From contig NZ_NFJP01000005.1 in NCBI RefSeq assembly GCF_002159915.1, forward strand, positions 1-64,000: a DNA stretch of 64,000 nt, written 5' to 3'. Below the pieces are notes generated by a model that saw only the letters and a program-made list of their open reading frames with translations, was not told the DNA's origin and made no database searches. Source of the stretch: Gordonibacter sp. An230. GTDB taxonomy: Bacteria; Actinomycetota; Coriobacteriia; Coriobacteriales; Eggerthellaceae. Position numbers and translations under genes: made by a program. Below are positions 1-64,000 of this stretch, piece by piece. Within the stretch, counting starts at the first letter, position 1. Each line of letters starts with the position of its first letter.

Positions 1-46
1 ACTGGGTCCTCCCATCCAGGGGCTCCCCCCCCCCCCCTTTTTTTTT
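1..46 (+). terminator. Probable 3' half of a terminator cut by the window edge
   Basis: The window opens with a short GC-rich segment followed by 13 C (25-37) and 9 T (38-46). The terminator at 25698-25746 ends in the same C-run then T-run pattern, where the C run is half of a perfect stem. The matching 5' arm here would lie left of position 1, so the stem cannot be confirmed. Confidence 0.3.
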
Positions 47-1340
47 GCGCTCGGAGCCAAGGCTCTCCTCGGCCATTTCGATGAAATGCCCAATCGCATG
101 CTCCGGTGCCCCTTCGACTGGTTCTGTCGACGAGAGCGGTTCCGCAACGATGCGGGAGTTGCGGGAGTCGTCCTGCTCCCATGAGGCGTTCGGCGCTCAT
201 ATCCGCACGTGGGAGCCGACCCGCTTCGATTCCAGACCGTTCATGATTCGCATCGGCAGACGGATATTCGATGAGCGGAGCGGCTGCGTATCGATGGCGG
301 TTTGGCGGCGGATCCTCGCGGCCCTGCTGCAAAAGCGCCGATTTCGGCAGGTTGGCGGGCGGGGGCGGCGGCCGGCCGCGCGGCGTCCCCCGTCGGCCGC
401 TTCCCGACCAGGGGCTTCGCCCGGCGCGCGCAAGGCCCGGGCGGGGAAGGGCCCCCGCGCCACGCGGGAGGCGCCGAAACCGGCGGTTTTGCAGCAGCCG
501 GGCGGGGCCTTGCCGGCGGGGCCGCCGCCGGCGCGGGCCGGCCGCCGGGGGCGCGCGGCCCGCCGCGCCGTGCCCCGCGGGCGCTCCGCGGGCTCCTCTG
601 GAGGCCCCGCCCGCTTGGCGGGGAGGGGCCCAAGGCGCCCGGCCGGAGGGGCCCGGCCCGGGCCCCGGCGGGCGCGGGCTCGCGCCGGATGCGGCCCTCA
701 GGCGCGAGCGGGGCCCCGCCGCCGGGCCGTGCCCGGAGGCCGCGCCCGGCCCTCCGCGCGGCGACCCGCGGGCTCCTCGGAAGGCCCCCGCGCCCGGCGG
801 GGCGCCCCCCGGCCTCGCCGCGCGCGGGCGCGGGGGCGCGGCCGGAAATCCGGCGAGCGCCAGCCCATACCGTTCTGGGTCCGGCGGCGGACGCGTCGCT
901 TCGCTGCTGGTGCGGGATCGGCAAGGGCGGTCCGTCGAGCCGAGGTTTTGGAGCCATTCGGAGGATTCGGCGCTGCTCGTTGTGCGAGGCGCAGGCTCGA
1001 AACGAGAACCGCACCGCTGCCGGTCCGCGCCATCGCCGGTTCGGGGCGCGGATCGTAACGCGGACCGCGGTGCGGGCGTTTTTTGGGAGCAGGCCACGGT
1101 GGGGTCGGTCTCGGGAAGCGGACCTCGTCGCTGCCGGGTTCGGGGTGCTGCCGGATGCGGGGCAAGGAGCGCAATGCCGTCGAATCGCGTCGACCTTGGC
1201 TTGGGTGCGGATCGGCGATGTGCGCGCATGCGCGGAGCCTCCTATCGAAGGCGCCGGTGCCGCGCGTCGCGGTATTTGCGGATGCGCATGTGCGGTTCGC
1301 CCGCCTTCGTCGTATCTGCGTCGACTCGGGAACTTGATCG
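47..1340. other. Gene-free region with an extremely GC-rich island
   Basis: No convincing gene is present. Long open frames exist in every direction, but they encode only Ala/Arg/Gly/Pro-rich low-complexity sequence and overlap each other, as expected where stop codons are rare. From about 355 to 850 the GC content is near 88% by eye. Within it, a segment beginning CCGCGGGCTCCTC recurs imperfectly at about 587 and 766. An inverted repeat lies at 324-497. The region ends just past the stop of the LuxR gene on the minus strand, so it is that gene's downstream region. Confidence 0.6.
324..497. repeat. Inverted repeat, 25-bp arms
   Basis: The left arm at 324-348 begins CTGCTGCAAAAGCGCC. The right arm at 473-497 is its reverse complement with two mismatches in 25. 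The arms enclose 124 bp of GC-rich sequence. The 174-bp size and intergenic position resemble a non-coding palindromic mobile or REP-like element; this is inference, since no other copy lies in the window. Confidence 0.5.
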
Positions 1341-3077
1341 TTAGGCTGTCGGCCTGCTGCCTTGCACCAGGTCGATCACCTCTTGTTTCGAGTGGACCCC
1401 CAGCTTGCCGTAAATTCGCTTGACGTGGGTTTTCACAGTGTTTTCGGAAATATCGAGGTCGTCGGCGATCTCGGTGACGGACAGGCCTCGAGAGAGGCCC
1501 GCGAGCACTTCGCGCTCACGGGCGGTGAGGTCGTAAGTGCTGCCCAGATCGTTTTCAGGAAAGGGTCGCTCCGATCTTTCTCGGCGCAGTTGGGCCACGG
1601 CTCCGCAAAGCTCGCTGCGCGAATGCACCCCGAAGCGCCGGTAGAGCTTCTGGGCGTGGTACTTCACTGCGCTTTGCGAAAGATACAGCTCCTGCGCTAT
1701 GCGCGGTATCGTGCGGCCTTCCATAAAAAGGGCGAGCACGGTTGATTCTTGGTCGGAAAGGCGATAGCGAGCGGCCAGCTCTTCAAGCGAGAGGGATGGG
1801 TCCGTCCCCTCAGCGGATGCCCGCTCGGCATCGCAGTGCTCGCCGGGACCGCCCTTTTCCCCATGTCGGACGCTGTCGCGGTGGACGTTCGTCGGAAGAG
1901 GGGCGCAGCTCTGTTTTCGCGCGTCCGAGCGTCCCACCAGCCATGATGCCGCAAGCGCGACCAGGTACAATCCCCCTAGGCCCATGAACGCCGCGCTCGT
2001 GCCGGTTTCGACTAAGTGCCGCGCAAGCGCGAGCCCCGCCGCCTCCCCTGCCAAAAGGCAAATGAGTGTCAGGCAGGATACGCCTGCGACCAACGGAAGC
2101 GCCGGCACACGGGCGATCTTCGACGCTTCGCCCACCATGCAGTACAGCACGATGCCCGTGATCATGTATCCTGTGGTGACCAAGGTGCCGGACAGCCCGG
2201 GAGGCACCGTTTCGATGAGGCCTGGCAGCACGAGGAACCCGAGAGCCGAGAGCGGCAGCGCCACGCGGTAGCTCGTTTCCAGCTTGAGGGGCTGGTGAAA
2301 CACGAGGGCTGGCACCGCCATCACCACGAGCACCACGCTGGAGACGCCTTGCGTGAAGAACTGGAATTCCACGGGGTTGGCGTCGTCGAAACCTTGGCGG
2401 GCGATGGAGGACACGAGCCCGCTCACGAACGCGAACACGCCCACGGCCAGCACGCCCCGCCATAAAAGCGGTGCGATGTCGCCCGCCTGTTCGCGCACCG
2501 TGTGCTCGAGCCTCTCGGCGCGCGGCAGCTTCGCGAAGCACGCGTTAGCCGTCACGAGCGACACCGCGGTGAGGGGCAGCAGCCACGACGTGGGAAGCAG
2601 GAGCGCCACCGCCACGAGGGCGGTGGCGGCCACGTGCGTGGCGATCAGGTAGAGGTAGCTTCCGCGGTACGAGAGCAAGGGGAGCTTCGACGCCCATGCG
2701 AGCCCCATGACTCCTTGAGCCGCCCCGAGCGTTGCCGCGCCCGTCACGAACGTCGCCAGCGCTGTCGGATCCGTCGCTCCCGCGTTCGTGTGCGTGATCG
2801 CGCCTGCGACGAGCGCGAGGCCCGACAGCGCCGCCGCAGTGGCACCCGCGGCGGCGGGGACGGGCGGCAGTCCCTCCTCGTGCGAGCGCCCTCGCGCCAG
2901 CACCACGATCGCGTACGCGACGATGCGCGCGGCGGCAAGTGTGGCGAAGTAGACGTTCTCCAGCTTGGCGCCCATGCTCCCGAGGTCCGCGAACGCCGTG
3001 GCCGCATGGAAGCTCAGGATTTCGGTGAGCCAGTAAAGCGCGAACCCCGCTGCGGGGGTCGCCGGTCGCTTTCCCAT
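1341..3077 (-). CDS. Membrane-bound LuxR-family regulator with two tandem HTH domains
   Basis: A 578-residue protein. The ATG at 3077 is chosen because GGAGGG lies 7 nt upstream; the frame stays open further upstream but without a better site. The first ~400 residues are a run of hydrophobic helices, probably about twelve, like the membrane sensor part of other coriobacterial LuxR regulators. The C-terminus carries two complete LuxR/GerE helix-turn-helix domains. The first spans about 438-497 (core TIPRIAQELYLSQSAVKYHA) and the second 515-578 (core SVTEIADDLDISENTVKTHV), joined by a 17-residue linker. One HTH is the norm for this family. It is divergent from the flavoprotein at 3371, which it probably controls through the 293-bp intergenic region. 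The signal it senses is unknown, possibly the reductase substrate. Confidence 0.9.
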   Translation of the reverse strand: MGKRPATPAAGFALYWLTEILSFHAATAFADLGSMGAKLENVYFATLAAARIVAYAIVVLARGRSHEEGLPPVPAAAGATAAALSGLALVAGAITHTNAGATDPTALATFVTGAATLGAAQGVMGLAWASKLPLLSYRGSYLYLIATHVAATALVAVALLLPTSWLLPLTAVSLVTANACFAKLPRAERLEHTVREQAGDIAPLLWRGVLAVGVFAFVSGLVSSIARQGFDDANPVEFQFFTQGVSSVVLVVMAVPALVFHQPLKLETSYRVALPLSALGFLVLPGLIETVPPGLSGTLVTTGYMITGIVLYCMVGEASKIARVPALPLVAGVSCLTLICLLAGEAAGLALARHLVETGTSAAFMGLGGLYLVALAASWLVGRSDARKQSCAPLPTNVHRDSVRHGEKGGPGEHCDAERASAEGTDPSLSLEELAARYRLSDQESTVLALFMEGRTIPRIAQELYLSQSAVKYHAQKLYRRFGVHSRSELCGAVAQLRRERSERPFPENDLGSTYDLTAREREVLAGLSRGLSVTEIADDLDISENTVKTHVKRIYGKLGVHSKQEVIDLVQGSRPTA

Positions 3078-3182
3078 ATGACAGCCCTCCGCGCCGCGCG
3101 GGCGCCTCCTCCTTTTCGTACCTGTCCATGATAGCCTCTTGCAGCGCGCCGCGAGGTTGGGAATTCGTACGCAGACATGCAT

Positions 3183-3274
3183 GGGTGACGCTGTTTGGCC
3201 GTTTCGGGTGACAAAACCGTTCCGGCGCGGTCCGGTACGGAGGATGTTGGCCCAAAGTTTGTCCGGACGGGTGA
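3183..3274 (+). promoter_or_regulatory. Three GGGTGA repeats in the LuxR/flavoprotein divergent promoter region
   Basis: GGGTGA occurs at 3183-3188, 3206-3211 and 3269-3274. The palindrome GTCCGGAC lies at 3261-3268, next to the third copy. The same hexamer recurs in the other two LuxR/flavoprotein intergenic regions (9164-9169 as TCACCC; 27931-27936 and 27976-27981). These are candidate regulator binding sites by inference only. I do not see a clear -10/-35 pair here. Confidence 0.35.
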
Positions 3275-3370
3275 TGGACGCGCCGAAAACCAGCGGTCAT
3301 CATGGAGGGGCGGAGCCGCCCGGAAGGGTTGCTCCGATCGTCCGAAACCAAGGAGAGAAAGGGGACTCAT

Positions 3371-5134
3371 ATGACGAAAGGCGAGAGCGGCAAGGGCCTT
3401 TCCCGCCGAGCGTTCCTCGGCTTGGGCGCCGCAGCGGCGGTGGCGGGCGCGACGGGGCTTGCAGGGTGCGCTCCCTCTGCGAAGGAGGGGGCTGGCTCGA
3501 CCGTCGAGGGCGGCACGACGACGGGAGCGGCTGCTGGTGGAAGCTTCACCGAGTTCACGCCGTCGTTCCTCAACCCGCCCGAGCCCGTCGACGAGTCGAA
3601 GGTGACCGAGACCGTCGACGCAGACGTGTGCGTGGTGGGCCTCGGCCTGGCGGGCGTGTGCGCGCTGCGCGAGGCCGCAGACGCCGGCGTCAAGGTCGTC
3701 GGCCTGGAGAAGGGTCCGGACGTGGGCTACCGCTCCGGCGAGTTCGGCACGTTCGGCAGCGAGATCCACAAGCAGCTGGGCATCGAGCAACCCGAGACGC
3801 AGGAAGTGGTCAACGAGCTCATGCGCGTCATGGGCAACCGCCCTAACGCGCAGCTGCTGAACTACTGGATCGCCAATTCCGGCCCTGACCTGGACTGGTA
3901 CATCGGCACCGCCGAGCACGAGCTGCTGACGAGCGACCATGATGCGCCCGCCGACCCCGAGAAGCCCTACGTGTTCCCCGAGCGCTGCCCCGTGAACGAG
4001 AGCTACAACTGGCGCGAGGAGAACTACCCCTGCTTCCCCGGCATGGTGCACCTCTTGCCCGACCACGGCTGGGCCATGCACGGCACGCTCGAGGCTGCGC
4101 AGGCGGCCGGGGCCGAGGCGCGCTTCAACGTGAAGGGCGAGCAGCTCATCAAGGAAGGCGACCGGGTGACGGGTGTGTACGCCTCCGACGAGGACGGAAA
4201 CATCATCCGCGTCAACGCGAAGCTGGGCGTGGTGCTCTCAACGGGCGACATTTCCAGCAACGCCGAGATGCTCGCCTACTATGCGCCCCAGGCCACGAAG
4301 TACGGCGTGTTCTTCAGCAGCATGGACAAGGAAGGCAAGCCGGTCAACACGGGCGACGGCCATAGGATGGCCATGTGGGCCGGCGCGGTCATGGAGGACG
4401 GACCCTACGCACCGATGACGCACAGCCTGGGCACGAACTCCATCGGCATCAATCCCTACCTTATGGTGAACCAGGACGGCAAGCGCTTCGCCAACGAGGA
4501 CGTGGGAGCGCAGGAGCTGCAAAACGCCATCAAGCGCCAGAAGGGCGGCGTGTCGTACCAGATCTTCGACAGCAAGTGGAAAGAGCAGCTGTCGGCGATG
4601 CCCCAGTGCTTCGGCGGCGTGACGCACTACATACCGCCCGAGCAGGAGGCCGAGTACGAGCACGCCATCAACCACTTCGCGGCGGGCTACGCCTCCGACA
4701 CCTACTTCCAAAGCGAGATCGACGCCGGCTCCATCATCCCGGGCGACACGATAGAGGAGCTGGCGAAGGCCGTGGACATTCCCGCTGACGCGCTCGTGGC
4801 CACGGTTGAGCGCTACAACGAGCTGGCGCATGCGGGCAAGGACACCGACTTCTCCAAGACGCCGAAGCGCCTGTTCCCCATCGAGAACCCTCCGTACTAC
4901 ATCGTGCCGTTCGGCGATTCGGGCATGCTCGTGCTCATCGGCGGCATCGATTGCGATGTGGACTGCCGCGCGCTCGATGCCGAGAAGAACCCAGTTCCGG
5001 GCCTGTTCGTGGCCGGCAACACGATGGGCGGCCGCTTCCTGGTGGACTACCCTGTGACGGTTGCGGGGGCGAGTCATTCCATGGCGATGTCGTTCGGACG
5101 CCTGGCCGGCCGCAACGCCGCCGCTGGCAAGTAG
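3371..5134 (+). CDS. Exported FAD-dependent reductase (fumarate reductase/urocanate reductase flavoprotein family)
   Basis: A 587-residue protein. The start at 3371 has GGGG six bases upstream, and it puts the twin-arginine motif (SRRAFLG, R12-R13) at the usual place. A lipobox LAGC with Cys33 follows, suggesting a Tat-exported lipoprotein. The FAD-binding Rossmann motif VVGLGLAGV starts near residue 88, with the ribose-binding Glu (VVGLEKG) at 113. The C-terminal block VPGLFVAGNTMGGRF and the closing FGRLAGRNAAA are typical of FAD_binding_2 reductases. There is no FMN-binding domain, so electrons must come from another protein, and none is encoded nearby. Family members reduce double bonds in small organic acceptors; this one's substrate is not predictable. 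It is divergent from the double-HTH LuxR and ends at a terminator. Confidence 0.88.
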   Translation: MTKGESGKGLSRRAFLGLGAAAAVAGATGLAGCAPSAKEGAGSTVEGGTTTGAAAGGSFTEFTPSFLNPPEPVDESKVTETVDADVCVVGLGLAGVCALREAADAGVKVVGLEKGPDVGYRSGEFGTFGSEIHKQLGIEQPETQEVVNELMRVMGNRPNAQLLNYWIANSGPDLDWYIGTAEHELLTSDHDAPADPEKPYVFPERCPVNESYNWREENYPCFPGMVHLLPDHGWAMHGTLEAAQAAGAEARFNVKGEQLIKEGDRVTGVYASDEDGNIIRVNAKLGVVLSTGDISSNAEMLAYYAPQATKYGVFFSSMDKEGKPVNTGDGHRMAMWAGAVMEDGPYAPMTHSLGTNSIGINPYLMVNQDGKRFANEDVGAQELQNAIKRQKGGVSYQIFDSKWKEQLSAMPQCFGGVTHYIPPEQEAEYEHAINHFAAGYASDTYFQSEIDAGSIIPGDTIEELAKAVDIPADALVATVERYNELAHAGKDTDFSKTPKRLFPIENPPYYIVPFGDSGMLVLIGGIDCDVDCRALDAEKNPVPGLFVAGNTMGGRFLVDYPVTVAGASHSMAMSFGRLAGRNAAAGK

Positions 5135-5142
5135 ATGCCGCG

Positions 5143-5181
5143 CTGGGCGCGGGTCGACATGGCCCGCGCCCAGCCCCTTTT
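5143..5181 (+). terminator. Rho-independent terminator of the flavoprotein at 3371
   Basis: A perfect 11-bp stem CTGGGCGCGGG (5143-5153) pairs with CCCGCGCCCAG (5163-5173) around a 9-nt loop. It is followed by CCCCTTTT and starts 8 nt after the stop codon. Confidence 0.75.
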
Positions 5182-5719
5182 GGACCGTGCGCGCTTGTTG
5201 CTCGATCGGCTTTCGACGGCGGGCAGTCTTGCTTTCCGCGCGTCGAGGGCGGGAGCGGAGAGGGGTCCATGGCGCGGCTGCGCCGTCTCGGATGCTCAAG
5301 GTTTCGGTACGGCTTCGCGAGACGTCCGTCTGTTCCATCGGGGGCTCAATACGAAGAGCGGGCGGTTCCGCTTCGTCCCGCAGATTGCTTTGGGCGCCTG
5401 CGCTCGCTGGTTGCAAGGACGTGCGCCCGCTTCGGATTCGCGCGCTTGCGTTCGGGGCGGGCTGCCCTTTGCCGGGTTTGGCGAGCGACATTCTCAGGCT
5501 TTCTTTTGCATCGGCGAAAAGCCGTTCGCTTCAGCGCGTGTCTCATCAGGCGCAAAAGGCCCTGCCCGCTAAAGCGCGTCTGTTGCCCGGAAGTTGCCGA
5601 GGCGCTACGGCCTTGCAATCGCCTCTCGTCATTCTCGTGGAACAATGCTCACGTGAACATCGGCGAAAGCGACCGCGGGCGCTTTGACTGCGCGACCGCG
5701 AAGGGAGGCGAGACCTTTC
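5182..5719. other. Intergenic region without a recognisable gene
   Basis: It lies between the terminator and the next flavoprotein. Short frames on both strands encode Arg/Ser-rich sequence with no family resemblance. The promoter and ribosome binding site of the gene at 5720 should lie near the right end (GGAGG at 5704-5708), but I cannot place -35/-10 boxes with confidence. Confidence 0.5.
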
Positions 5720-7408
5720 ATGGTGAAAGAAGACGGTTCTCGCAGGAATTGCGAATCGGATGATGCGTTGTGCGCGAACATGTCGAATCGCACGTCGCGT
5801 GGAGGTTTGTCGCGTCGCGCGTTCCTGGCGGGGGCATGCGCGACCGGAGCGCTCGCATTGGCGGGCGAGCTTACGGCGTGCGCGCAGGAGCCGCAGCCTG
5901 CCGACCAGGGCACGGCGGACGGTGCGGGCACGGGCGGCGATGCGGCGCAGGGCGGCTCCGCGCCTGCCAACGTGGACAAGACCTACGACACCGACCTGCT
6001 CATCGTGGGTGCCGGCGGCAGCGGGCTCGCGTGCGCGGTGCAAGCGGCGCTCAACGGCACGAATTTCATTCTTGTGGAGAAAAACTCCCAGGTGGGAGGT
6101 AATGCGAGCTTCGTCGAGGGCATGTTCGCCGTCGGCTCGACGCTGCAGCGCGAGCAAGGCGTCGAGATCGACCCGGCGGACATCGTCGAGGCCGAGCTCA
6201 CGCGCGGACAGCATCGCCAGAACGGCGCGTACTGGCTCGATTTGGTGAACAAGTCGGCCGAGAACATCGATTGGTGCATCGAGCAAGGTGTTCTGTACTC
6301 GGGAACGGTCGACGACTACTACGGTGGCCTGTTCCCCACGTTCCACTGGTTCCAGGACGGGAAAGCCGAGGTGGGCTACGTCGAGCCCATGAAGGCGCGC
6401 ATCGACGAGCTGGGCGTGCAGCTGCACCTCAACACCGCGGTGAAAGGCCTTCTGCGCGATGGCGACAAGGGCCGCATCACGGGGGCGTACGCCGAGGGCG
6501 ACGAGGGCGTGGTGCGCTACAACGCGAAGGCGGTCGTGCTCGCCACCGGCGGATTCGGCGGCAACGCGGAGGTCATCGCCGAGCAGGGGTGGAACACCGA
6601 CGGCATCCATATCGTGGGCTCGCCGAATGCGGCGGGCGACGGCTACCGCATGGCCATGGATCAGGGCGCACGCGACTTCATGGCGCAGTCGGCCCAGTCC
6701 ATCCTCTACGCCATCCAGGCACTTCCGCCCATCGACTTCCACGATGCGGCTGAAAATCCCATCAACGGCTACTTCGGCATCGCGGCGGGCGGCCCGGTGC
6801 TGTGGGTGAACGAGGCGTGCGAGCGCTACAGCCGCGAGAACCTCACCGACGACAACTTGGTTTTGCAGTGCATCCCCGGCAAGGAGAACAAGGAGAACTA
6901 CGTGGTGTTCGATCAGGCCATCTTCGACGAGTTCTTCGGCACGGACGACGATGCGAGAAAGACGTTCGACGACGCGCTGTCCTCCAATGACGGCAACAGC
7001 CTTCATCGGGCCGACACGATAGCCGAGCTGGCCGACGCGTTCCAACTCGACGCGGACGCGCTTGCGGCCACGGTTGATCGCTACAACGAGTTGGCCGCTG
7101 CCGGAGCCGACACCGATCTCGGCAAACCCGCCGATCTCATGGTGCCCATCGAGACGGCTCCGTTCTATATGGCGAAGCTCACGTACAGCTACTTCTTCTC
7201 GGTCGGCGGTATCGCCACCGACAAGAACCGGCGCGTGCTCGACGGCGATCGCAACCCCATCGAGGGCCTGTACGCCATCGGCAACGACGGCAACATGCTC
7301 TACCGAAACGTCTACACCATCAACATGCCGGGCACCGCGTTCGGAAACCAGGTGAACAGCGGTCGCGAGGCTGCCAACGCCGTGCGTGACTACCTGCAAA
7401 GCGCGTAG
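5720..7408 (+). CDS. Exported FAD-dependent reductase (FAD_binding_2 family)
   Basis: A 562-residue protein. The ATG at 5720 is preferred because GGAGG lies 11 nt upstream; ATG 5780 is an alternative that gives a shorter n-region but has no ribosome binding site. The Tat motif LSRRAFLAG has its arginines at 32-33, followed by a hydrophobic stretch and lipobox LTAC (Cys54). The nucleotide-binding motif IVGAGGSG starts near residue 95, with VEKNSQVGGN after it. The C-terminal block GLYAIGNDGNMLYRNVY replaces the more common GEVTGG form, which suggests a substrate different from its neighbour's. There is no FMN domain and no adjacent cytochrome. It sits downstream of the first flavoprotein but beyond a terminator, so it is probably transcribed separately. 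It is convergent with the flavoprotein at 7592. Confidence 0.87.
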   Translation: MVKEDGSRRNCESDDALCANMSNRTSRGGLSRRAFLAGACATGALALAGELTACAQEPQPADQGTADGAGTGGDAAQGGSAPANVDKTYDTDLLIVGAGGSGLACAVQAALNGTNFILVEKNSQVGGNASFVEGMFAVGSTLQREQGVEIDPADIVEAELTRGQHRQNGAYWLDLVNKSAENIDWCIEQGVLYSGTVDDYYGGLFPTFHWFQDGKAEVGYVEPMKARIDELGVQLHLNTAVKGLLRDGDKGRITGAYAEGDEGVVRYNAKAVVLATGGFGGNAEVIAEQGWNTDGIHIVGSPNAAGDGYRMAMDQGARDFMAQSAQSILYAIQALPPIDFHDAAENPINGYFGIAAGGPVLWVNEACERYSRENLTDDNLVLQCIPGKENKENYVVFDQAIFDEFFGTDDDARKTFDDALSSNDGNSLHRADTIAELADAFQLDADALAATVDRYNELAAAGADTDLGKPADLMVPIETAPFYMAKLTYSYFFSVGGIATDKNRRVLDGDRNPIEGLYAIGNDGNMLYRNVYTINMPGTAFGNQVNSGREAANAVRDYLQSA

Positions 7409-7425
7409 AAGCTCTCGACTGCCGC

Positions 7426-7463
7426 CGCGCGACGAAGGGCGCCGAAAGGCCCTTCGTCGCGCG
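7426..7463 (+). terminator. Strong 15-bp hairpin after the flavoprotein at 5720
   Basis: CGCGCGACGAAGGGC (7426-7440) pairs perfectly with 7449-7463 around an 8-nt loop, 17 nt past the stop. No T-run follows on either strand, so it may act as an RNA-stabilising or Rho-assisted hairpin. Confidence 0.5.
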
Positions 7464-7549
7464 AGCGCCACTTCCGTGCCTGGTGAGAGGCGTGCAGGTT
7501 GCGCTTTGCCGCGAGCGCACGGGGATGTGCCTGGCGAAGCGCGGCAGGG

Positions 7550-7582
7550 CGTGCCTGCGGCGGGGTGAAGGCCGCAGGCACG
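7550..7582 (-). terminator. 12-bp hairpin after the minus-strand flavoprotein
   Basis: A perfect stem of 12 bp (7550-7561 with 7571-7582, core GTGCCTGCGGC) and a 9-nt loop begins 9 nt beyond the stop of the gene ending at 7592. There is no T-tract. Together with 7426-7463 it fills the gap between convergent genes. Confidence 0.5.
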
Positions 7583-7591
7583 ACGAAGGTT

Positions 7592-9094
7592 CTACGCCTT
7601 GAGCGCTGCCACCACGGCCTTGCCGGTGACCAGGCCGCTGCCGGCGTTGGGCGCGAGGTCGCTGCCGCTGTCGGCAACGGTGGAGCCGCAGCAGTACACG
7701 TTGGGGATGGGAGCGCCGTCCTTGTCCGTGAGCTGGCTGTCGGTGGCGATCTTCATGCCACCGTGCGTCTTGTAGCGGTAGGGGAAGTGCTTCATCGCGT
7801 AATAAGGGGCGGAAAGCGAGTTCAGGAACAGTTTCTTGCCGAATTCGGCATCCTCGCCCGCGGCCACCGAAGCGTCGTAGGAGGCGAACGTCTCCTTGAG
7901 CGTGCTGGCTGGAATGTCCATGGCGGCGGCCAGCTCGTCGAGCGAGTCGCACGGCCCCACGAGGCGGTCGGCATTGTTTTTCATGTTCATCTCGACGTTC
8001 CACTTCTGACTGCCGTTGACGGTCTGGTCGTCGAAGACGGTCCACCAGTACCCCAGCCCCAGCTCCACCGCCGCGTCGGGAGAGTCGTGGCTTTGGTCCT
8101 CCTTGATGAAGCGCCGACCCTGCGGGGTCACCTGCACCTGCGGCGAGAAGTACCCCCATACCGTCACCTGGGCGAGGTCGCTCATGCGGTTCGCCTCCAT
8201 GTCCATGTGCGCGTACTCGCCGCCGAGGGCCTTGCACATCTGATGTCCCTCTCCCATGGAGTTCACCGTGAGCGGCCCAAGGCGCGCTTGGCTGGGCAGG
8301 TACGCCGACACCATCTCTTGGTTGCACGAGAAGCCGCCGGTGGCCACGACGATCTTCTTGGCGCGGATGTCCACGGGCTTGTCGTTCTTCTCGTCGTTGA
8401 AGCGCACGCCGATGGGCGTTCCGTCGCCATCGACGATGAAGTTCGTGGCCCGCAGATTCAGCTTGTACGTGGCGCCTTTCTCCTCAAGGCCCTTTTGCAG
8501 CGGCGTGAGCACGGCCTGCATGTCGCCGATGCCGTTGCCTGGCAGCAGCATCGAGGTGGGCGCGCCCGTATCCATATAGTCAGTGATGGGCTGGAACACG
8601 GCGCCGTAGTCGGCGGCCACGCGGTCGGCCCATTCGGTTTGGTAGACGTACACGTTGTGCTTGTAGTCCATGTCGTCGGTTTCGCCCTTCTCCTCCAATA
8701 CGGGCTGGTAGGCTTTCCATTTCTCCTCGGGGTCGCCCTCGATGCCGGCATCCTTCTGCATCTTGCTGCCCGTCACGTTCATAACGCCGCACGCGATGAA
8801 GCTCTCGCCGCCCACGCGCTCCAGCTTGTCCACGAGCATGACCCGGTAGCCCGCCTCGACCGGATCCATCGCAGCCGACATGCCGGCGATCCCCGTGCCG
8901 AGGATGAGCACGTCGGTCTCTTCGCTGAACGAGACGGGAGCGGTGCCTGCAACCTGCCCGGATGCGTTCGAGCTGCTGCCGCTCGCCGCATTGCCGCTCG
9001 GCGAGCATCCTGCGAGCGTGCCCGAGGCGGCGATCACGGCGCCCGAGGCGATGGCGGCTTTCAGGAAGCTGCGGCGATCCATTGAAGCTTTCAT
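7592..9094 (-). CDS. Exported FAD-dependent reductase (FAD_binding_2 family)
   Basis: A 500-residue protein. The start at 9094 is supported by AAGGAGG six bases upstream. The Tat signal DRRSFLKAA (R7-R8) is followed by lipobox LAGC (Cys30). The FAD motif LILGTGIAGM begins near residue 63, and LVDKLERVGGES follows. The C-terminal GGMKIATDSQL and NVYCCGSTVADSGSDLAPNA occupy the place of the usual active-site and second FAD-contact blocks. It is among the shorter members of the set, lacks FMN_bind, and diverges clearly from the other four flavoproteins here. It is transcribed divergently from the LuxR at 9314 across 219 bp, the arrangement expected for a locally regulated inducible reductase. 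The substrate is unknown. Confidence 0.87.
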   Translation of the reverse strand: MKASMDRRSFLKAAIASGAVIAASGTLAGCSPSGNAASGSSSNASGQVAGTAPVSFSEETDVLILGTGIAGMSAAMDPVEAGYRVMLVDKLERVGGESFIACGVMNVTGSKMQKDAGIEGDPEEKWKAYQPVLEEKGETDDMDYKHNVYVYQTEWADRVAADYGAVFQPITDYMDTGAPTSMLLPGNGIGDMQAVLTPLQKGLEEKGATYKLNLRATNFIVDGDGTPIGVRFNDEKNDKPVDIRAKKIVVATGGFSCNQEMVSAYLPSQARLGPLTVNSMGEGHQMCKALGGEYAHMDMEANRMSDLAQVTVWGYFSPQVQVTPQGRRFIKEDQSHDSPDAAVELGLGYWWTVFDDQTVNGSQKWNVEMNMKNNADRLVGPCDSLDELAAAMDIPASTLKETFASYDASVAAGEDAEFGKKLFLNSLSAPYYAMKHFPYRYKTHGGMKIATDSQLTDKDGAPIPNVYCCGSTVADSGSDLAPNAGSGLVTGKAVVAALKA

Positions 9095-9163
9095 GGTTGT
9101 CCTCCTTGTCGATGGAAGCGGTCCTTCCGATCCGCCGTGCGCGCTCTGCGTCCGGCGACCTTT

Positions 9164-9214
9164 TCACCCTATGTTCGATCAGGGGGTTCGTCACCGTCCG
9201 TTTCGGACTATATT
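9164..9214 (+). promoter_or_regulatory. Candidate promoter and operator between flavoprotein and LuxR
   Basis: The perfect palindrome GTCCG-TTT-CGGAC occupies 9196-9208. It falls exactly in the spacer between a weak -35 (TTCGTC, 9187-9192) and a -10-like TATATT (9209-9214) reading toward the LuxR gene. TCACCC, the complement of GGGTGA, is at 9164-9169. Binding at the palindrome would be expected to block or modulate luxR transcription; the assignment is inferred. Confidence 0.35.
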
Positions 9215-9313
9215 GGCGTTTGAGACCGGCTTAGGGCGCGTTTGCCCGTGCACAGCGAGTCGTTTTCGGTATGATGTGTCCAGGGGGGGAGCGAAGGAGG
9301 CGGTTGGAGGCAG

Positions 9314-11092
9314 ATGGCGCGCACTCGCACCAATATCGCGTTCTCGGCTGCCGTGATCGTGGGTTTCGGCCTGTATCGCGGCGTCAGTTCGAGCGCATAC
9401 CTTTCCGCGTTCGCTTCTGTGGAATCGCCGTTCATGTTCGTTCCCGACCTTTTCTTCAACATGGTGGTGGCATGCTCGATCATCGTGTGCTCGGTCGTCG
9501 TTGTGGCGCTTGCGCTGACAGGGCGGCTGGAGGCTAACTCCATGCCGTATTGCGCGCCGGCGGCGCTGCTGCTTTCCGGCGGCGCTCTGGCCGTGATGGG
9601 GGCAAGGCTGGGGCTGCCTTCCGAGGCGGCGCTGCTCGTGCCCGGCGTGTTGTACGGCGTGGGAAGCGTCATGCTGTCTCTGTTCTGGATCGAAGCGCTT
9701 GCGACCGATGCGCCCAGCGCCATAGCCGCGCGCATCGCGTTCGGAATGCTGCTGGCCGTTGCGGTGTCGTCGGCGCTGTCGGCCTTTTCGGCGGATGCGC
9801 AGATGTGGTTGAGTTGCGCGTTGCTTGCGGTGACGACGGGGTGCGCTCGGTTCGCGCGTCGGCGCATGAGCGTTGCGGACGCGTCGGGCAGGGGCGTGGG
9901 GCCGTCCGGCGTGTCGGGCGCGTCCGAAGGGAAGGCTTCTTGCGGGCGTGCGCTTGCGCGCGTGCGGTGGGATGCGTGCCGCGGCGCGCTTCTGGAAGTG
10001 GGCGACGCGCTTGCGGCGTTCTTCGTTCTCGAGGCCGTTATCGGGCTGCTGAACAGCTTCATGTTGGCGGGGTTTGTGGGCTTCGAGGGCTCGGGTGCCG
10101 TGTCGGCTGCAGCCATTGCGGGTGCGATCATCGTGTTCTGCCTCGTCGTGTTCGTTGCGCGCCGCATGCCGAAGGTGTCCACGGTGTCAGGCGCGATCAT
10201 GCCGGTGCTGGCCGCGATGCTCGTGCTCCTTCCGTTTCTCAGCGAGCGCTACCGGCTTGCGTTCTCGCTGCTGTTGTTGGGGAGCTACTGGTTTGTCGCG
10301 CTCATCGTCACGTACCTTGTGGCCGAGGCGGCGAATGTGCGCAAAGCGCCTCCTTACGTGCTGATGGGCGTCGCGATGGGCGGAGCTCGGGCATGTCTGG
10401 CGGTCTCGTTGGCTGCGGGATTCGCTGCGGCTGCGGCGGGCGGGGGCCCGGGTGACGAGGCCGAGCGCACGATGCGCTATCTGGCGATCATCGTCGTGGT
10501 GTTGTACCTGCTGTGCATGGCGCTCGTGTTCGTTTCGCGCGGACGCAAGCGTCGCCCCTCTTCTGACGAGCGGTCGGCGCTCGGCTTCGATTTCGGGGGG
10601 GGGGCGTACCGGTTCGGGCGAGTTCTCGGGCGCCGTCCCGTCGATTCCGAGGGCGCCTTTGGAGCCGGCAGCGCCCGTGGTTTCGAGCGACGCGTCGGGC
10701 TTGGGGCTTCGGGTGCTTCCGGGTCGAGTTCGTCGTGCTCGCCCGCAACCTCTTTGCCTTCTGCATTGCAGGCGGGCTGTTCTTCTTCGTCGCCGGTTGC
10801 GGGAGCGGATGCCTCCGCTGCGGATACGGGGGCGGTTGCGGCTTTGGCTGATTCTCGTGTCAAAGGGTGCGCACCAGCGCTTGACGAGCGGTGTGCGGCG
10901 GTGGCGAGGGAAGGGGGGCTCACCGGGCGCGAGGCCGAGATTCTTGTCTACTTGGCGCGCGGCCGCACGAAGGCATACGTTGCCGACGCGCTGTTCGTCA
11001 CCGAGAACACGGTGCGCAGCCATGTGCGCAACATCTATTCCAAACTCGGGGTGCATACGCGCCAGGAGCTGCTCGATCTGGTGTATCGCTGA
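9314..11092 (+). CDS. Membrane-bound LuxR-family regulator with a G10 tract in its linker
   Basis: A 592-residue protein. GGAGG motifs 3 and 13 nt upstream support the start. Residues 1 to about 400 form many hydrophobic helices (for example VIGLLNSFMLAGFVGF and LLLLGSYWFVALIVTYLVAE). A Gly/Ser/Ala-rich linker of about 120 residues follows, then a single LuxR HTH at 536-592 (core AYVADALFVTENTVRSHV). Codons 428-430 lie in a run of ten G (10595-10604). The frame is intact at G10. G11 would meet TGA at about 10855-10857, and G9 would read on past the gene in another frame; either loses the HTH. Linker GC3 is poor compared with the rest of the gene. It probably controls the divergent flavoprotein at 7592. 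Confidence 0.88.
   Translation: MARTRTNIAFSAAVIVGFGLYRGVSSSAYLSAFASVESPFMFVPDLFFNMVVACSIIVCSVVVVALALTGRLEANSMPYCAPAALLLSGGALAVMGARLGLPSEAALLVPGVLYGVGSVMLSLFWIEALATDAPSAIAARIAFGMLLAVAVSSALSAFSADAQMWLSCALLAVTTGCARFARRRMSVADASGRGVGPSGVSGASEGKASCGRALARVRWDACRGALLEVGDALAAFFVLEAVIGLLNSFMLAGFVGFEGSGAVSAAAIAGAIIVFCLVVFVARRMPKVSTVSGAIMPVLAAMLVLLPFLSERYRLAFSLLLLGSYWFVALIVTYLVAEAANVRKAPPYVLMGVAMGGARACLAVSLAAGFAAAAAGGGPGDEAERTMRYLAIIVVVLYLLCMALVFVSRGRKRRPSSDERSALGFDFGGGAYRFGRVLGRRPVDSEGAFGAGSARGFERRVGLGASGASGSSSSCSPATSLPSALQAGCSSSSPVAGADASAADTGAVAALADSRVKGCAPALDERCAAVAREGGLTGREAEILVYLARGRTKAYVADALFVTENTVRSHVRNIYSKLGVHTRQELLDLVYR
10595..10604 (+). repeat. G10 homopolymer inside the LuxR coding region
   Basis: Ten consecutive G between the membrane domain and the HTH of the LuxR at 9314. 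Gain or loss of one G separates sensor from DNA-binding domain, so it could act as a slipped-strand switch. See the related tract at 33793. Confidence 0.6.
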
Positions 11093-13008
11093 GGGTTCTG
11101 GCGCGTCGTGCTCTCGGGGCCGATGGCGCGCTGCCGGGCTGTGCGGTTGGTTTGCGGAAGGCTCGGAGCGGGCTTTCGGGGCCAAAGGCGTGGATGCAAA
11201 AGGGAGGGCGCGCCATCGGAGAGGATCGGCGCAAGGGTCGGGAGTCGTTTCAGTCGCGCTCGCTCCTTCTGTTCGGGATCGTCCTCGGCGCTGTTCGCTC
11301 CGAAAGAGTCGGGGCGATCGTCCGGGTTTGTCGATGCGCATCCGACGCTCAAGGTGGTTCGTCTTTGTTGAGCCGCCATTGATGAATGTCCGGTCATGTT
11401 TGCATAACGTCTTCTGCCGCAACAGGGAGCGAGAGGTGCGTCTCCCTGAGGGTCATGCGCTGGGTTTGCTCTGCGGGTCATGAGCTAGGTCCAAGCATTG
11501 AGCCTTCCGCTTCGCGAGCGAACGGCAGCTCCTTGCGAGGCAGCTCCCTGCGAACTGGCACGAATCGCGCTTTGTGCATGGATCTGCGGCCCATCTGCGA
11601 CGCTCGGCTTCCCTCCGACTTCCCGCGACCTGGGCTTATGCCGACCGCCTTTGGCCCAGCCCCCTTCCTGGCGCCGAAAATCTATGCACAAAGCGCGATT
11701 CGTGCCAGTTAGGTCCTCTGTCCATGTCAAACCTCCGTTGATGCGAGCCTGCGCTCACTCGGACTTGCGCTCAGATCCCTTGCGGGCGGGCGCTGAGGGG
11801 CCCCGTCGGGCGAAGGGGGCCGTGCGGTGCCGACGGGGCCGTACGCGGAGGCTGCCCGGGAGCACGCCAATGGCGGTTTTGACACAGGGGAGGAGTTTTC
11901 GCGCCACGGCGCATCGGTGTGCGTCAGAGCTTTTCGGAAGGAGAGCGGTTCGGGGTGTGGCGAAGCGTGGCAAATGGATCGAACGGGTGGAAAAGGGGCA
12001 TGGCGAAGGGCGGGGATGATGCCGCATTGCGGCGTATGCCCGGGGCGCGTGGCGTAGGAGCTGCGCCGAAAAGGCGGGATGTTGCCATATGGCGGGCACC
12101 CGGCGTTGCGACAGAGGGCGCGCGACAAACGGTGGGACGAGGCCGGCGTGACGGAATCCGGCGTAGCTCGCTGCTGGAACGGGGTCGACGCGAACCGGCG
12201 CACGCCGGACTGTGCATCGAGCTCCTTGCGACCGTGTGAGGCGGAGGGCTTCCCCGTTGGCAAAGGACCTTTCAAGCGCTGGAGGGATCTGCGCTGCGGA
12301 TCGGTGTGTCCCCCTGCCGATCTTGGCTTAAGAGCGGATGGCGCAGCTGCGTGGCGAGAAATGACGGAGCGGTGGGACGCTGTTGCAGCGACGAAGGGAC
12401 GGGGACGATGTCGCATGGAGAGGGCGTCTTGCGTTGCCGGATGTGGCAGAAGCCATGAAAGGAGAGGTTCGGTCTCGCGATGGCAAGGGGGAGGGTCGAG
12501 TTCGAACGGCGACGGCTTTGCGTGGGGCGCTCGAGCTTCCGGCGCGGATCGCGTTTGCTTTTTTGGGCGGCCTGCCGTTGTCGTAGCGAGATCTGCCTTG
12601 TCGAAGGCGTTATCGCGCGTCGCGCGGAGGCGGCACGGTGGCGACGGCTTGGCGCAGGGGTGCATCCGCTATGCGAGAAGCGCGTTCGGAGAGCGACGCT
12701 GCGGGTTTCGGCGGGCTTTCGAAAGGGGAGGGGGAGAGGGGCCTGCTCTTGTGTGGAAAATCGTCGTCCGGCCCTTTCGCTTTCGGGCGTTTCTGCGGGT
12801 GCGAGGCGCCCGCTTCCGGCATTGTGAAAGATGGCGCTTTCATGCGATTCCCCTCTGCTTTCGTGGGCCGCCTGGCGTCGCCGGTTGCGGCGATTCCCGG
12901 ATGCGCACCGCATGGGGAATGGCGCAATGCGCGCCCATGGCATGTTCGGAGCGCTCGAATTCCCGGACGTACATCGTACGGGGTATGGCGCGGCGTCACG
13001 GTGTCGCG
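11093..13008. other. 1.9-kb region with no convincing gene
   Basis: It lies between the LuxR at 9314 and the histidine kinase at 13021. Overlapping open frames on both strands give Arg/Pro/Ser-rich translations with no domain resemblance and inconsistent third-position GC. Visible structure: a 158-bp palindromic element at 11553-11710; a short tandem repeat of GCAGCTCC-type 15-mers at about 11525-11554 just left of it; TAGGTCC at 11486-11492 and again at 11710-11716 flanking the element; and the 13-bp palindrome GCCGCATTGCGGC at 12021-12033. It may be an eroded locus or dispersed-repeat territory. Confidence 0.5.
11553..11710. repeat. 158-bp palindromic (MITE-like) element
   Basis: The left arm 11553-11583 begins AACTGGCACGAATCGCGC. 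The right arm 11680-11710 is its reverse complement with one mismatch in 31. The 96-bp interior contains no gene. The direct repeat TAGGTCC lies 67 bp left of the element and overlaps its right end, so it is not a clean target duplication. The end sequence CTGGCACG followed closely by GCGCTTT recurs in the inverted repeat at 31184-31333. Confidence 0.55.
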
Positions 13009-13014
13009 TAGTAT
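13009..13014 (+). promoter_or_regulatory. -10 box TAGTAT implying a leaderless histidine kinase mRNA
   Basis: TAGTAT ends 6 nt before the ATG at 13021, so transcription would start at or beside the start codon. There is no convincing ribosome binding site. Leaderless mRNAs with this spacing are common in actinobacteria. No good -35 is visible. Confidence 0.35.
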
Positions 13015-13020
13015 GGGGAC

Positions 13021-14268
13021 ATGAACGACTTTCTCATGAGCGACCGGCCGATGACGGCGAAGGACTGGGCGATCGACGCAGTGGTGACGGCTGCGGCGTT
13101 TCTGTTCGGCTGCGTGCAGCTCATGCTCACGGCTTCGTCCATCGTGGTGCCGGACCTAGCACTGCGGCAGTACCTTGGCTTGGTGAACGTGGTGCCCGAC
13201 ACGTCGGCCTACGTGGCGCTTGCGCTCACCACGGTGCCGCTTGTCGCTCGCCGTCGCTGCCCTTGGCCGGTGTTCCTGTTCTGCTTCGTCGCTTTCTTGG
13301 GGCTGCAGGGCGCATTCGGCGGACTGTCGCTCACCATCGTGGGGCCGGCGGTGGCGCTGTACACCATCGCGAACGAACGGGGGCGCTCCGAGGCGGTTGT
13401 CGGCGCGGTGGTGGCGGCTGCGGGCCTGCTGTTCGTCGATGCCCCCTCACGGACGGCGAGCCTGGCCTTCTTCACGCGGTTTCAGAACATCGCATTCGTC
13501 GCGGCGGCGGCGTTCGCCGGATACGCCTACCGGGTGCATCGCGCCTATGTACGGGCGACCGAGGAGCGGGCTTTGGAGGCCGAGCGCACGCGCGAGGAAG
13601 AGGCGGCTCGGCGCGTGGAGGAAGAGCGCGTGCGCATCGCTCGCGAAGTGCACGACATTACGGCGCACTCGCTGTCGGCGGTGAGCATCCAGGCGGCCGC
13701 AGCTGAGCGCCTCATCGACCGAGACCCGGTGGCGGCGAGGGAGGCCGTCGTGGCCGTGCGCGCCACGGCGAAAAGCGCGCTCGACGACATCCGCAGCATG
13801 ATAGGGGTCCTGCGTCGCGGCGACGAGGCGGAGACGTCGCCCGCTGCAGGCACTGACCGTTTGGACGACCTTGTGTCGTACCTGCGTGGCGCGGGGGTGG
13901 CCGCGTCGCTCGACACGCGCGCCTACGACGGTTCCCGCGTGCCCGCGCACGTCGATATGGCGTTGTTCGGCATCGCGCGCGAGGCGGCGACGAACATCGT
14001 GCGTCATGCGGGGGCGCGCACGGCCACGCTGCGCTTGGCGCTTGAGGACGGGCAGGCGCGGCTCGTGGTGGAAGACGATGGGCGCGCCGCCGTCGCGCAG
14101 GCTTTCGAACCTGCGGATGCCGCCCCCGGTCGTGCGGGCGGCGGCCACGGCATCCCCGGCATGGCCGAGCGCGTGCATCTGCTCGGCGGAGCGTTTTCCG
14201 CAGGCCCCAAGGCCGGCGGCGGCTTTCGTGTGGTGGCGAGCATTCCCGTGAGAGGAACGGAGGGGTAG
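13021..14268 (+). CDS. NarL-type sensor histidine kinase
   Basis: A 415-residue protein. The N-terminal ~165 residues hold about five membrane helices (for example AIDAVVTAAAFLFGC and PVFLFCFVAFLGLQGAF) with almost no extracytoplasmic domain. It may therefore sense within the membrane. A charged coiled segment (about 175-205) leads to the HisKA_3 dimerisation domain with the phospho-acceptor REVHDITAHSLSA (His211). The HATPase N-box (REAATNIVRHAGA) and glycine-rich G-box (GGGHGIPGMAERV) follow. The gene ends 3 nt before the response regulator starts, so the two form an operon. The stimulus is unknown; related pairs in actinobacteria often respond to envelope stress or control ABC exporters, and no such target is adjacent. 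Confidence 0.9.
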   Translation: MNDFLMSDRPMTAKDWAIDAVVTAAAFLFGCVQLMLTASSIVVPDLALRQYLGLVNVVPDTSAYVALALTTVPLVARRRCPWPVFLFCFVAFLGLQGAFGGLSLTIVGPAVALYTIANERGRSEAVVGAVVAAAGLLFVDAPSRTASLAFFTRFQNIAFVAAAAFAGYAYRVHRAYVRATEERALEAERTREEEAARRVEEERVRIAREVHDITAHSLSAVSIQAAAAERLIDRDPVAAREAVVAVRATAKSALDDIRSMIGVLRRGDEAETSPAAGTDRLDDLVSYLRGAGVAASLDTRAYDGSRVPAHVDMALFGIAREAATNIVRHAGARTATLRLALEDGQARLVVEDDGRAAVAQAFEPADAAPGRAGGGHGIPGMAERVHLLGGAFSAGPKAGGGFRVVASIPVRGTEG

Positions 14269-14271
14269 GGT

Positions 14272-15030
14272 ATGGAGCGAACAGGGCGGCAAACCCGACC
14301 GGAGCAACCGGGGTCGACGGAGCGCGAGGAGCGCTCTGGACGCTCGGGGCGCGTTGAGCCGGTGCGCGTACTGGTCGCGGACGACCAGGACCTTGTGCGC
14401 AGCGGATTCAAACTCATCCTCGCGTCGTACGATGGCATCGAGGTGGTGGGCGAGGCGCGCGACGGCGAAGAGGCCGTCGAGCTGTCCCGGCGGCTTCTTC
14501 CCGACGTGGTGCTCATGGACATCCGCATGCCGCGCATGAACGGTATCGAGGCTACGCGCGCCATCTGCGCCGATGATGCGCTCGAGGGGGTTCGCGTGCT
14601 CATCCTCACAACGTTTGATCTGGACGAGTACGTCTACGATGCGCTGGCCGCAGGCGCCGGCGGCTTTCTGCTGAAGGACTCCGAGCCCGACGAGATCGCA
14701 GCTGCCGTTCGCGTCGTGGCGCGCGGCGACGCGCTCATCGAGCCGTCCATCACGCGTCGGCTTGTCGAGACGTTCGTGGCCACGCGTCCCGCCGGCATGG
14801 TGGCGGGACGCGCGGCCGGACTCTCCCGGCTGACGGATCGCGAGCGGGAGATCCTCGTGCTGGTGGCGCGAGGCTTCACAAACGAAGAGATCGGATCAAA
14901 CCTGTTCATCTCGCCTGCCACGGTCAAAACGCACCTTGCGCGCATTATGGCGAAGCTCGATGCCCATGATCGCGCCCAGCTCGTCGTGCGCGCCTACGAA
15001 AGCGGCCTCGTGAAGCCGGGGCTGCGGTGA
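14272..15030 (+). CDS. NarL/FixJ-type response regulator
   Basis: A 252-residue cytoplasmic DNA-binding protein, partner of the kinase immediately upstream. GGAGGGG six bases before ATG 14272 fixes the start, which leaves an unusual charged 30-residue N-terminal extension before the receiver domain. The receiver has the acidic pair in LVADDQD (37-39), phospho-acceptor Asp83 in LMDIRMP, the switch residue region ILTTF (112-116) and Lys135 in FLLKD. The C-terminal LuxR-type HTH contains FTNEEIGSNLFISPATVKTH. The 10-bp gap to the convergent LysR gene leaves little room for a separate terminator. Confidence 0.93.
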   Translation: MERTGRQTRPEQPGSTEREERSGRSGRVEPVRVLVADDQDLVRSGFKLILASYDGIEVVGEARDGEEAVELSRRLLPDVVLMDIRMPRMNGIEATRAICADDALEGVRVLILTTFDLDEYVYDALAAGAGGFLLKDSEPDEIAAAVRVVARGDALIEPSITRRLVETFVATRPAGMVAGRAAGLSRLTDREREILVLVARGFTNEEIGSNLFISPATVKTHLARIMAKLDAHDRAQLVVRAYESGLVKPGLR

Positions 15031-15040
15031 TCCGCCCTCG

Positions 15041-15964
15041 CTAGGCCGTTGGGACGGAGCGGTAGATGGCCTCGATATGACGGACGAAGTGCTCTTCCGC
15101 TTCGGTGAGCCTTCGTGTGCGCCAGAACAGGTGCAGCGGCGCAACGACGGGTGATCCGTCCTCGTGGACGAGAGGCACGACGAGCACCCCGTCGTCGCGA
15201 ACTGTGCGCTGCGCGTGTTGGAGGGGCCTGATGGCGAAGACCTCCCCCCGGGCTATGGCGCTCGCGTCGCTTTCCAGTTCGATTTGGAGGGGCGACAGGT
15301 GCGAGGAGGATTCCAGGTTGGGATGGCGGTCGAGCAGCGACGCGGCGAACGCCTTCTCTCCCGGAGAGGAGAGCGCGCCGCATTCGGACAGGTCGCGAAG
15401 CGTCGCGGACGCTTGGTCTTTGAACCGCGGCAGCGATGCCGACACCACGGCAGCCAGCGAATAGAAAGCAAGAGCCACCTTTTCCACTCCAGTTGGAGGG
15501 GCGGCGCCGTTTATGCCGAAGTCGAGCGTGCCGCGTATAACCCCGTCGATGAGAAGGTCGCCTTTCATTTCGACGAACTCCCATTGAGTCTCGGGGCGGG
15601 CGGATTGCACGTCGCGCAGGGAGTCTACGTCGAGCGTCCCGCCGTGCGTTTTGAGGCACAGGGGGTTGATGCCCACTGTCACGATCTGCCGCCTGCCCTC
15701 TCGGTAGCGTAGCGCAGTGCGTTCGATGCGGTCGAGGCCGAGGAACACGTTGCGCGCCTCGTCGCGGATCGCCGCGCCGAACTCTGTCAGATGCAGCCCG
15801 TTGCTGCGGTCGAACAGAGGCGCGCCCAAACGGCTCTCGAGGATTTGGACGCCCTTCGATACGGCCTGCGGAGACACGAACAGGTTTTTGGCGGCACGTG
15901 AAAAGCTTCCGGTTTCCGCCGACTCCAGAAAGTACGAAAGCTGTCTCATGTCGATGTCGATCAC
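15041..15964 (-). CDS. LysR-family transcriptional regulator
   Basis: A 307-residue protein. It uses a GTG start at 15964, supported by GGAGGGG six bases upstream; the in-frame ATG at 15949 lies too far from that site. The winged HTH occupies roughly residues 6-65 (SFSRAAKNLFVSPQAVSKGV), followed by a linker helix and a LysR-type effector-binding domain to the C-terminus. LysR proteins usually activate a divergent gene in response to a small effector. The divergent neighbour is the FMN/FAD reductase at 16271, making its substrate or product the likely effector. It replaces the membrane LuxR sensors used beside three of the other flavoproteins in this window. Confidence 0.93.
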   Translation of the reverse strand: MIDIDMRQLSYFLESAETGSFSRAAKNLFVSPQAVSKGVQILESRLGAPLFDRSNGLHLTEFGAAIRDEARNVFLGLDRIERTALRYREGRRQIVTVGINPLCLKTHGGTLDVDSLRDVQSARPETQWEFVEMKGDLLIDGVIRGTLDFGINGAAPPTGVEKVALAFYSLAAVVSASLPRFKDQASATLRDLSECGALSSPGEKAFAASLLDRHPNLESSSHLSPLQIELESDASAIARGEVFAIRPLQHAQRTVRDDGVLVVPLVHEDGSPVVAPLHLFWRTRRLTEAEEHFVRHIEAIYRSVPTA

Positions 15965-16270
15965 GGCGTTCCCCTCCGTCGCGTTCTTTTGCGGCTCGGG
16001 ACATCCTCCCCGATGCGTGGATGTCTCGAACGCCGTCCGCCCATTTTACCATGTTCCCTTTGATGAGCGAGAAGCATCTCTTTCAAGAAATGGTTGTCGC
16101 TTTCAGTCATACGTTGCTTCGCCTGCGCCGCATCGCACGTCTATCCTGATCTCGAAGGACGTGTCGCGCCGAAGCGGTTTTGCGTTGGATCGATCGTCGC
16201 GACGTCCTGCGAAGGGGTGCGGCGCGGTCGCGTCGCGTGCATCATGCAAGAAAGGAGAAGGGAGATCATC
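15965..16270. other. LysR/flavoprotein divergent intergenic region
   Basis: 306 bp that should contain both promoters and the LysR site. GGAGA-type ribosome binding sequence lies just before 16271. I cannot identify a reliable T-N11-A operator or -35/-10 pair. The GGGTGA motif seen in the LuxR-controlled regions is absent. Confidence 0.5.
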
Positions 16271-18352
16271 ATGGATATCGATCGCAGGGGATTCCTTAAA
16301 GGGGCGTTGGGCTTGGGCGCGCTTGCGGCCGCCGGAGCGACGGTGGGAGGCTGCGCTCCGAGCAGCGCAAGCGATGCGAATGCGGCCGTCAACGGCACGT
16401 TCGAGGGCGTGGGCCAGGGGATGCAGGGCGACATCAAGGTGTCCATCGACGTGAGCAGCGGCGTCATCACGAACGTCGAAGTGGTGGAGGCGAAAGAGAC
16501 CCCCTACGTGGCGGAAGTGGCCCTCGAGCGCATTCCCGCCCAGATCGTGGAGCATCAAACGACCTCGGTGGACACGGTGACCGGGGCCACGCTGTGCTCC
16601 ATGGGCATCATGACCGCGGCTGAGGACGCGGCGAAGAACGCGGGGCTTGACATGGGCGCCCTGAAGAAGAATGCGTTCACGGCGTCTCCCGGCCCGGATG
16701 AGACGTGGGACACCGACGTGCTCGTGATCGGCGGAGGCGGCGCGGCGTGGTCGGCCGCCATCACGGCGGCTCAGGCGGGTTCGAAGGTCACGCTCATCGA
16801 GAAAGGGTCGGTGTTCGGCGGGAACACCATGATGGCCGGTGCGGCTTTCAACGCGGTTGACCCCGACGCCCAGGCCATTATGCGCCTTTCGGCGGCTCAG
16901 AAGGGCACGCTCGACGGTTACCTGGCCCTTTCCGTGGACGACCCTGCGCTCAAGTTCGATCAGTTCCCCGAATGGAAGGACGTGCTCGTCAACTTGCAGG
17001 GCGAGATAAGCGCGTACTATGCGGCCAACGAGGGCAAGACGCCCGGAGTCGATCTACCCGGATTCGATTCGGTGTCGCTGCATATGTGGCACATCTACGT
17101 GGGAGGCCTGCGCGAGATGTCCGACGGCACATGGATAGCGTCTGACATCGACCTTGCGCGCACGCTCGCGGAAAACGCGCTGGGCACGTTCGAATGGATG
17201 GACGCCCAGAACATGGAGTGCGTGTACGGCTCGAAGGCCACCGAGGGCCTGTACACGGTGCTCGGGGCCATGTGGCCGCGTACGCATACGTTCGTTCAGG
17301 GCAAGGACCGCATCACGCGTTTGCGCGAGGCGGCGGAGAAGGTTGGTGTGTCCTCATACGCCGAGACGGCCGCCAAGCAGCTTCTCACCGATGGCGGCGC
17401 GGTGGTCGGCGCGGTGGCCGAGCGTTCGGACGGCACGAAGATCACCATCAACGCCGTGCAAGGCGTCGTGCTCGCGTGCGGCGGGTACTGCGCGAACCCG
17501 GCGATGGTGAAGAAATACGACAAGTACTGGGGAGACGACCTCAGTGACACCACGTTGACCACCAACATGGGCACCAACGAGGGCGACGGCATCGTCATGG
17601 CGCAAGAGATCGGCGCCGCAACCACCGGCTTGGAGGTGGCGCAGATGATGCCTTCCTCGTCTCCGGTGAAGGGCACGATGACCGACGGCGTGTGGGGAGA
17701 CGCCTCCGAGCAGATTTGGATCGACGGGGCGGGCAACCGGTTCGTCGACGAGTACGCGGAGCGCGACGTGCTGGCCAAGGCATCCCTCAAGCTTGACAAC
17801 GGCATCTTCTACATCCTGTACGCTGGCGCGGCGGACGAAACAGGCTGGGTGAAGGGAGCCGAGTACGAGGGAACCGCACCTTCGGGGTCGATCAAGGATT
17901 TCGTTGAGTCGGGCCAGGTATGGTACGGCGAGACGCTCGAGGAGCTGGCCGAGGCCTCCAAGAACCCCGCCGCCGGTGTCGCCCCCGGATTCTCCGCTGA
18001 CGCGCTCCGTTCGACCATCGAAACCTACAATCGCTACTTCGAGAACCAGAAAGACGAGGACTTCGGCAAAGAGGTTATCTCGGGCGCCGTCGACATCGAT
18101 GCGGTGGAGAGCACGGAGGGCGTCGGGTTCGTGATCAGCCCGCGTCGGGCATCACTGCATCACACCATGGGCGGCGTGGTCATCGACACCGAAGCCCATG
18201 TGCTCGACGAGCAAGGTCAGATCATCGAGGGCTTGTTCGCCGCAGGCGAGGTGACGGGCGGCATCCATGCGGGCAACCGTCTCGGCGGCAACGCCATCGC
18301 TGACATCTTCACATTCGGCCAGATCGCAGGACGGGGTGTCTCCGCTCGCTAA
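16271..18352 (+). CDS. Exported FMN- and FAD-containing reductase, urocanate/fumarate reductase type
   Basis: A 693-residue protein. ATG 16271 follows GGAGAAGGGAGA and places the Tat motif DRRGFLKG (R5-R6) and lipobox VGGC (Cys28) correctly. Residues 42-124 form an FMN_bind domain with the flavinylation motif DTVTGAT, so FMN should be attached covalently to Thr107 by an ApbE-type transferase. The FAD motif VIGGGGAAW begins near 152, followed by LIEKGSVFGGN. Near the C-terminus, RRASLHHTMGGVVID and FAAGEVTGGIHAGNRLGG are canonical active-site and FAD blocks of fumarate and urocanate reductases. It is the only one of the five flavoproteins here with its own FMN domain, so it can receive electrons directly. 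LysR regulation from the divergent gene is likely. The exact substrate is uncertain. Confidence 0.92.
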   Translation: MDIDRRGFLKGALGLGALAAAGATVGGCAPSSASDANAAVNGTFEGVGQGMQGDIKVSIDVSSGVITNVEVVEAKETPYVAEVALERIPAQIVEHQTTSVDTVTGATLCSMGIMTAAEDAAKNAGLDMGALKKNAFTASPGPDETWDTDVLVIGGGGAAWSAAITAAQAGSKVTLIEKGSVFGGNTMMAGAAFNAVDPDAQAIMRLSAAQKGTLDGYLALSVDDPALKFDQFPEWKDVLVNLQGEISAYYAANEGKTPGVDLPGFDSVSLHMWHIYVGGLREMSDGTWIASDIDLARTLAENALGTFEWMDAQNMECVYGSKATEGLYTVLGAMWPRTHTFVQGKDRITRLREAAEKVGVSSYAETAAKQLLTDGGAVVGAVAERSDGTKITINAVQGVVLACGGYCANPAMVKKYDKYWGDDLSDTTLTTNMGTNEGDGIVMAQEIGAATTGLEVAQMMPSSSPVKGTMTDGVWGDASEQIWIDGAGNRFVDEYAERDVLAKASLKLDNGIFYILYAGAADETGWVKGAEYEGTAPSGSIKDFVESGQVWYGETLEELAEASKNPAAGVAPGFSADALRSTIETYNRYFENQKDEDFGKEVISGAVDIDAVESTEGVGFVISPRRASLHHTMGGVVIDTEAHVLDEQGQIIEGLFAAGEVTGGIHAGNRLGGNAIADIFTFGQIAGRGVSAR

Positions 18353-18370
18353 AGTGCGATAAACAGCAAA

Positions 18371-18413
18371 GGGGAGGGCGGCCGCGCACTTGTTGCGCGG
18401 CCGCCCTGTTTCA
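18371..18413 (+). terminator. Rho-independent terminator of the flavoprotein at 16271
   Basis: A perfect 14-bp stem AGGGCGGCCGCGCA (18375-18388) pairs with 18394-18407 around a 5-nt loop, followed by GTTTC. It starts about 20 nt after the stop. Confidence 0.75.
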
Positions 18414-18480
18414 ATTGTGACGAACATTTGGCGATTGGGCGAAATCTTAGTCGGCTGCGCTCATATTTCCTCATTACCTC

Positions 18481-18508
18481 TTGCATTCGGGTGCGAGGAT
18501 GCTATGAT
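18481..18508 (+). promoter_or_regulatory. groESL promoter
   Basis: TTGCAT (18481-18486) and TATGAT (18503-18508) are separated by 16 nt. This is a good housekeeping-sigma promoter placed immediately upstream of the CIRCE operator. Confidence 0.65.
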
Positions 18509-18518
18509 TGCTCATTGT

Positions 18519-18545
18519 TTAGCACTCGTTACTACTGAGTGCTAG
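18519..18545 (+). promoter_or_regulatory. CIRCE operator for the HrcA heat-shock repressor
   Basis: TTAGCACTC (18519-18527), a 9-nt spacer, then GAGTGCTAG (18537-18545). It matches the CIRCE consensus except for the last base. It overlaps the expected transcription start, so HrcA binding would repress groES-groEL; hrcA itself is not in the window. Confidence 0.9.
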
Positions 18546-18628
18546 CAGTCGCCACAATCGAGTGGTTAAATAGGCAAACGTGCGATAACCAGTTTCGTAC
18601 ACCAGTCGGACGAAAGGAAGGCAGCGTT

Positions 18629-18916
18629 ATGAATTTGAAACCTCTGGGTGATCGCGTGATCGTCAAGCAGGACGAGGCCGAGGAGACGACGGCCTCCGGC
18701 CTGTACCTCGCCACCGAGGCGAAGGAGAAGCCCCAGAGCGGCACGGTTCTGGCTGTGGGCGACGGCAAGCTCGACAAGGACGGCAACCTGGTTCCCGTTC
18801 CCGTGAAGGTGGGCGACAAGGTCGTGTACGGCAAGTACGGTGGAACCGAGATCAACGTGGAGGGCGAGGACGTCCTCATCCTGCGCGCCGACGACCTGTA
18901 CGCGGTGTTCGCGTAA
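18629..18916 (+). CDS. groS: Co-chaperonin GroES
   Basis: A 95-residue 10-kDa cytoplasmic co-chaperonin that caps the GroEL folding chamber. The N-terminus MNLKPLGDRVIVKQ and the C-terminal EGEDVLILRADDLYAV are hallmark GroES sequences, and the mobile loop lies around residues 17-32. AAGGAAGG upstream supports ATG 18629. It is the first gene after the CIRCE-controlled promoter and 209 bp before groEL; no terminator is visible in that gap, so they are probably co-transcribed. Confidence 0.97.
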   Translation: MNLKPLGDRVIVKQDEAEETTASGLYLATEAKEKPQSGTVLAVGDGKLDKDGNLVPVPVKVGDKVVYGKYGGTEINVEGEDVLILRADDLYAVFA

Positions 18917-18963
18917 GTTAGGTCCGACGGCTTTCGCGATGGCTGCCCGGTTTGCCAACCTGA

Positions 18964-20757
<1,794 letters not shown>

Positions 20758-20797
20758 GCCTTTCGGCTTGCAAACTTGCACGCACGCTTGCGCATCG

Positions 20798-20828
20798 AGA
20801 GGGGCCGCATCTGCGGCCCCTCTTTTGC
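20798..20828 (+). terminator. Rho-independent terminator of groESL
   Basis: AGAGGGGCCGC (20798-20808) pairs with GCGGCCCCTCT (20813-20823) around a 4-nt loop, followed by TTTT. It lies 40 nt after the groEL stop. Confidence 0.85.
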
Positions 20829-20838
20829 GTGCGGCTTG

Positions 20839-21528
20839 TTAGCGCTGCGCGAGGAAACGCAACGCCGCTGCATCGGCGGGGGCGTGGAAGCGGGGCTCAT
20901 CCAATCCTGCTCGGAGTGTGAGCGCGTCAGGCCCTTCGTAGGTTGTCAGCGTGCGCAGCTCGACTTCTTCGGCTGTTTCGGCGCTCTCTCCAAGCTTTGC
21001 GGTCGCGCGCTGTTGGAATGAGGCCGTGTGCTCGATGGCCTCTGAAGGCTTCTCGGCGCTTTGCCGGGCAGGAAAGTCGAAGCCCGAAACGAGAGACGTA
21101 ATGGCGTCTTTATCCTCGCAGGTGGCGACGACCTCTCCGGTTCGCACATCGGTCAGCGTGATGTGTTCGGCTTTGACCAGGGCAGACGCGGCATCGACCG
21201 TGTTCGCATCATCGTTGATGTCGGCGAACATGCCCGCCAGATCATCTTGCACCCCCTTGAGAGACGAGGCCGCGTCGTTGACCGCATCGGAGGCAGCTTG
21301 CTCGGCATCGTCGGAGGGGTGTCCGCTGTCGTTTGAATCGGTGACGAACGAGCGTCCGGCGAGGGCCGATACGCCGAGGGCGGCGAGAAGGGCGGAGCAT
21401 GCGGTCTTGCGAACGGGAACGAGATGCGGCGGAAATATCAAAAAAAGAAAAAAGATGAGCCTTTCTAGGCGAACGATGTCGAATGCGAACGCATTGGCGC
21501 AGGCGTGAGGATGCGGGCGCGTTGACAT
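20839..21528 (-). CDS. Hypothetical secreted or membrane-anchored protein
   Basis: Up to 229 residues; no family recognised. A hydrophobic stretch (LIFFLFLIFPP) and then a signal-like segment KTACSALLAALGVSALAG are followed by an acidic, Asp/Ser-rich region and a mixed alpha/beta C-terminal part containing LTDVRTGEVVATC. The C-terminal ~100 residues have normal codon usage, so the gene is probably real. The start is uncertain: ATG 21528 has no good ribosome binding site, and the stretch before the signal-like segment crosses an A/T homopolymer (about 21439-21453). The signal resembles a lipoprotein signal but has LAGR where LAGC would be expected. It could be a lipoprotein-derived gene with a damaged 5' end. 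Confidence 0.55.
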   Translation of the reverse strand: MSTRPHPHACANAFAFDIVRLERLIFFLFLIFPPHLVPVRKTACSALLAALGVSALAGRSFVTDSNDSGHPSDDAEQAASDAVNDAASSLKGVQDDLAGMFADINDDANTVDAASALVKAEHITLTDVRTGEVVATCEDKDAITSLVSGFDFPARQSAEKPSEAIEHTASFQQRATAKLGESAETAEEVELRTLTTYEGPDALTLRAGLDEPRFHAPADAAALRFLAQR

Positions 21529-21578
21529 GCGAGATTCCGTATGGCAACGCGCCCGAGATGCGTGCTAGCGAAAGTGCG

Positions 21579-21950
21579 CTATCGATCCTTCTTGGAGACG
21601 AGCAGCAAGATGCCGCCGATGAGCGACACGAAGATGAGCGTGCACACGCCGAATCCGGTTGTGTTCGCCTTCGTTCCCTTGTAGATGCCCCAGATGTGCA
21701 CGGTCATGGGGATCATCCAGGCAAGAGGAATGATGGCCCAGCACACTGCCACGGTCGAGATGACGCACAGGACGAAAGCGGCCAGACGCAGGCCGCGGTC
21801 GCTGTCGGAGGACTGAGTCTGCGCGTAGGTGGTGGAGGCGTTCGGCTGCGCATCGGCGAAGTCGTCGGTCCAGCGCGTGCCGTCCCAATAGCGAAGCTTC
21901 TCGGGGTTGCCCGAGGGGTCGGGATACCATCCAGCTTGTGTAGTTTCCAT
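21579..21950 (-). CDS. Small DUF2510-domain membrane protein
   Basis: A 123-residue protein. ATG 21950 is preceded by TTGGAGGAGATC; longer in-frame starts lack such a site. Residues 7-30 are a DUF2510 motif, with GWYPDPSGNPEKLRYWDG and a following TRW, a short Trp-rich module found at the N-terminus of many actinobacterial membrane proteins. About 20 Ser/Thr-rich residues and two or three membrane helices follow (AAFVLCVISTVAVCWAII, FGVCTLIFVSLIGGILLLV). The positively charged KKDR end is probably cytoplasmic. The function of the family is not established. It is separated from the upstream exporter gene by a divergent promoter region. Confidence 0.85.
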   Translation of the reverse strand: METTQAGWYPDPSGNPEKLRYWDGTRWTDDFADAQPNASTTYAQTQSSDSDRGLRLAAFVLCVISTVAVCWAIIPLAWMIPMTVHIWGIYKGTKANTTGFGVCTLIFVSLIGGILLLVSKKDR

Positions 21951-21985
21951 GATCTCCTCCAATAGTTGTGGGATAAGTAACAAAA

Positions 21986-22004
21986 AGTATAACCTATCAA
22001 TAGG
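21986..22004 (-). promoter_or_regulatory. Promoter and palindrome upstream of the DUF2510 gene
   Basis: On the minus strand, TATACT (21991 down to 21986) is a good -10. The palindrome CCTAT-TG-ATAGG (21993-22004) lies directly upstream and could be an operator. The start site would fall about 29 nt before the ATG at 21950. The surrounding ~100 bp are clearly AT-rich for this genome. The -35 is not clear. Confidence 0.4.
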
Positions 22005-22042
22005 ATTCTGTCCTCTATTGTCGCTCCTATAGCGCAATTTTA

Positions 22043-22051
22043 CCCCCCCCC
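22043..22051 (+). repeat. C9 homopolymer in a divergent intergenic region
   Basis: Nine consecutive C between the DUF2510 gene (-) and the exporter gene (+). It lies about 90 nt upstream of the DUF2510 start, too far to alter its -10/-35 spacing as placed above. The rest of 21951-22264 holds no further gene. Confidence 0.5.
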
Positions 22052-22260
22052 TCCCGTTTTCTTTTCGTCTTTCCCCTCAGGCGCTTCGCGGCCATCGGGT
22101 TGGACAATGCGCCCTCTCGCAATAGGGGTGTTCTTCGTTCAAGGCCTGCCGTGCCGCTCTCCGATAAAGTCTCTGCCGGGGGTCTTGCCGGCTCTCTTTG
22201 CGATCGATGGCCGTTTCGCGACGGGGGGCTGTCGTGCGGATGAGATGCGGCTTGGTGGGC

Positions 22261-22266
22261 TACAAT
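22261..22266 (+). promoter_or_regulatory. -10 box TACAAT implying a leaderless exporter mRNA
   Basis: TACAAT ends 7 nt before ATG 22274, the spacing expected if transcription begins at the start codon. It overlaps the alternative upstream ATG at 22265, which argues for the later start. Confidence 0.35.
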
Positions 22267-22273
22267 GCACGGT

Positions 22274-23155
22274 ATGGAAGAATTCTTGCATATCTCGGGG
22301 CACGTTCTCGCGCATTCGGTTACGGACACCCTGTACCTCATCCCGTTTCTGTTGGTTACGTATGTGGCTATGGAATGGCTTGAGCACAAGGCGGGCGGCA
22401 AAGCCGAGGGCGCCATTCGGCGTGCGGGGGCTGCGGGCCCCATCGTGGGCTCCGTCGTGGGCGTGGTGCCGCAGTGCGGGTTCTCTGCGGCGGCGGCCAC
22501 GCTCTGGGCGGGACGCGTCATCACGCTCGGAACGCTGTTCGCCGTGCTCTTGTCCACCTCTGACGAGATGCTGCCTATCTTCATCGCCGAACAGGTGCCA
22601 GCCGACGTTGTTCTCAAAATCGTCGGCGCGAAGATCATCATAGGAATGACGATGGGGTTCATCGTGGATGCGGGTTTGCGCATTATGCGTCGCATCGACG
22701 CCCCATTGCACATCCATGAGTTGTGCGAGCAGGAGCGCTGCCACTGCCATGACGGCGGTGGCAGCGTCCTCAAAAGCGCCGTGAGGCACACGCTGCAGGT
22801 GACGCTGTTCGTGTTCGTCGTCACTCTCGTGCTGAACGGCGCGCTCGAGGTGGTGGGCGAGGATGCCCTCGCCGAGCTCCTGAGGGCGAACCCGGTGCTC
22901 TCGGTGTTCGGTTCGGCGCTCGTTGGTCTCGTGCCGAACTGCGCGGCTAGCGTCGTCATCGCGCAGCTGTACGTGGAGGGCGTGCTAGGAACGGGCGCGA
23001 TGCTGGCGGGGCTGCTGGTCAGCGCCGGTGTGGGTCTGCTCGTGCTCGTGCGGACGAACCGTCGCGTCAAGGAGAATGCAGCTATCGTCGTCGCGTTGTA
23101 CGCCATGGGTGTTGGCTGGGGGCTTCTCGCAGACGCGTTCGGCATCGTGTTCTAG
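22274..23155 (+). CDS. Putative 10-TM heavy-metal exporter (ArsP_2/manganese transporter-like)
   Basis: About 293 residues, with two halves of membrane helices and a cytoplasmic loop between them. The first half carries VGVVPQCGFSAAAATL and TLFAVLLSTSDEMLPIF. The second half repeats the theme with LVGLVPNCAASVVIAQL. This PQCGFS/PNCA pair is characteristic of the ArsP_2 family annotated as putative arsenic or manganese efflux proteins. The central loop contains a Cys/His cluster (ELCEQERCHCHDGGG) that could bind metal. The start at 22274 is preferred over 22265 because a -10 box overlaps the latter. It stands alone, with no metal-responsive regulator beside it. The substrate metal is not determined by sequence. 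Confidence 0.8.
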   Translation: MEEFLHISGHVLAHSVTDTLYLIPFLLVTYVAMEWLEHKAGGKAEGAIRRAGAAGPIVGSVVGVVPQCGFSAAAATLWAGRVITLGTLFAVLLSTSDEMLPIFIAEQVPADVVLKIVGAKIIIGMTMGFIVDAGLRIMRRIDAPLHIHELCEQERCHCHDGGGSVLKSAVRHTLQVTLFVFVVTLVLNGALEVVGEDALAELLRANPVLSVFGSALVGLVPNCAASVVIAQLYVEGVLGTGAMLAGLLVSAGVGLLVLVRTNRRVKENAAIVVALYAMGVGWGLLADAFGIVF

Positions 23156-23370
23156 GGGTTGGAAGCTTGCCGTGGGCGACCCTGCGCATTCGCGCAGCGG
23201 GCGGCAGGCGCTCGACGGTCGTGCGGTGCGTCCTCGGACGGGCGGCGGCACGACTGCGCGCTCGCTGACGGGTGGCGCAGCGGGGTGGCCGCCCGGCAGC
23301 TCGGTTGCGATGCTTGGCGGGCGAGCATGCGGAGGCGCCCGGTCGTCAGAATGTACGATGAGGAGGACGC

Positions 23371-24006
23371 ATGTCGGAGAGAGATCGCATGGAGGCGGGC
23401 GAGCTGTACCGCTTCGAGGGTGACGCAGAGCTCATGGCGCTAGGCGTGCGCTCGCGTCGGTTGACGCGCCGCTACAATGCCACGCGCGAAGACGAGGAGG
23501 AGCTGCGTCGCGAGTTGCTCGAAGAGCTGTTCGGCTCGATGGGGGAGGGCGCCCGCGTCGAGCCTCCACTGCATTGCGACTACGGCTTCAACATCCATGC
23601 GGGTGCGCGCTTCTTCGCGAATTATGGCCTGATCGTGCTCGACGAGTGCCGCGTCTCCATCGGCGACGACGTGATGATAGGGCCGCGCGTGAGCCTGTGC
23701 TGTGCGGGTCATCCCATCGACGCGGGCGTGAGGGCGAGCGGATTGGAGTACGGCAAGCCCATCTCTATCGGGAACAACGTGTGGATCGGTGCGCACACGG
23801 TGGTGAATCCGGGCGTGACCATCGGAGACAACACGGTGATTGGCTCCGGTTCTGTGGTGACGAAGGATGTGCCCGCGAACGTGGTGGCGGCGGGCAACCC
23901 GTGCCGTGTGCTGCGGTCCATCACCGCCGAGGACGCTGCTCGTTGGAAGGCTGCGCGCGATGCCTACCTTGCCGCCGTGGCGGCAGAGGTCGAGGAAGGA
24001 CGTTGA
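23371..24006 (+). CDS. Maltose/galactoside-type sugar O-acetyltransferase
   Basis: A 211-residue cytoplasmic enzyme that transfers acetyl from acetyl-CoA to a sugar hydroxyl, by family. GAGGAGG lies just upstream of ATG 23371. It has the N-terminal Mac helix region (RDRMEAGELYRF), then a left-handed beta-helix of hexapeptide repeats. The catalytic His is in CCAGHPIDAG (His114), and the C-terminal IGSGSVVTKDVPANVVAAGN is the typical last coils plus acetyl-CoA site. Length and order match maltose O-acetyltransferase. The sugar acceptor is not known. It is monocistronic by spacing: 215 bp separate it from the exporter, and a long gene-poor region follows. Confidence 0.92.
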   Translation: MSERDRMEAGELYRFEGDAELMALGVRSRRLTRRYNATREDEEELRRELLEELFGSMGEGARVEPPLHCDYGFNIHAGARFFANYGLIVLDECRVSIGDDVMIGPRVSLCCAGHPIDAGVRASGLEYGKPISIGNNVWIGAHTVVNPGVTIGDNTVIGSGSVVTKDVPANVVAAGNPCRVLRSITAEDAARWKAARDAYLAAVAAEVEEGR

Positions 24007-24413
24007 CGTTTGCCGCTTCGCTGTCCGCCCCACCGACTCTCGGCTTCCGCTCTCCTTCGTTTGCGTTGGCGGCGCGTCGTCTTCTCGTGGCGGCGCGGCG
24101 CGCTGCGGGGCTTGTTCGTGTGAGCTCCCGTTGAGGGCGTGTTGCGAGCGAGCCGCTCTTGAGGGCTGCCTTCGTCGGCATGCGAAACGGGTCTCAACAG
24201 AATCCGCTGCTAAGTCGGCACGACAGAGGCGGCCTGGCCGTTCGATGCCGTCGGGTTTTCGGCGAATGCATCGGAGCGGAGCCGGGGTTCGCTCGGATGC
24301 TGGCGTTCTGGACCGCACCGATGTCGGTTCGACGGCGAAGGGTTCCTTTGCGGCGTATGATTCGCCAGATTGCCGCCGAGGTTCATGCTGCGCGGCCGAA
24401 ATGAGGCCTATAT

Positions 24414-24647
24414 TTACTTGCCGACGAGCTCGTCGTCGAAAACCCTGGTCGTTTGCGTTGCGAAGGTGTGTTTCAAGCCAAGAGCGGTGGCAATCTGGCG
24501 AATTGCGCGTTCCGAGCCCCTACGTTCGCCGTCAAACCAAGATCGGCAGGCGCCATGCAAGCCCGCCGCGCAGATCCCTCCAGCGTTTGGGAGGGTTTCT
24601 CGCCGATCAAGGCGCTCCTCCGCCTCGCCCTGTCGCAAGGGGCGCAA
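24414..24647 (-). pseudogene. Possible remnant of a small HTH-like protein
   Basis: A 77-codon frame. Its last 45 codons read as plausible protein (SWFDGERRGSERAIRQIATA then LGLKHTFATQTTRVFDDELV) ending in TAA. The pattern of W/F, a Gly-Glu-Arg turn, then IRQIATALGLK resembles the second half of an XRE-type helix-turn-helix. The N-terminal third does not continue the fold, and there is no ribosome binding site at ATG 24647. It may be an eroded regulator or chance. Confidence 0.25.
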
Positions 24648-24985
24648 TCCGGAACCCGGTGCCTGCCGGTTTGCGTCTATTTCGGTTTGGTGGCTGAGAT
24701 CTTTTTCCGCTGTTGATCTGGTGTTGCCGTCGGCGATTCGTCGTGCCGAAGCCTGCGGGAGCCTGGCGGGTTGAGACTTGCAACGGCCCGCCGTGCCGAA
24801 GTTGGCGAACCTCTTCGGTGGGGCCGATGGGCTCGCTCGGCGAACCGGTCCCGCTCCTGCGGAATCTGGGTCGAGGTGCGGATGGGAGCGCAGGAGCGTG
24901 TTCGTTCCGTTGCGTCGGCGGGAAGCCGTCGGCTGCGCCTGTCAGCCAAGAAGGACGGCGGCGACGGGGAAGCCTGTAAAAGTCG

Positions 24986-25014
24986 CTGACAGGGCGGGCC
25001 TAATGGGGTAGCAT
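24986..25014 (+). promoter_or_regulatory. Promoter of the HD-domain gene
   Basis: CTGACA (24986-24991) and TAGCAT (25009-25014) are separated by 17 nt, giving a leader of about 33 nt that includes the GGAAGGAGA ribosome binding site. Confidence 0.5.
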
Positions 25015-25053
25015 GAAGGGAGGCTGACATCTTGGGATTTCGGAAGGAGAGCG

Positions 25054-25671
25054 ATGGGCATGGCGAAACTCGAGGCGGGCATGACGCGCGACGAGGCGTT
25101 CGCGCTTCTGCAGGAGCACAACAAGGACCCGTTCCACATCGAGCATGGCGAGACGGTGGAGCAGACCATGCGCTACTTCGCGCGCGAGTACGACCCTGAG
25201 AACGAGGAGTTCTGGGGCATTGTCGGCCTTCTGCACGACCTCGATTGGGAAGAGCACGACGACGAGCCGGAGAAGCACACCCTGTATGCCGCCCCGCTCA
25301 TCGAGGCTGCCGGCGGCACGTCCGAGCTCGTCCGCGCCATCCAAAGCCATACGTCCGATTTCAATCCGACCTTGCCCAAGCCCGAGCTTCAGATGGAGAA
25401 GATCCTGTTCGCCACTGAAGAGTTGACGGGCCTCATCGGCGCGGCCGTGGTCATGCGTCCCAGCAAAAGCGTCATGGACTTCGAAGTGAAGTCGCTCAAG
25501 AAGAAGTTCAAGGACAAGCGCTTTGCCGCCGGTGTCAATCGCGATGTCATCCGCTCCGGTGCCGAGATGCTTGGCTGGGAGCTTGACGAGCTGTTCGCCC
25601 GCACCATCGAAGCCATGCGCTCCTTTGCGCCCGACAAGGACACGTTCCAGGCCGAACGGCCGACCGAGTAG
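25054..25671 (+). CDS. HD-domain (HDIG-like) protein, probable metal-dependent phosphohydrolase
   Basis: A 205-residue soluble protein. AAGGAG lies 4 nt before ATG 25054 and 10 nt before ATG 25060, so either start is possible. Metal-binding residues of the HD fold are visible: His31 in HIEHGE, the His-Asp pair H61-D62 in GLLHDLDWEEH, and a further His in IQSHTSDFNP. Uncharacterised relatives are usually annotated as HD or HDIG phosphohydrolases acting on a nucleotide or other phosphate ester. The substrate is unknown. It has its own promoter and a very strong terminator, so it is a single-gene unit. Confidence 0.85.
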   Translation: MGMAKLEAGMTRDEAFALLQEHNKDPFHIEHGETVEQTMRYFAREYDPENEEFWGIVGLLHDLDWEEHDDEPEKHTLYAAPLIEAAGGTSELVRAIQSHTSDFNPTLPKPELQMEKILFATEELTGLIGAAVVMRPSKSVMDFEVKSLKKKFKDKRFAAGVNRDVIRSGAEMLGWELDELFARTIEAMRSFAPDKDTFQAERPTE

Positions 25672-25697
25672 CGCTGTCTGAGAGGTCAAGAGACGCC

Positions 25698-25746
25698 GGG
25701 GGTGGACGCGCAGGTTTTACGCGTCCACCCCCCCCCCTTTTTTTTT
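25698..25746 (+). terminator. Strong rho-independent terminator
   Basis: A perfect 13-bp stem GGGGGTGGACGCG (25698-25710) pairs with 25720-25732 around a 9-nt loop. The C-run continues to 25737, and nine T follow (25738-25746). It lies 27 nt after the HD gene stop. Confidence 0.9.
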
Positions 25747-26056
25747 CTCTCTCTTTGCCACGTGCGGGAGCATCTGGCGTCGATCGCTTCGGTCATACGC
25801 CTTTCGCCGCGTTCGCCTCTCGCCCTCCATCGCGCCTGCGTCTCGTCGCAGTGCCCCCTCGCATTCGAAGCGCCCTTTTTGCTCAGATCGCATCGTCGTT
25901 GCGCTTCGCTCCCCGCTGCGGTATCAGCCGATCCTCTCGTGGTTCTCGCGCCTTTCTTCCCGCCGTGTTTGCGAGAGGGGAAGGTGCGCGTTGCGCGATG
26001 CGGACACGGTGGAAGAGCGCGCGATCAGAGGGGTTCGTTCGTCACCGATTCGCGTG
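25747..26056. other. Intergenic region between convergent genes
   Basis: 310 bp with no gene-like frame. It holds the downstream regions of the HD gene (+) and of the flavoprotein ending at 26057 (-). I see no clear terminator for the latter. Confidence 0.5.
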
Positions 26057-27802
26057 CTACGCCAGGTCGCCGGCCATATGGCGAACGGCATGGCGGGCAA
26101 AGGTGATGGTGCGTCCGCATGCGCAGCCCACGATGTACTCAGGATAGTTGTTGCCGAACACGCTGCCCGAACAGTCGCCGGCTGCGTACAGGCCTTTGAT
26201 GGGCCTCGCGTTGGCGTCGAGCACCTGCATGTCCTCGTTGATGCGCAGTCCGTCCACTGTGGTCAAAAGCGATCCTCCGTACCACACGCCGTAGAACGGC
26301 GCGGTGCGCAATGCGGACAGGCGGTAGGCCTCCTTGCCGAAGTCTGCGTCGTCTTGCGCGTCGTAGAAGCCGTTGTACTTTTCCACCTCTGCCAAGAACG
26401 CCTCTTTCGCTTCGTCCGCGAAGCCCAGCTTGTCGGCCAGTTCATCGATGGTGTCCGCCTTCACCATGACGCCTTTTTCAAGTTCGGCGGCGTAGATGTC
26501 GTCGATGGGGGTGTCGGCCTCTTTGGCCAGAAGCTGCTGGGTCTGTCGTGAGCAGCCGATGGTGCTGAAGCGCTTCACGTCCTCTTTGAGGTTGGAGTCG
26601 AACACCTGGCAGAACACCCCGCCTTCGTGCTCGGCCGCCGCGAAGCAGCAGAAGTCGTAGGGCGTGGACTCGTTCACGAAGCGCTTGCCGTCGCGCGCCA
26701 CCTTCATGAACGGCTGGGATCCGAGGTTGAATTGCTTGTCGGTTCCCACGAACGTGGCCACCTCGCCCGGTTCGCTGATGATGCCCGCGCTCTCGCCCGG
26801 CTTCACAGCGCCGCGGTCGAAGATCATCGGCGCGCCGATGCTGTCCTTCTGGCCGCCGGCCCATATGCCCGCCTTGATGCCTTCGCCCACGTTGTTGGGC
26901 GAGCCGTACTGCAGCGTGACGCATCGGTCCACCAGGGGGTTGCATGCGCGCAGCATCTCGGCGTTGCTCGTGTAGCCTCCAGTGGCAAGCAGCACGCCCT
27001 TTTCGGAATTCACCTGCACGTACCCGTCGCTCGTTTCGAAGAGCGCGCCGGTCACGCTTCCCGAATCGTCCTGCACGAGCTTGACCAGCTTGTGGTTGTA
27101 GGTCACGTCGTGGCCGCGCTCGTTGATGTAGGCGAGCAGCACCTTGTTGCGCTCGAGCGACTCCCCGGATGCGTCCTTTCCCGAATAGTAGTGCTCCATC
27201 GGGAACAGCGCGAAGCTCGTGCCGCCCGTCGCGTGGTCGATGTCGTTGTCGAAAGCGCAGGTCATACCTGCCGACGTGAGAATAGGGTCGAGCCAATCCG
27301 TCATTTCGGCGCTTTCGCGGATCCACACGCGGATGACGCGCTGGTCGCACTGGCCCGAAGCGTAGCGGGCGAACTCGTTGAGCAGCTGCTTTTCGTCCAC
27401 GTGCGCGCCGGCGGCCTCGGTGTACTTCGTGTTGATTGCGCCGAACCAGTGGCGCGTGCGCTGCACCGAGCCGGTCTTCTCGCACAGCATGAAGTCGAGC
27501 CCCAGATCGGCAGCCGTGGCCGCTGCGGCCATGCCGCCGTTGCCCGCGCCGATGATCAGCAGTTCGGTGTCCTTCGTCTCGACGATGTCCTCCGGAGCGA
27601 TCTCGGGCGCGCTGCCGAGCCAGTCGCTGTGCTCAGGCTGGCCGTCGGCGTTCGTGCCAGGTATGGAAGCCCCGTTTTCCGCCGATGCCGTTTCGGCCCC
27701 TTTTGGCGCGCATCCTGCGAGTCCGAAGGCGGCAAGCGCTCCCACCCCGGCTGCTCCTGTCAAAAAGCTCCGACGCGTCAATCTCTGTCCAATGTTCGTC
27801 AT
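26057..27802 (-). CDS. Exported FAD-dependent reductase (FAD_binding_2 family)
   Basis: A 581-residue protein. ATG 27802 is preceded by AAGGAGGGAGCAAAC; the long upstream extension of the frame runs into the promoter region and is not used. Tat motif LTRRSFLTG (R10-R11), lipobox LAGC (Cys31), then a Ser/Gly/Asn linker. The FAD motif IIGAGNGGMAA begins near residue 83. The C-terminal LYAAGDCSGSVFGNNYPEY and VGCACGRTITFARHA are characteristic of a coriobacterial subgroup of these reductases. There is no FMN_bind domain. It is divergent from the membrane LuxR at 28032. The substrate is not predictable; electron supply must come from an unlinked donor. Confidence 0.88.
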   Translation of the reverse strand: MTNIGQRLTRRSFLTGAAGVGALAAFGLAGCAPKGAETASAENGASIPGTNADGQPEHSDWLGSAPEIAPEDIVETKDTELLIIGAGNGGMAAAATAADLGLDFMLCEKTGSVQRTRHWFGAINTKYTEAAGAHVDEKQLLNEFARYASGQCDQRVIRVWIRESAEMTDWLDPILTSAGMTCAFDNDIDHATGGTSFALFPMEHYYSGKDASGESLERNKVLLAYINERGHDVTYNHKLVKLVQDDSGSVTGALFETSDGYVQVNSEKGVLLATGGYTSNAEMLRACNPLVDRCVTLQYGSPNNVGEGIKAGIWAGGQKDSIGAPMIFDRGAVKPGESAGIISEPGEVATFVGTDKQFNLGSQPFMKVARDGKRFVNESTPYDFCCFAAAEHEGGVFCQVFDSNLKEDVKRFSTIGCSRQTQQLLAKEADTPIDDIYAAELEKGVMVKADTIDELADKLGFADEAKEAFLAEVEKYNGFYDAQDDADFGKEAYRLSALRTAPFYGVWYGGSLLTTVDGLRINEDMQVLDANARPIKGLYAAGDCSGSVFGNNYPEYIVGCACGRTITFARHAVRHMAGDLA

Positions 27803-27930
27803 GTTTGCTCCCTCCTTCTGGAATGGTTTTCGATGCGCTTTGGTCCACCTGCTGTCATGATGCTGCGCATCCGTCCTTTCGTCCTCACCGCAAAGGGGCC
27901 AATTTTTGCGGCAGATCGGGGCGGCGCTTC

Positions 27931-27992
27931 TCACCCTCTTGGTACCAGATCTGAGGTTTCGCCTTGTCAGGAGAGGGTGAAGTGCGATAGTC
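27931..27992 (+). promoter_or_regulatory. LuxR promoter with a 9-bp inverted repeat around it
   Basis: TTGTCA (27965-27970) and GATAGT (27987-27992), 16 nt apart, read toward the LuxR gene at 28032. TCACCCTCT (27931-27939) and its exact reverse complement AGAGGGTGA (27973-27981) flank the -35, the second arm lying in the spacer. Both arms contain GGGTGA, the hexamer found in the other LuxR/flavoprotein regions. This is a candidate autoregulatory site. Confidence 0.45.
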
Positions 27993-28031
27993 TGTGCGGG
28001 CATGCGCAAAGGGAGGGGCTGATCGTCGTTC

Positions 28032-29495
28032 ATGGACGCCGTAGGGAAATCGCAATCATCGCACGCGGAAGCGCCGCGCTTCGCCATCACGCCTTCATGG
28101 GCACGCTGCCTGATTGCGCTCACCTTCGAGTTATTCGGCACATGGCTTACGAAATCGTCGCTCTATCCGCAGTACACAGCCGTGCTGCCCGTCGCTCGTG
28201 ACGCTTCGTCGCTTGTTGGCGTGGCGACGCTCGTGGTGCTGGCGGTCTGGGCGCTGCGCAAGCCGTCCTCGCTTGATGAGCGTTCGATCACAACGGCGTC
28301 GTTTGTGTTGTACTCGGCAGGGTTTGCGCTCGTGGTGATGGGCATTGCGCAGCAATCGGCGCCGCTTTTGCTGGCGGGCGCATGCGTGCGCTCGGTCGGA
28401 TCGCGCTGGGTCGTCGTGCTCATGGGCGTCTCGCTGTGCGCGTTGTCCAAACGGTCGTGCATGCTGTGCATCGCCTCGGCGTTCGTCGCAAGCTATCTTT
28501 TGCGCGTGCCGTTCGCGGATATTGGCGTCACGGCGGGCATGGTCACGCTCTTCGTGCTTCCGTTTGCCACCTATGCCGCAGTGCGTCCCTTAGCGCTCGG
28601 CATGTTGGACTTGACTAAACGCGCGGTTCCGCCGGTGGAGGCTTCCATTACCCAGCCTGCGGCGTACGTGCCGTTTGCCCACGGACTGTTTGTGGCCATC
28701 TTCATCTTTCGCATCGCTTACGGTTTCGCGCTTACGTTCGGTTCGGTGGACGGCAACCCGCAGCAAACGTTTTTCGGCATGGTTCCGGTTGTCATTTTGT
28801 TGGCGATGGCGTGCATGCCAAACGTGCCGAAGGCCGACGTGCTCTACCAGGCCGCGGCCCTGTTCGTCGTGGGCGGATTTCTGATGGTGGTGGTGCTTGC
28901 GGGTCGCGTTTTGGACGATATGACTCTGGCGCACGGACTTTTGTATGCAGGCAGCGAGTGCTTCGACGCGCTCATGTGGTTCGTGCTCGCTTCTATCGGC
29001 GCACGTAACCGGGTGAACGCGCTCGCCGTGTTCGCGTGGGGACGCGCCGCGTCGTCGGCCGGATTGCTCTTTGGTGCGACAGTGGGGCATGCCGTGAATG
29101 CCACGCCCGATGCGCTCGTGGCGGCGATCGGCATTGCCGCGGTGCTGTTCCTGTTCGTGGCTATGAATTTTACGGTGCTCAAGCCTTTCGGCTTCCAGGC
29201 GACCATTGACGGCGTGCGCTCAACCGAATCCGTGACCTCTTCGCTCCGTGTCGTGGGTTTGCGGGAGCGGGGCGCCTCGGTTGCCGCGCGCTATCGTCTC
29301 ACGCCGCGGGAAACGGAGATCCTTGAGCTTTTGGCGCATGGCCGCAACGGCCCGTTCATCCAAGAGAAGCTCGTGCTGTCGCGCAATACCGTGAAGACTC
29401 ATGTGGCGAACATCTACGCCAAATTGGGAGTGCATTCCCAGCAAGAGCTGATCGACCTCGTGGAGCGGGCCGACGCAGTGGGCGCGGACGCGTAG
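28032..29495 (+). CDS. Membrane-bound LuxR-family regulator
   Basis: A 487-residue protein. AAAGGGAGGGG lies 13 nt before ATG 28032. Residues 20 to about 385 are hydrophobic helices (for example ASFVLYSAGFALVVMGIAQQ, FVAIFIFRIAYGFALTF). The C-terminal ~68 residues form one LuxR HTH (YRLTPRETEILELLAHG, then LSRNTVKTHVANIYAKLG). It has the same membrane-plus-HTH design as the LuxR genes at 1341 and 9314, but with a single HTH and a short linker. It is divergent from the flavoprotein at 26057, which is its probable target. The signal is unknown. Confidence 0.9.
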   Translation: MDAVGKSQSSHAEAPRFAITPSWARCLIALTFELFGTWLTKSSLYPQYTAVLPVARDASSLVGVATLVVLAVWALRKPSSLDERSITTASFVLYSAGFALVVMGIAQQSAPLLLAGACVRSVGSRWVVVLMGVSLCALSKRSCMLCIASAFVASYLLRVPFADIGVTAGMVTLFVLPFATYAAVRPLALGMLDLTKRAVPPVEASITQPAAYVPFAHGLFVAIFIFRIAYGFALTFGSVDGNPQQTFFGMVPVVILLAMACMPNVPKADVLYQAAALFVVGGFLMVVVLAGRVLDDMTLAHGLLYAGSECFDALMWFVLASIGARNRVNALAVFAWGRAASSAGLLFGATVGHAVNATPDALVAAIGIAAVLFLFVAMNFTVLKPFGFQATIDGVRSTESVTSSLRVVGLRERGASVAARYRLTPRETEILELLAHGRNGPFIQEKLVLSRNTVKTHVANIYAKLGVHSQQELIDLVERADAVGADA

Positions 29496-30165
29496 CGATG
29501 GGCCGAACGGATGGCGGCTGGTTTCGCGTTCGCGCTTTGCCGCTGAGCTGGTGGCCCTATCCCGCATTTCGCCTCGCTTTTCGTCGCGTCACTCTCTGTC
29601 CGATTTGCCCTTGAGGAATCGCGTGAGGCTGCAAGGCTCAGCGTGGGCGCGACGAGGGCGCCCGCTTCGCCCGTAGCCGCCAGCGTTCTCTTTTGACGCG
29701 CCCTTCGAGATCCTGTTGGCTTGCCCGCTCTTTCGGAGCATGGCAGGAAGGGTCCTTCGGGTTCTAGGATGTCTCCTCTTTGCATGGCCTTCCGGCACAT
29801 TCGCGGGATGCCGCCTGCTCGAGCGATCCCGCGAGAATACGACGAGAGGGGCTGCGGCGCGAAACGGAGGGCTTCGCAAGCGACGAGGGCGCGGTGACCG
29901 CAGCTGGCGCGACGATCGGGGTTCGCACCCATGCGATGGCCTGGCTTTCGCTCGCGAGCTCGTTTGCGCCCTCGTCAGGTTTTGAGGGCTTTCGCCTGGT
30001 CAGGTGTAGACGCGCTTTCTCGCCTCAGCCCGGTACGAACAGTTTCGGAGGGCGGGGGGGGGGCAGTCTTCTGTGTGTTTTGCCTCGATGGCGGTCATGC
30101 CGCTCGGTTTTCGCCGTATGCTGCCCGTTTGGTCGGCCCGTCGCCTTCCGCTGCTTTTGCGGTGC
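29496..30165. other. Gene-poor region with a G10 tract
   Basis: No gene recognised. Frames are short and Arg/Pro-rich. A run of ten G is at 30054-30063. The region lies beyond the 3' end of the universal stress protein pseudogene, whose original stop codon may have been here. Confidence 0.5.
30054..30063 (+). repeat. G10 homopolymer in the gene-poor region
   Basis: Ten consecutive G, about 100 bp beyond the likely 3' end of the Usp pseudogene. No gene is affected by its length as far as I can see. Confidence 0.4.
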
Positions 30166-30587
30166 GTCTTTGGCGATGGGCGCGGTGATGGGGAGACTGT
30201 GCGCCGTCGCATAGCTCGCGCTTCTGAGAAAGCCTTTCACGCCGCCCTGGCCACGACCGCCCCATGACGATGGGGTCGCATTCCTCATCGCCGGTGCATT
30301 CTGCAACGAGGTTGGCGGATGAGGCGTTTTTCAGCAGGCGATCGCATGCCGCGTTCAGCAGTTCGTCGGCCAGGGCGTTCAGCTCGTCGAGCACCTTGGC
30401 GGCTTGGTCGAAGAAGGCCGTTTCGGTTCCGGCGCCCATGCCGTAGGGTTTCATGGCGCGATCGAAGACGAGCTCGATCCGCGTGTCCCGCGCCGATCTT
30501 GCGGGCCAATTCGAGCGCGCGGGCCAAAGGGGCCGATCCGTCGTAGGCGACGGGCGCCTTCGAACGCCAGTTGCTCGTTTCGCTCAT
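30166..30587 (-). pseudogene. Universal stress protein (UspA family) pseudogene with two frameshifts
   Basis: Three consecutive frames together spell one Usp domain. From ATG 30587: APVAYDGSAPLARALELARK, matching the Usp N-terminus with its first nucleotide-contact Asp. After a frameshift near 30485: IELVFDRAMKPYGMG, a long helix DQAAKVLDELNALADELL and CDPIVMG. After a second shift near 30260: GRGQGGVKGFLRSASYATAH and SLPITAPIAK, the G-2X-G-9X-G(S/T) phosphate-binding loop and final strand. No stop codon follows where the family normally ends. The gene is therefore inactive unless the shifts are sequencing errors. It stands alone just upstream of the tRNA genes, in opposite orientation. Confidence 0.75.
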
Positions 30588-30829
30588 ATGGCCATCTCGC
30601 TTTAAAACGGACGCGTCGATGTTTGAACGGAATGCGTCGAAGGAACGACGGTTCTGCGGCGATCTTGAAGTCGTCTCCGATCAGGGTGCGACAGGCTTTG
30701 TCTTCGAACGGTTGCAAGCCGGGCGCGGCAGGATGGCGCCGGGAGCGCAATGCGGGCGCATCGTCATCGCGATGCGGCCGTCTTCGTCGTGCGGATGGCA
30801 CCGATGGCGGTTGGTGTTGGTATTCGCCA

Positions 30830-30858
30830 TTGACCGCATGCAAGCGCCCCGGTACAAT
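30830..30858 (+). promoter_or_regulatory. Promoter of the tRNA-Lys/tRNA-Gln unit
   Basis: TTGACC (30830-30835) and TACAAT (30853-30858) with an ideal 17-nt spacer, ending 26 nt before tRNA-Lys. Confidence 0.7.
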
Positions 30859-30884
30859 AAGCAATTGCGCATCGACGCGGATGT

Positions 30885-30960
30885 GGGCCGTTAGCTCAGT
30901 TGGTAGAGCAGGGGACTTTTAATCCCAAGGTCGCGGGTTCGATTCCCTCACGGCCCACCA
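30885..30960 (+). tRNA. tRNA-Lys (anticodon TTT)
   Basis: A 76-nt cloverleaf with acceptor GGGCCGT/ACGGCCC, D-loop AGCTCAGTTGGTAGAGC, anticodon loop CTTTTAA, T-arm GCGGGTTCGATTCCC, discriminator A and an encoded CCA. Confidence 0.97.
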
Positions 30961-30995
30961 TTTTCGTCCGCTGCCGTGCGTTCCAATACGCTCAC

Positions 30996-31069
30996 TGGGC
31001 CGTCGTCCAACGGCAGGACTCTGGTTTTTGGTACCAGCTATCAAGGTTCGAATCCTTGCGGCCCAGCCA
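30996..31069 (+). tRNA. tRNA-Gln (anticodon TTG)
   Basis: A 74-nt cloverleaf with acceptor TGGGCCG/CGGCCCA, anticodon stem CTGGT/ACCAG around loop TTTTGGT, T-loop GGTTCGAATCC, discriminator G and an encoded CCA. It lies 35 nt after tRNA-Lys, probably in the same transcript. Confidence 0.96.
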
Positions 31070-31183
31070 TAGTGCGTTTTCGAGCGTCCCTTCCGCACAC
31101 TTTTATAGCCTCGGGCTCACGATGAGCGGTTTCTGCCCGATCTGCGAAGGGCGCTGGGCGCCTGTTCGCGAATCTCTTTGAAT

Positions 31184-31333
31184 TTGGCCACGAAAGTCCG
31201 TTCTGGCACGTTCTGGGCGCTTTTCTCGGCCCTGTTTAGTGGGCGAGGGGCGGCGATTTTGAAAAACGCCAGGTCGTTGATGTTTTGGCGAAAAGAATGC
31301 GCCGATGGTCGTGCCGGAACGGGCTTTCGTGGC
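31184..31333. repeat. 150-bp imperfect palindromic element after the tRNA genes
   Basis: The left arm 31184-31210 begins TTTGGCCACGAAAGTCCG. The right arm 31307-31333 is its reverse complement with two mismatches in 27. Weaker complementarity continues inward for about 30 more bases per side. It is similar in size to the element at 11553-11710, and both contain CTGGCACG shortly followed by GCGCTTT. No coding capacity. Confidence 0.5.
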
Positions 31334-32086
31334 CAAAAATGACGGTTGCGCTTGCATGGTCGACGCATCCGACGACCGGGCGAGTGCTTTGGGAGGGCGA
31401 CGGTCGCCGTGGCGAGATCATGCATCGGCGCTCGAATACGTCCGATGGGCGGGCGGCCGCGCAAAAAAGCTCGTCGTTGGCAGCGCTTATGACGAGCTGT
31501 CCCACGCGATGGAATGGGCGAGCAGGGGAAGCCGATCAAGCATCAAAGCGACGCGTATGCGGGAGGACGAGCCTGCAGGGCCGACATCGTCGCGTGCGAT
31601 GGGCGGCTTACGGAGCGAAGAGCATGGATGGCGGCATGCGGAGGCGCGCGATTTGCGGCAGGGGCGATGCGCGGGTCTGATCGCGATCACGCGAAGTTGT
31701 GGACAAAGGCGCGCAAAGCTTGCAAGTGCGGCAAGGATGGGTTCGTTCGGGCGGCGCGCTTCGACGACGCATCGAGGACGCGAACCTTGCGTCGCGCGAG
31801 GCTTGCGGACGGGGCGTCGTGCGAGTGGCGGCGGAATGTGAGCTGGGGGAAGGGGCTTTCCCCGGAAGGGTTTGCTGTTCGGCGCAGGCAACCTGGCGAG
31901 TGAGTTTGTTCGCGAAATCGTTTGCAACCGGGGTCTTCAGCAGGTATTCCAAGGAAGATGGGTATTAATTTCCTCAATTTGATGCGTTTTCGGTGATATC
32001 ATGGGATGTTGAAATTGTGGGCTTTTATGCCGGACGGCGTTGGTTGGGAACGGTCGTTGGAGATGCGTACGCAGGAGCGAGACATT
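31334..32086. other. Upstream region of the giant surface-protein gene
   Basis: No convincing gene; overlapping Arg/Ala-rich frames only. The last ~130 bp become AT-rich (around 31960-32030), including TATCAT at 31997-32002, which could be a -10 for the gene at 32087, but no matching -35 is clear. The ribosome binding site AGGAG lies 9 nt before ATG 32087. Confidence 0.5.
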
Positions 32087-33841
32087 ATGGCAACCTATTG
32101 GGGAAACGGCGGGGTCGTGCGTGATCGTGAGGAGGATTCCTCTCTGAAAGGCAACGCGGCCCAGGGGGATGCGGGCGAGGGGGCGCGGTCGAACGCGCTG
32201 CGCGGAAAGGTCGTGCTTCGGACGAAGCCGTGGGAGCGCGTCGTGTCCATCGTCCTGTCCGTTTTGCTGGTGGCTACGATGAGCGACTTTTCGGGCATCC
32301 AAGGAGCGTTCGCGGCCCAGGGAGGCGCTTCGCAGCCCGCGCCTCAAGCTTCGAGTGCGCCCGAGGCCTTGACGGCGCCCGACGGGGACGCTCCGCAGGA
32401 TTCTGTCGCTTCCGACGAAGGTGACGCTTCCGGCGATGGCGCGTCGGTCGGCGATGGTTCGGCAACGGGTGAAAATGCCGCTTCCGACGAGGGCGGCGCT
32501 TCCGGCGAAGAGGCTCCCTCCGACGATGCGGCGGCATCCGACTCCGATGTCGCCGCCTCCGAAGGTTCCTCCGCCTCTTCGGAGGCTTCGGACGTTGGGG
32601 ACGTCTCGGGCGCTGCGGTCTCTTCGGACGCTTCCGACAGCGAGGCCGTTGAGACTTCCGAGCAGGTCGAGCCTGCTGTCGAACCCGCCATCGAGGCGCC
32701 TGCGGGCCTGGTGCCGGCGTCGCAGGTCGAACCGGCCGCCACCGAGGGCCGCGACGACATCGCGCGCGTGCTCGATCCGCGCGCGACGGTGTTCGGCGCT
32801 CCGCAGACGTCGGAGGGGCGCTACCAGGTGAACGGCACCTCCGTCAACGTGGATGCGACGCTCGGGCAGTTGCGCTCCACAGTGGGAGCCGGGTATCTAG
32901 GCGGTGCCTCCGAAGGTGATCGCGTGACGGTGACGGTGGACGCGCCCTACCTCTATCTCGATGAGAGCGGATCGTTTGCGCGGACGCTCTCGCCTGCGGA
33001 GTGGATGTCCCATGGCGGCGAAGAGCGGGGAATGCGCGCTGCTCTCGTGGCCGATGGAGTTCCCGAGGGCTGGTCTGCCTGGGCTCGATGGAGCGAGGAG
33101 GACGGTTACCAGCGTCTTGACGACGAAGACATGCGCGCGGGGGCGAGCGGCCATGTCGTGTTTCGCTACGAGGGGATCGCGGACACGCCCAGCGCGAACG
33201 GAAGGCTGCGCGCCGATGGAGAGCTCCCCTCCTTCGAGATTCACCTGGCGGGGGATGTGCCGGCAAGCGAAGATGTCGAAGTTCGGGTTGGTTACGACGT
33301 GCGCTCGTTCACATCCGAAGAGGGCGTGACGGAGACGGGCGTGGCGAGCGGCGATTTGACGACGGTGACCGTACGCAACGAGCAGCCGTCCGTGAAGGCC
33401 GATCTTGCCGCGGAACGCCTCTCCGCTCCCGCCGAGGGCTCGCAGGGCGGGTGGCTTTCGTACAAGCTGAAGCTTCGCGTTCCCTCGGGATATCCTGCGG
33501 CAAGCGGCTTGAGCGTCGCGTGGGCCGACGGATACGACCGCTCGGGCGCAAACGCCTCGGATGTCCGGCCGATGCTGTGGGATGTGACGGGGCTTGACGA
33601 CGGAGCCGTTGCGGCCCTCGATCCCGCCGACGAGGAGGCGACCCTACGGGCGGGGGCGAAGCCCCTCGCCGCCGACTGCGACGGACGGTTCGCCTTGAAG
33701 GCCGATGTGGATTCAGCCGAGAGCCTGCCGAACGCCGAGCGCGAGGTCGTGCTCTTGGCGGCGGTTCCCTATTCCGCCCAAGAACATGCGATGGGGGGGG
33801 GTATGAGTTTCCCCATGCGTCTCATGTGCGCTCTTCCCTGA
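32087..33841 (+). CDS. Giant surface adhesin, 5' part (as read, ends at a frameshift)
   Basis: 584 codons. ATG 32087 is chosen for AGGAG nine bases upstream; in-frame ATGs further up lack one. A 50-residue charged cytoplasmic n-region precedes a signal peptide (KPWERVVSIVLSVLLVATMS) with likely cleavage after AFAA near residue 76. Residues of about 80-230 are an acidic Ala/Ser/Asp/Glu/Gly-rich linker. A beta-rich module follows (YQVNGTSVNVDATLGQ, then VTVTVDAPYLY), and a related copy lies beyond the frameshift (VTVDAKLGFTRGYLG, LNVPYLY). The frame leaves the G9 tract at 33793-33801 in the wrong phase and stops at TGA 33839-33841. Adding one G (or removing two) joins it to the open frame from 33802. 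As read, the product would be a short secreted fragment with no visible anchor. Confidence 0.85.
   Translation: MATYWGNGGVVRDREEDSSLKGNAAQGDAGEGARSNALRGKVVLRTKPWERVVSIVLSVLLVATMSDFSGIQGAFAAQGGASQPAPQASSAPEALTAPDGDAPQDSVASDEGDASGDGASVGDGSATGENAASDEGGASGEEAPSDDAAASDSDVAASEGSSASSEASDVGDVSGAAVSSDASDSEAVETSEQVEPAVEPAIEAPAGLVPASQVEPAATEGRDDIARVLDPRATVFGAPQTSEGRYQVNGTSVNVDATLGQLRSTVGAGYLGGASEGDRVTVTVDAPYLYLDESGSFARTLSPAEWMSHGGEERGMRAALVADGVPEGWSAWARWSEEDGYQRLDDEDMRAGASGHVVFRYEGIADTPSANGRLRADGELPSFEIHLAGDVPASEDVEVRVGYDVRSFTSEEGVTETGVASGDLTTVTVRNEQPSVKADLAAERLSAPAEGSQGGWLSYKLKLRVPSGYPAASGLSVAWADGYDRSGANASDVRPMLWDVTGLDDGAVAALDPADEEATLRAGAKPLAADCDGRFALKADVDSAESLPNAEREVVLLAAVPYSAQEHAMGGGMSFPMRLMCALP
33793..33801 (+). 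repeat. G9 homopolymer at the frame break of the giant adhesin
   Basis: Nine G follow AT in the codons around HAMGG. Upstream coding uses the frame of 33791, downstream coding the frame of 33802. G10 or G7 restores continuity. It is a candidate phase-variation tract or a sequencing/assembly error. Confidence 0.75.
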
Positions 33842-36800
33842 GCTTCGGCGAAAAGGGCGCGGCAGGGTCTTTCGAACTGTCGCTGACGGCGGCCGAAAAG
33901 GACATTCCCTTCGATGTTGATAGAACCGCTGCCGATGGTGGAGCCGACCGAGGCGACGAGGAGGGGTTGTCGGATTCCATCGAGACGACGGACGAGGAAT
34001 CGGAGAGCGTGTTGGAGCAGGGGCCGGGCGCGCTCGACGGAATCGCCTCCACGTTGGCCGATTCGGCTGCGGAGGGCCTACTGTGGGCGCCCGGCTTGGC
34101 CAGCGGCCTTCCAGCCAACTATTTCTCGCCGTTTTTGAACGTATCGGGCGCGACCGATATGGGCGGCGGACAGTACATGGTCAAACAGGGCGACCTTCCC
34201 ACCGTCACGGTGGACGCCAAGCTCGGGTTCACCCGGGGCTATCTGGGCAACGTTCAGTTCCGTCTGAACGTGCCGTACCTGTACCAAACCTCCACGGGCG
34301 CCATCCAAAGCGCTTACACAAAGGAGGAATGGGAGGCCGGCAAGCAGGAGGCTCCCGAGGCCAACGCCGACAACAAGCGCATCTCTCTCTCCATCGCCGA
34401 TCCGGATACGTTCTTCATGTACTGGGATCTCCTCGATTCCGAAGGCGGCAAGATCACGAAGGAGGATTACGTCGCTTCCGCTTCGGACGGGCTGACGGGA
34501 TCGTACACGCTCGTGTATCGCGGCCCCGATGGCAAAGGGCACTTCAACCAGTCGTTCCAGCGGCCTTCGTTTGCGCTGAGCTTCGTCGGCTCCATTCCTG
34601 AAAACGGCGGCGGCTTGGTCACGCTGGGCGCAACGGCGCAGAACTACTACGACGAAGACGGCTCTTTGAGCCTCGAGGGCACCATCAACATTTCCGATGG
34701 GCAAACAGACCAGGTGAGGGCGGCTTTCATCAAAACCAATCTCGATTGGGATCCGGACGTGGAGCTCGTGCATACGCCGGTGCTGTGGGATCGGTACAAC
34801 TATGCGGTGTACAAGGTCACGCTGACCAACACCTCTCCCTCCGACGACAGCAAGATCGACCGATTCAGGCATTACTTCAAGTTCACCAACGTGGTGAACG
34901 ACGAGTACGGCATGCGCCCCGAGGATCTGATGGCTTGGCGCGTGGAGTCCGACGGAAGCGTGGTGGCGAACGACAACACCGACGTCACCGCCAACCTGAC
35001 GTTGGTGGGCGTGCCGGGCGAAGGCGGAGCCCTCATCTACGACACGAGCGACTGGGACGAGAGCACCTACGAGCAACTGGACATGGACACGTTCTCCAAT
35101 ATCGAAGAGCTGGGGGGCGGTCCGGCCCTCACGTACAGGACGGGAGGCATGAACGGCCAGATAGAGTTCTCCACTTCCGATGAGGACGGCGGCCTGGTGT
35201 CGAACGAGGGGGAGACGCAGGGGCATAAGGACCACACCACGCTGTTGGTGGCGCTGCCGTATACGACCAACATCGGGTACACGACCTCCTCGGATGGCGG
35301 CAAGGAGTACGATCGTGCCGAGTTCAACGTGGAATCCACCGTGTACTTCGGCAACATGGGCGAGAACGATTACGCATGGGGCAAGTCGTCGAGCACGTCC
35401 AACGGGTTCATCGAGGCGGTGTCCGGCTTCTCGCTGGATAAGTGGGCCATTGATCGCAGCGACGGCACCCAGAAAGAGACGCTTAAGAAGGAAGGGCGCG
35501 ATCGGCTAGGGTACCTGAGCGGATACGTGATCAACAACATGAGGTCCACGGGGAACGTGCCCGTGTTCGGAACGCGGAGCGACGGAGGGCCGTTCGGTCA
35601 GGACGATCCGTTCGAAGAGGGCCAAGAGAGCTACACGGAGGAGCGTCATGCCGGGGCTGCGTTGGTGGATGCCCTTCCCGATGACTGGGAGTTCGGAAAC
35701 GTCGAGATAACCCTGCCGGATGTCGAGGTTTCGGACGATGGCGCTGACGCTCCCGACGATCCTGAAGCGCAGGGCGCGCAGCTATCGGACTGCTACCATG
35801 TGGGTGAATCGGGCAGTCCGCTGCAATTCGAGGTGCAAAGCGCCGAGGGCGCAACGCGTTGGGTGGACGTGCCGCTTTCTGCAGAAGAGCTGCGCGACGA
35901 TGAGGCGCAAACGGTCACATGGCGATTCGGCGGAACGACGCGCGAGGACTCGCTCGCGGCCGCACTGAGGAGCGCTGGTTACGCTGCGAAGGGCGAGGCG
36001 GCCGATGGCGAAGAGGCGTTCACCGGTCGTTTCCGTGTTCTGTTCAAGGAAATCCTTCCCGCAAACAGCGAAGTTCCCGGGTCCATCCAAATCAACGGGT
36101 ACATGAAGTCTCCGGGAACGGAGGCGAGTCCGCAGGAGTACCCCAACTCTGCCCGCGTGGAGTTCTCTCAGCGGATGTGGGTGACCGGATCGGCAACGGG
36201 GGGCGGGTCGGTCGAATCGACATATCAATTCCGCAACGAGGCGAGCGAGCGTGCGGAAGCGAAGCTTCTGCCGCTGGTGCCGGTGGCCCCCGTGGTGGAC
36301 GCCAAGGCGTACGGCGATGCCAGTAGGGCGGCCGACCCCAACGCCACGCTTCAAGACAGTGCGTCGGTGCCCGTCAGCTTGGAGGCAGCGGGGTGGCGGT
36401 TCTCGTTCGGCAACGACAGCAGATCCATGGTGGAGCCGGCTCGGATCGTTGTCGGCCCGGTGCCGAAAAAGGAGGTGGCGGACGGGACGCACGAAGGGTA
36501 CACGCGCTACGAGGGCTTCAAGGCTTCGAGCGTGTCGCTTTCCCGCGACCTTGTGGAGGAGTTCGGCTCGCTGAGCTCGGTCGAGGTGTCCTATTATGTC
36601 AGCCTTGACGATCCGGAACTGCCGTCCGACCCAGAGCAGGCGAAGGAGCCCAAGCGGGTGAGCGTGGGCCTTGACGAGCTGCGATCCTATTACAACAAGG
36701 ACGTCGATGCCTACGTGCTTCCGAGCTCCGTGTGGCGCGATGGTTACGTGGACCGTGTCATGATCGGGTTCGATTACGTGCACGGCAACATGCCCGCTTC

Positions 36801-39800
36801 CGAGGCGAACGCGTTCGTCGACGTCTTCGGAGCGGGAACGGTGTCCGACACGTACAGCATGTCTGCGACGTTCTCCTCTGCGTATGCCGATCCTTCGTGG
36901 GACGTGTCCCGAAGCGATTCTGCTTCGCTGGACGTGTTCCCGGTGGACCCCCAGCTATCGGCCGTGGCGTACACGGCGGCAACGGGCCCGGGCGACCCCG
37001 AGCCGGATGCGTCCAGCAAGGTGTCGGCACCGCTCGGCCGCCAGCAAAGCGGCTGGCGCTTCACCGTGTGGAACGCGAGCGCGGCCGTGATGGAGCCGGC
37101 GGCCATCCGCGTGGGCGCCGTCCCCCGCGACACCGACGGCAGCAAGCCGCGCGGGTTCGAGGCGTCCCATGTCACGTTGTCAGCCGCGCTCCTTGCTGCG
37201 GGAGAGGTGCAGTCGCTGATCGTGCGGTCCTACGATGGAGATGCCGAGGAAGCGCAGGAGCACGAGCTGTCGGCAGAGACGGTGCGGTCGCACATCGACC
37301 AGTCGTCGGGGAATGCGGTGATCCCGGCCTCCGCATGGGGCGGCGGCTACCTGAGCGAGGTCGAGGTGATCTTCGCCTCCTTTGCCGGCAACGCCCCCGA
37401 AGGAGGGGAGAGCGGCAAGGCGTTCGTCGACGTGTTCGGCACCCCGACGCTTGTGGGAGAGCTGTCCCTCGAAGGTGTGTTCGAGACGCGCTACGACGAT
37501 CCCAGCTGGGACAAGCGCGACAAGGGTAGCGCCGTCATCGATGTGACGACGATCGACCCCGCAGTGTCCCTTTCGCATGGGTGGAACGACGGAGCGGAGG
37601 ATCGCGTCAACGAGGCGATTCCGTATCGATGGGGCGATGGGAAAGGCGAGGATGCCTGGATCGAGGCGAATCTGACGAACGAGACCGAGTCGACGGCCGA
37701 CGCCGTGAACTTCGACCTCTGGGTCGATGGGACGTCGAGCGATGGGCCGGTCGGACACGCACGCGGGTTTCTTCCCGTGGGGGCGGAGGCTGTCGGCTTC
37801 CAGAACGAGCAGGGCGAGGACGCCTCGGGCGATGACGTGCTGTGCGCGGTGGACGGGACGGCGGGAACTCAGGCCCTGCGGCACCGGTCGGGCGCCATCG
37901 CCGGTATCGACCTGTACCGGTTCGACCAGCTGCCTTCAGATGACTCAGCGGTTTTGCCGGTGAGGAGCTACGACGCGGAGGACCTGGCGCAGTGGGTGTC
38001 GGAGGGTTCGCTGCGCATACCGGCGAGCGAGTTTCCTGCCGACACGCCCGTTTCATTCGTGCGCGTGAGGTACGCGCGTCTCGGCGCGCAGGCGGCGTTC
38101 GCCCTGCGGCTGTATGGGCGTGCGGACACGCATGGCGAGCCCGCTGGCTCCCAGACGTTCTCCAACGGCGTGACGGCCCATACCCGCTTCTTCCCCACCA
38201 CGGACGACTACGGCGAGGGCATCGAGCGCACGGCTGATCGGCGGGTGAGCATCGGCCAGATCTCCATGGTTTCGGGGGCATCGGCGTTCAAGCCGCAGGA
38301 CGTGCGTCCCGTGTCCGGCGCGACGGAGGGCGCAAGCGTGGAGGTTGCGGCGCATGCACGCGAAGTGGGGTATCGCTTCTCGCTGAAAAACGGCAGCTAC
38401 GCCCGCTCGGACGAGGCGGTGGTGTCGCTTGATGTGCAGGGCATCGCGCGGCGCACTTCGGAAGAGGACCTGTCCGTACGGGGCTTTCTGACCGATACGG
38501 TGAAGATCGGCGCGGACGTGTTGTCGCTGGGCACATGCAGCGCCGCGTACGGGACTCCCGCCGAAGGCGAATCCGACCGCTCCGCCTTCGTCAAGGCGAC
38601 GTTGACCTTCCTCGATCCCACGACGGGCGAGCCGATGCCCGATACCTTCGAGCTTGACGAGGCGGCGGTGCGGGAGGCCTTGGGAAGCGGCGAATCCTTC
38701 ACGCTGACGGTGGGCGAAGGGGAGCTGTCGGCCTACGAGGGGTGCTACCTGTCAAAGATTGAGCTGAGCTACGACGAGATCGATCCGCTGACTGCCGGAG
38801 CTGACCTGGGCATCGAGCTGACGGGCCGCGCCGAGTGGTACGACGCGCTCACGGCGAAGCAGACGTTTGTGCAGACGGGTGCGCTCGACACGCGCAACAC
38901 GAACGAGGCCCAGGCGACGCTGCGGGTGGAGCGCCCCGCCGCCGAGGTGCACTCGTACGTGCAGTACGCGGAGAGCGATTCGACGGAGTACACCGATAGC
39001 GATTCCTGGGCCTCCGATGGCAACCGGCAATCGGCGGCCGTGCCCTACGACCGCGACTTCACGATGTGGGCTACCATCGAAAACGAGCGGTCGGTGTCGG
39101 TGCTCGACGACCTCGACGTGTCCATCAAGCTCCCCCTTTCCTGGGAGACGGGCATTAAGCAGGCCGACGGCACCACGTTGGACGCGTGGACGGGCTTTCA
39201 CGCCACGAGCTTCGAGGTGGCGGCTTCCCTGCTGAAGTGCTTCCCGAACGGGGAGGTGGGCGTCATCGAGGTGGCAGGCTACGCTCCGGACGCGCAGGGG
39301 GCAGATGCCTCGCTCGTGGAAAAGGCGCTGCATCCCGTCGCGTCCGATCCGTCCGGCAAGGGGGACGGCGGCGCAGTCGATGCCCCGCTCAATGGGGATC
39401 AAGTGGTCGGGTTCGTCGACGAGGCGGGGCGGTTCTACCCAATCGTGAATGGCGTGATCGTGGTGAGCGAGGATGCGCTGCGCGCTCTGGGCATCGAGAA
39501 CCTCGTCTCCATCGAGCTGGCGTCGTGGAAGAACATGCAAGAGGACGCGGTGGCTGCCGCAGATCAGGTCATCACCGTGCATGGCTACGAGGACGCGAAC
39601 TTCGGCTCGACGGGCACGTTCGAGGTGCGCACCGTCAACCACCTCGGCGGGTTCCGCACAGGCGATCAGGCGGCCAGCTACGAGGTGGTGCGTCAGGACC
39701 GCTCGCATGCGTACGTGAGCAAGATGTACTTCGACGCCGTGAGCCGGATGGGGTACAAAGACGGCGAGACGCCCAATCGTCTGACCAATCATACGAACGG

Positions 39801-42800
39801 CTCGCAGGATTCGGGGCATGCCGCAGGCCGGTACTATGGCGAGACGAACGGCGCGCTCAACATCGGATACAAGGCGCAAGGGTCGTTCCTTGCGGACTTC
39901 CGCCAGGTGAGCAACGTGTCGGGACCCGAGTACACCTGCAATCTGCTCACGAGCCACAGGTGCAACGAGCAGAGTTCGATCAAGGGGGTGGGCGCGCTCA
40001 GCTACAACACGGGCCTCACGCTCACGCTGACCCAGAACCTGCCTTCGGGCGTCTTCGACGCCTACTACGTGCGCATCCGCCAGGCGGCGCTTCCCTTCAT
40101 AGAAAGCGTTGTCGTGACCTACGAGGACGGCTCGACCCTGACCGTTCCGAAAGAGGAGCTCCTTGCGCAAGGTGAGAGCGGCGCCCTGTCCGCCGAGACG
40201 GGGACTGACGGCAAGCCCTACTTCCGCCTGAACCTTCTGCGCCTCGATAGCGAGGGAGGCCACGAGGCCGACTTCGGGACGGCGAGCGGGGATGCGTATT
40301 CATATCGCGATCCTTTCGCCGACTACGCCGACGAGGTCATGCCGTCGGAAAATCGCCTGGTGAAGAGCGTGGCGTACACGGTGCGCATCAACCAAAACCA
40401 ATATGATGGCTCGGAGAACCATCCGGGCGACGGGCGCGGGGAGAAGGCGAAGGCGCCCGACTACGGCACGTGGTTCGGCGACAATCTGGCCTACAGCGAC
40501 GAGGCGTGGACGAACCTCATGGCGTTCGAGGTGACGGGCCGGTTCTACCGGGCGGCGGACGACGTGACGGCGACGACCGAGGTGACGGTGAACGCGGGCG
40601 GCGATTACTCGGGCAACGAGCGCGCGGGCCACAAGGCCGTCACGCGCTACGACGACGGTTCCTCCACGGGCGATCACCGGGGGTTGTGGTCGTACCAGGA
40701 TAGGACGTTCGAGTACAACAGCTATTATAGCCACTACCATCATGACGGCCGCATGCGCCACCTGCGTACCGACCAGCGCTTCTCGGTCATAGACGACGAG
40801 AACTACGTGCGCAAGGGCGTGAACGACTCCCTGGCCTTCAGCCTCGACACCGACACGTCCGTCAGGTTCGCCGACGATGTAAAGTTCCGCGTGTCGTTCT
40901 ATCGCCAGCATAAGACCTTACCCTTCGGCTCGTACGACTATGCGGCGGGCGACGACTGGGGTGGGAGCCGCGTCTCGTTCGCCGACCGCGTGGTGCTGAC
41001 CGATCGCTTCCCCGTTTGCTTCCCGAACGACGATTTGGGGTACTACGGCTTTTTGAGCACGGGGGTGCAGATCCCCGCCGACTCGGAGGTGCTAGGGAAG
41101 CTGAAGCAACAGCGAGACGACCATCGCGGCGGCATCGCGCCGAGCGTGACGCTGTCCACGAAGACGTGGGTGCGCGACGACGCGGGGGCAGCAGACGGCG
41201 ATGCGGCATCGGGGGCGTACCGCGAGGACGAGGCCGCTGCCCGCACCATCGCGGTGCGGGAGGACGGCACCTTCCTCATCAAGGGCGATGGGCAGGAAGA
41301 GCGCCTCTCCGAGGCGGACATCGATGACCTTCTGGCCGCCACGGGCGAGGACGGCGCCGTGTACGTGCAGTTCCGGCGTCCCGGCGAGGAGCCCGCCGCC
41401 GAGATACGCGCCATGATTGATGCGGGGCGCACGCCGTTCGTCATCGACCTTGGCGAGAACGAGTTCGTAAGCGAGCTGTCCATCGAGCTGGGCGCGTTCG
41501 CGGGCGATGCCGACGGCACGGGCGAGACCTCCCCGCGCTACGACGGCGAGCGCTCCGACGATGCCACGACCATCGATCTGTATGTGCTGGGCCGACCTTA
41601 TGTGTACAGCAACCAGACCAACCCGTCCACAGGCGCCCAGACGGCCGTCCAAGACGCGACGAACACCGTTGAGGCGTTCAGCTTCCTGAACCAGGACGAC
41701 CAGACACTCATCGCATCGCCGCTTTGGGGGGAGAACGCCTCGCAGGATCCGGCGGCGTTCTTGGGGTATCTGATCCCCTTCCGGTACAACTACAGCCTGC
41801 AGGCGGAAGGGAACGAATCCGGCATACCGACCGTGCGCGATTACACGGACGACAACAACACGCCGAACACGGCGACCTACGAAGCGCGATTCTGGAACAT
41901 CGAGGACGTCAACCCGGGCAAAGAGGACGCGCAGCGGGCATCTCATATCAATCATGTCACGTTGAGCAGTGCCGTTAACGACAGCCTGCGTGTGCAGAAG
42001 CTCTTCATCCCGCAGAAGCTCGTGCCGGGTGGCGAGGGATATGATGACGACTGGATGCGCGTGGAGTCCGTGCGCTTCACGGCCAACGGCAAGACGGTCG
42101 CGCTGTCGTGGCAGCAGGCGGTGGATGCGGGCATCGTCTCCGAGGCGGCCAACAGCAACGGCGACTTCGAGGTGGACATCGAGGCGTATCTGCGCCGCGA
42201 CCTGAAAGCCGAGCTGGACGGTTCCGACGAGACCGAGTCGCTGGGCTTGGTGGGCCGGTATCGAGCCACGGGCGCAACCAATTCCATCGGGGGCTTCGCA
42301 GGCGATGACAGCGTGGACATCGAGTACGCGAAGCCGCATGTCAGCATGTTGGAGGTCACCTACGACTCCCCGAACGCCGACCGCAGTCGCCCCGAGACCA
42401 TGCTCGATTCCGGCCAGTATCTCGCCAACGAGGCCGGAGGGTACGCGTTCGCCTACGAAGGGGTGTTCGCCGATCGTCCGCTCGAGGCGTTCGCGAACGC
42501 CTCGACGACGGGGACGAGCGTCGAGGCCGGATGGGACGGCCTGTCCACGCCGTCGTTCGGCAAACAGGTGACGTCGAGCAGCACGTATGGCGCCGAAGCG
42601 CAAGCCTCAGACACGATGGCGGTGTCGAACGTGCAGACGAAGGATCCGAACCATAGCGTCTTGAAACCGAATAGCGAGGACCGGGTGGCGGCCTACCGTG
42701 CGAACCACATCCTCGGCCAGCTGGAAACCAGCATGGCGCGCGGCACGAAGGTGCAGGCGGCTCCCGACGCCGAGCTTCGCGACCTGTTCGCCTACGACCG

Positions 42801-45800
42801 CGACGACCGCTCGGCGGCAGCGCCTTCCACCGCAGCTCCCTTGTCGGGCAACGTGACGGATGTCCCCGACGGGGCGCTGTATGCGGGCGATTACGTGGAC
42901 TACGAGCTCATCGTGCGGGCGGGCGCAGACGTCCCGCTGCCGCTCGAGCATGTGGACGGCCGGTTCTCGGTGCAAAAGGGACAACGCATCGTGGGATGGG
43001 AGGTGGTGGAGAACACCACGCGTGGGGCGAATGGTGCGCCGCTCGAGGTGTCCGCGCGCATCGGGGCTGCCGAGGCGGGCGCGGAGGGGCTGCGTCCCGC
43101 CCCTGCGCGCTCCGACCTGTCCCGCATGGACGGAGAGGAGCAGTACGAGGCGAACCGCGAGCTGGTGCTGAGCGTGGGAGAAGACGTGCGCGGCGAAGAC
43201 GGCGAGCGGCTCGATCCTGATGCGACCCAGATGGATCAGGGCACCTTCGTCAAAATACGCGTGATCACCCAGATGACGAGCGAGTTGGAGGAGGATCCCG
43301 CATACGACGGTCGGGAGGGCGTCGCATTCTCCCCCGATGCTCCCGGATGGGCCGGCGGGCGGCTCGTCGCGAACTTCTTTGCGACGGCGGCGCCGAAGCA
43401 CGGGTTCGCCCAGTACCGCGTGACCGATGCGCCGGAGCGGTCCAACCCTGCGGGCGGCGCGTCTTCGAGCTATTACAACAGCGTTCGCACCGACAAAGGG
43501 CTGGGGGCCACGTACTTCGGCCGAAATCTCGACAAAGACGCTCGCTTGGACGGCAAGAGCCAGTTCGGAGCGCAGGATTGGTCGGAGGTCAGGTTCTACA
43601 ACCATGCTGCCGACGTGACGGCGGGCAATGCGAACCATGCGGGGGACGCGCGCCTCTCCTTCTCGTGGACGGAACTCGATCCGGCTACGGGCACCACGGC
43701 CAACACCGACGGGAATCCTGCCTTGCTGAAGGTGAGCGGGTTGAAGAACCCCACCTACCATGTGCAGGACATGACGGTGACGGTGCTGTTCTCGCAAGGC
43801 CATGACGAGAACGGCGACCCGACGGGCTCGCCTGTGTTCGAGCTGACGGACACGCCGAAGCTGGCGGACACGCTGGCCGATCCCGATGGTCCCCGCGAGG
43901 TGGACTACCCCGACGGTCTTGCGGACAACGAGCTGGGCCCCGATCCGTCGAACCCCGGCCGTCCTGCGGTGAAGGTGGAGTACTACGAATCGACGCAGAA
44001 GAAGTGGATCGAGTACGACGAGCTGTCCGCATTCATGGACGAACAGGATCCTTCGCTGAGCGCGCACCTGGAAAACAGGAACGTGTTCCGCACGACTACG
44101 GGCGTTCGCTGGACGTACTACGATCTGCCCGCCCGCGCTGACGGGGACGACGGCGCGTTCGCCCTCGACGACGTGGCGCTGGTGGGCGTCGGACGCTACC
44201 ATGACGTGCGCCTCGACGGCGAGGGAAGCGTTTCCACCGTCGAGCAAAGCACTTCGTGGAACATCTCCTCGCAGCTGGATGTCGGGTTCACGCATCGCCA
44301 CAATGAGAGCGTTCCCCTGTTCGACGATGGCTCCATGCTCCTCCCTGAAGACGGTGGGCAAAACGCGGAAACCGCTGTGCGCGATGGTGCGCAGGATGCT
44401 GGCGATGCAGACGCCGCCGCACTGCCCGCCCTGCACGGGCCGTGGCTCACCAAACAGGATGGCAACGGCTCGACGCCGATCACCGTGTCTCGCCGCACCC
44501 CGGTGATGCGGTTCCAGAACCAGGTGTTCCAAAACGAGGAGCAGGCCGAGGACGCCTACGACGAGGGGGCGGATCAGAAGCTGGGCTACATTCCCGGCGA
44601 GCGGTTCTGGTACAAGGACACGCTGCTCAACGTGCCGAAGGGAACCAACTCCGGCGTGTCCGACCTGCAAGGAGAGCTGTACAACCCGGTGTTCTACGAG
44701 CGCATCCCGACGGCCTACCTGAAGCAGGCCGGCGCGGGGGCCGAGAAGGACATCACGGCCGACTACCTCGCCGACCAGATAGCCAGGAGGCTGCGTTGGA
44801 CGGACAAGGACGGCAACGACGTGCTCGCGCAGCGCACCGATGGCATGGAGCTGCATGTGGAGCAGGTTGACGAGCAGGAGGCACCCGACTACGGCGGCGC
44901 GATGCTCTACGCGTCCTCTGAGGAGATAAACGCTCCGAGCGGCAAGCCGTTTGCCGACCTCGACCCCTCGGCCGAAGGCGTGAGCAAGGATACGCCGTTC
45001 GCGCTGTTCAAGATCAGCTGGGAGCCGTCCGAAGGGGCTTTGCCGGACGAGGCGGCCGAGCCGTCGGAGCTGGCTCCCGCCGATGCGGTCCGTGCGGGCA
45101 ACGCGCGCATGGAGGTGGGCGACACCATAGAGCTGTGGTTCCCCGTTCGTGCGGCGCTCGACGGGTTGCCCCAGGTGTACACGGATCTCGATCGGGCAGT
45201 CATATCGTCGGGGACGACGGGCGCCGAACCTGCGTACTTCCCGCGTTTGGGCGAGTACTCTACCACGTCGAGCCAGACGAACCCCTACGGTGCCAGCTTC
45301 GGAGCGCAGTCGATACCCAGCAACACGAGCATCCAGCGCGTCGGGAACGAGAACGTGCTCATGGACATGGATGCGCTGCTGCACGAGAGCGCGTTCTCGG
45401 GCGATGCGCCCGAGCAGACCGACGCATGGGAGGCGTTCGACGGGTCGCTGACGTACCTTCCCGGCAAAGCGGGCGATGTGAACAGCACGTTCCTCGACGA
45501 GGACGTGAGCACAAAGAACAACAAACAGGTTGCCCGCTACTCGCCGCAGCGCCCGCAGGACGCGACGGTTGACTCGCTCCCCGAAAGCGCGCTGTACGCG
45601 CCGACGGACGGAAACAGCTCGTCGCTTGCGTCCAGGAAGTACCTCTCGTACGGAAGCTTCGTGCTGCGACCGCGCACGGAGCCGACGACGGCCGATCTCG
45701 TCGAAGCGGGCGCGTCCGAGATGCCGCTTGTCTGGAGCCAGACGCGCGTGCATCTGCAAAAGGGATGGATCGCCGCATCGAGCGAGTTCGTGCCGGAAGG

Positions 45801-48800
45801 CGACGATCCCGACCGCGAGAATGGCGCGGCGCCGAACTACGACAGCTCCCGCGCGTACGACAAGGGGCGCGACCCCCACTACAACCATGCACGGATTTCC
45901 ACGAGCTCGTCATCTTGGGCTCGCGTCGAGAACGGCACGCGCGGCGTCCTGTTCGGGCAGCACACGACGGCGCTGCAGTACAACGAGGACTTCACGGCCC
46001 GTTTGCAGGCGTACAACTACGGCGACCGCACGCTCGACGGCGTGGAGTTCACCTACGTGCTGCCGCGCGGCGTGGAGCCGGCGCTGGAAGAGGACGGGTC
46101 GGTGCAGGTGGATGCCAAGGTGCTGCAGAACGTCGCCAGCGCAGCGGGCGGCCAAGGCAACGATCCGTACACCGCCGATACGTGGAGCGATGCGGCGGAC
46201 GTGCTGGTTGAGGTGGTGCAGCGTCCCGATGGGCGGTCGGCGGGCTATACGGCGCCGAGCGCTTCTCAGGATCCGGCGGAGTACCGCGACGGCAGGGCCC
46301 TTGCGGCCGATGCCGACCTGTCCGCGGACGCGGCCGCCTCGTCGTACGACCTGAAGGCCGCCTCCGGCGGCGATGCGTCTTCGTATCGCGACAGCTCGCA
46401 GCCATGGGTGCTGAAGATCACGGTGCGCGAGCCGCTGGGAAAGTGGTTCGGGCGCGCCGTCGACGGCGATCCGGCGAACACGGCCGACGCTGACGGATAC
46501 GATGCGGGCGGCTACAAGGTGAGCGTGGACGTGCCCGTGCATGTGTTCGCGAACAACGCGAACGGGGAATGGCACGACCGCGTGCTGGCTCGTCCGGTGG
46601 ACACGGATCGCACCGCCGATGCGCCCAGCAAGTCGAGCGCCTACTACCAGGTGTTCGACATCGACCACCTGGAGGGTGCCACCGCCCAGTCAAGCTCGGC
46701 CAAAGAGGCCGACGTCCAGCCGTACGGCATGGATTGGCGTTGGTCGATCAGGGGATGGTCCGATCGGTACTGGCAGACGTACGGCTCGCCCAACATGCCG
46801 GCCGTCAACGGCAAGACCGTCCAGAACAACACGGTGACGGCGTCCGATCCCGCCCGCAAGGTGGCCGATGCGGGCTCGATCAAATGGGGCGAGGCGTACA
46901 AGGGCGCTGGCGAGGGCCCTGCGGCGCTGTACGCCCAGACGGGCACGAGCGCCGTGCAGCGAAAGCCCTTCGTGCGCATTTGGAACACGGTGGGCGATGA
47001 CGGCGTGACCGGCGATCGGACTGCGTACTACGTGCAGCAGGAGGGCGGTCATCGCCAGCTGAACGTGCACGTGGAGAATCATTACTGGTGGAACGACTAT
47101 GCTCCCAATCAAAGCTACAGTTCGGGCAATCGGTGGTATGACTTCTACCACAAGTATCTGCACAACTATTCGACGGATGGTGGAGCGCGCGGCGATTTGG
47201 TGCTTCCTGTGGTGACCACGGTGCTTCCCCAGGGGATCGCCCCCGCGCATCGGAGCACGGGCATGCCCTACGACCTGCTGCCCGACAAAGAGCAAGAGTT
47301 CGCCGCCGAGGATTGGGGCGTGACGTACGCCGACGGGGCGAGCGCCGCCGACCCCGATGCCGGCAGCCAGTCCCTTCAGTCGGGCTACAAAGCGACGGTC
47401 ACCTACGAGCGGGTGTCGGAGGCCGAGGCGGCCGCATCCGGCGACGATTCGGCTGAGGGCGAATGGCGCTACGTGGTTCGCTTCGTTGCGACGGGCGACG
47501 ATCTCGATGCGCTCGATGGCAACGTGGACGGCCGCAACACGGCTTCGGACGAGGGACGGCTCGGCAACTCCGAACAGCGCATCAAGACGAACGGCTTGGG
47601 CACGTTCTCGTTCGACATCGCCACCTACGAAGAGCCCGACCACGTTGACGGAGAGCCTGAGCAGGTTGCGAGCTCGTACGAGAACATTCGCAGCTACGTC
47701 AGCTCGAAGATGGGCGGCTACCGCTTCGTCAGCGACACGGACATCAGCGAGAATCCGTACCAGGTGGGCAATCCCCGCCACATCGATTCCATGCTCTACA
47801 ACAAAGACGAGCGCTTGGATGCCCACACGGCGACGAGCGGCTCCGAAGTGAATGAGGGGGTCATCCCCGAGGACGCAATGGCTCTGCAGGGCGCACGCGA
47901 AGGGATGGATTGGGATTGGCTTCCCGGATTCACCGGCACGTACAAGGAGATGGGCTCCACGGAGAACACCCGGGCCATGGCATCGGGCTCCTTCGAGCGC
48001 GCACCGGGTCTCGACCGGGAGGGTCTGCCCCTGCTTGTGGAGGATTACGCGTTCCGTCCGGCCTGGTCGCTCTCTGAGGCCTCAACCAAGGGCCTCGACG
48101 GAGATGCGAGCGCGGTCCATCGGGACGCGTTCGGGAACAACGCGAACGGCGGCGCGCCCGACGAGCTGGCCGACGCCGGGTCGTACGCGGCGCTCAGGCT
48201 GCGCTCGACCGAGCCGTCGTTCACGTCGTCGTACGAAGTGGAGATAGAACCGAACGACCGTCCGCGGGACGATGCGCCGGATGGCTCCGAGGGCGTTGGG
48301 GCGCCCTCGACCGGCCAAGGCGCGGTCGAGGGGGAGGTCCTCGATGCGGACGGCGGCAAGACGGGCGAAGCCGCGCAGTCGTGGCAGTACGGCGACGAGC
48401 CGTGGTACGCCCTCACGGTGAAAAACGGGTTGAAGGGCGGCGTCTCGCTTTCTCAATCGGGAGCGCTCCTGCACGGCAAGCTCGTGTTCTCCTTCCATTT
48501 GCCCGAGCAGGTGACGTTCTATCGCGATGGTGTGCTGACAAACGAGAACTATGACGATTACGAAGGCGACGACTACCCGTTCTATGTGGAGCGCACCTAC
48601 ACGCCGCGCGGGCAGGCGCAGCAGGTGACCGAGCGGCTAACGCCCAAGCAGCTGCGCGCTGCGGGCTGGACGGTTGAGGTGACAGCGCAGCCCGATTGGA
48701 AATCGAACAGCTACGACGAGGAGGGCTACGCTCAGCCCGACTACGATGCGGCCGAGGGAACGGTTGCGCCTGAGGGCGTGAAGCCCAAGTCGCATGGCGG

Positions 48801-51800
48801 GGAGACGCTCGTGGTGGAGCTGGCGCCGCCCGACGATGCCACCGACGAGGAGTTCGATCGCTCAGACAGCATGCTCGAGGCGTTCTGGAAAGACGGCATC
48901 CGCCCCGACGGCTACTTCGGCTCGGGCGATTCCGTCACGCTCAAGATACGCACGTCCATCGACAACCTAGGCGACGAGGAGTCTGCCGCCCAAGATATGA
49001 AGGAGGCCTACCAGGAGCAGTTGAAGGACATCCGCACCTGGGACGGCGAGGGGTCGCGCGCCTACGTGACCACGCATGAGCGCGATCTGGGTTGGCTGTC
49101 CGACGACGACGGTTGGACGCACACGTACGCCGACGGCTACGAGGGCGACGGCGGTGCGCCGGGCGACACGGTGCGCAAGCGGAAGGTTCCCGATGCCGCG
49201 TCCGACCTTCCGATCAAGCGCTTCACCGACCAGACGCCGGAGCGATTCCGGTACGACGACATGGTCGTCGATTCGGCAGGGGAGACGGACGACAACGGAA
49301 CCCCCGACGACCCGTCCGACGACATCGTTCTGCCAACTGTCGATTTCGACGCCGATGGCGAGTATGACGACGTGTACACCTCGGCCGCGGCGGGATGGTT
49401 CAAGGTGCGCAAGCCGAGCGCGTCCATCCGCGCCGACACCCTGACGCAGCGACGCTTGGTGTCCGATCCCGACTTCGGCGTGAACTTGGCCGATGACGCG
49501 CACGAGCGCGGCAACGCCACCATGCTGGTCACGCAGGCCATCAACACGGGCGGCGCGGTGAACAGCTTCGTCATGGATTGGCAGGTGCCGTTCTGGGCCA
49601 CGGGCGAGGGGTCGGTGGAGGACGCTCCGTTCGACGATCCGTCCATGGCCATCGGTCGCGCGCGCCCCGGGGTGCAAAGCGTCCGAACCGGCGTATGGGA
49701 GGTTCCCGGTGCCGAGTGGAGCTCGTATGTGAACGCCGACGGAGAGCCCTGCGGGGCGGATGACCCCGGAGCGCGGAAGGCGGAGGGGGCGATTGCGGCG
49801 AACGACGCCGCGCGCACGGAGGAGCAGCTGCGCGTCTACGTGCTCGTGCGCAGGGCCTCGGTGATCCAGAGCGATCAGGAGAACGGCTACAACGAACAGA
49901 ACGGAGCCGAATACCAGAGCGAGGAGAACTTCGCTTTGGCCGGTTCGGCGAAGGACCGTTCGTACTATGGCGGGGACGCATGGGAAGTCGTGGGCGATCC
50001 GAAGGGGTATCCGCTTTCCAACAAGCAGAACAGCGAGATACCCATCGAGGCGGTCGACGGCACGGACGTACGCCAGGTGCGCTGGGTGGTCACGGCAGGG
50101 GAGCTGGGCGACACGAACGCCGGGCGCGCTTGCCCGGTGCCTCAGGGCCTGCGGCTCGCCGTGGACGCCGTGGATTACGACGAGTCCTCCGAGGAGACGA
50201 AGGAGTTCTCCGCTGGCTCGCAGGAGCCCGACGACATCGACCCGCAGCGTGCCAACGTGGGCTGGGAACCGCTCAAGGAGGGCGACGGCACCTACCAGCG
50301 CGACAAGAACGGCGCCATCAAGGTGAAGGCGAAGACGCCCATGCCCGCCGGCATCACCGACAATGCGGCGGCGGTTTCGTGCACCACGCTGCCGTTGGAA
50401 ACCCCGAAGGCGCCCGAGGCCGAGGCGGAGGAACTGGCCGGAGAACCGGTCCCCTCGTACGTGGAGGTTTTCGAAGGGTCCTTGGAGGAGGGCGGCGAAC
50501 CTGCGACCGCGTCGAGCGACCCGAGCGTGCGGATGGCCTCCGACGGATCGTGCGCCCTCGTCTCCGCGAGCGACGAGGGCCTTGAGGCCGCCGAGGCAAT
50601 GGGCTTGGCCGTCTCCAACTCCGCCGGAGAGGAGATCGCTCCCGGGGATGACGAGGAGGATGAGCCTATCGCCTCCACTTCCATCGTGCACCTCAACCAT
50701 TTCGTCAGCGCCACGCCGCGCTACGACGACACAAAGTACCTGAGAAGCGATCTTGCGCGCGCACGCGCCGGGTTCTACCGCGATCCCGAGTACCCGTACC
50801 TGGCGTTCGACATGGCCCAGTCGTACTTCGAGGGTTCGGGAAACAGCGGGTACGAGTGGGCGAGCTTCGACACCAAACCGACTATCGACGTGAACGCGTC
50901 GCGCATGATGCGCTACCGGATGACGCTGACCAACTTGAGCGAGGAGCAGCTGAGAGCGCTTGGATTCTCCAAGGAGGACGCCGAGGCCGATTACTGCTCG
51001 AACCCGCAGCTTTCCATCATGTTGCCGTTCATCGAGGACTTCGGTGCCGCCGACGCGCTTACGGCTGACGACTTCCAATACGTTCCCGCCGAGGAGGCGG
51101 CGAAGGAAACGTGCCCGCTCAGCATGGATTATCGCACCGAGTACACCACCGAGGAGGTGCCGAAGCTCGATGAAGAGGGCAAACCCGTTGTAGATGAGAA
51201 CGGAGAGCCCGTCTACGAGACGGTGGAGCATTATGCGCAGAACCTCGACGAGGCCACGCCTCTGTGGACGTACTACGTCACGGACACGACCGTCTCGAAA
51301 GACGAGCAAACCGACGACGTCGACTTCGAGCTGGGAGAGCGGGAGGAGCAGATCGAGGGCGGCGTCGGCATGCCCGGGAACTACGTCAACGGCGACTTGC
51401 TGGTGGCCGACAAGCTGGGATCGGTTGAAAGTCAAGTGAACAGGAAGTTCATGAGCTGGCATTTCTCCGGCTTGGAAGGGACGGAGTCCGAGGATCTCGG
51501 CCGCCTTGGCCTCGGCAAGACGCTGGTGGTCGATTTCATGATGCCCGTTCGCCCCGATGCGAACGGTGCCATCTCGCGCGAGCTGCTCGGCGCGTTCGGC
51601 TACGGCTACAAGCAAGGCGACTTCAACGGGTACGTTCCCGCCATCCAAATGGGGGAGAGCAAGCTCGCCATGACGCGCGACACCCGCGACGTGAACCTCG
51701 ACGGTGCGACGAACCAGAAGATGATCCAAAAGCAGCTCGAGACGGTAGGGTTTTCCGCCAACGAGACGGTGGGGCAAACGAAGTACTCCTCTTCGCAGGT

Positions 51801-54800
51801 GAACACCATGTTCACGATGGGCAACTCCAACGTGAACGGCCCTGTGGCCGTGCCGGAGGGAACCAGCTACACGTATCTGGATTCCGTGGACAACGTGGGC
51901 ACGAGCGAATCGGCGGCCCAGGGTGCGGTGCGCACGGTCATCTACGATGTCCTCCCCCATGAGGGGGACAAGACGGCCACCAACCCGGGCGACGGCGACG
52001 GCGAGCCCCGCGACTCCCGTTGGAACGGCTGGCTGGAGGATTTGGATTCCGTGGTGATGACGCGTGCGGTTCCCGATGGCGAGACCGGCGCGCGGAAGGA
52101 TCAGGTCCTCAACGATGACGAGTGCAGCATCTGGGTGGGCCCCATCAAGACGGAGGGCGGAACGCTGATCCCCCAGACCGAGGACGCCCTGCCCAAGCTC
52201 TATCAGATGGGCGAGGCCGATCAGCTGAAACTCATGAACGAGCTGTACTACGACGTGCGCGACAACGGCGGCTCGAAGATGGCGTCGTATTCGTTCGTGA
52301 GCCTCGACGCGCTGAAGGAGTACTGTGCGGAGCACCCCGAGGAGGCGGACAAGCTCAAGAAATCCGTGCGCGCCATCTGGGCGCAGGTGATGAACGACGA
52401 TCTGTTCGTGCACACTTTGGGCACCATTCGTCTCAGCTACGATCTTCGCGCGCCTTTGAACCTGCCCAAATACTTGGGCAACCTGTCGGGCGACTCCCAG
52501 TGGGATTCCGATGTCGAGAACAACCCCGAGCGTGCCGGCCAGCTGGCCGACGTGTCGCAGAAGAACACGTTCGCTCAGCGCGTGAACAAGGGCACGGGGG
52601 CCACGGCTGACGACGAGGCGGTCATCCGCGAGAACTCTTCGGCGGGCGCGTTCGTGGACGCTCCGTCCGGGAGGGGCTACATCGGCGACTACGTGTGGCT
52701 CGATCCCGACTGGAACTGCTTGCAAGACGATACGGAAGGCGCCGTGACGCAGGACGGACTAGGGCGCGACACCACGTACCATCGCGCTTCGAACGGCCGC
52801 TGGCTGCTGTCCACCGGAAAGGCCATCGATCCGGAGACGGGTCTGTGGACGGGGACGTACGGCGACGGTGCCGCGACGAGCGACCTGTTCCGCGACCTTG
52901 ACTACGACGGCAAGCCCGACGATCCCGGCGTGAACGGCGTGAAGGTGGAGCTGCTCAACGAGTTCGGCCTGCCGGTCAACCGCGATGGGGAGGTTTCCCA
53001 GCTGGTGAACGATCCCAACCTGACGGACGGGGAGGATCGCTGGGTGGTGTGCGATCCCGAGACGGGCGAGCCGGTGAAGAACGCTCAAGGAGGCTACGAC
53101 CTGGCGGAGGCCGGCGCTCCGTACTCGTACGTGACCGAGTCGGACTACTATGACAACCAGGGGTACTATATCCTGTCGAACCTCGTGCCGGGCTCCTACA
53201 AGCTCCGCTTCACCTTCCCGAAGGAATACGCGGGCTATTCGCTGAGCACGCATCAGATCGGACCGGACGATGCTCGCGTGTCGATGGACGTGCGGCATGT
53301 GGTCGACGACCCGTCGACGCCGGAGGATGAGACGGCTCTGGTGGCAACCACGCGCGACGCCATCGAGGTGGAGGCAGTGGCCTACGACGAGGAGGCGCTT
53401 GCAGCCGGGCGCTTCGACGAGGTGCACGCTGCTTACGACGCGCGCATGACCAGCTACGACGTAGGCATCGCCCTGCCGGTCACCTATGAGGGCGTGGTGT
53501 ATCGGGACGATATGCTGGCCGACGGGACGCTCGAGGACGAGGACGCCATCGACGGCGTGCTCGACTACCATGGCACGGACATCGATGCGCAGCTGGGCTC
53601 CGGCACGGCGGCGTCCGAGAGACGCTTGGCCGGTATGACCGTGACCGCTCGCGACTACGATCCCGAGACGGGGGCGGTGTCGGAGGAGCCGGCCGTCGAC
53701 GCGGACGGGAATCCCGCCGTGCAGGTGACGGGCCAAGAGGGACCTCAGGGCGAAGGATCGTTCTCGTTCCGTCTGCGCACGGGGCGTTCATATGTGCTGA
53801 CCTGCGAGGATGAAGGAGGCACTCTGCTTTTGAAGCCCACGCTGTACGTGCGCAGCAACGACCCGCTCGAATATCCGACATCCGAGGGCGGCGTGTGGGA
53901 CAACGACCTTCAGCTGAAAGACGGTCGCGGCATCACGCGCGCATTCGAGGCGAAGGTGCCGTTGGACGAAGACGGGCATGCCGTGTACGAGCAGCCTGGC
54001 GAAGCGTGGACGGGGCTCGCGCGCTATCGCAAGATAGCGATGGGGTGGATAGACGGAACGAAAGGCTATCTGGGCAACTTCGTGTGGCACGACGAGGACT
54101 ACGATGGCGTGCAGGATATGGACGAGCCGGGCATTCCAGACGTGGAGGTGACGCTGGAGCAGTACTGGTGGAACCCCGGCAAAGAGGGCGGTGCTGGCTG
54201 GGAGCGCGTGCTCGACGCCGAGGGCGTGCCAGTGGAGCGCACGGAAACGACGAGCGCGTCGGGGTTGTACCTATTCAAGAACGTGCCCACCTACGTGGCC
54301 GATCCGAACGACGCGGACGACCCCGACAAGCCCGAGGAGCAGAAGCAGAAGTTCTTGGCCGGTTACCGATTGAAGGTGGACGAGGGAGCCGTAACCTCTC
54401 TTGATCGCAACTGGGGCGTGACGCTGCGCAACTACGCCGCTTCCGGCGCTGTCGACGAGGAAGCCGACTCCGACTTGGCCACGTCGAGCGCGTCGACGTC
54501 GGGCACCCCCGTCTTCTGGATGAACGAGGAGGGCTTGCAAAGCGATGACGACCTCGCGTTCGGCCAGATGATCGTCTTGGCCACGCCGATGGACGACGGG
54601 ACGGCGGACGGAAGCGGCGTGGTGGCCGTGGAGCCGCCTGGCGAACAGGCGCGTCGCTACGATCTGAGCAACGCCCAGCGCATCGAGTCGTGGGACGCGG
54701 GGCTAGTCGAAGTGCCCACGGCGCGCGTGACTGGCCGCGTGTGGAACGATGCCGACTATGACGGCCTGCAGAAGCTCGATGAGACGGGGGCGTACCATCC

Positions 54801-57800
54801 CGACGAGCCGGGGCTCGAAGGGCAGCTGGTGGAGCTGACCCAGTGGTACTACGACGAAGGGCGCGAGAACCCCGACGATGGCGACAGCCACTGGTTCCGC
54901 AACGAACGGTTCGGCGAGGATCGCTGGACGAAGGGCATCGTGTCGAACGGCACGGCGTCGCAGGGCGTCGTGTCGGTTGCGACGGATGCGGACGGCGTGT
55001 ACGCGTTCGACAACCTTCCGACGGCCTATACCGACGACGACGGCGGGCATCGCTTGGCAGCGTACCGCGTGCGGCTTGCGGCGCTCGAGACCGACGACGA
55101 CGGCACGCCGTGGTTGCTCACGCGCTACCATCAGGGAACCGACGACGAGACCAGGCTGCTCGACTCCGACGCGGCGACGCCGGGCGAGGACATGGCGGTG
55201 ACCGACCGCTACGCCTCTGGCTCCGCGGGCACGGACGAGGGGACGCGCTCCCATGCGGGGCAGATCATCTTGGCCGGTCCGTCCGATGATCGCGTGGTGG
55301 AGGGGCAGGCAAGCCAGGTGTCCGTGACGGCCGGCGACGCTCCCGACGGGACGGCCGCCGTGTACGACTGGCTGCGTTGCGCGGCCGACGAGGACGGCGA
55401 GGTTCCCGGCGGCGACGTGGGCGAGCTGTCCGCGCCGCGTCCGAGCGTGTCGGGCTTCGTGTGGGTGGATGCCGACAACGACGGTGTGCGCGATGCCGAG
55501 GAGACGGAAGACGCGCTCGATGCGGGCGCGAGCGACCTTCCCAACGGCGTGCAGGTGACGCTTGAGCGCTACGTGCCCGATGGGGCGGGCGGCTGGACGC
55601 GCGACGCCTCGTGGGCGAGCGAGGACGCGTGGCGCGCCTACGACGAGGATCCGACGCGGGGCCTTCCCGAGCATAATGCGGTCACGGCCACGCAGTCGCC
55701 GGTGCCGGCCGCTTCGCAGGAGCCGGGCGCGGGCGAAGGCGGCGAGGATGCCGCCCAGCCCGGCGTGTTCCGCTTCGACGGCCTGGCGGCATCCGCCTAC
55801 GACGCCGAGGAGCGGTCGTACGTGCCCTACGCCTACCGCGTGCGCGTGACCGATGCGCGCTACCTCGGCCGCGACATCCTCATGGCGAAGTACCGGCGCG
55901 GCGACGACCGCCGGGTCGATTCCGACGTGCGCTTCGAAGACGGATACCTGATGGATCTGGGCGAGGACGGCCAGTCCCGTCCGGAATACGACGTGCTGCT
56001 GGACGTGGCCGACGAGCAGTCGCTCGCCGCGAACACGATGGGCGACCAGCCCGTTTCGGGCAATCCGAACTACGAGTGGGCGAACCCCGGCACGGCGGGC
56101 GCGCCGACGCTCTCCTACGACGCCGCGAAGGCGTCGGATCGCGCCTCGAACGATGCCGGCATCATCGTGCCGCCGACGCAGACCGTCTCCGGTCGCCTGT
56201 GGAAAGACGCCGACAACGACGGCCTGATGGACGAGGGCGAGGAGGGCCTCGGCGGCAAGAAGGTCGTGCTTAGGCAGTGGGTTTTGGACGACGAGGGCGC
56301 ATGGGTCCGGGTCGAGAGCGGCGAGCGGGAGTGCACGACGGCCGCCTCCGACGAGGGCGGCGTGCGGACGGGCGCGTTCTCGTTCGAGGGCCTTCCCACG
56401 TACGTGGGCGGCGAGGAGGGCGGGGTGCGCCTCGCAGGCTACACGCTGGAGGTGGCGGGCGCTGGGGCCGACGGCATCGGCTCCGAACCGCGTGCGCGCC
56501 TTCTGGCCGAAAGCCCCGCTCGCGACGGCTCCAACTCCACGCTGCGCGGGCCTGACGACGCAGCGGCCTCCGAAGGCTCGGCATACGGAGCGGGAAGCTA
56601 TCCGCTTCGCTGGAGCGAGGAGAGCAGCCAGGCGAACGGCGAGGACGGCCTGGTGCGCAGCGTGCTGAAGGGCCGCCTGGTGCTGGCCGCGCGCGCGGAC
56701 GGCGACACCTCGGCCGAGTACCGGGTGGATGCCGACGGCCTTGCGTTCGACGTGTCCGCAGGCCAGGACGAGAGCCGCATGAACGGCGGCGTGGTGCCCG
56801 ACGCCCTGGGCCGCATCGAGGGCACGGTGTGGGACGACGCCGACTACGACGGCGTGCGGGCCTTCGAGGGTGCGGATGCGGTCGACGAGCCGTTGGCGAG
56901 GCAGCGCGTGCATCTGACGCAGTGGTACCGCGAAGGCGACGAGTGGGTGCAGAACACGGGCTTCGGCCCGGGCGAGGCGGGTGCCCCCGAGGGGAGCGTC
57001 ACGGTCTCGACGGACGACGAGGGCGCTTACGTCTTCGACGGGCTGACCTCCTATGTGCAGATGGACGGCTCGGGTCGACCCGTGTCGCGTTACGGCCAGG
57101 GCCGCGTGGACAACGCCGCCGACGACTTCCGCCTGGCGGCGTACCGCGCGAGCGTCTCTTTGCCCGACGGCACGGAGGCCACGCTGTACCATGCCGGGGA
57201 CGACCGCGCCTTCGACTCGGACCTCGTGAGGCCGGACGGGGACGCGGCGGGCGAGCTGCGAGAGACGTTCGACGACGGCGAAGGGGCCTTCGACCATGCA
57301 CGCGAGGACGGCTACGTGGTGTTGGCGCAGGTGCAAGCGGCGAACGGCTCCTCGGGCGCTCCTCAGTACGGAAGCGAGTTCAACGGCGTGGCCTACGACG
57401 CGCTGGCTGGCCGGGAGCGGCAGCGCGGCGGCGACGCGGGCGTGTTCGCGCCGCGCTCAGCCGCCCTGTCGGGCACGATATGGAACGATGCGGACAAAGA
57501 CGGCATCCAGGACGGCCCGGAAGCCGAGCCCGGCATCGCCGACGTGGAGGTCACGCTCGAGCGCTGGTACTGGGATCCCGCCGGCGACGGCGCATGGAAG
57601 CCCGTTTCGGACGGCGGCGCCGAGGGCCGCAGCGGCGCTGCGGAGGCCTCGACGACGACAGACGGATCGGGGGCCTACCGCTTCGACGTGCCGACGAAGG
57701 TCTCCGTTGACGGCGTCGATTATCTGGCGGGATACAAGGTGCGCATCGACCAAGACGCGCTTCGGGCGCTGTTCGCCCAGGCTGAAGGCGATGGGAAGCA

Positions 57801-60800
57801 CGCGTGGGCTCCCACGCACCGCCGCGCGGGCGAAGACGCCGCGCTCGATTCCGACGTGGCGCGGACGTCGGAGCCGGTGGAGGGCTCCTCTGCGGCGGGC
57901 AACGCCTGGTACCTGACCGATCCGGGCGCGGACGGGGAGTTCGCCATCGTGGCTCGTCCCGCAGAGGCGGGGTCGCAGCATGTCGTGGACGGCCCCGACG
58001 ACGCCCGCTACGATTACCTGAACGGCTTCGAGGACGACACGTGGGACGGCGGCCTGGTGGCCGTGCCGTCGGCGGGCCTCGAGGGCGCGGTGTGGGCCGA
58101 CGCCGACTACGACGGCCTGCGGGCGGACGGTGAGGCCGGCGTGGCCGGCCGGCGCGTGCTGGTGGAGCAGTTCGTCCTGCGCGACGGGGCGTGGCGGCGC
58201 AACGGGGCCTTCGGGACCGCGTCCGACCCGTTCACCTCGGGCGCCGTGGCCGACGCCTCGGGCGCGCCCGCCGAGGAGGGCGGCCCGGGCGAGGAGGGCT
58301 TCCTCGCCGTGCGCACCGGGGCCGACGGGCGCTACGCGTTCCGCGGGCTGCCCACGGCGTGGACGGACCCGCAGACGGGCGCGGCCTACCTCGCCTCCTA
58401 TCGCGTGCATGCGGAGGGGCTCGGCGACGACGAGCTCCTCACGCGCTACCATGCGGGTGGCGCGGATGACGCGGGCGCGATCCTCATCGACTCCGACGCG
58501 GACGCCGCGGACGCGTCCGGGCGCTATCCGCTGCACGATCTGCGCGTGGGGCGGGACGGCTCGGTGGGCCTGCGCCCCGACGACCGCATCGTGCTGGCTG
58601 CGCCTGTATCGTCCGATGCGTCCGGGTTGCTTTTGGGCGCGTCCGATCCGGCTGACGGCGACGCGGCCTACGACGGGCTGACGGCCGTTGCCGACAGCGT
58701 GGCCTCGGGAGATGTCGGCGTGGTGGCGCCTCCTGCGGCCGAGGTGTCGGGCACGCTGTGGTGGGATGCCGACCACGATGGGCTCTACGATGCCGAGAAC
58801 GAGGCGGTGCTTCCCGGTCGCACGGTGCTTCTTCGGGCCTGGCGCCTGGACGACGCGGGCGCATGGGTTCGCGTCGAAGGGGGAGACCAAACCGCCGAGA
58901 CGGGCGCGGATGGCCGCTTCGCCTTCGAGGCCCCCGCTTCGATCATGGCCGATGGCGGGCGGAGCTTGGCCGGCTACACGCTCGAGGTCGACGGCACCGC
59001 GTTTTACGAGGCTGGCTCGAAGGGCGTGGGCGGGCTGCCGGTGACGGCGCTGCAGGCCTTCTCGCCCGATGCCGACGACGCGAACTCGAAGGTGCGCAGG
59101 CCCGGCGACGAGGGGGTTGTGGCTCCTCAGGTCGAGGGCGCCTACGCCTTGGCATGGGACGCGTCCGCGTCCGAAGCTGACGATGCGTCCCGTCGCGTGC
59201 TGGGCGGCCGCATCGTGGTGGCCCTGCCTCAGGAGGAGGGCATGAGTCCCGACTACGCGCAGGCGGGCTACAACATGGCCTTCTCGGCGGACGAGGATCG
59301 CATGAACGGCGGCTTCGTTCCGGCTGAAACGGGCTCTGTCGAAGGCTTGGTGTGGAAGGACGTGAACTACGACGGCGTCCAGCAGCTCGATGGGGACGAC
59401 CCCGAGCCGGGGATTTCCGGTCGCTGGGTGTACGTGACGCAGTGGTATTTGGGCGACGATGGATCCTGGGTGCAGAACGAATCGTTCGGGCAGGCTGCCG
59501 GCAATGAGGGCTTCGACGCCGACGGGGGCCAGCCGCAGCACAGCCAGAAGGTCCAAACCGACGAGGGCGGCCGGTATCGTGTCGAGGGGCTGGCTCCGTA
59601 CGTGCAGCTGCGCGACGGGGCGCCCGTGGCGCCTGGCTCGCCAGGAGACGACGACTTCCGTTTGGCGGCGTACCGCGTGAGCGTGCAGGGTCCGGCTGAC
59701 GACGAGGTGGTCACGCGCTTCCATGCCGGCGATGATTGGCGCGCCGACTCGGATGCGGTGGTGGCCGCCGACGGCGAGCCGCTGCCGTTGTACCCGCACT
59801 ACGAAGGGGTCGACGAGGGCGGCGCGCTGCAGGCCGAGGGCATGGTGGTCGTGGCCCATCGCGTGTCCGCAGGCGATGCCGAGGCGCCATACGCCGTGGA
59901 GCGTGGCGGCGTCTCCTACGACCCGGTGCGAGCCGAAGAGGGGGGCGTGGAAGGCGGGGATGCCGGTTTCACGCCGAAGGCCCTCACTGCTATCAGTGGG
60001 CATATTTGGGTGGATGCAGATCGCAATGGCGCACGCGATGCCGACGAGGCCGGCGTGGCCGATGTGGAGGTTGTGCTCGAGCGTTGGTATTGGATGCCCG
60101 ATGGCGACGGCGGGCAAGGAGAGTGGATCCCGTATGCCGTCGATCCCGTCGATACGGCGATGACACGCGGGGACGGCTGGTATCTGTTCCGCGATCTGCC
60201 GACTACGTTCGAGGTGGGCGGAACGGAGCGCCTTGCAGGCTACCGGGTGCGCGTTGACGGTGCGGCCCTCGGGGGCCTTCCGGTCGCTTACGGTGTGACG
60301 GCGCGCCATGCTGCGGGCGATCCGAACGATCCCTCGAAAGACTCCGATTTGGCAGAGCTCGTGGGGTCGGCCCTTCCGGGCGCGCCCGAGGCCGAAGGGG
60401 GCACGCGCTACTTCACCGACGAGGGCGATCTGCCCGACACGGACGGCTTCGTCGTGGTCGCAAGCCGTTTGGAAGACGGCGTCTCGAGCCAGTACGAGAC
60501 GATGGGGCCCGACGGCATCCGCTATGACGCGGCGGCCGGCGTGCGCGCCGATCATTTGGACGGCGGCCTGGTGGCCGTGCCGTCGGCGGGCCTCGAGGGC
60601 GCGGTGTGGGCCGACGCCGACTACGACGGCCTGCGGGCGGACGGTGAGGCCGGCGTGGCCGGCCGGCGCGTGCTGGTGGAGCAGTTCGTCCTGCGCGACG
60701 GGGCGTGGCGGCGCAACGGGGCCTTCGGGACCGCGTCCGACCCGTTCACCTCGGGCGCCGTGGCCGACGCCTCGGGCGCGCCCGCCGAGGAGGGCGGCCC

Positions 60801-63800
60801 GGGCGAGGAGGGCTTCCTCGCCGTGCGCACCGGGGCCGACGGGCGCTACGCGTTCCGCGGGCTGCCCACGGCGTGGACGGACCCGCAGACCTCCCGCTCT
60901 TACCTTGCGGCGTATCGCGTGTGGGTGGAGGGCGTCTCGGAGGGCTCCGTGCCCACGCGCTACCATGCCTCCGATGCCGACGACCCGTCGTTCGACACCA
61001 CCCGCATCGACTCCGATGCGGATGCGGCCGACGAGGCGGGACGCTTCCCGCTGCACGATCGCGAGGCGTTCACGGCCGGTGATGCGGGCGCGGGCCTGCG
61101 CCCCGACGACCGCATCGTGCTGGCCGACGAGGTTGCCGAAGACGCAGGCGGGCAGGCCGACCCGGCCACGGGCCGCGCCTACGACCTGCTGGCGTACGGG
61201 GCGCAGAGCATGCCGGGCGGCGACATGGGTGAAACGCCCGTGGAGCCCGCCTCCCTCTCGGGCGTGGTGTGGGACGACGCCGACGGGGATGGCGTGCAGG
61301 ACGAGCGCTCCCCGCTGCCCGGTGTGACCCAAGGCTTCGATGCCGCCGCGGGCATAGACGGCGTGGAGGTGGAGCTCACGCGCTACGTGCCGGGTCTCGA
61401 CGAGGACGGCGCGCCGTGCTGGCTTCCCGACGAGGCGTTTGAGCCCGTCCGGACGACCACGGCCGAGGGTGTTGACGACTTCGGCCGCATGTCGCACGGC
61501 GTGTACCGTTTCGACGGGCTCGAGACGTGGGGCGCAGGCGAGGCGGGGTCTCCCGTCGTGTACGCCTATCGCGTGGCGCTGGCCGATGCGGAAGCGGTGA
61601 AGGCATCGTGGCTCGTGTCGGTCCCCCGCATCGGCGACGATGCAGCGTTCGATTCCGACCTGTTCCAGGACGGGCTTTTGGCCGAGGAGGCTTCCCAGGA
61701 GCATTACGTGCTGCTGCGCGAGGCCGATCCCGACACGCCCGCCGCCAACGTGGCGACGGCGCCGTCCGCGCGCGCCGAGGGCGGCGACGGCCTTGCGGAA
61801 GTGCGCTACGACGTGGCTCAGCCTCGTTCGCAGGGGCATGTCGACGCCGGCCTCATGGCTCCGCCGGAAAGCGCCATCGCCGGCACGCTGTGGGTTGACG
61901 CCGACTACGACGGTTTGATGAGCGCCGGAGAGCGGATGCTTGCGGGCAAGGAGGTATCGCTGACCTCGTGGCTTTTGGTGGACGGATCATGGACGCAGGG
62001 GGCGGTCGAAACGCGCCTGACGGGCGACGACGGCCGGTTCCTGTTCGACGGCCTTCCCTCTTCGCGCCTTGACGACGAGGGGGTTCGCCGCCTGGCGGGC
62101 TACACGCTTTCAGTGGACGGCTCGTCGACGCCCCAGGGCGTGGGCGGGCTGCCGGTGACGGCGCTGCAGGTCGACTCGCCCGACGCCGACGACGCGAACT
62201 CGAAGGCGCGCAGGCCCGGCGACGAAGGGGCGGTGGCGCCTCAAAAGCAGGGCGATTTCGCCTTGGCGTGGGCCGAGCGTGACGCCGCCACGTCCGAGCG
62301 CTCGCTTTTGGACGGCCGCATCGTCTTGGCGCGCCCGGCGGCGTCCGGCGACCAGACGGTGAACGGGGCGTACGTGTTCGCGGGCTTCGATGCCGCGCGC
62401 GGCAGAAGCGAGCTTCGCATGAACGGCGGCTTCGGGCCGTTCCCGACGGGCGCCCTCGAGGGCGTGGTGTGGGACGACGAGGACTACGATGGCGCGCAGA
62501 ACCTGGAGGCCCCGGGCGAGGAGGGGCTGGAGAGCGGCGTGCCCGGCCAGGTGGTGCGCGTAACGCAGTGGTACCGCGAGGGCGGCGAGTGGGTGCAGAA
62601 CCTCGCGTTCGGCGACGAGGGCCAGGGCGCTTCGCTGGCCGCGACCACCGACGACGGGGGACGGTACCGCTTCGAGGGGCTCCCCTCGTACGTGCAGATG
62701 AAGGACGGGGCTCCGGTCGAGGCGGACGGCGTCGGCGACGACGACTTCCGCTTGGCCGCGTACCGCGTGTCCTTGGAGGGCGTGCCCGAGGGGTACGTGG
62801 CGACGCGCTACCATGTGGGCGACGACCCCGCCGTCGACTCCGACTTGCTCGTGGACGAGGCGAATCGTTCGCTCAACGTGGTGGAGCGCTACGCCGACGG
62901 CGAGACCGAGACGCTGCGAGGAGACGGGTTCGCCGTGCTTGCGTCGCCGGTGGACGAGGGGTTCGACTCCCAGTACCGGGACGTTTTCGCGGGCGTGGAG
63001 TACGATGTCGTGCGCAGCGTGGCGGCCCAACGCGGAGGCGACGCGGGCTTCACGTCGCCGCGCCTCGCGTCCATCGGCGGCCGGGCGTGGATCGATGCCG
63101 ACGGCAACGGCGCGCAGGACGAAGGCGAGGCGGGGCTCGCCGGCGTGCAGGTGCGGCTCGTGCGCTATCGGTACGAGCCGAGCGAGGACGGAGCCGTGCG
63201 CTGGGTGCTCGACCGGGCGTTCGGCGGCGGCGCGGCCGCGCGCACGGCCACGACGGCCGAGGACGGCTCGTATTTGTTCTCGGATCTGCCGGCCGTCGCG
63301 TGGACGGCGGCAGACGGTGCGGTTTCCAACGCGGTGTACGGCTACCGGGTGTCCGTCGAAGGGTTCCCGCACGGCTTCGACGTGGCGCCGCGCGATGCCG
63401 CTGACGCCTCGGTCGACTCCGATTTGGACGAGGTGACGGGCCGTTTGGCTCCCGACGCGGCAATCGAGGGCCTCATCGTCCTTGCCGACGAAGCGGACGG
63501 GGCGGATCCCGCCGACCTCCAGACGGGGCCGGGAGGCCGTGCGTACTCGCCGGCGCTCTCGCACGATTGCGTCAATGCGGATGCAGGCTTCGTTCCGCAT
63601 GGCACGACCGAGATCGAGGGTCGCGCGTGGGACGATGGCAACCGCAACGGCGTGCAGGACGCAGGCGAGCAGCTGCTCGTCGGCTTGGAGGTGCGCTTGG
63701 AGCGCATGGAGGTGCCTGCAGACGAGCTGCCCGAAGGCTTCGGCGCCGTGCGCGTCGAAGACGCCGCCGACGTGCTTGACGAGGCGGGCGACCCTGTCGA

Positions 63801-64000
63801 GGGCGATGTCGCGGAAGACTCTTCTGCCGACGAGCGCGGCGCTTCCGGGAACGAGTCGCCTTCCGGAGGGGAGGGGGCTCCGTCGGAGAGCGGATGGGAG
63901 GAGGTCGCCGTCGCCTGGTCGGGCGAGGACGGCTCGTACGCGTTCTCGGATCTGCCGGTGAGCTCGGATGCGGGTGTTCCGTACCGCTACCGGCTTCGCG
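33802..64000 (+). CDS. Giant surface adhesin, remainder (partial, runs off the right edge)
   Basis: An uninterrupted frame of 30.2 kb (10,066 codons) with no stop before the window ends. With the 5' part the protein exceeds 10,600 residues. It continues the upstream protein in sense (YEFPHASHVRSSLSF) and shows high third-position GC throughout. From 34100 to about 52600 it consists of beta-rich extracellular modules, many Tyr/Asp/Gly-rich, including related ~220-residue modules at 36289-36951, 36952-37560 and, diverged, 38254-38940. From about 52680 it becomes an array of SdrD-B-like domains, each opening with a W-x-D-x-D-x-D-G motif that should bind calcium. No anchor is seen; an LPXTG-type sorting signal would be expected beyond 64000. 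The likely role is adhesion or a surface stalk; the ligand is unknown. No transporter or sortase is encoded nearby. Confidence 0.85.
36289..37560 (+). repeat. Tandem duplication of a ~210-residue adhesin module
   Basis: Copy 1 (36289-36951) and copy 2 (36952-37560) share ordered anchors: GWRFSFGN/GWRFTVWN, VEPARIVVGPVP/MEPAAIRVGAVP, PSSVWRDGYVDRVMIGF/PASAWGGGYLSEVEVIF, AFVDVFG/AFVDVFG and ADPSWDVSRSDSASLDV/DDPSWDKRDKGSAVIDV. A more diverged third copy lies at 38254-38940 (VGYRFSLKN, CYLSKIELSY, ALDTRNTNEAQATLRV). The family is not recognised. Confidence 0.65.
58044..58376 (+). repeat. 333-bp identical repeat, copy 1
   Basis: I read no difference between 58044-58376 and 60558-60890. It covers the first half of a repeat unit (AGLEGAVWADADYDGLRADG onward). 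Offset 2514 bp, exactly 838 codons. Confidence 0.85.
60558..60890 (+). repeat. 333-bp identical repeat, copy 2
   Basis: Identical to 58044-58376. The sequences diverge abruptly on both sides (downstream ACGGGCGCGG in copy 1 versus ACCTCCCGCT in copy 2), as expected after gene conversion or recent duplication. Confidence 0.85.

Follow-up and report, generated by a model that had tools for sequence, protein, structure and literature searches.

Very long genes for surface proteins have been described in the Eggerthellaceae. Adlercreutzia equolifaciens DSM 19450T carries AEQU_0093 (74,766 nt) and AEQU_1251 (74,247 nt); their products have a C-terminal LPXTG motif, and Toh et al. (2013; PMC3778203) suggested that they are surface proteins located outside the cell. 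Smaller homologs of 37,689 and 61,890 bp are given for subspecies celatus in the available part of another report (PMC8142583). The gene analyzed here, which lies in a 64,000-nt stretch of DNA (the window) and runs past its edge, is likewise a giant Eggerthellaceae gene with a C-terminal LPXTG motif, although it is shorter, the codons 5′ and 3′ of its G9 tract totalling about 10,765. It is a member of this published kind, sharing a core, in order, with 12 other complete genes and its conserved domain with the A. equolifaciens genes of L125 and G060. No tract was reported for the AEQU giants (PMC3778203) and three A. equolifaciens genes in our set have no counted run of nine or more G; the link to poly-G tracts described below is apparently new.

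The Staphylococcus MSCRAMM proteins SdrC and SdrD resemble the window protein in their SdrD_B stalk repeats, sortase anchor (predicted here) and, as far as a model indicates, a possibly adhesin-like N-terminal β-sandwich. The window protein is far longer, no counterpart of its core was found, and the whole-protein model for MSCRAMM SdrD (NCBIfam NF012181) scores 29.4 bits on slice 61399-63999 against a cut-off of 2500. The adhesin of Mobiluncus mulieris, with 7,651 residues and 51 Ig-like repeat domains in the accessible portion of its description (PMC10619420), is also a giant actinobacterial cell-surface protein. In contrast to its Ig-like array, as far as that portion describes it, the middle of the window protein has no internal repeats detectable by profile comparison of slices.

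Slipped-strand mispairing shifts the length of a tract at replication and toggles the reading frame. In Gardnerella, for which part of one report describes such changes of homopolymer length and frame, surface-protein genes, some with LPXTG motifs, lie beside homopolymers of at least 8, and one tract had 9 or 10 bases among colonies (PMC11287997). Both there and here, actinobacterial surface-protein genes are accompanied by homopolymers. The Gardnerella loci belong to another class and encode other proteins, no giant being reported in the part available, and the colony variation is that of Gardnerella, whereas the present tracts are known from assemblies. In prokaryotes, poly-A and poly-T are enriched at 5′ ends and poly-C and poly-G are generally under-represented (PMC2831843); fibrillar adhesins have been predicted at large scale (PMC9210967), and a preprint deals with inversions in Eggerthella lenta, each of these sources being cited for its available part. 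A literature search of partial coverage returned no report of tracts in the Eggerthellaceae giants.

Extent of the giant frame

The window consists of the first 64,000 bases of a 170,890-bp contig in a genome of 3.88 Mb and 73 contigs. The giant frame, ORF B (+ strand; 33802-64000 within the window), had been described in an earlier note as open from 33802 to the window edge. It is stop-free from 33598 and, when read past the edge, ends at a stop codon at 64384-64386, 386 nt outside the window on the same contig, so that it comprises 10,262 codons from stop to stop; the first start codon in the ORF list is at 33826. The protein-like composition and high GC3 noted earlier were borne out by a GC content of 0.847 at third codon positions and by a ln P of about −250 for 10,186 stop-free codons under a model of independent bases with local composition, and a chance origin is therefore excluded.

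The stop and anchor, which the earlier note had asked to be sought beyond the window, were both found. The C-terminus of ORF B consists of LPTTG (codons 64276-64290, beyond the window edge), a hydrophobic segment and a basic tail (LPTTG...RFRGKAARRG), the arrangement expected of sortase-anchored proteins, and the 3′ end of the gene is thus complete. It is followed by genes that we take, by eye from the sequence, to be infA, rpmJ, rpsM, rpsK, rpsD and rpoA.

Frame break at a G9 tract

The exporting 5′ part, ORF A (32087-33841, + strand, frame 2; 584 codons and a TGA), was delimited from the ORF list and its match to a congener. Its start is ATG 32006 or ATG 32087, the latter with a likely ribosome-binding site (AGGAG, 32073-32077, +), and its stop is TGA 33839-33841. 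The putative signal peptide region (32216-32314, +; LRTKPWERVVSIVLSVLLVATM...GAFA), read by eye from the translation, codes for a basic and then a hydrophobic stretch in the frame of ORF A and not in that of the giant; signal peptides of this type are, also by eye, common to the family's proteins of 10-13 thousand residues. No signal peptide of its own was seen in the translation of frame B. The claim of a very large surface protein, here one of the Eggerthellaceae, with SdrD-B-like repeats and a putative signal peptide is supported, with an LPxTG anchor in addition. The earlier note had also described a single gene of more than 10,600 residues, to whose frame the exporting part adds about 570 codons. 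The giant frame is real, but ORF A is in frame 2 and the giant in frame 1, a break that the note did not report. Since the two are in different frames in the assembly, translation from the exporting start would yield neither the giant nor any one product exceeding 10,600 residues.

Frames A and B overlap across 33598-33841 and meet at a G9 tract at 33793-33801 (+), which lies 37 nt before TGA 33839-33841 and is the sole homopolymer of at least 7 in the gene. As at contingency loci, a long homopolymer is thus found within the coding region. In the congener Candidatus Rubneribacter avistercoris (G002, DXCU01000047.1), the ortholog is one frame of 10,597 residues. One match, with 54.5% identity over 10,356 columns, aligns it collinearly with ORF B, and the start of the ortholog's frame is 52% identical to ORF A. 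The ortholog aligns with frame A as far as AMGGG; about 25 residues further, near AGSFE, the alignment resumes in frame B. The congener has G9 at the same codon site, in frame there, with a flanking phase that differs from the window's; by ortholog comparison, two tracts of nine G are therefore found out of frame in one gene and in frame in the other. A paralog in the window's own genome is a single frame of 9,921 residues and, like the congener's gene, holds the exporting and giant parts in one frame. This paralog and four other relatives lack the triple glycine at the corresponding position, and it is therefore not a conserved protein motif. Identities between ORF B and the congener at the three codon positions are.702,.735 and.509 (9,598 codons), with the third position lowest in all 11 of 11 blocks, which shows purifying selection along the giant frame, also past the break. 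No match was obtained in G001, the remaining genome of this three-genome genus.

Domain organization

The conserved N-terminal domain (34240-35682, +) was modeled from alignment A1 with a pLDDT of 81, and residues 166-394 adopt an adhesin-like β-sandwich in the model. Its fold neighbors include UafA, FnBPA, ClfA, ClfB, SdrG and SdrD, with Z-scores of 8.5-9.5 over about 125-150 residues in one part of the model; the similarity is middling, and the fold is equally near to non-adhesins, such as a cohesin-like module (Z 9.9) and integrin domains (Z 9.7). The best Foldseek match is the C-terminal domain of SspB (E 2.8e-6, TM-score 0.21), and a search of the PDB with the A1 sequence profile gave a single irrelevant match (E 0.09).

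This domain is followed by diverged repeated modules of about 200 residues each (36259-39591, +; ORF B residues 820-1930), recognized by profile comparison of slices, and by the middle of the core (39592-52887, +), whose order is conserved in 12 relatives. The earlier note could not assign some 18 kb in the middle to a known family, and the searches agree: Pfam searches with five slices covering 33802-51798 gave no family at cut-off and one sub-threshold MIR match, and NCBIfam gave none above cut-off for the middle of the core. A match to the NCBIfam MiiA motif is weak (17.4 bits, cut-off 24), and a search of the literature on this motif found nothing relevant. A core model (44410-46782 with 11 relatives, alignment A2) has a mean pLDDT of 41.7, too low to inform on the fold, and the A2 sequence profile had no match in the PDB.

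The stalk (52888-64000, +) carries 17 SdrD_B-like repeats as counted with a repeat HMM, the last ending at about 64179 beyond the window; the assignment comes from Pfam PF17210 (E 1.9e-21), and the repeat motif has 12 copies at the DNA level. A candidate sortase (PF04203) elsewhere in the genome, at C23:37378-37887, is marginal, with 25.9 bits, or 26.7 with its neighbors, against a cut-off of 26.6, and a second PF04203 match is below cut-off.

Family of giant genes

Searches with 34240-35682 matched 19 of 138 genomes of the family, in 6 of 48 genera, mostly in frames of 9,590 to 34,927 residues; ORF A matched 6 of 60 relatives. Core alignment A2 was searched against 296 genomes sampled from the class, representing 125 genera; the 14 genomes and 5 genera with a match all belong to the window's family. 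We take the shorter frames (G006:C237, G006:C73, G067, G114 and G135) to be cut by contig ends. In one gene (G064:C1), the frame is cut where it changes for a second time, at 10 consecutive N in the assembled sequence.

Full-length reading yielded 13 complete genes, including the window's. The 12 others match most slices of the window's core of about 6,300-6,600 residues and, except for the repeated modules, keep their order. In the longest complete genes (five or six, with 22,527 residues and more), the core contains insertions and the stalk has 30-39 repeats, compared with 9-17 repeats in the shorter genes. The anchors of the 13 are LPxTG in six, LPQTS in three, LPKLG or LPTLG in two and FPKLG in two. 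The longest fully read gene with an in-frame signal peptide encodes 30,639 residues on one contig (G160). Larger bacterial proteins occur in Chlorobium and Omnitrophota. Giants are also present in Parvibacter caecicola DSM 22242 (13,016 and 26,643 residues), in A. caecimuris B7 (12,742 and 24,922) and in A. equolifaciens (12,867 in L125; frames of 20,475 and 24,860 in G060), the last matching the window's conserved domain. The genome G159 has frames of 30,463, 34,927 and 22,174 codons, about 9% of its approximately 2.8 Mb; for the 34,927-residue frame, the signal peptide lies in another frame. These giants are a heavy cellular investment, and a known function was not found for them.

Poly-G tracts at gene starts

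Sense-strand runs of at least nine G were counted in the 43 genes with a 5′ end in hand, after L121 and L122 had been dropped as duplicates; named loci duplicating unnamed ones were not added, and the fragments G006:C237 and G006:C73 were excluded at contig ends. The reference point was moved by hand to the frame of the start or signal peptide for the window gene, G159:C39, G135 and G064:C1; before this move, the two 500-nt bins flanking the frame opening held 8 and 9 runs. For L117 and L132, which have no genome rate, 25 runs per 2.5 Mb were assumed.

Between −500 and +2000, 18 runs are present in 16 of the 43 genes, against 0.71 expected from the genomes' own rates. Seven lie in −500..0, seven in 0..500, none in 500..1000, two in 1000..1500 and two in 1500..2000; none follow in 2000..4000, and two more are found upstream in −2000..−1000. 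Runs of at least nine C are absent from the sense strand in every bin counted from −2000 to 4000. Within 500 nt of the frame opening, such G runs occur in 12 of 43 giant genes versus 1 of 172 neighboring ORF starts (ORFs called mechanically; C runs in 3 of 172). Fisher's P for this contrast, 1.1e-8, exaggerates the significance, since orthologs do not count as independent observations, and the test came after the clustering had been noticed. In one P55 gene (G006:C261), G10 at −443 and G8 at +33 were not counted since the −500 bin left the contig and the latter is under the threshold. A genome-wide excess of poly-G was rejected as an explanation: the window's own genome (G000) has 158 runs of at least nine on its two strands, and the rates still predict 0.71 against 18.

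The 16 genes come from 13 of the 20 genomes and represent all six genera with giants; some belong to the cultured strains A. caecimuris B7, A. mucosicola DSM 19490, Enterorhabdus sp. P55 and A. faecimuris JBNU-10. About 13 distinct tract sites were recognized by eye, before the frame, just past the start codon, or past the first domain. The association of giant genes with sense-strand poly-G tracts is thus recurrent and well supported. It is also patchy: no run of this length was counted in 27 of the 43 genes. These include the paralog from the window's genome, the three genes of A. equolifaciens, and the genes of G100, G158, G160 and A. agrestimuris. They also include the four genes of Parvibacter type in G019 and G113; G114, a member of that genus, has a tract. 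The bodies of the 13 complete genes (708 kb) contain one C8 and no run of eight or more G versus 2.2 expected from codon shuffling, which does not establish an avoidance of G runs.

Tracts separate the start or signal peptide from the giant's frame in the window gene (G9), G159:C39 (G13), G135 (G10) and G064:C1 (G12); in the last of these, the tract and the few bases around it are the only place where the frames could be joined. They are in frame in G002 (G9), G114 (G10), A. mucosicola L118 (G9), L128 (G9) and A. faecimuris (G9). The phase is ambiguous in L120 (G11) and G064:C7 (G10), where a tract-adjacent ATG competes with an upstream start in another frame. Tracts ahead of the frame are found at the same place in A. 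caecimuris (G12), G062 (G9), L137 (G9) and G067 (G11), at G006:C272 of P55 (G9), and in another A. faecimuris gene (G10); the corresponding position of its P55 ortholog holds G8. Lengths therefore differ among orthologs (9, 9, 11 and 12 in one set; 10 and 8 in another).

Proposed switch and alternative explanations

We consider it likely that the window gene encodes a giant sortase-anchored fibrillar protein, most likely an adhesin, and that its expression most likely switches as the G tract gains or loses bases by slipped-strand mispairing. The protein would comprise a signal peptide, N-terminal adhesin-like β-sandwiches, a core of about 6,300 residues, a 17-repeat stalk and an LPTTG anchor; the head-stalk-anchor plan and the N-terminal fold neighbors are consistent with an adhesive role, and export and anchoring are predicted from the two termini. 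The switch would lie between the first and second N-terminal domains. The G9 state as assembled would be OFF, with translation stopping at TGA 33839-33841 after an exported, unanchored fragment of at most 584 residues, and tract lengths of the other phase would join the frames to give the anchored giant of about 10,765 codons, the ON state. Random on/off switching, presumably within a population, is suggested by the clustering of G tracts at the 5′ ends of many giant genes. Points against this reading are the patchy distribution of the tracts, the G9 common to the nearly identical G062 and L137, the marginal sortase match and the middling fold similarity.

An error of sequencing, assembly or consensus at the homopolymer, with the gene intact in cells and the tract without a regulatory role, is in line with a congener that is in frame at the same site and a downstream giant frame that is wholly stop-free, and a G9 in a 73-contig assembly is a homopolymer of the kind concerned. 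Such an error leaves unexplained both the clustering of G, and not C, tracts at 5′ ends in six genera and the differing tract lengths of orthologs, and we regard it as unlikely. Programmed ribosomal or transcriptional slippage on the G run, by which one sequence would yield both the anchored giant and a short exported fragment, agrees with two frames that overlap around the run one base apart. It is nevertheless a very improbable explanation, as a single frame spans the G9 at this site in the congener, the tracts occupy different positions in different members of the family, and several are upstream of the frame.

We assign a similarly slim chance to recent pseudogene formation in this strain. 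The assembled sequence does leave the exporting start out of frame, but 10,262 stop-free codons, purifying selection along the whole frame, and a break on a hypermutable type of sequence that is common to the relatives all speak against decay. A very recent loss and an OFF phase look alike in sequence. Two separate genes, ORF A for a small exported protein and ORF B for a giant with its own start, would account for the open frame that each forms as assembled; given that both parts share one frame in the congener and in the own-genome paralog and that frame B has no signal peptide, this possibility is close to negligible.

Returning to a slipped-strand switch, we lean slightly towards extending it to the family: giants of about 10,000 to 35,000 residues would be under poly-G phase variation in all six genera, the switches having arisen repeatedly, at about 13 sites, and the proteins would be among the largest phase-variable ones known. 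In genes with the tract past the first domain, such as the window's, cells in the OFF state would make no fiber and would release a soluble N-terminal domain. If the giants are phase-variable, cells of a clonal gut population would differ in their longest surface structure, which would bear on contact with the host, recognition by the immune system and attachment of phages, and annotation would label OFF alleles as broken genes. Sequencing a short amplicon across the tract would cheaply report the ON/OFF state in any sample, and function therefore becomes testable.

Relatives outside the class and in IMG/VR

Outside the class, the conserved domain is found in Beduini massiliensis, Faecalibacillus faecis and an uncultured Ruminococcus, in frames of more than 3,800 residues that run off the locus; these three loci contain no G or C run of at least eight. 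A phage origin was rejected, the conserved domain being without a match in phages. Scanning IMG/VR for further tract variants turned up nothing new. A relative is present on one IMG/VR contig (L137), which matches G062 at 98.75% identity over 8,013 nt and at 86% over 974 nt more and is therefore taken to be bacterial; the two have the same tract length, G9.

Exact stalk duplicate and putative signal-peptide types of the giant proteins

The stalk, the part of the giant frame that carries the SdrD_B-like repeats, contains two identical 300-nt copies (58044-58343 and 60558-60857) spaced 2,514 nt apart, suggesting that stalk units have recently undergone gene conversion or duplication. At the other end of the gene, the putative signal peptide (32216-32314) and those encoded at the 5' ends of the related giant genes fall, as judged by eye, into two conserved types: ...TKPWVRxLSVxLSxLLAxTMFD in proteins of 10-13 thousand residues, and APRQ...LAVxLSxLLxLTxWN...EA in proteins of 18-35 thousand residues.

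Homopolymer runs and neighbouring genes

A G10 run (10595-10604) is a second candidate contingency tract. It lies in frame inside an ORF (9314-11092) with a LuxR-type HTH at its C-terminal end (GerE, E 1.4e-14). Other long runs in the window are C13T9 (25-46), C9 (22043-22051), C10T9 (25728-25746) and G10 (30054-30063), with T9 immediately 3' of the C run in both C13T9 and C10T9. The assembly of another contig of the same genome (G000:C4) contains at least 71 consecutive G, beginning at 118631, which is perhaps an artefact. Between 1341 and 28141, several FAD_binding_2 reductases lie next to LuxR-type regulators and to a histidine kinase accompanied by a response regulator; a Cpn60 gene is also present.
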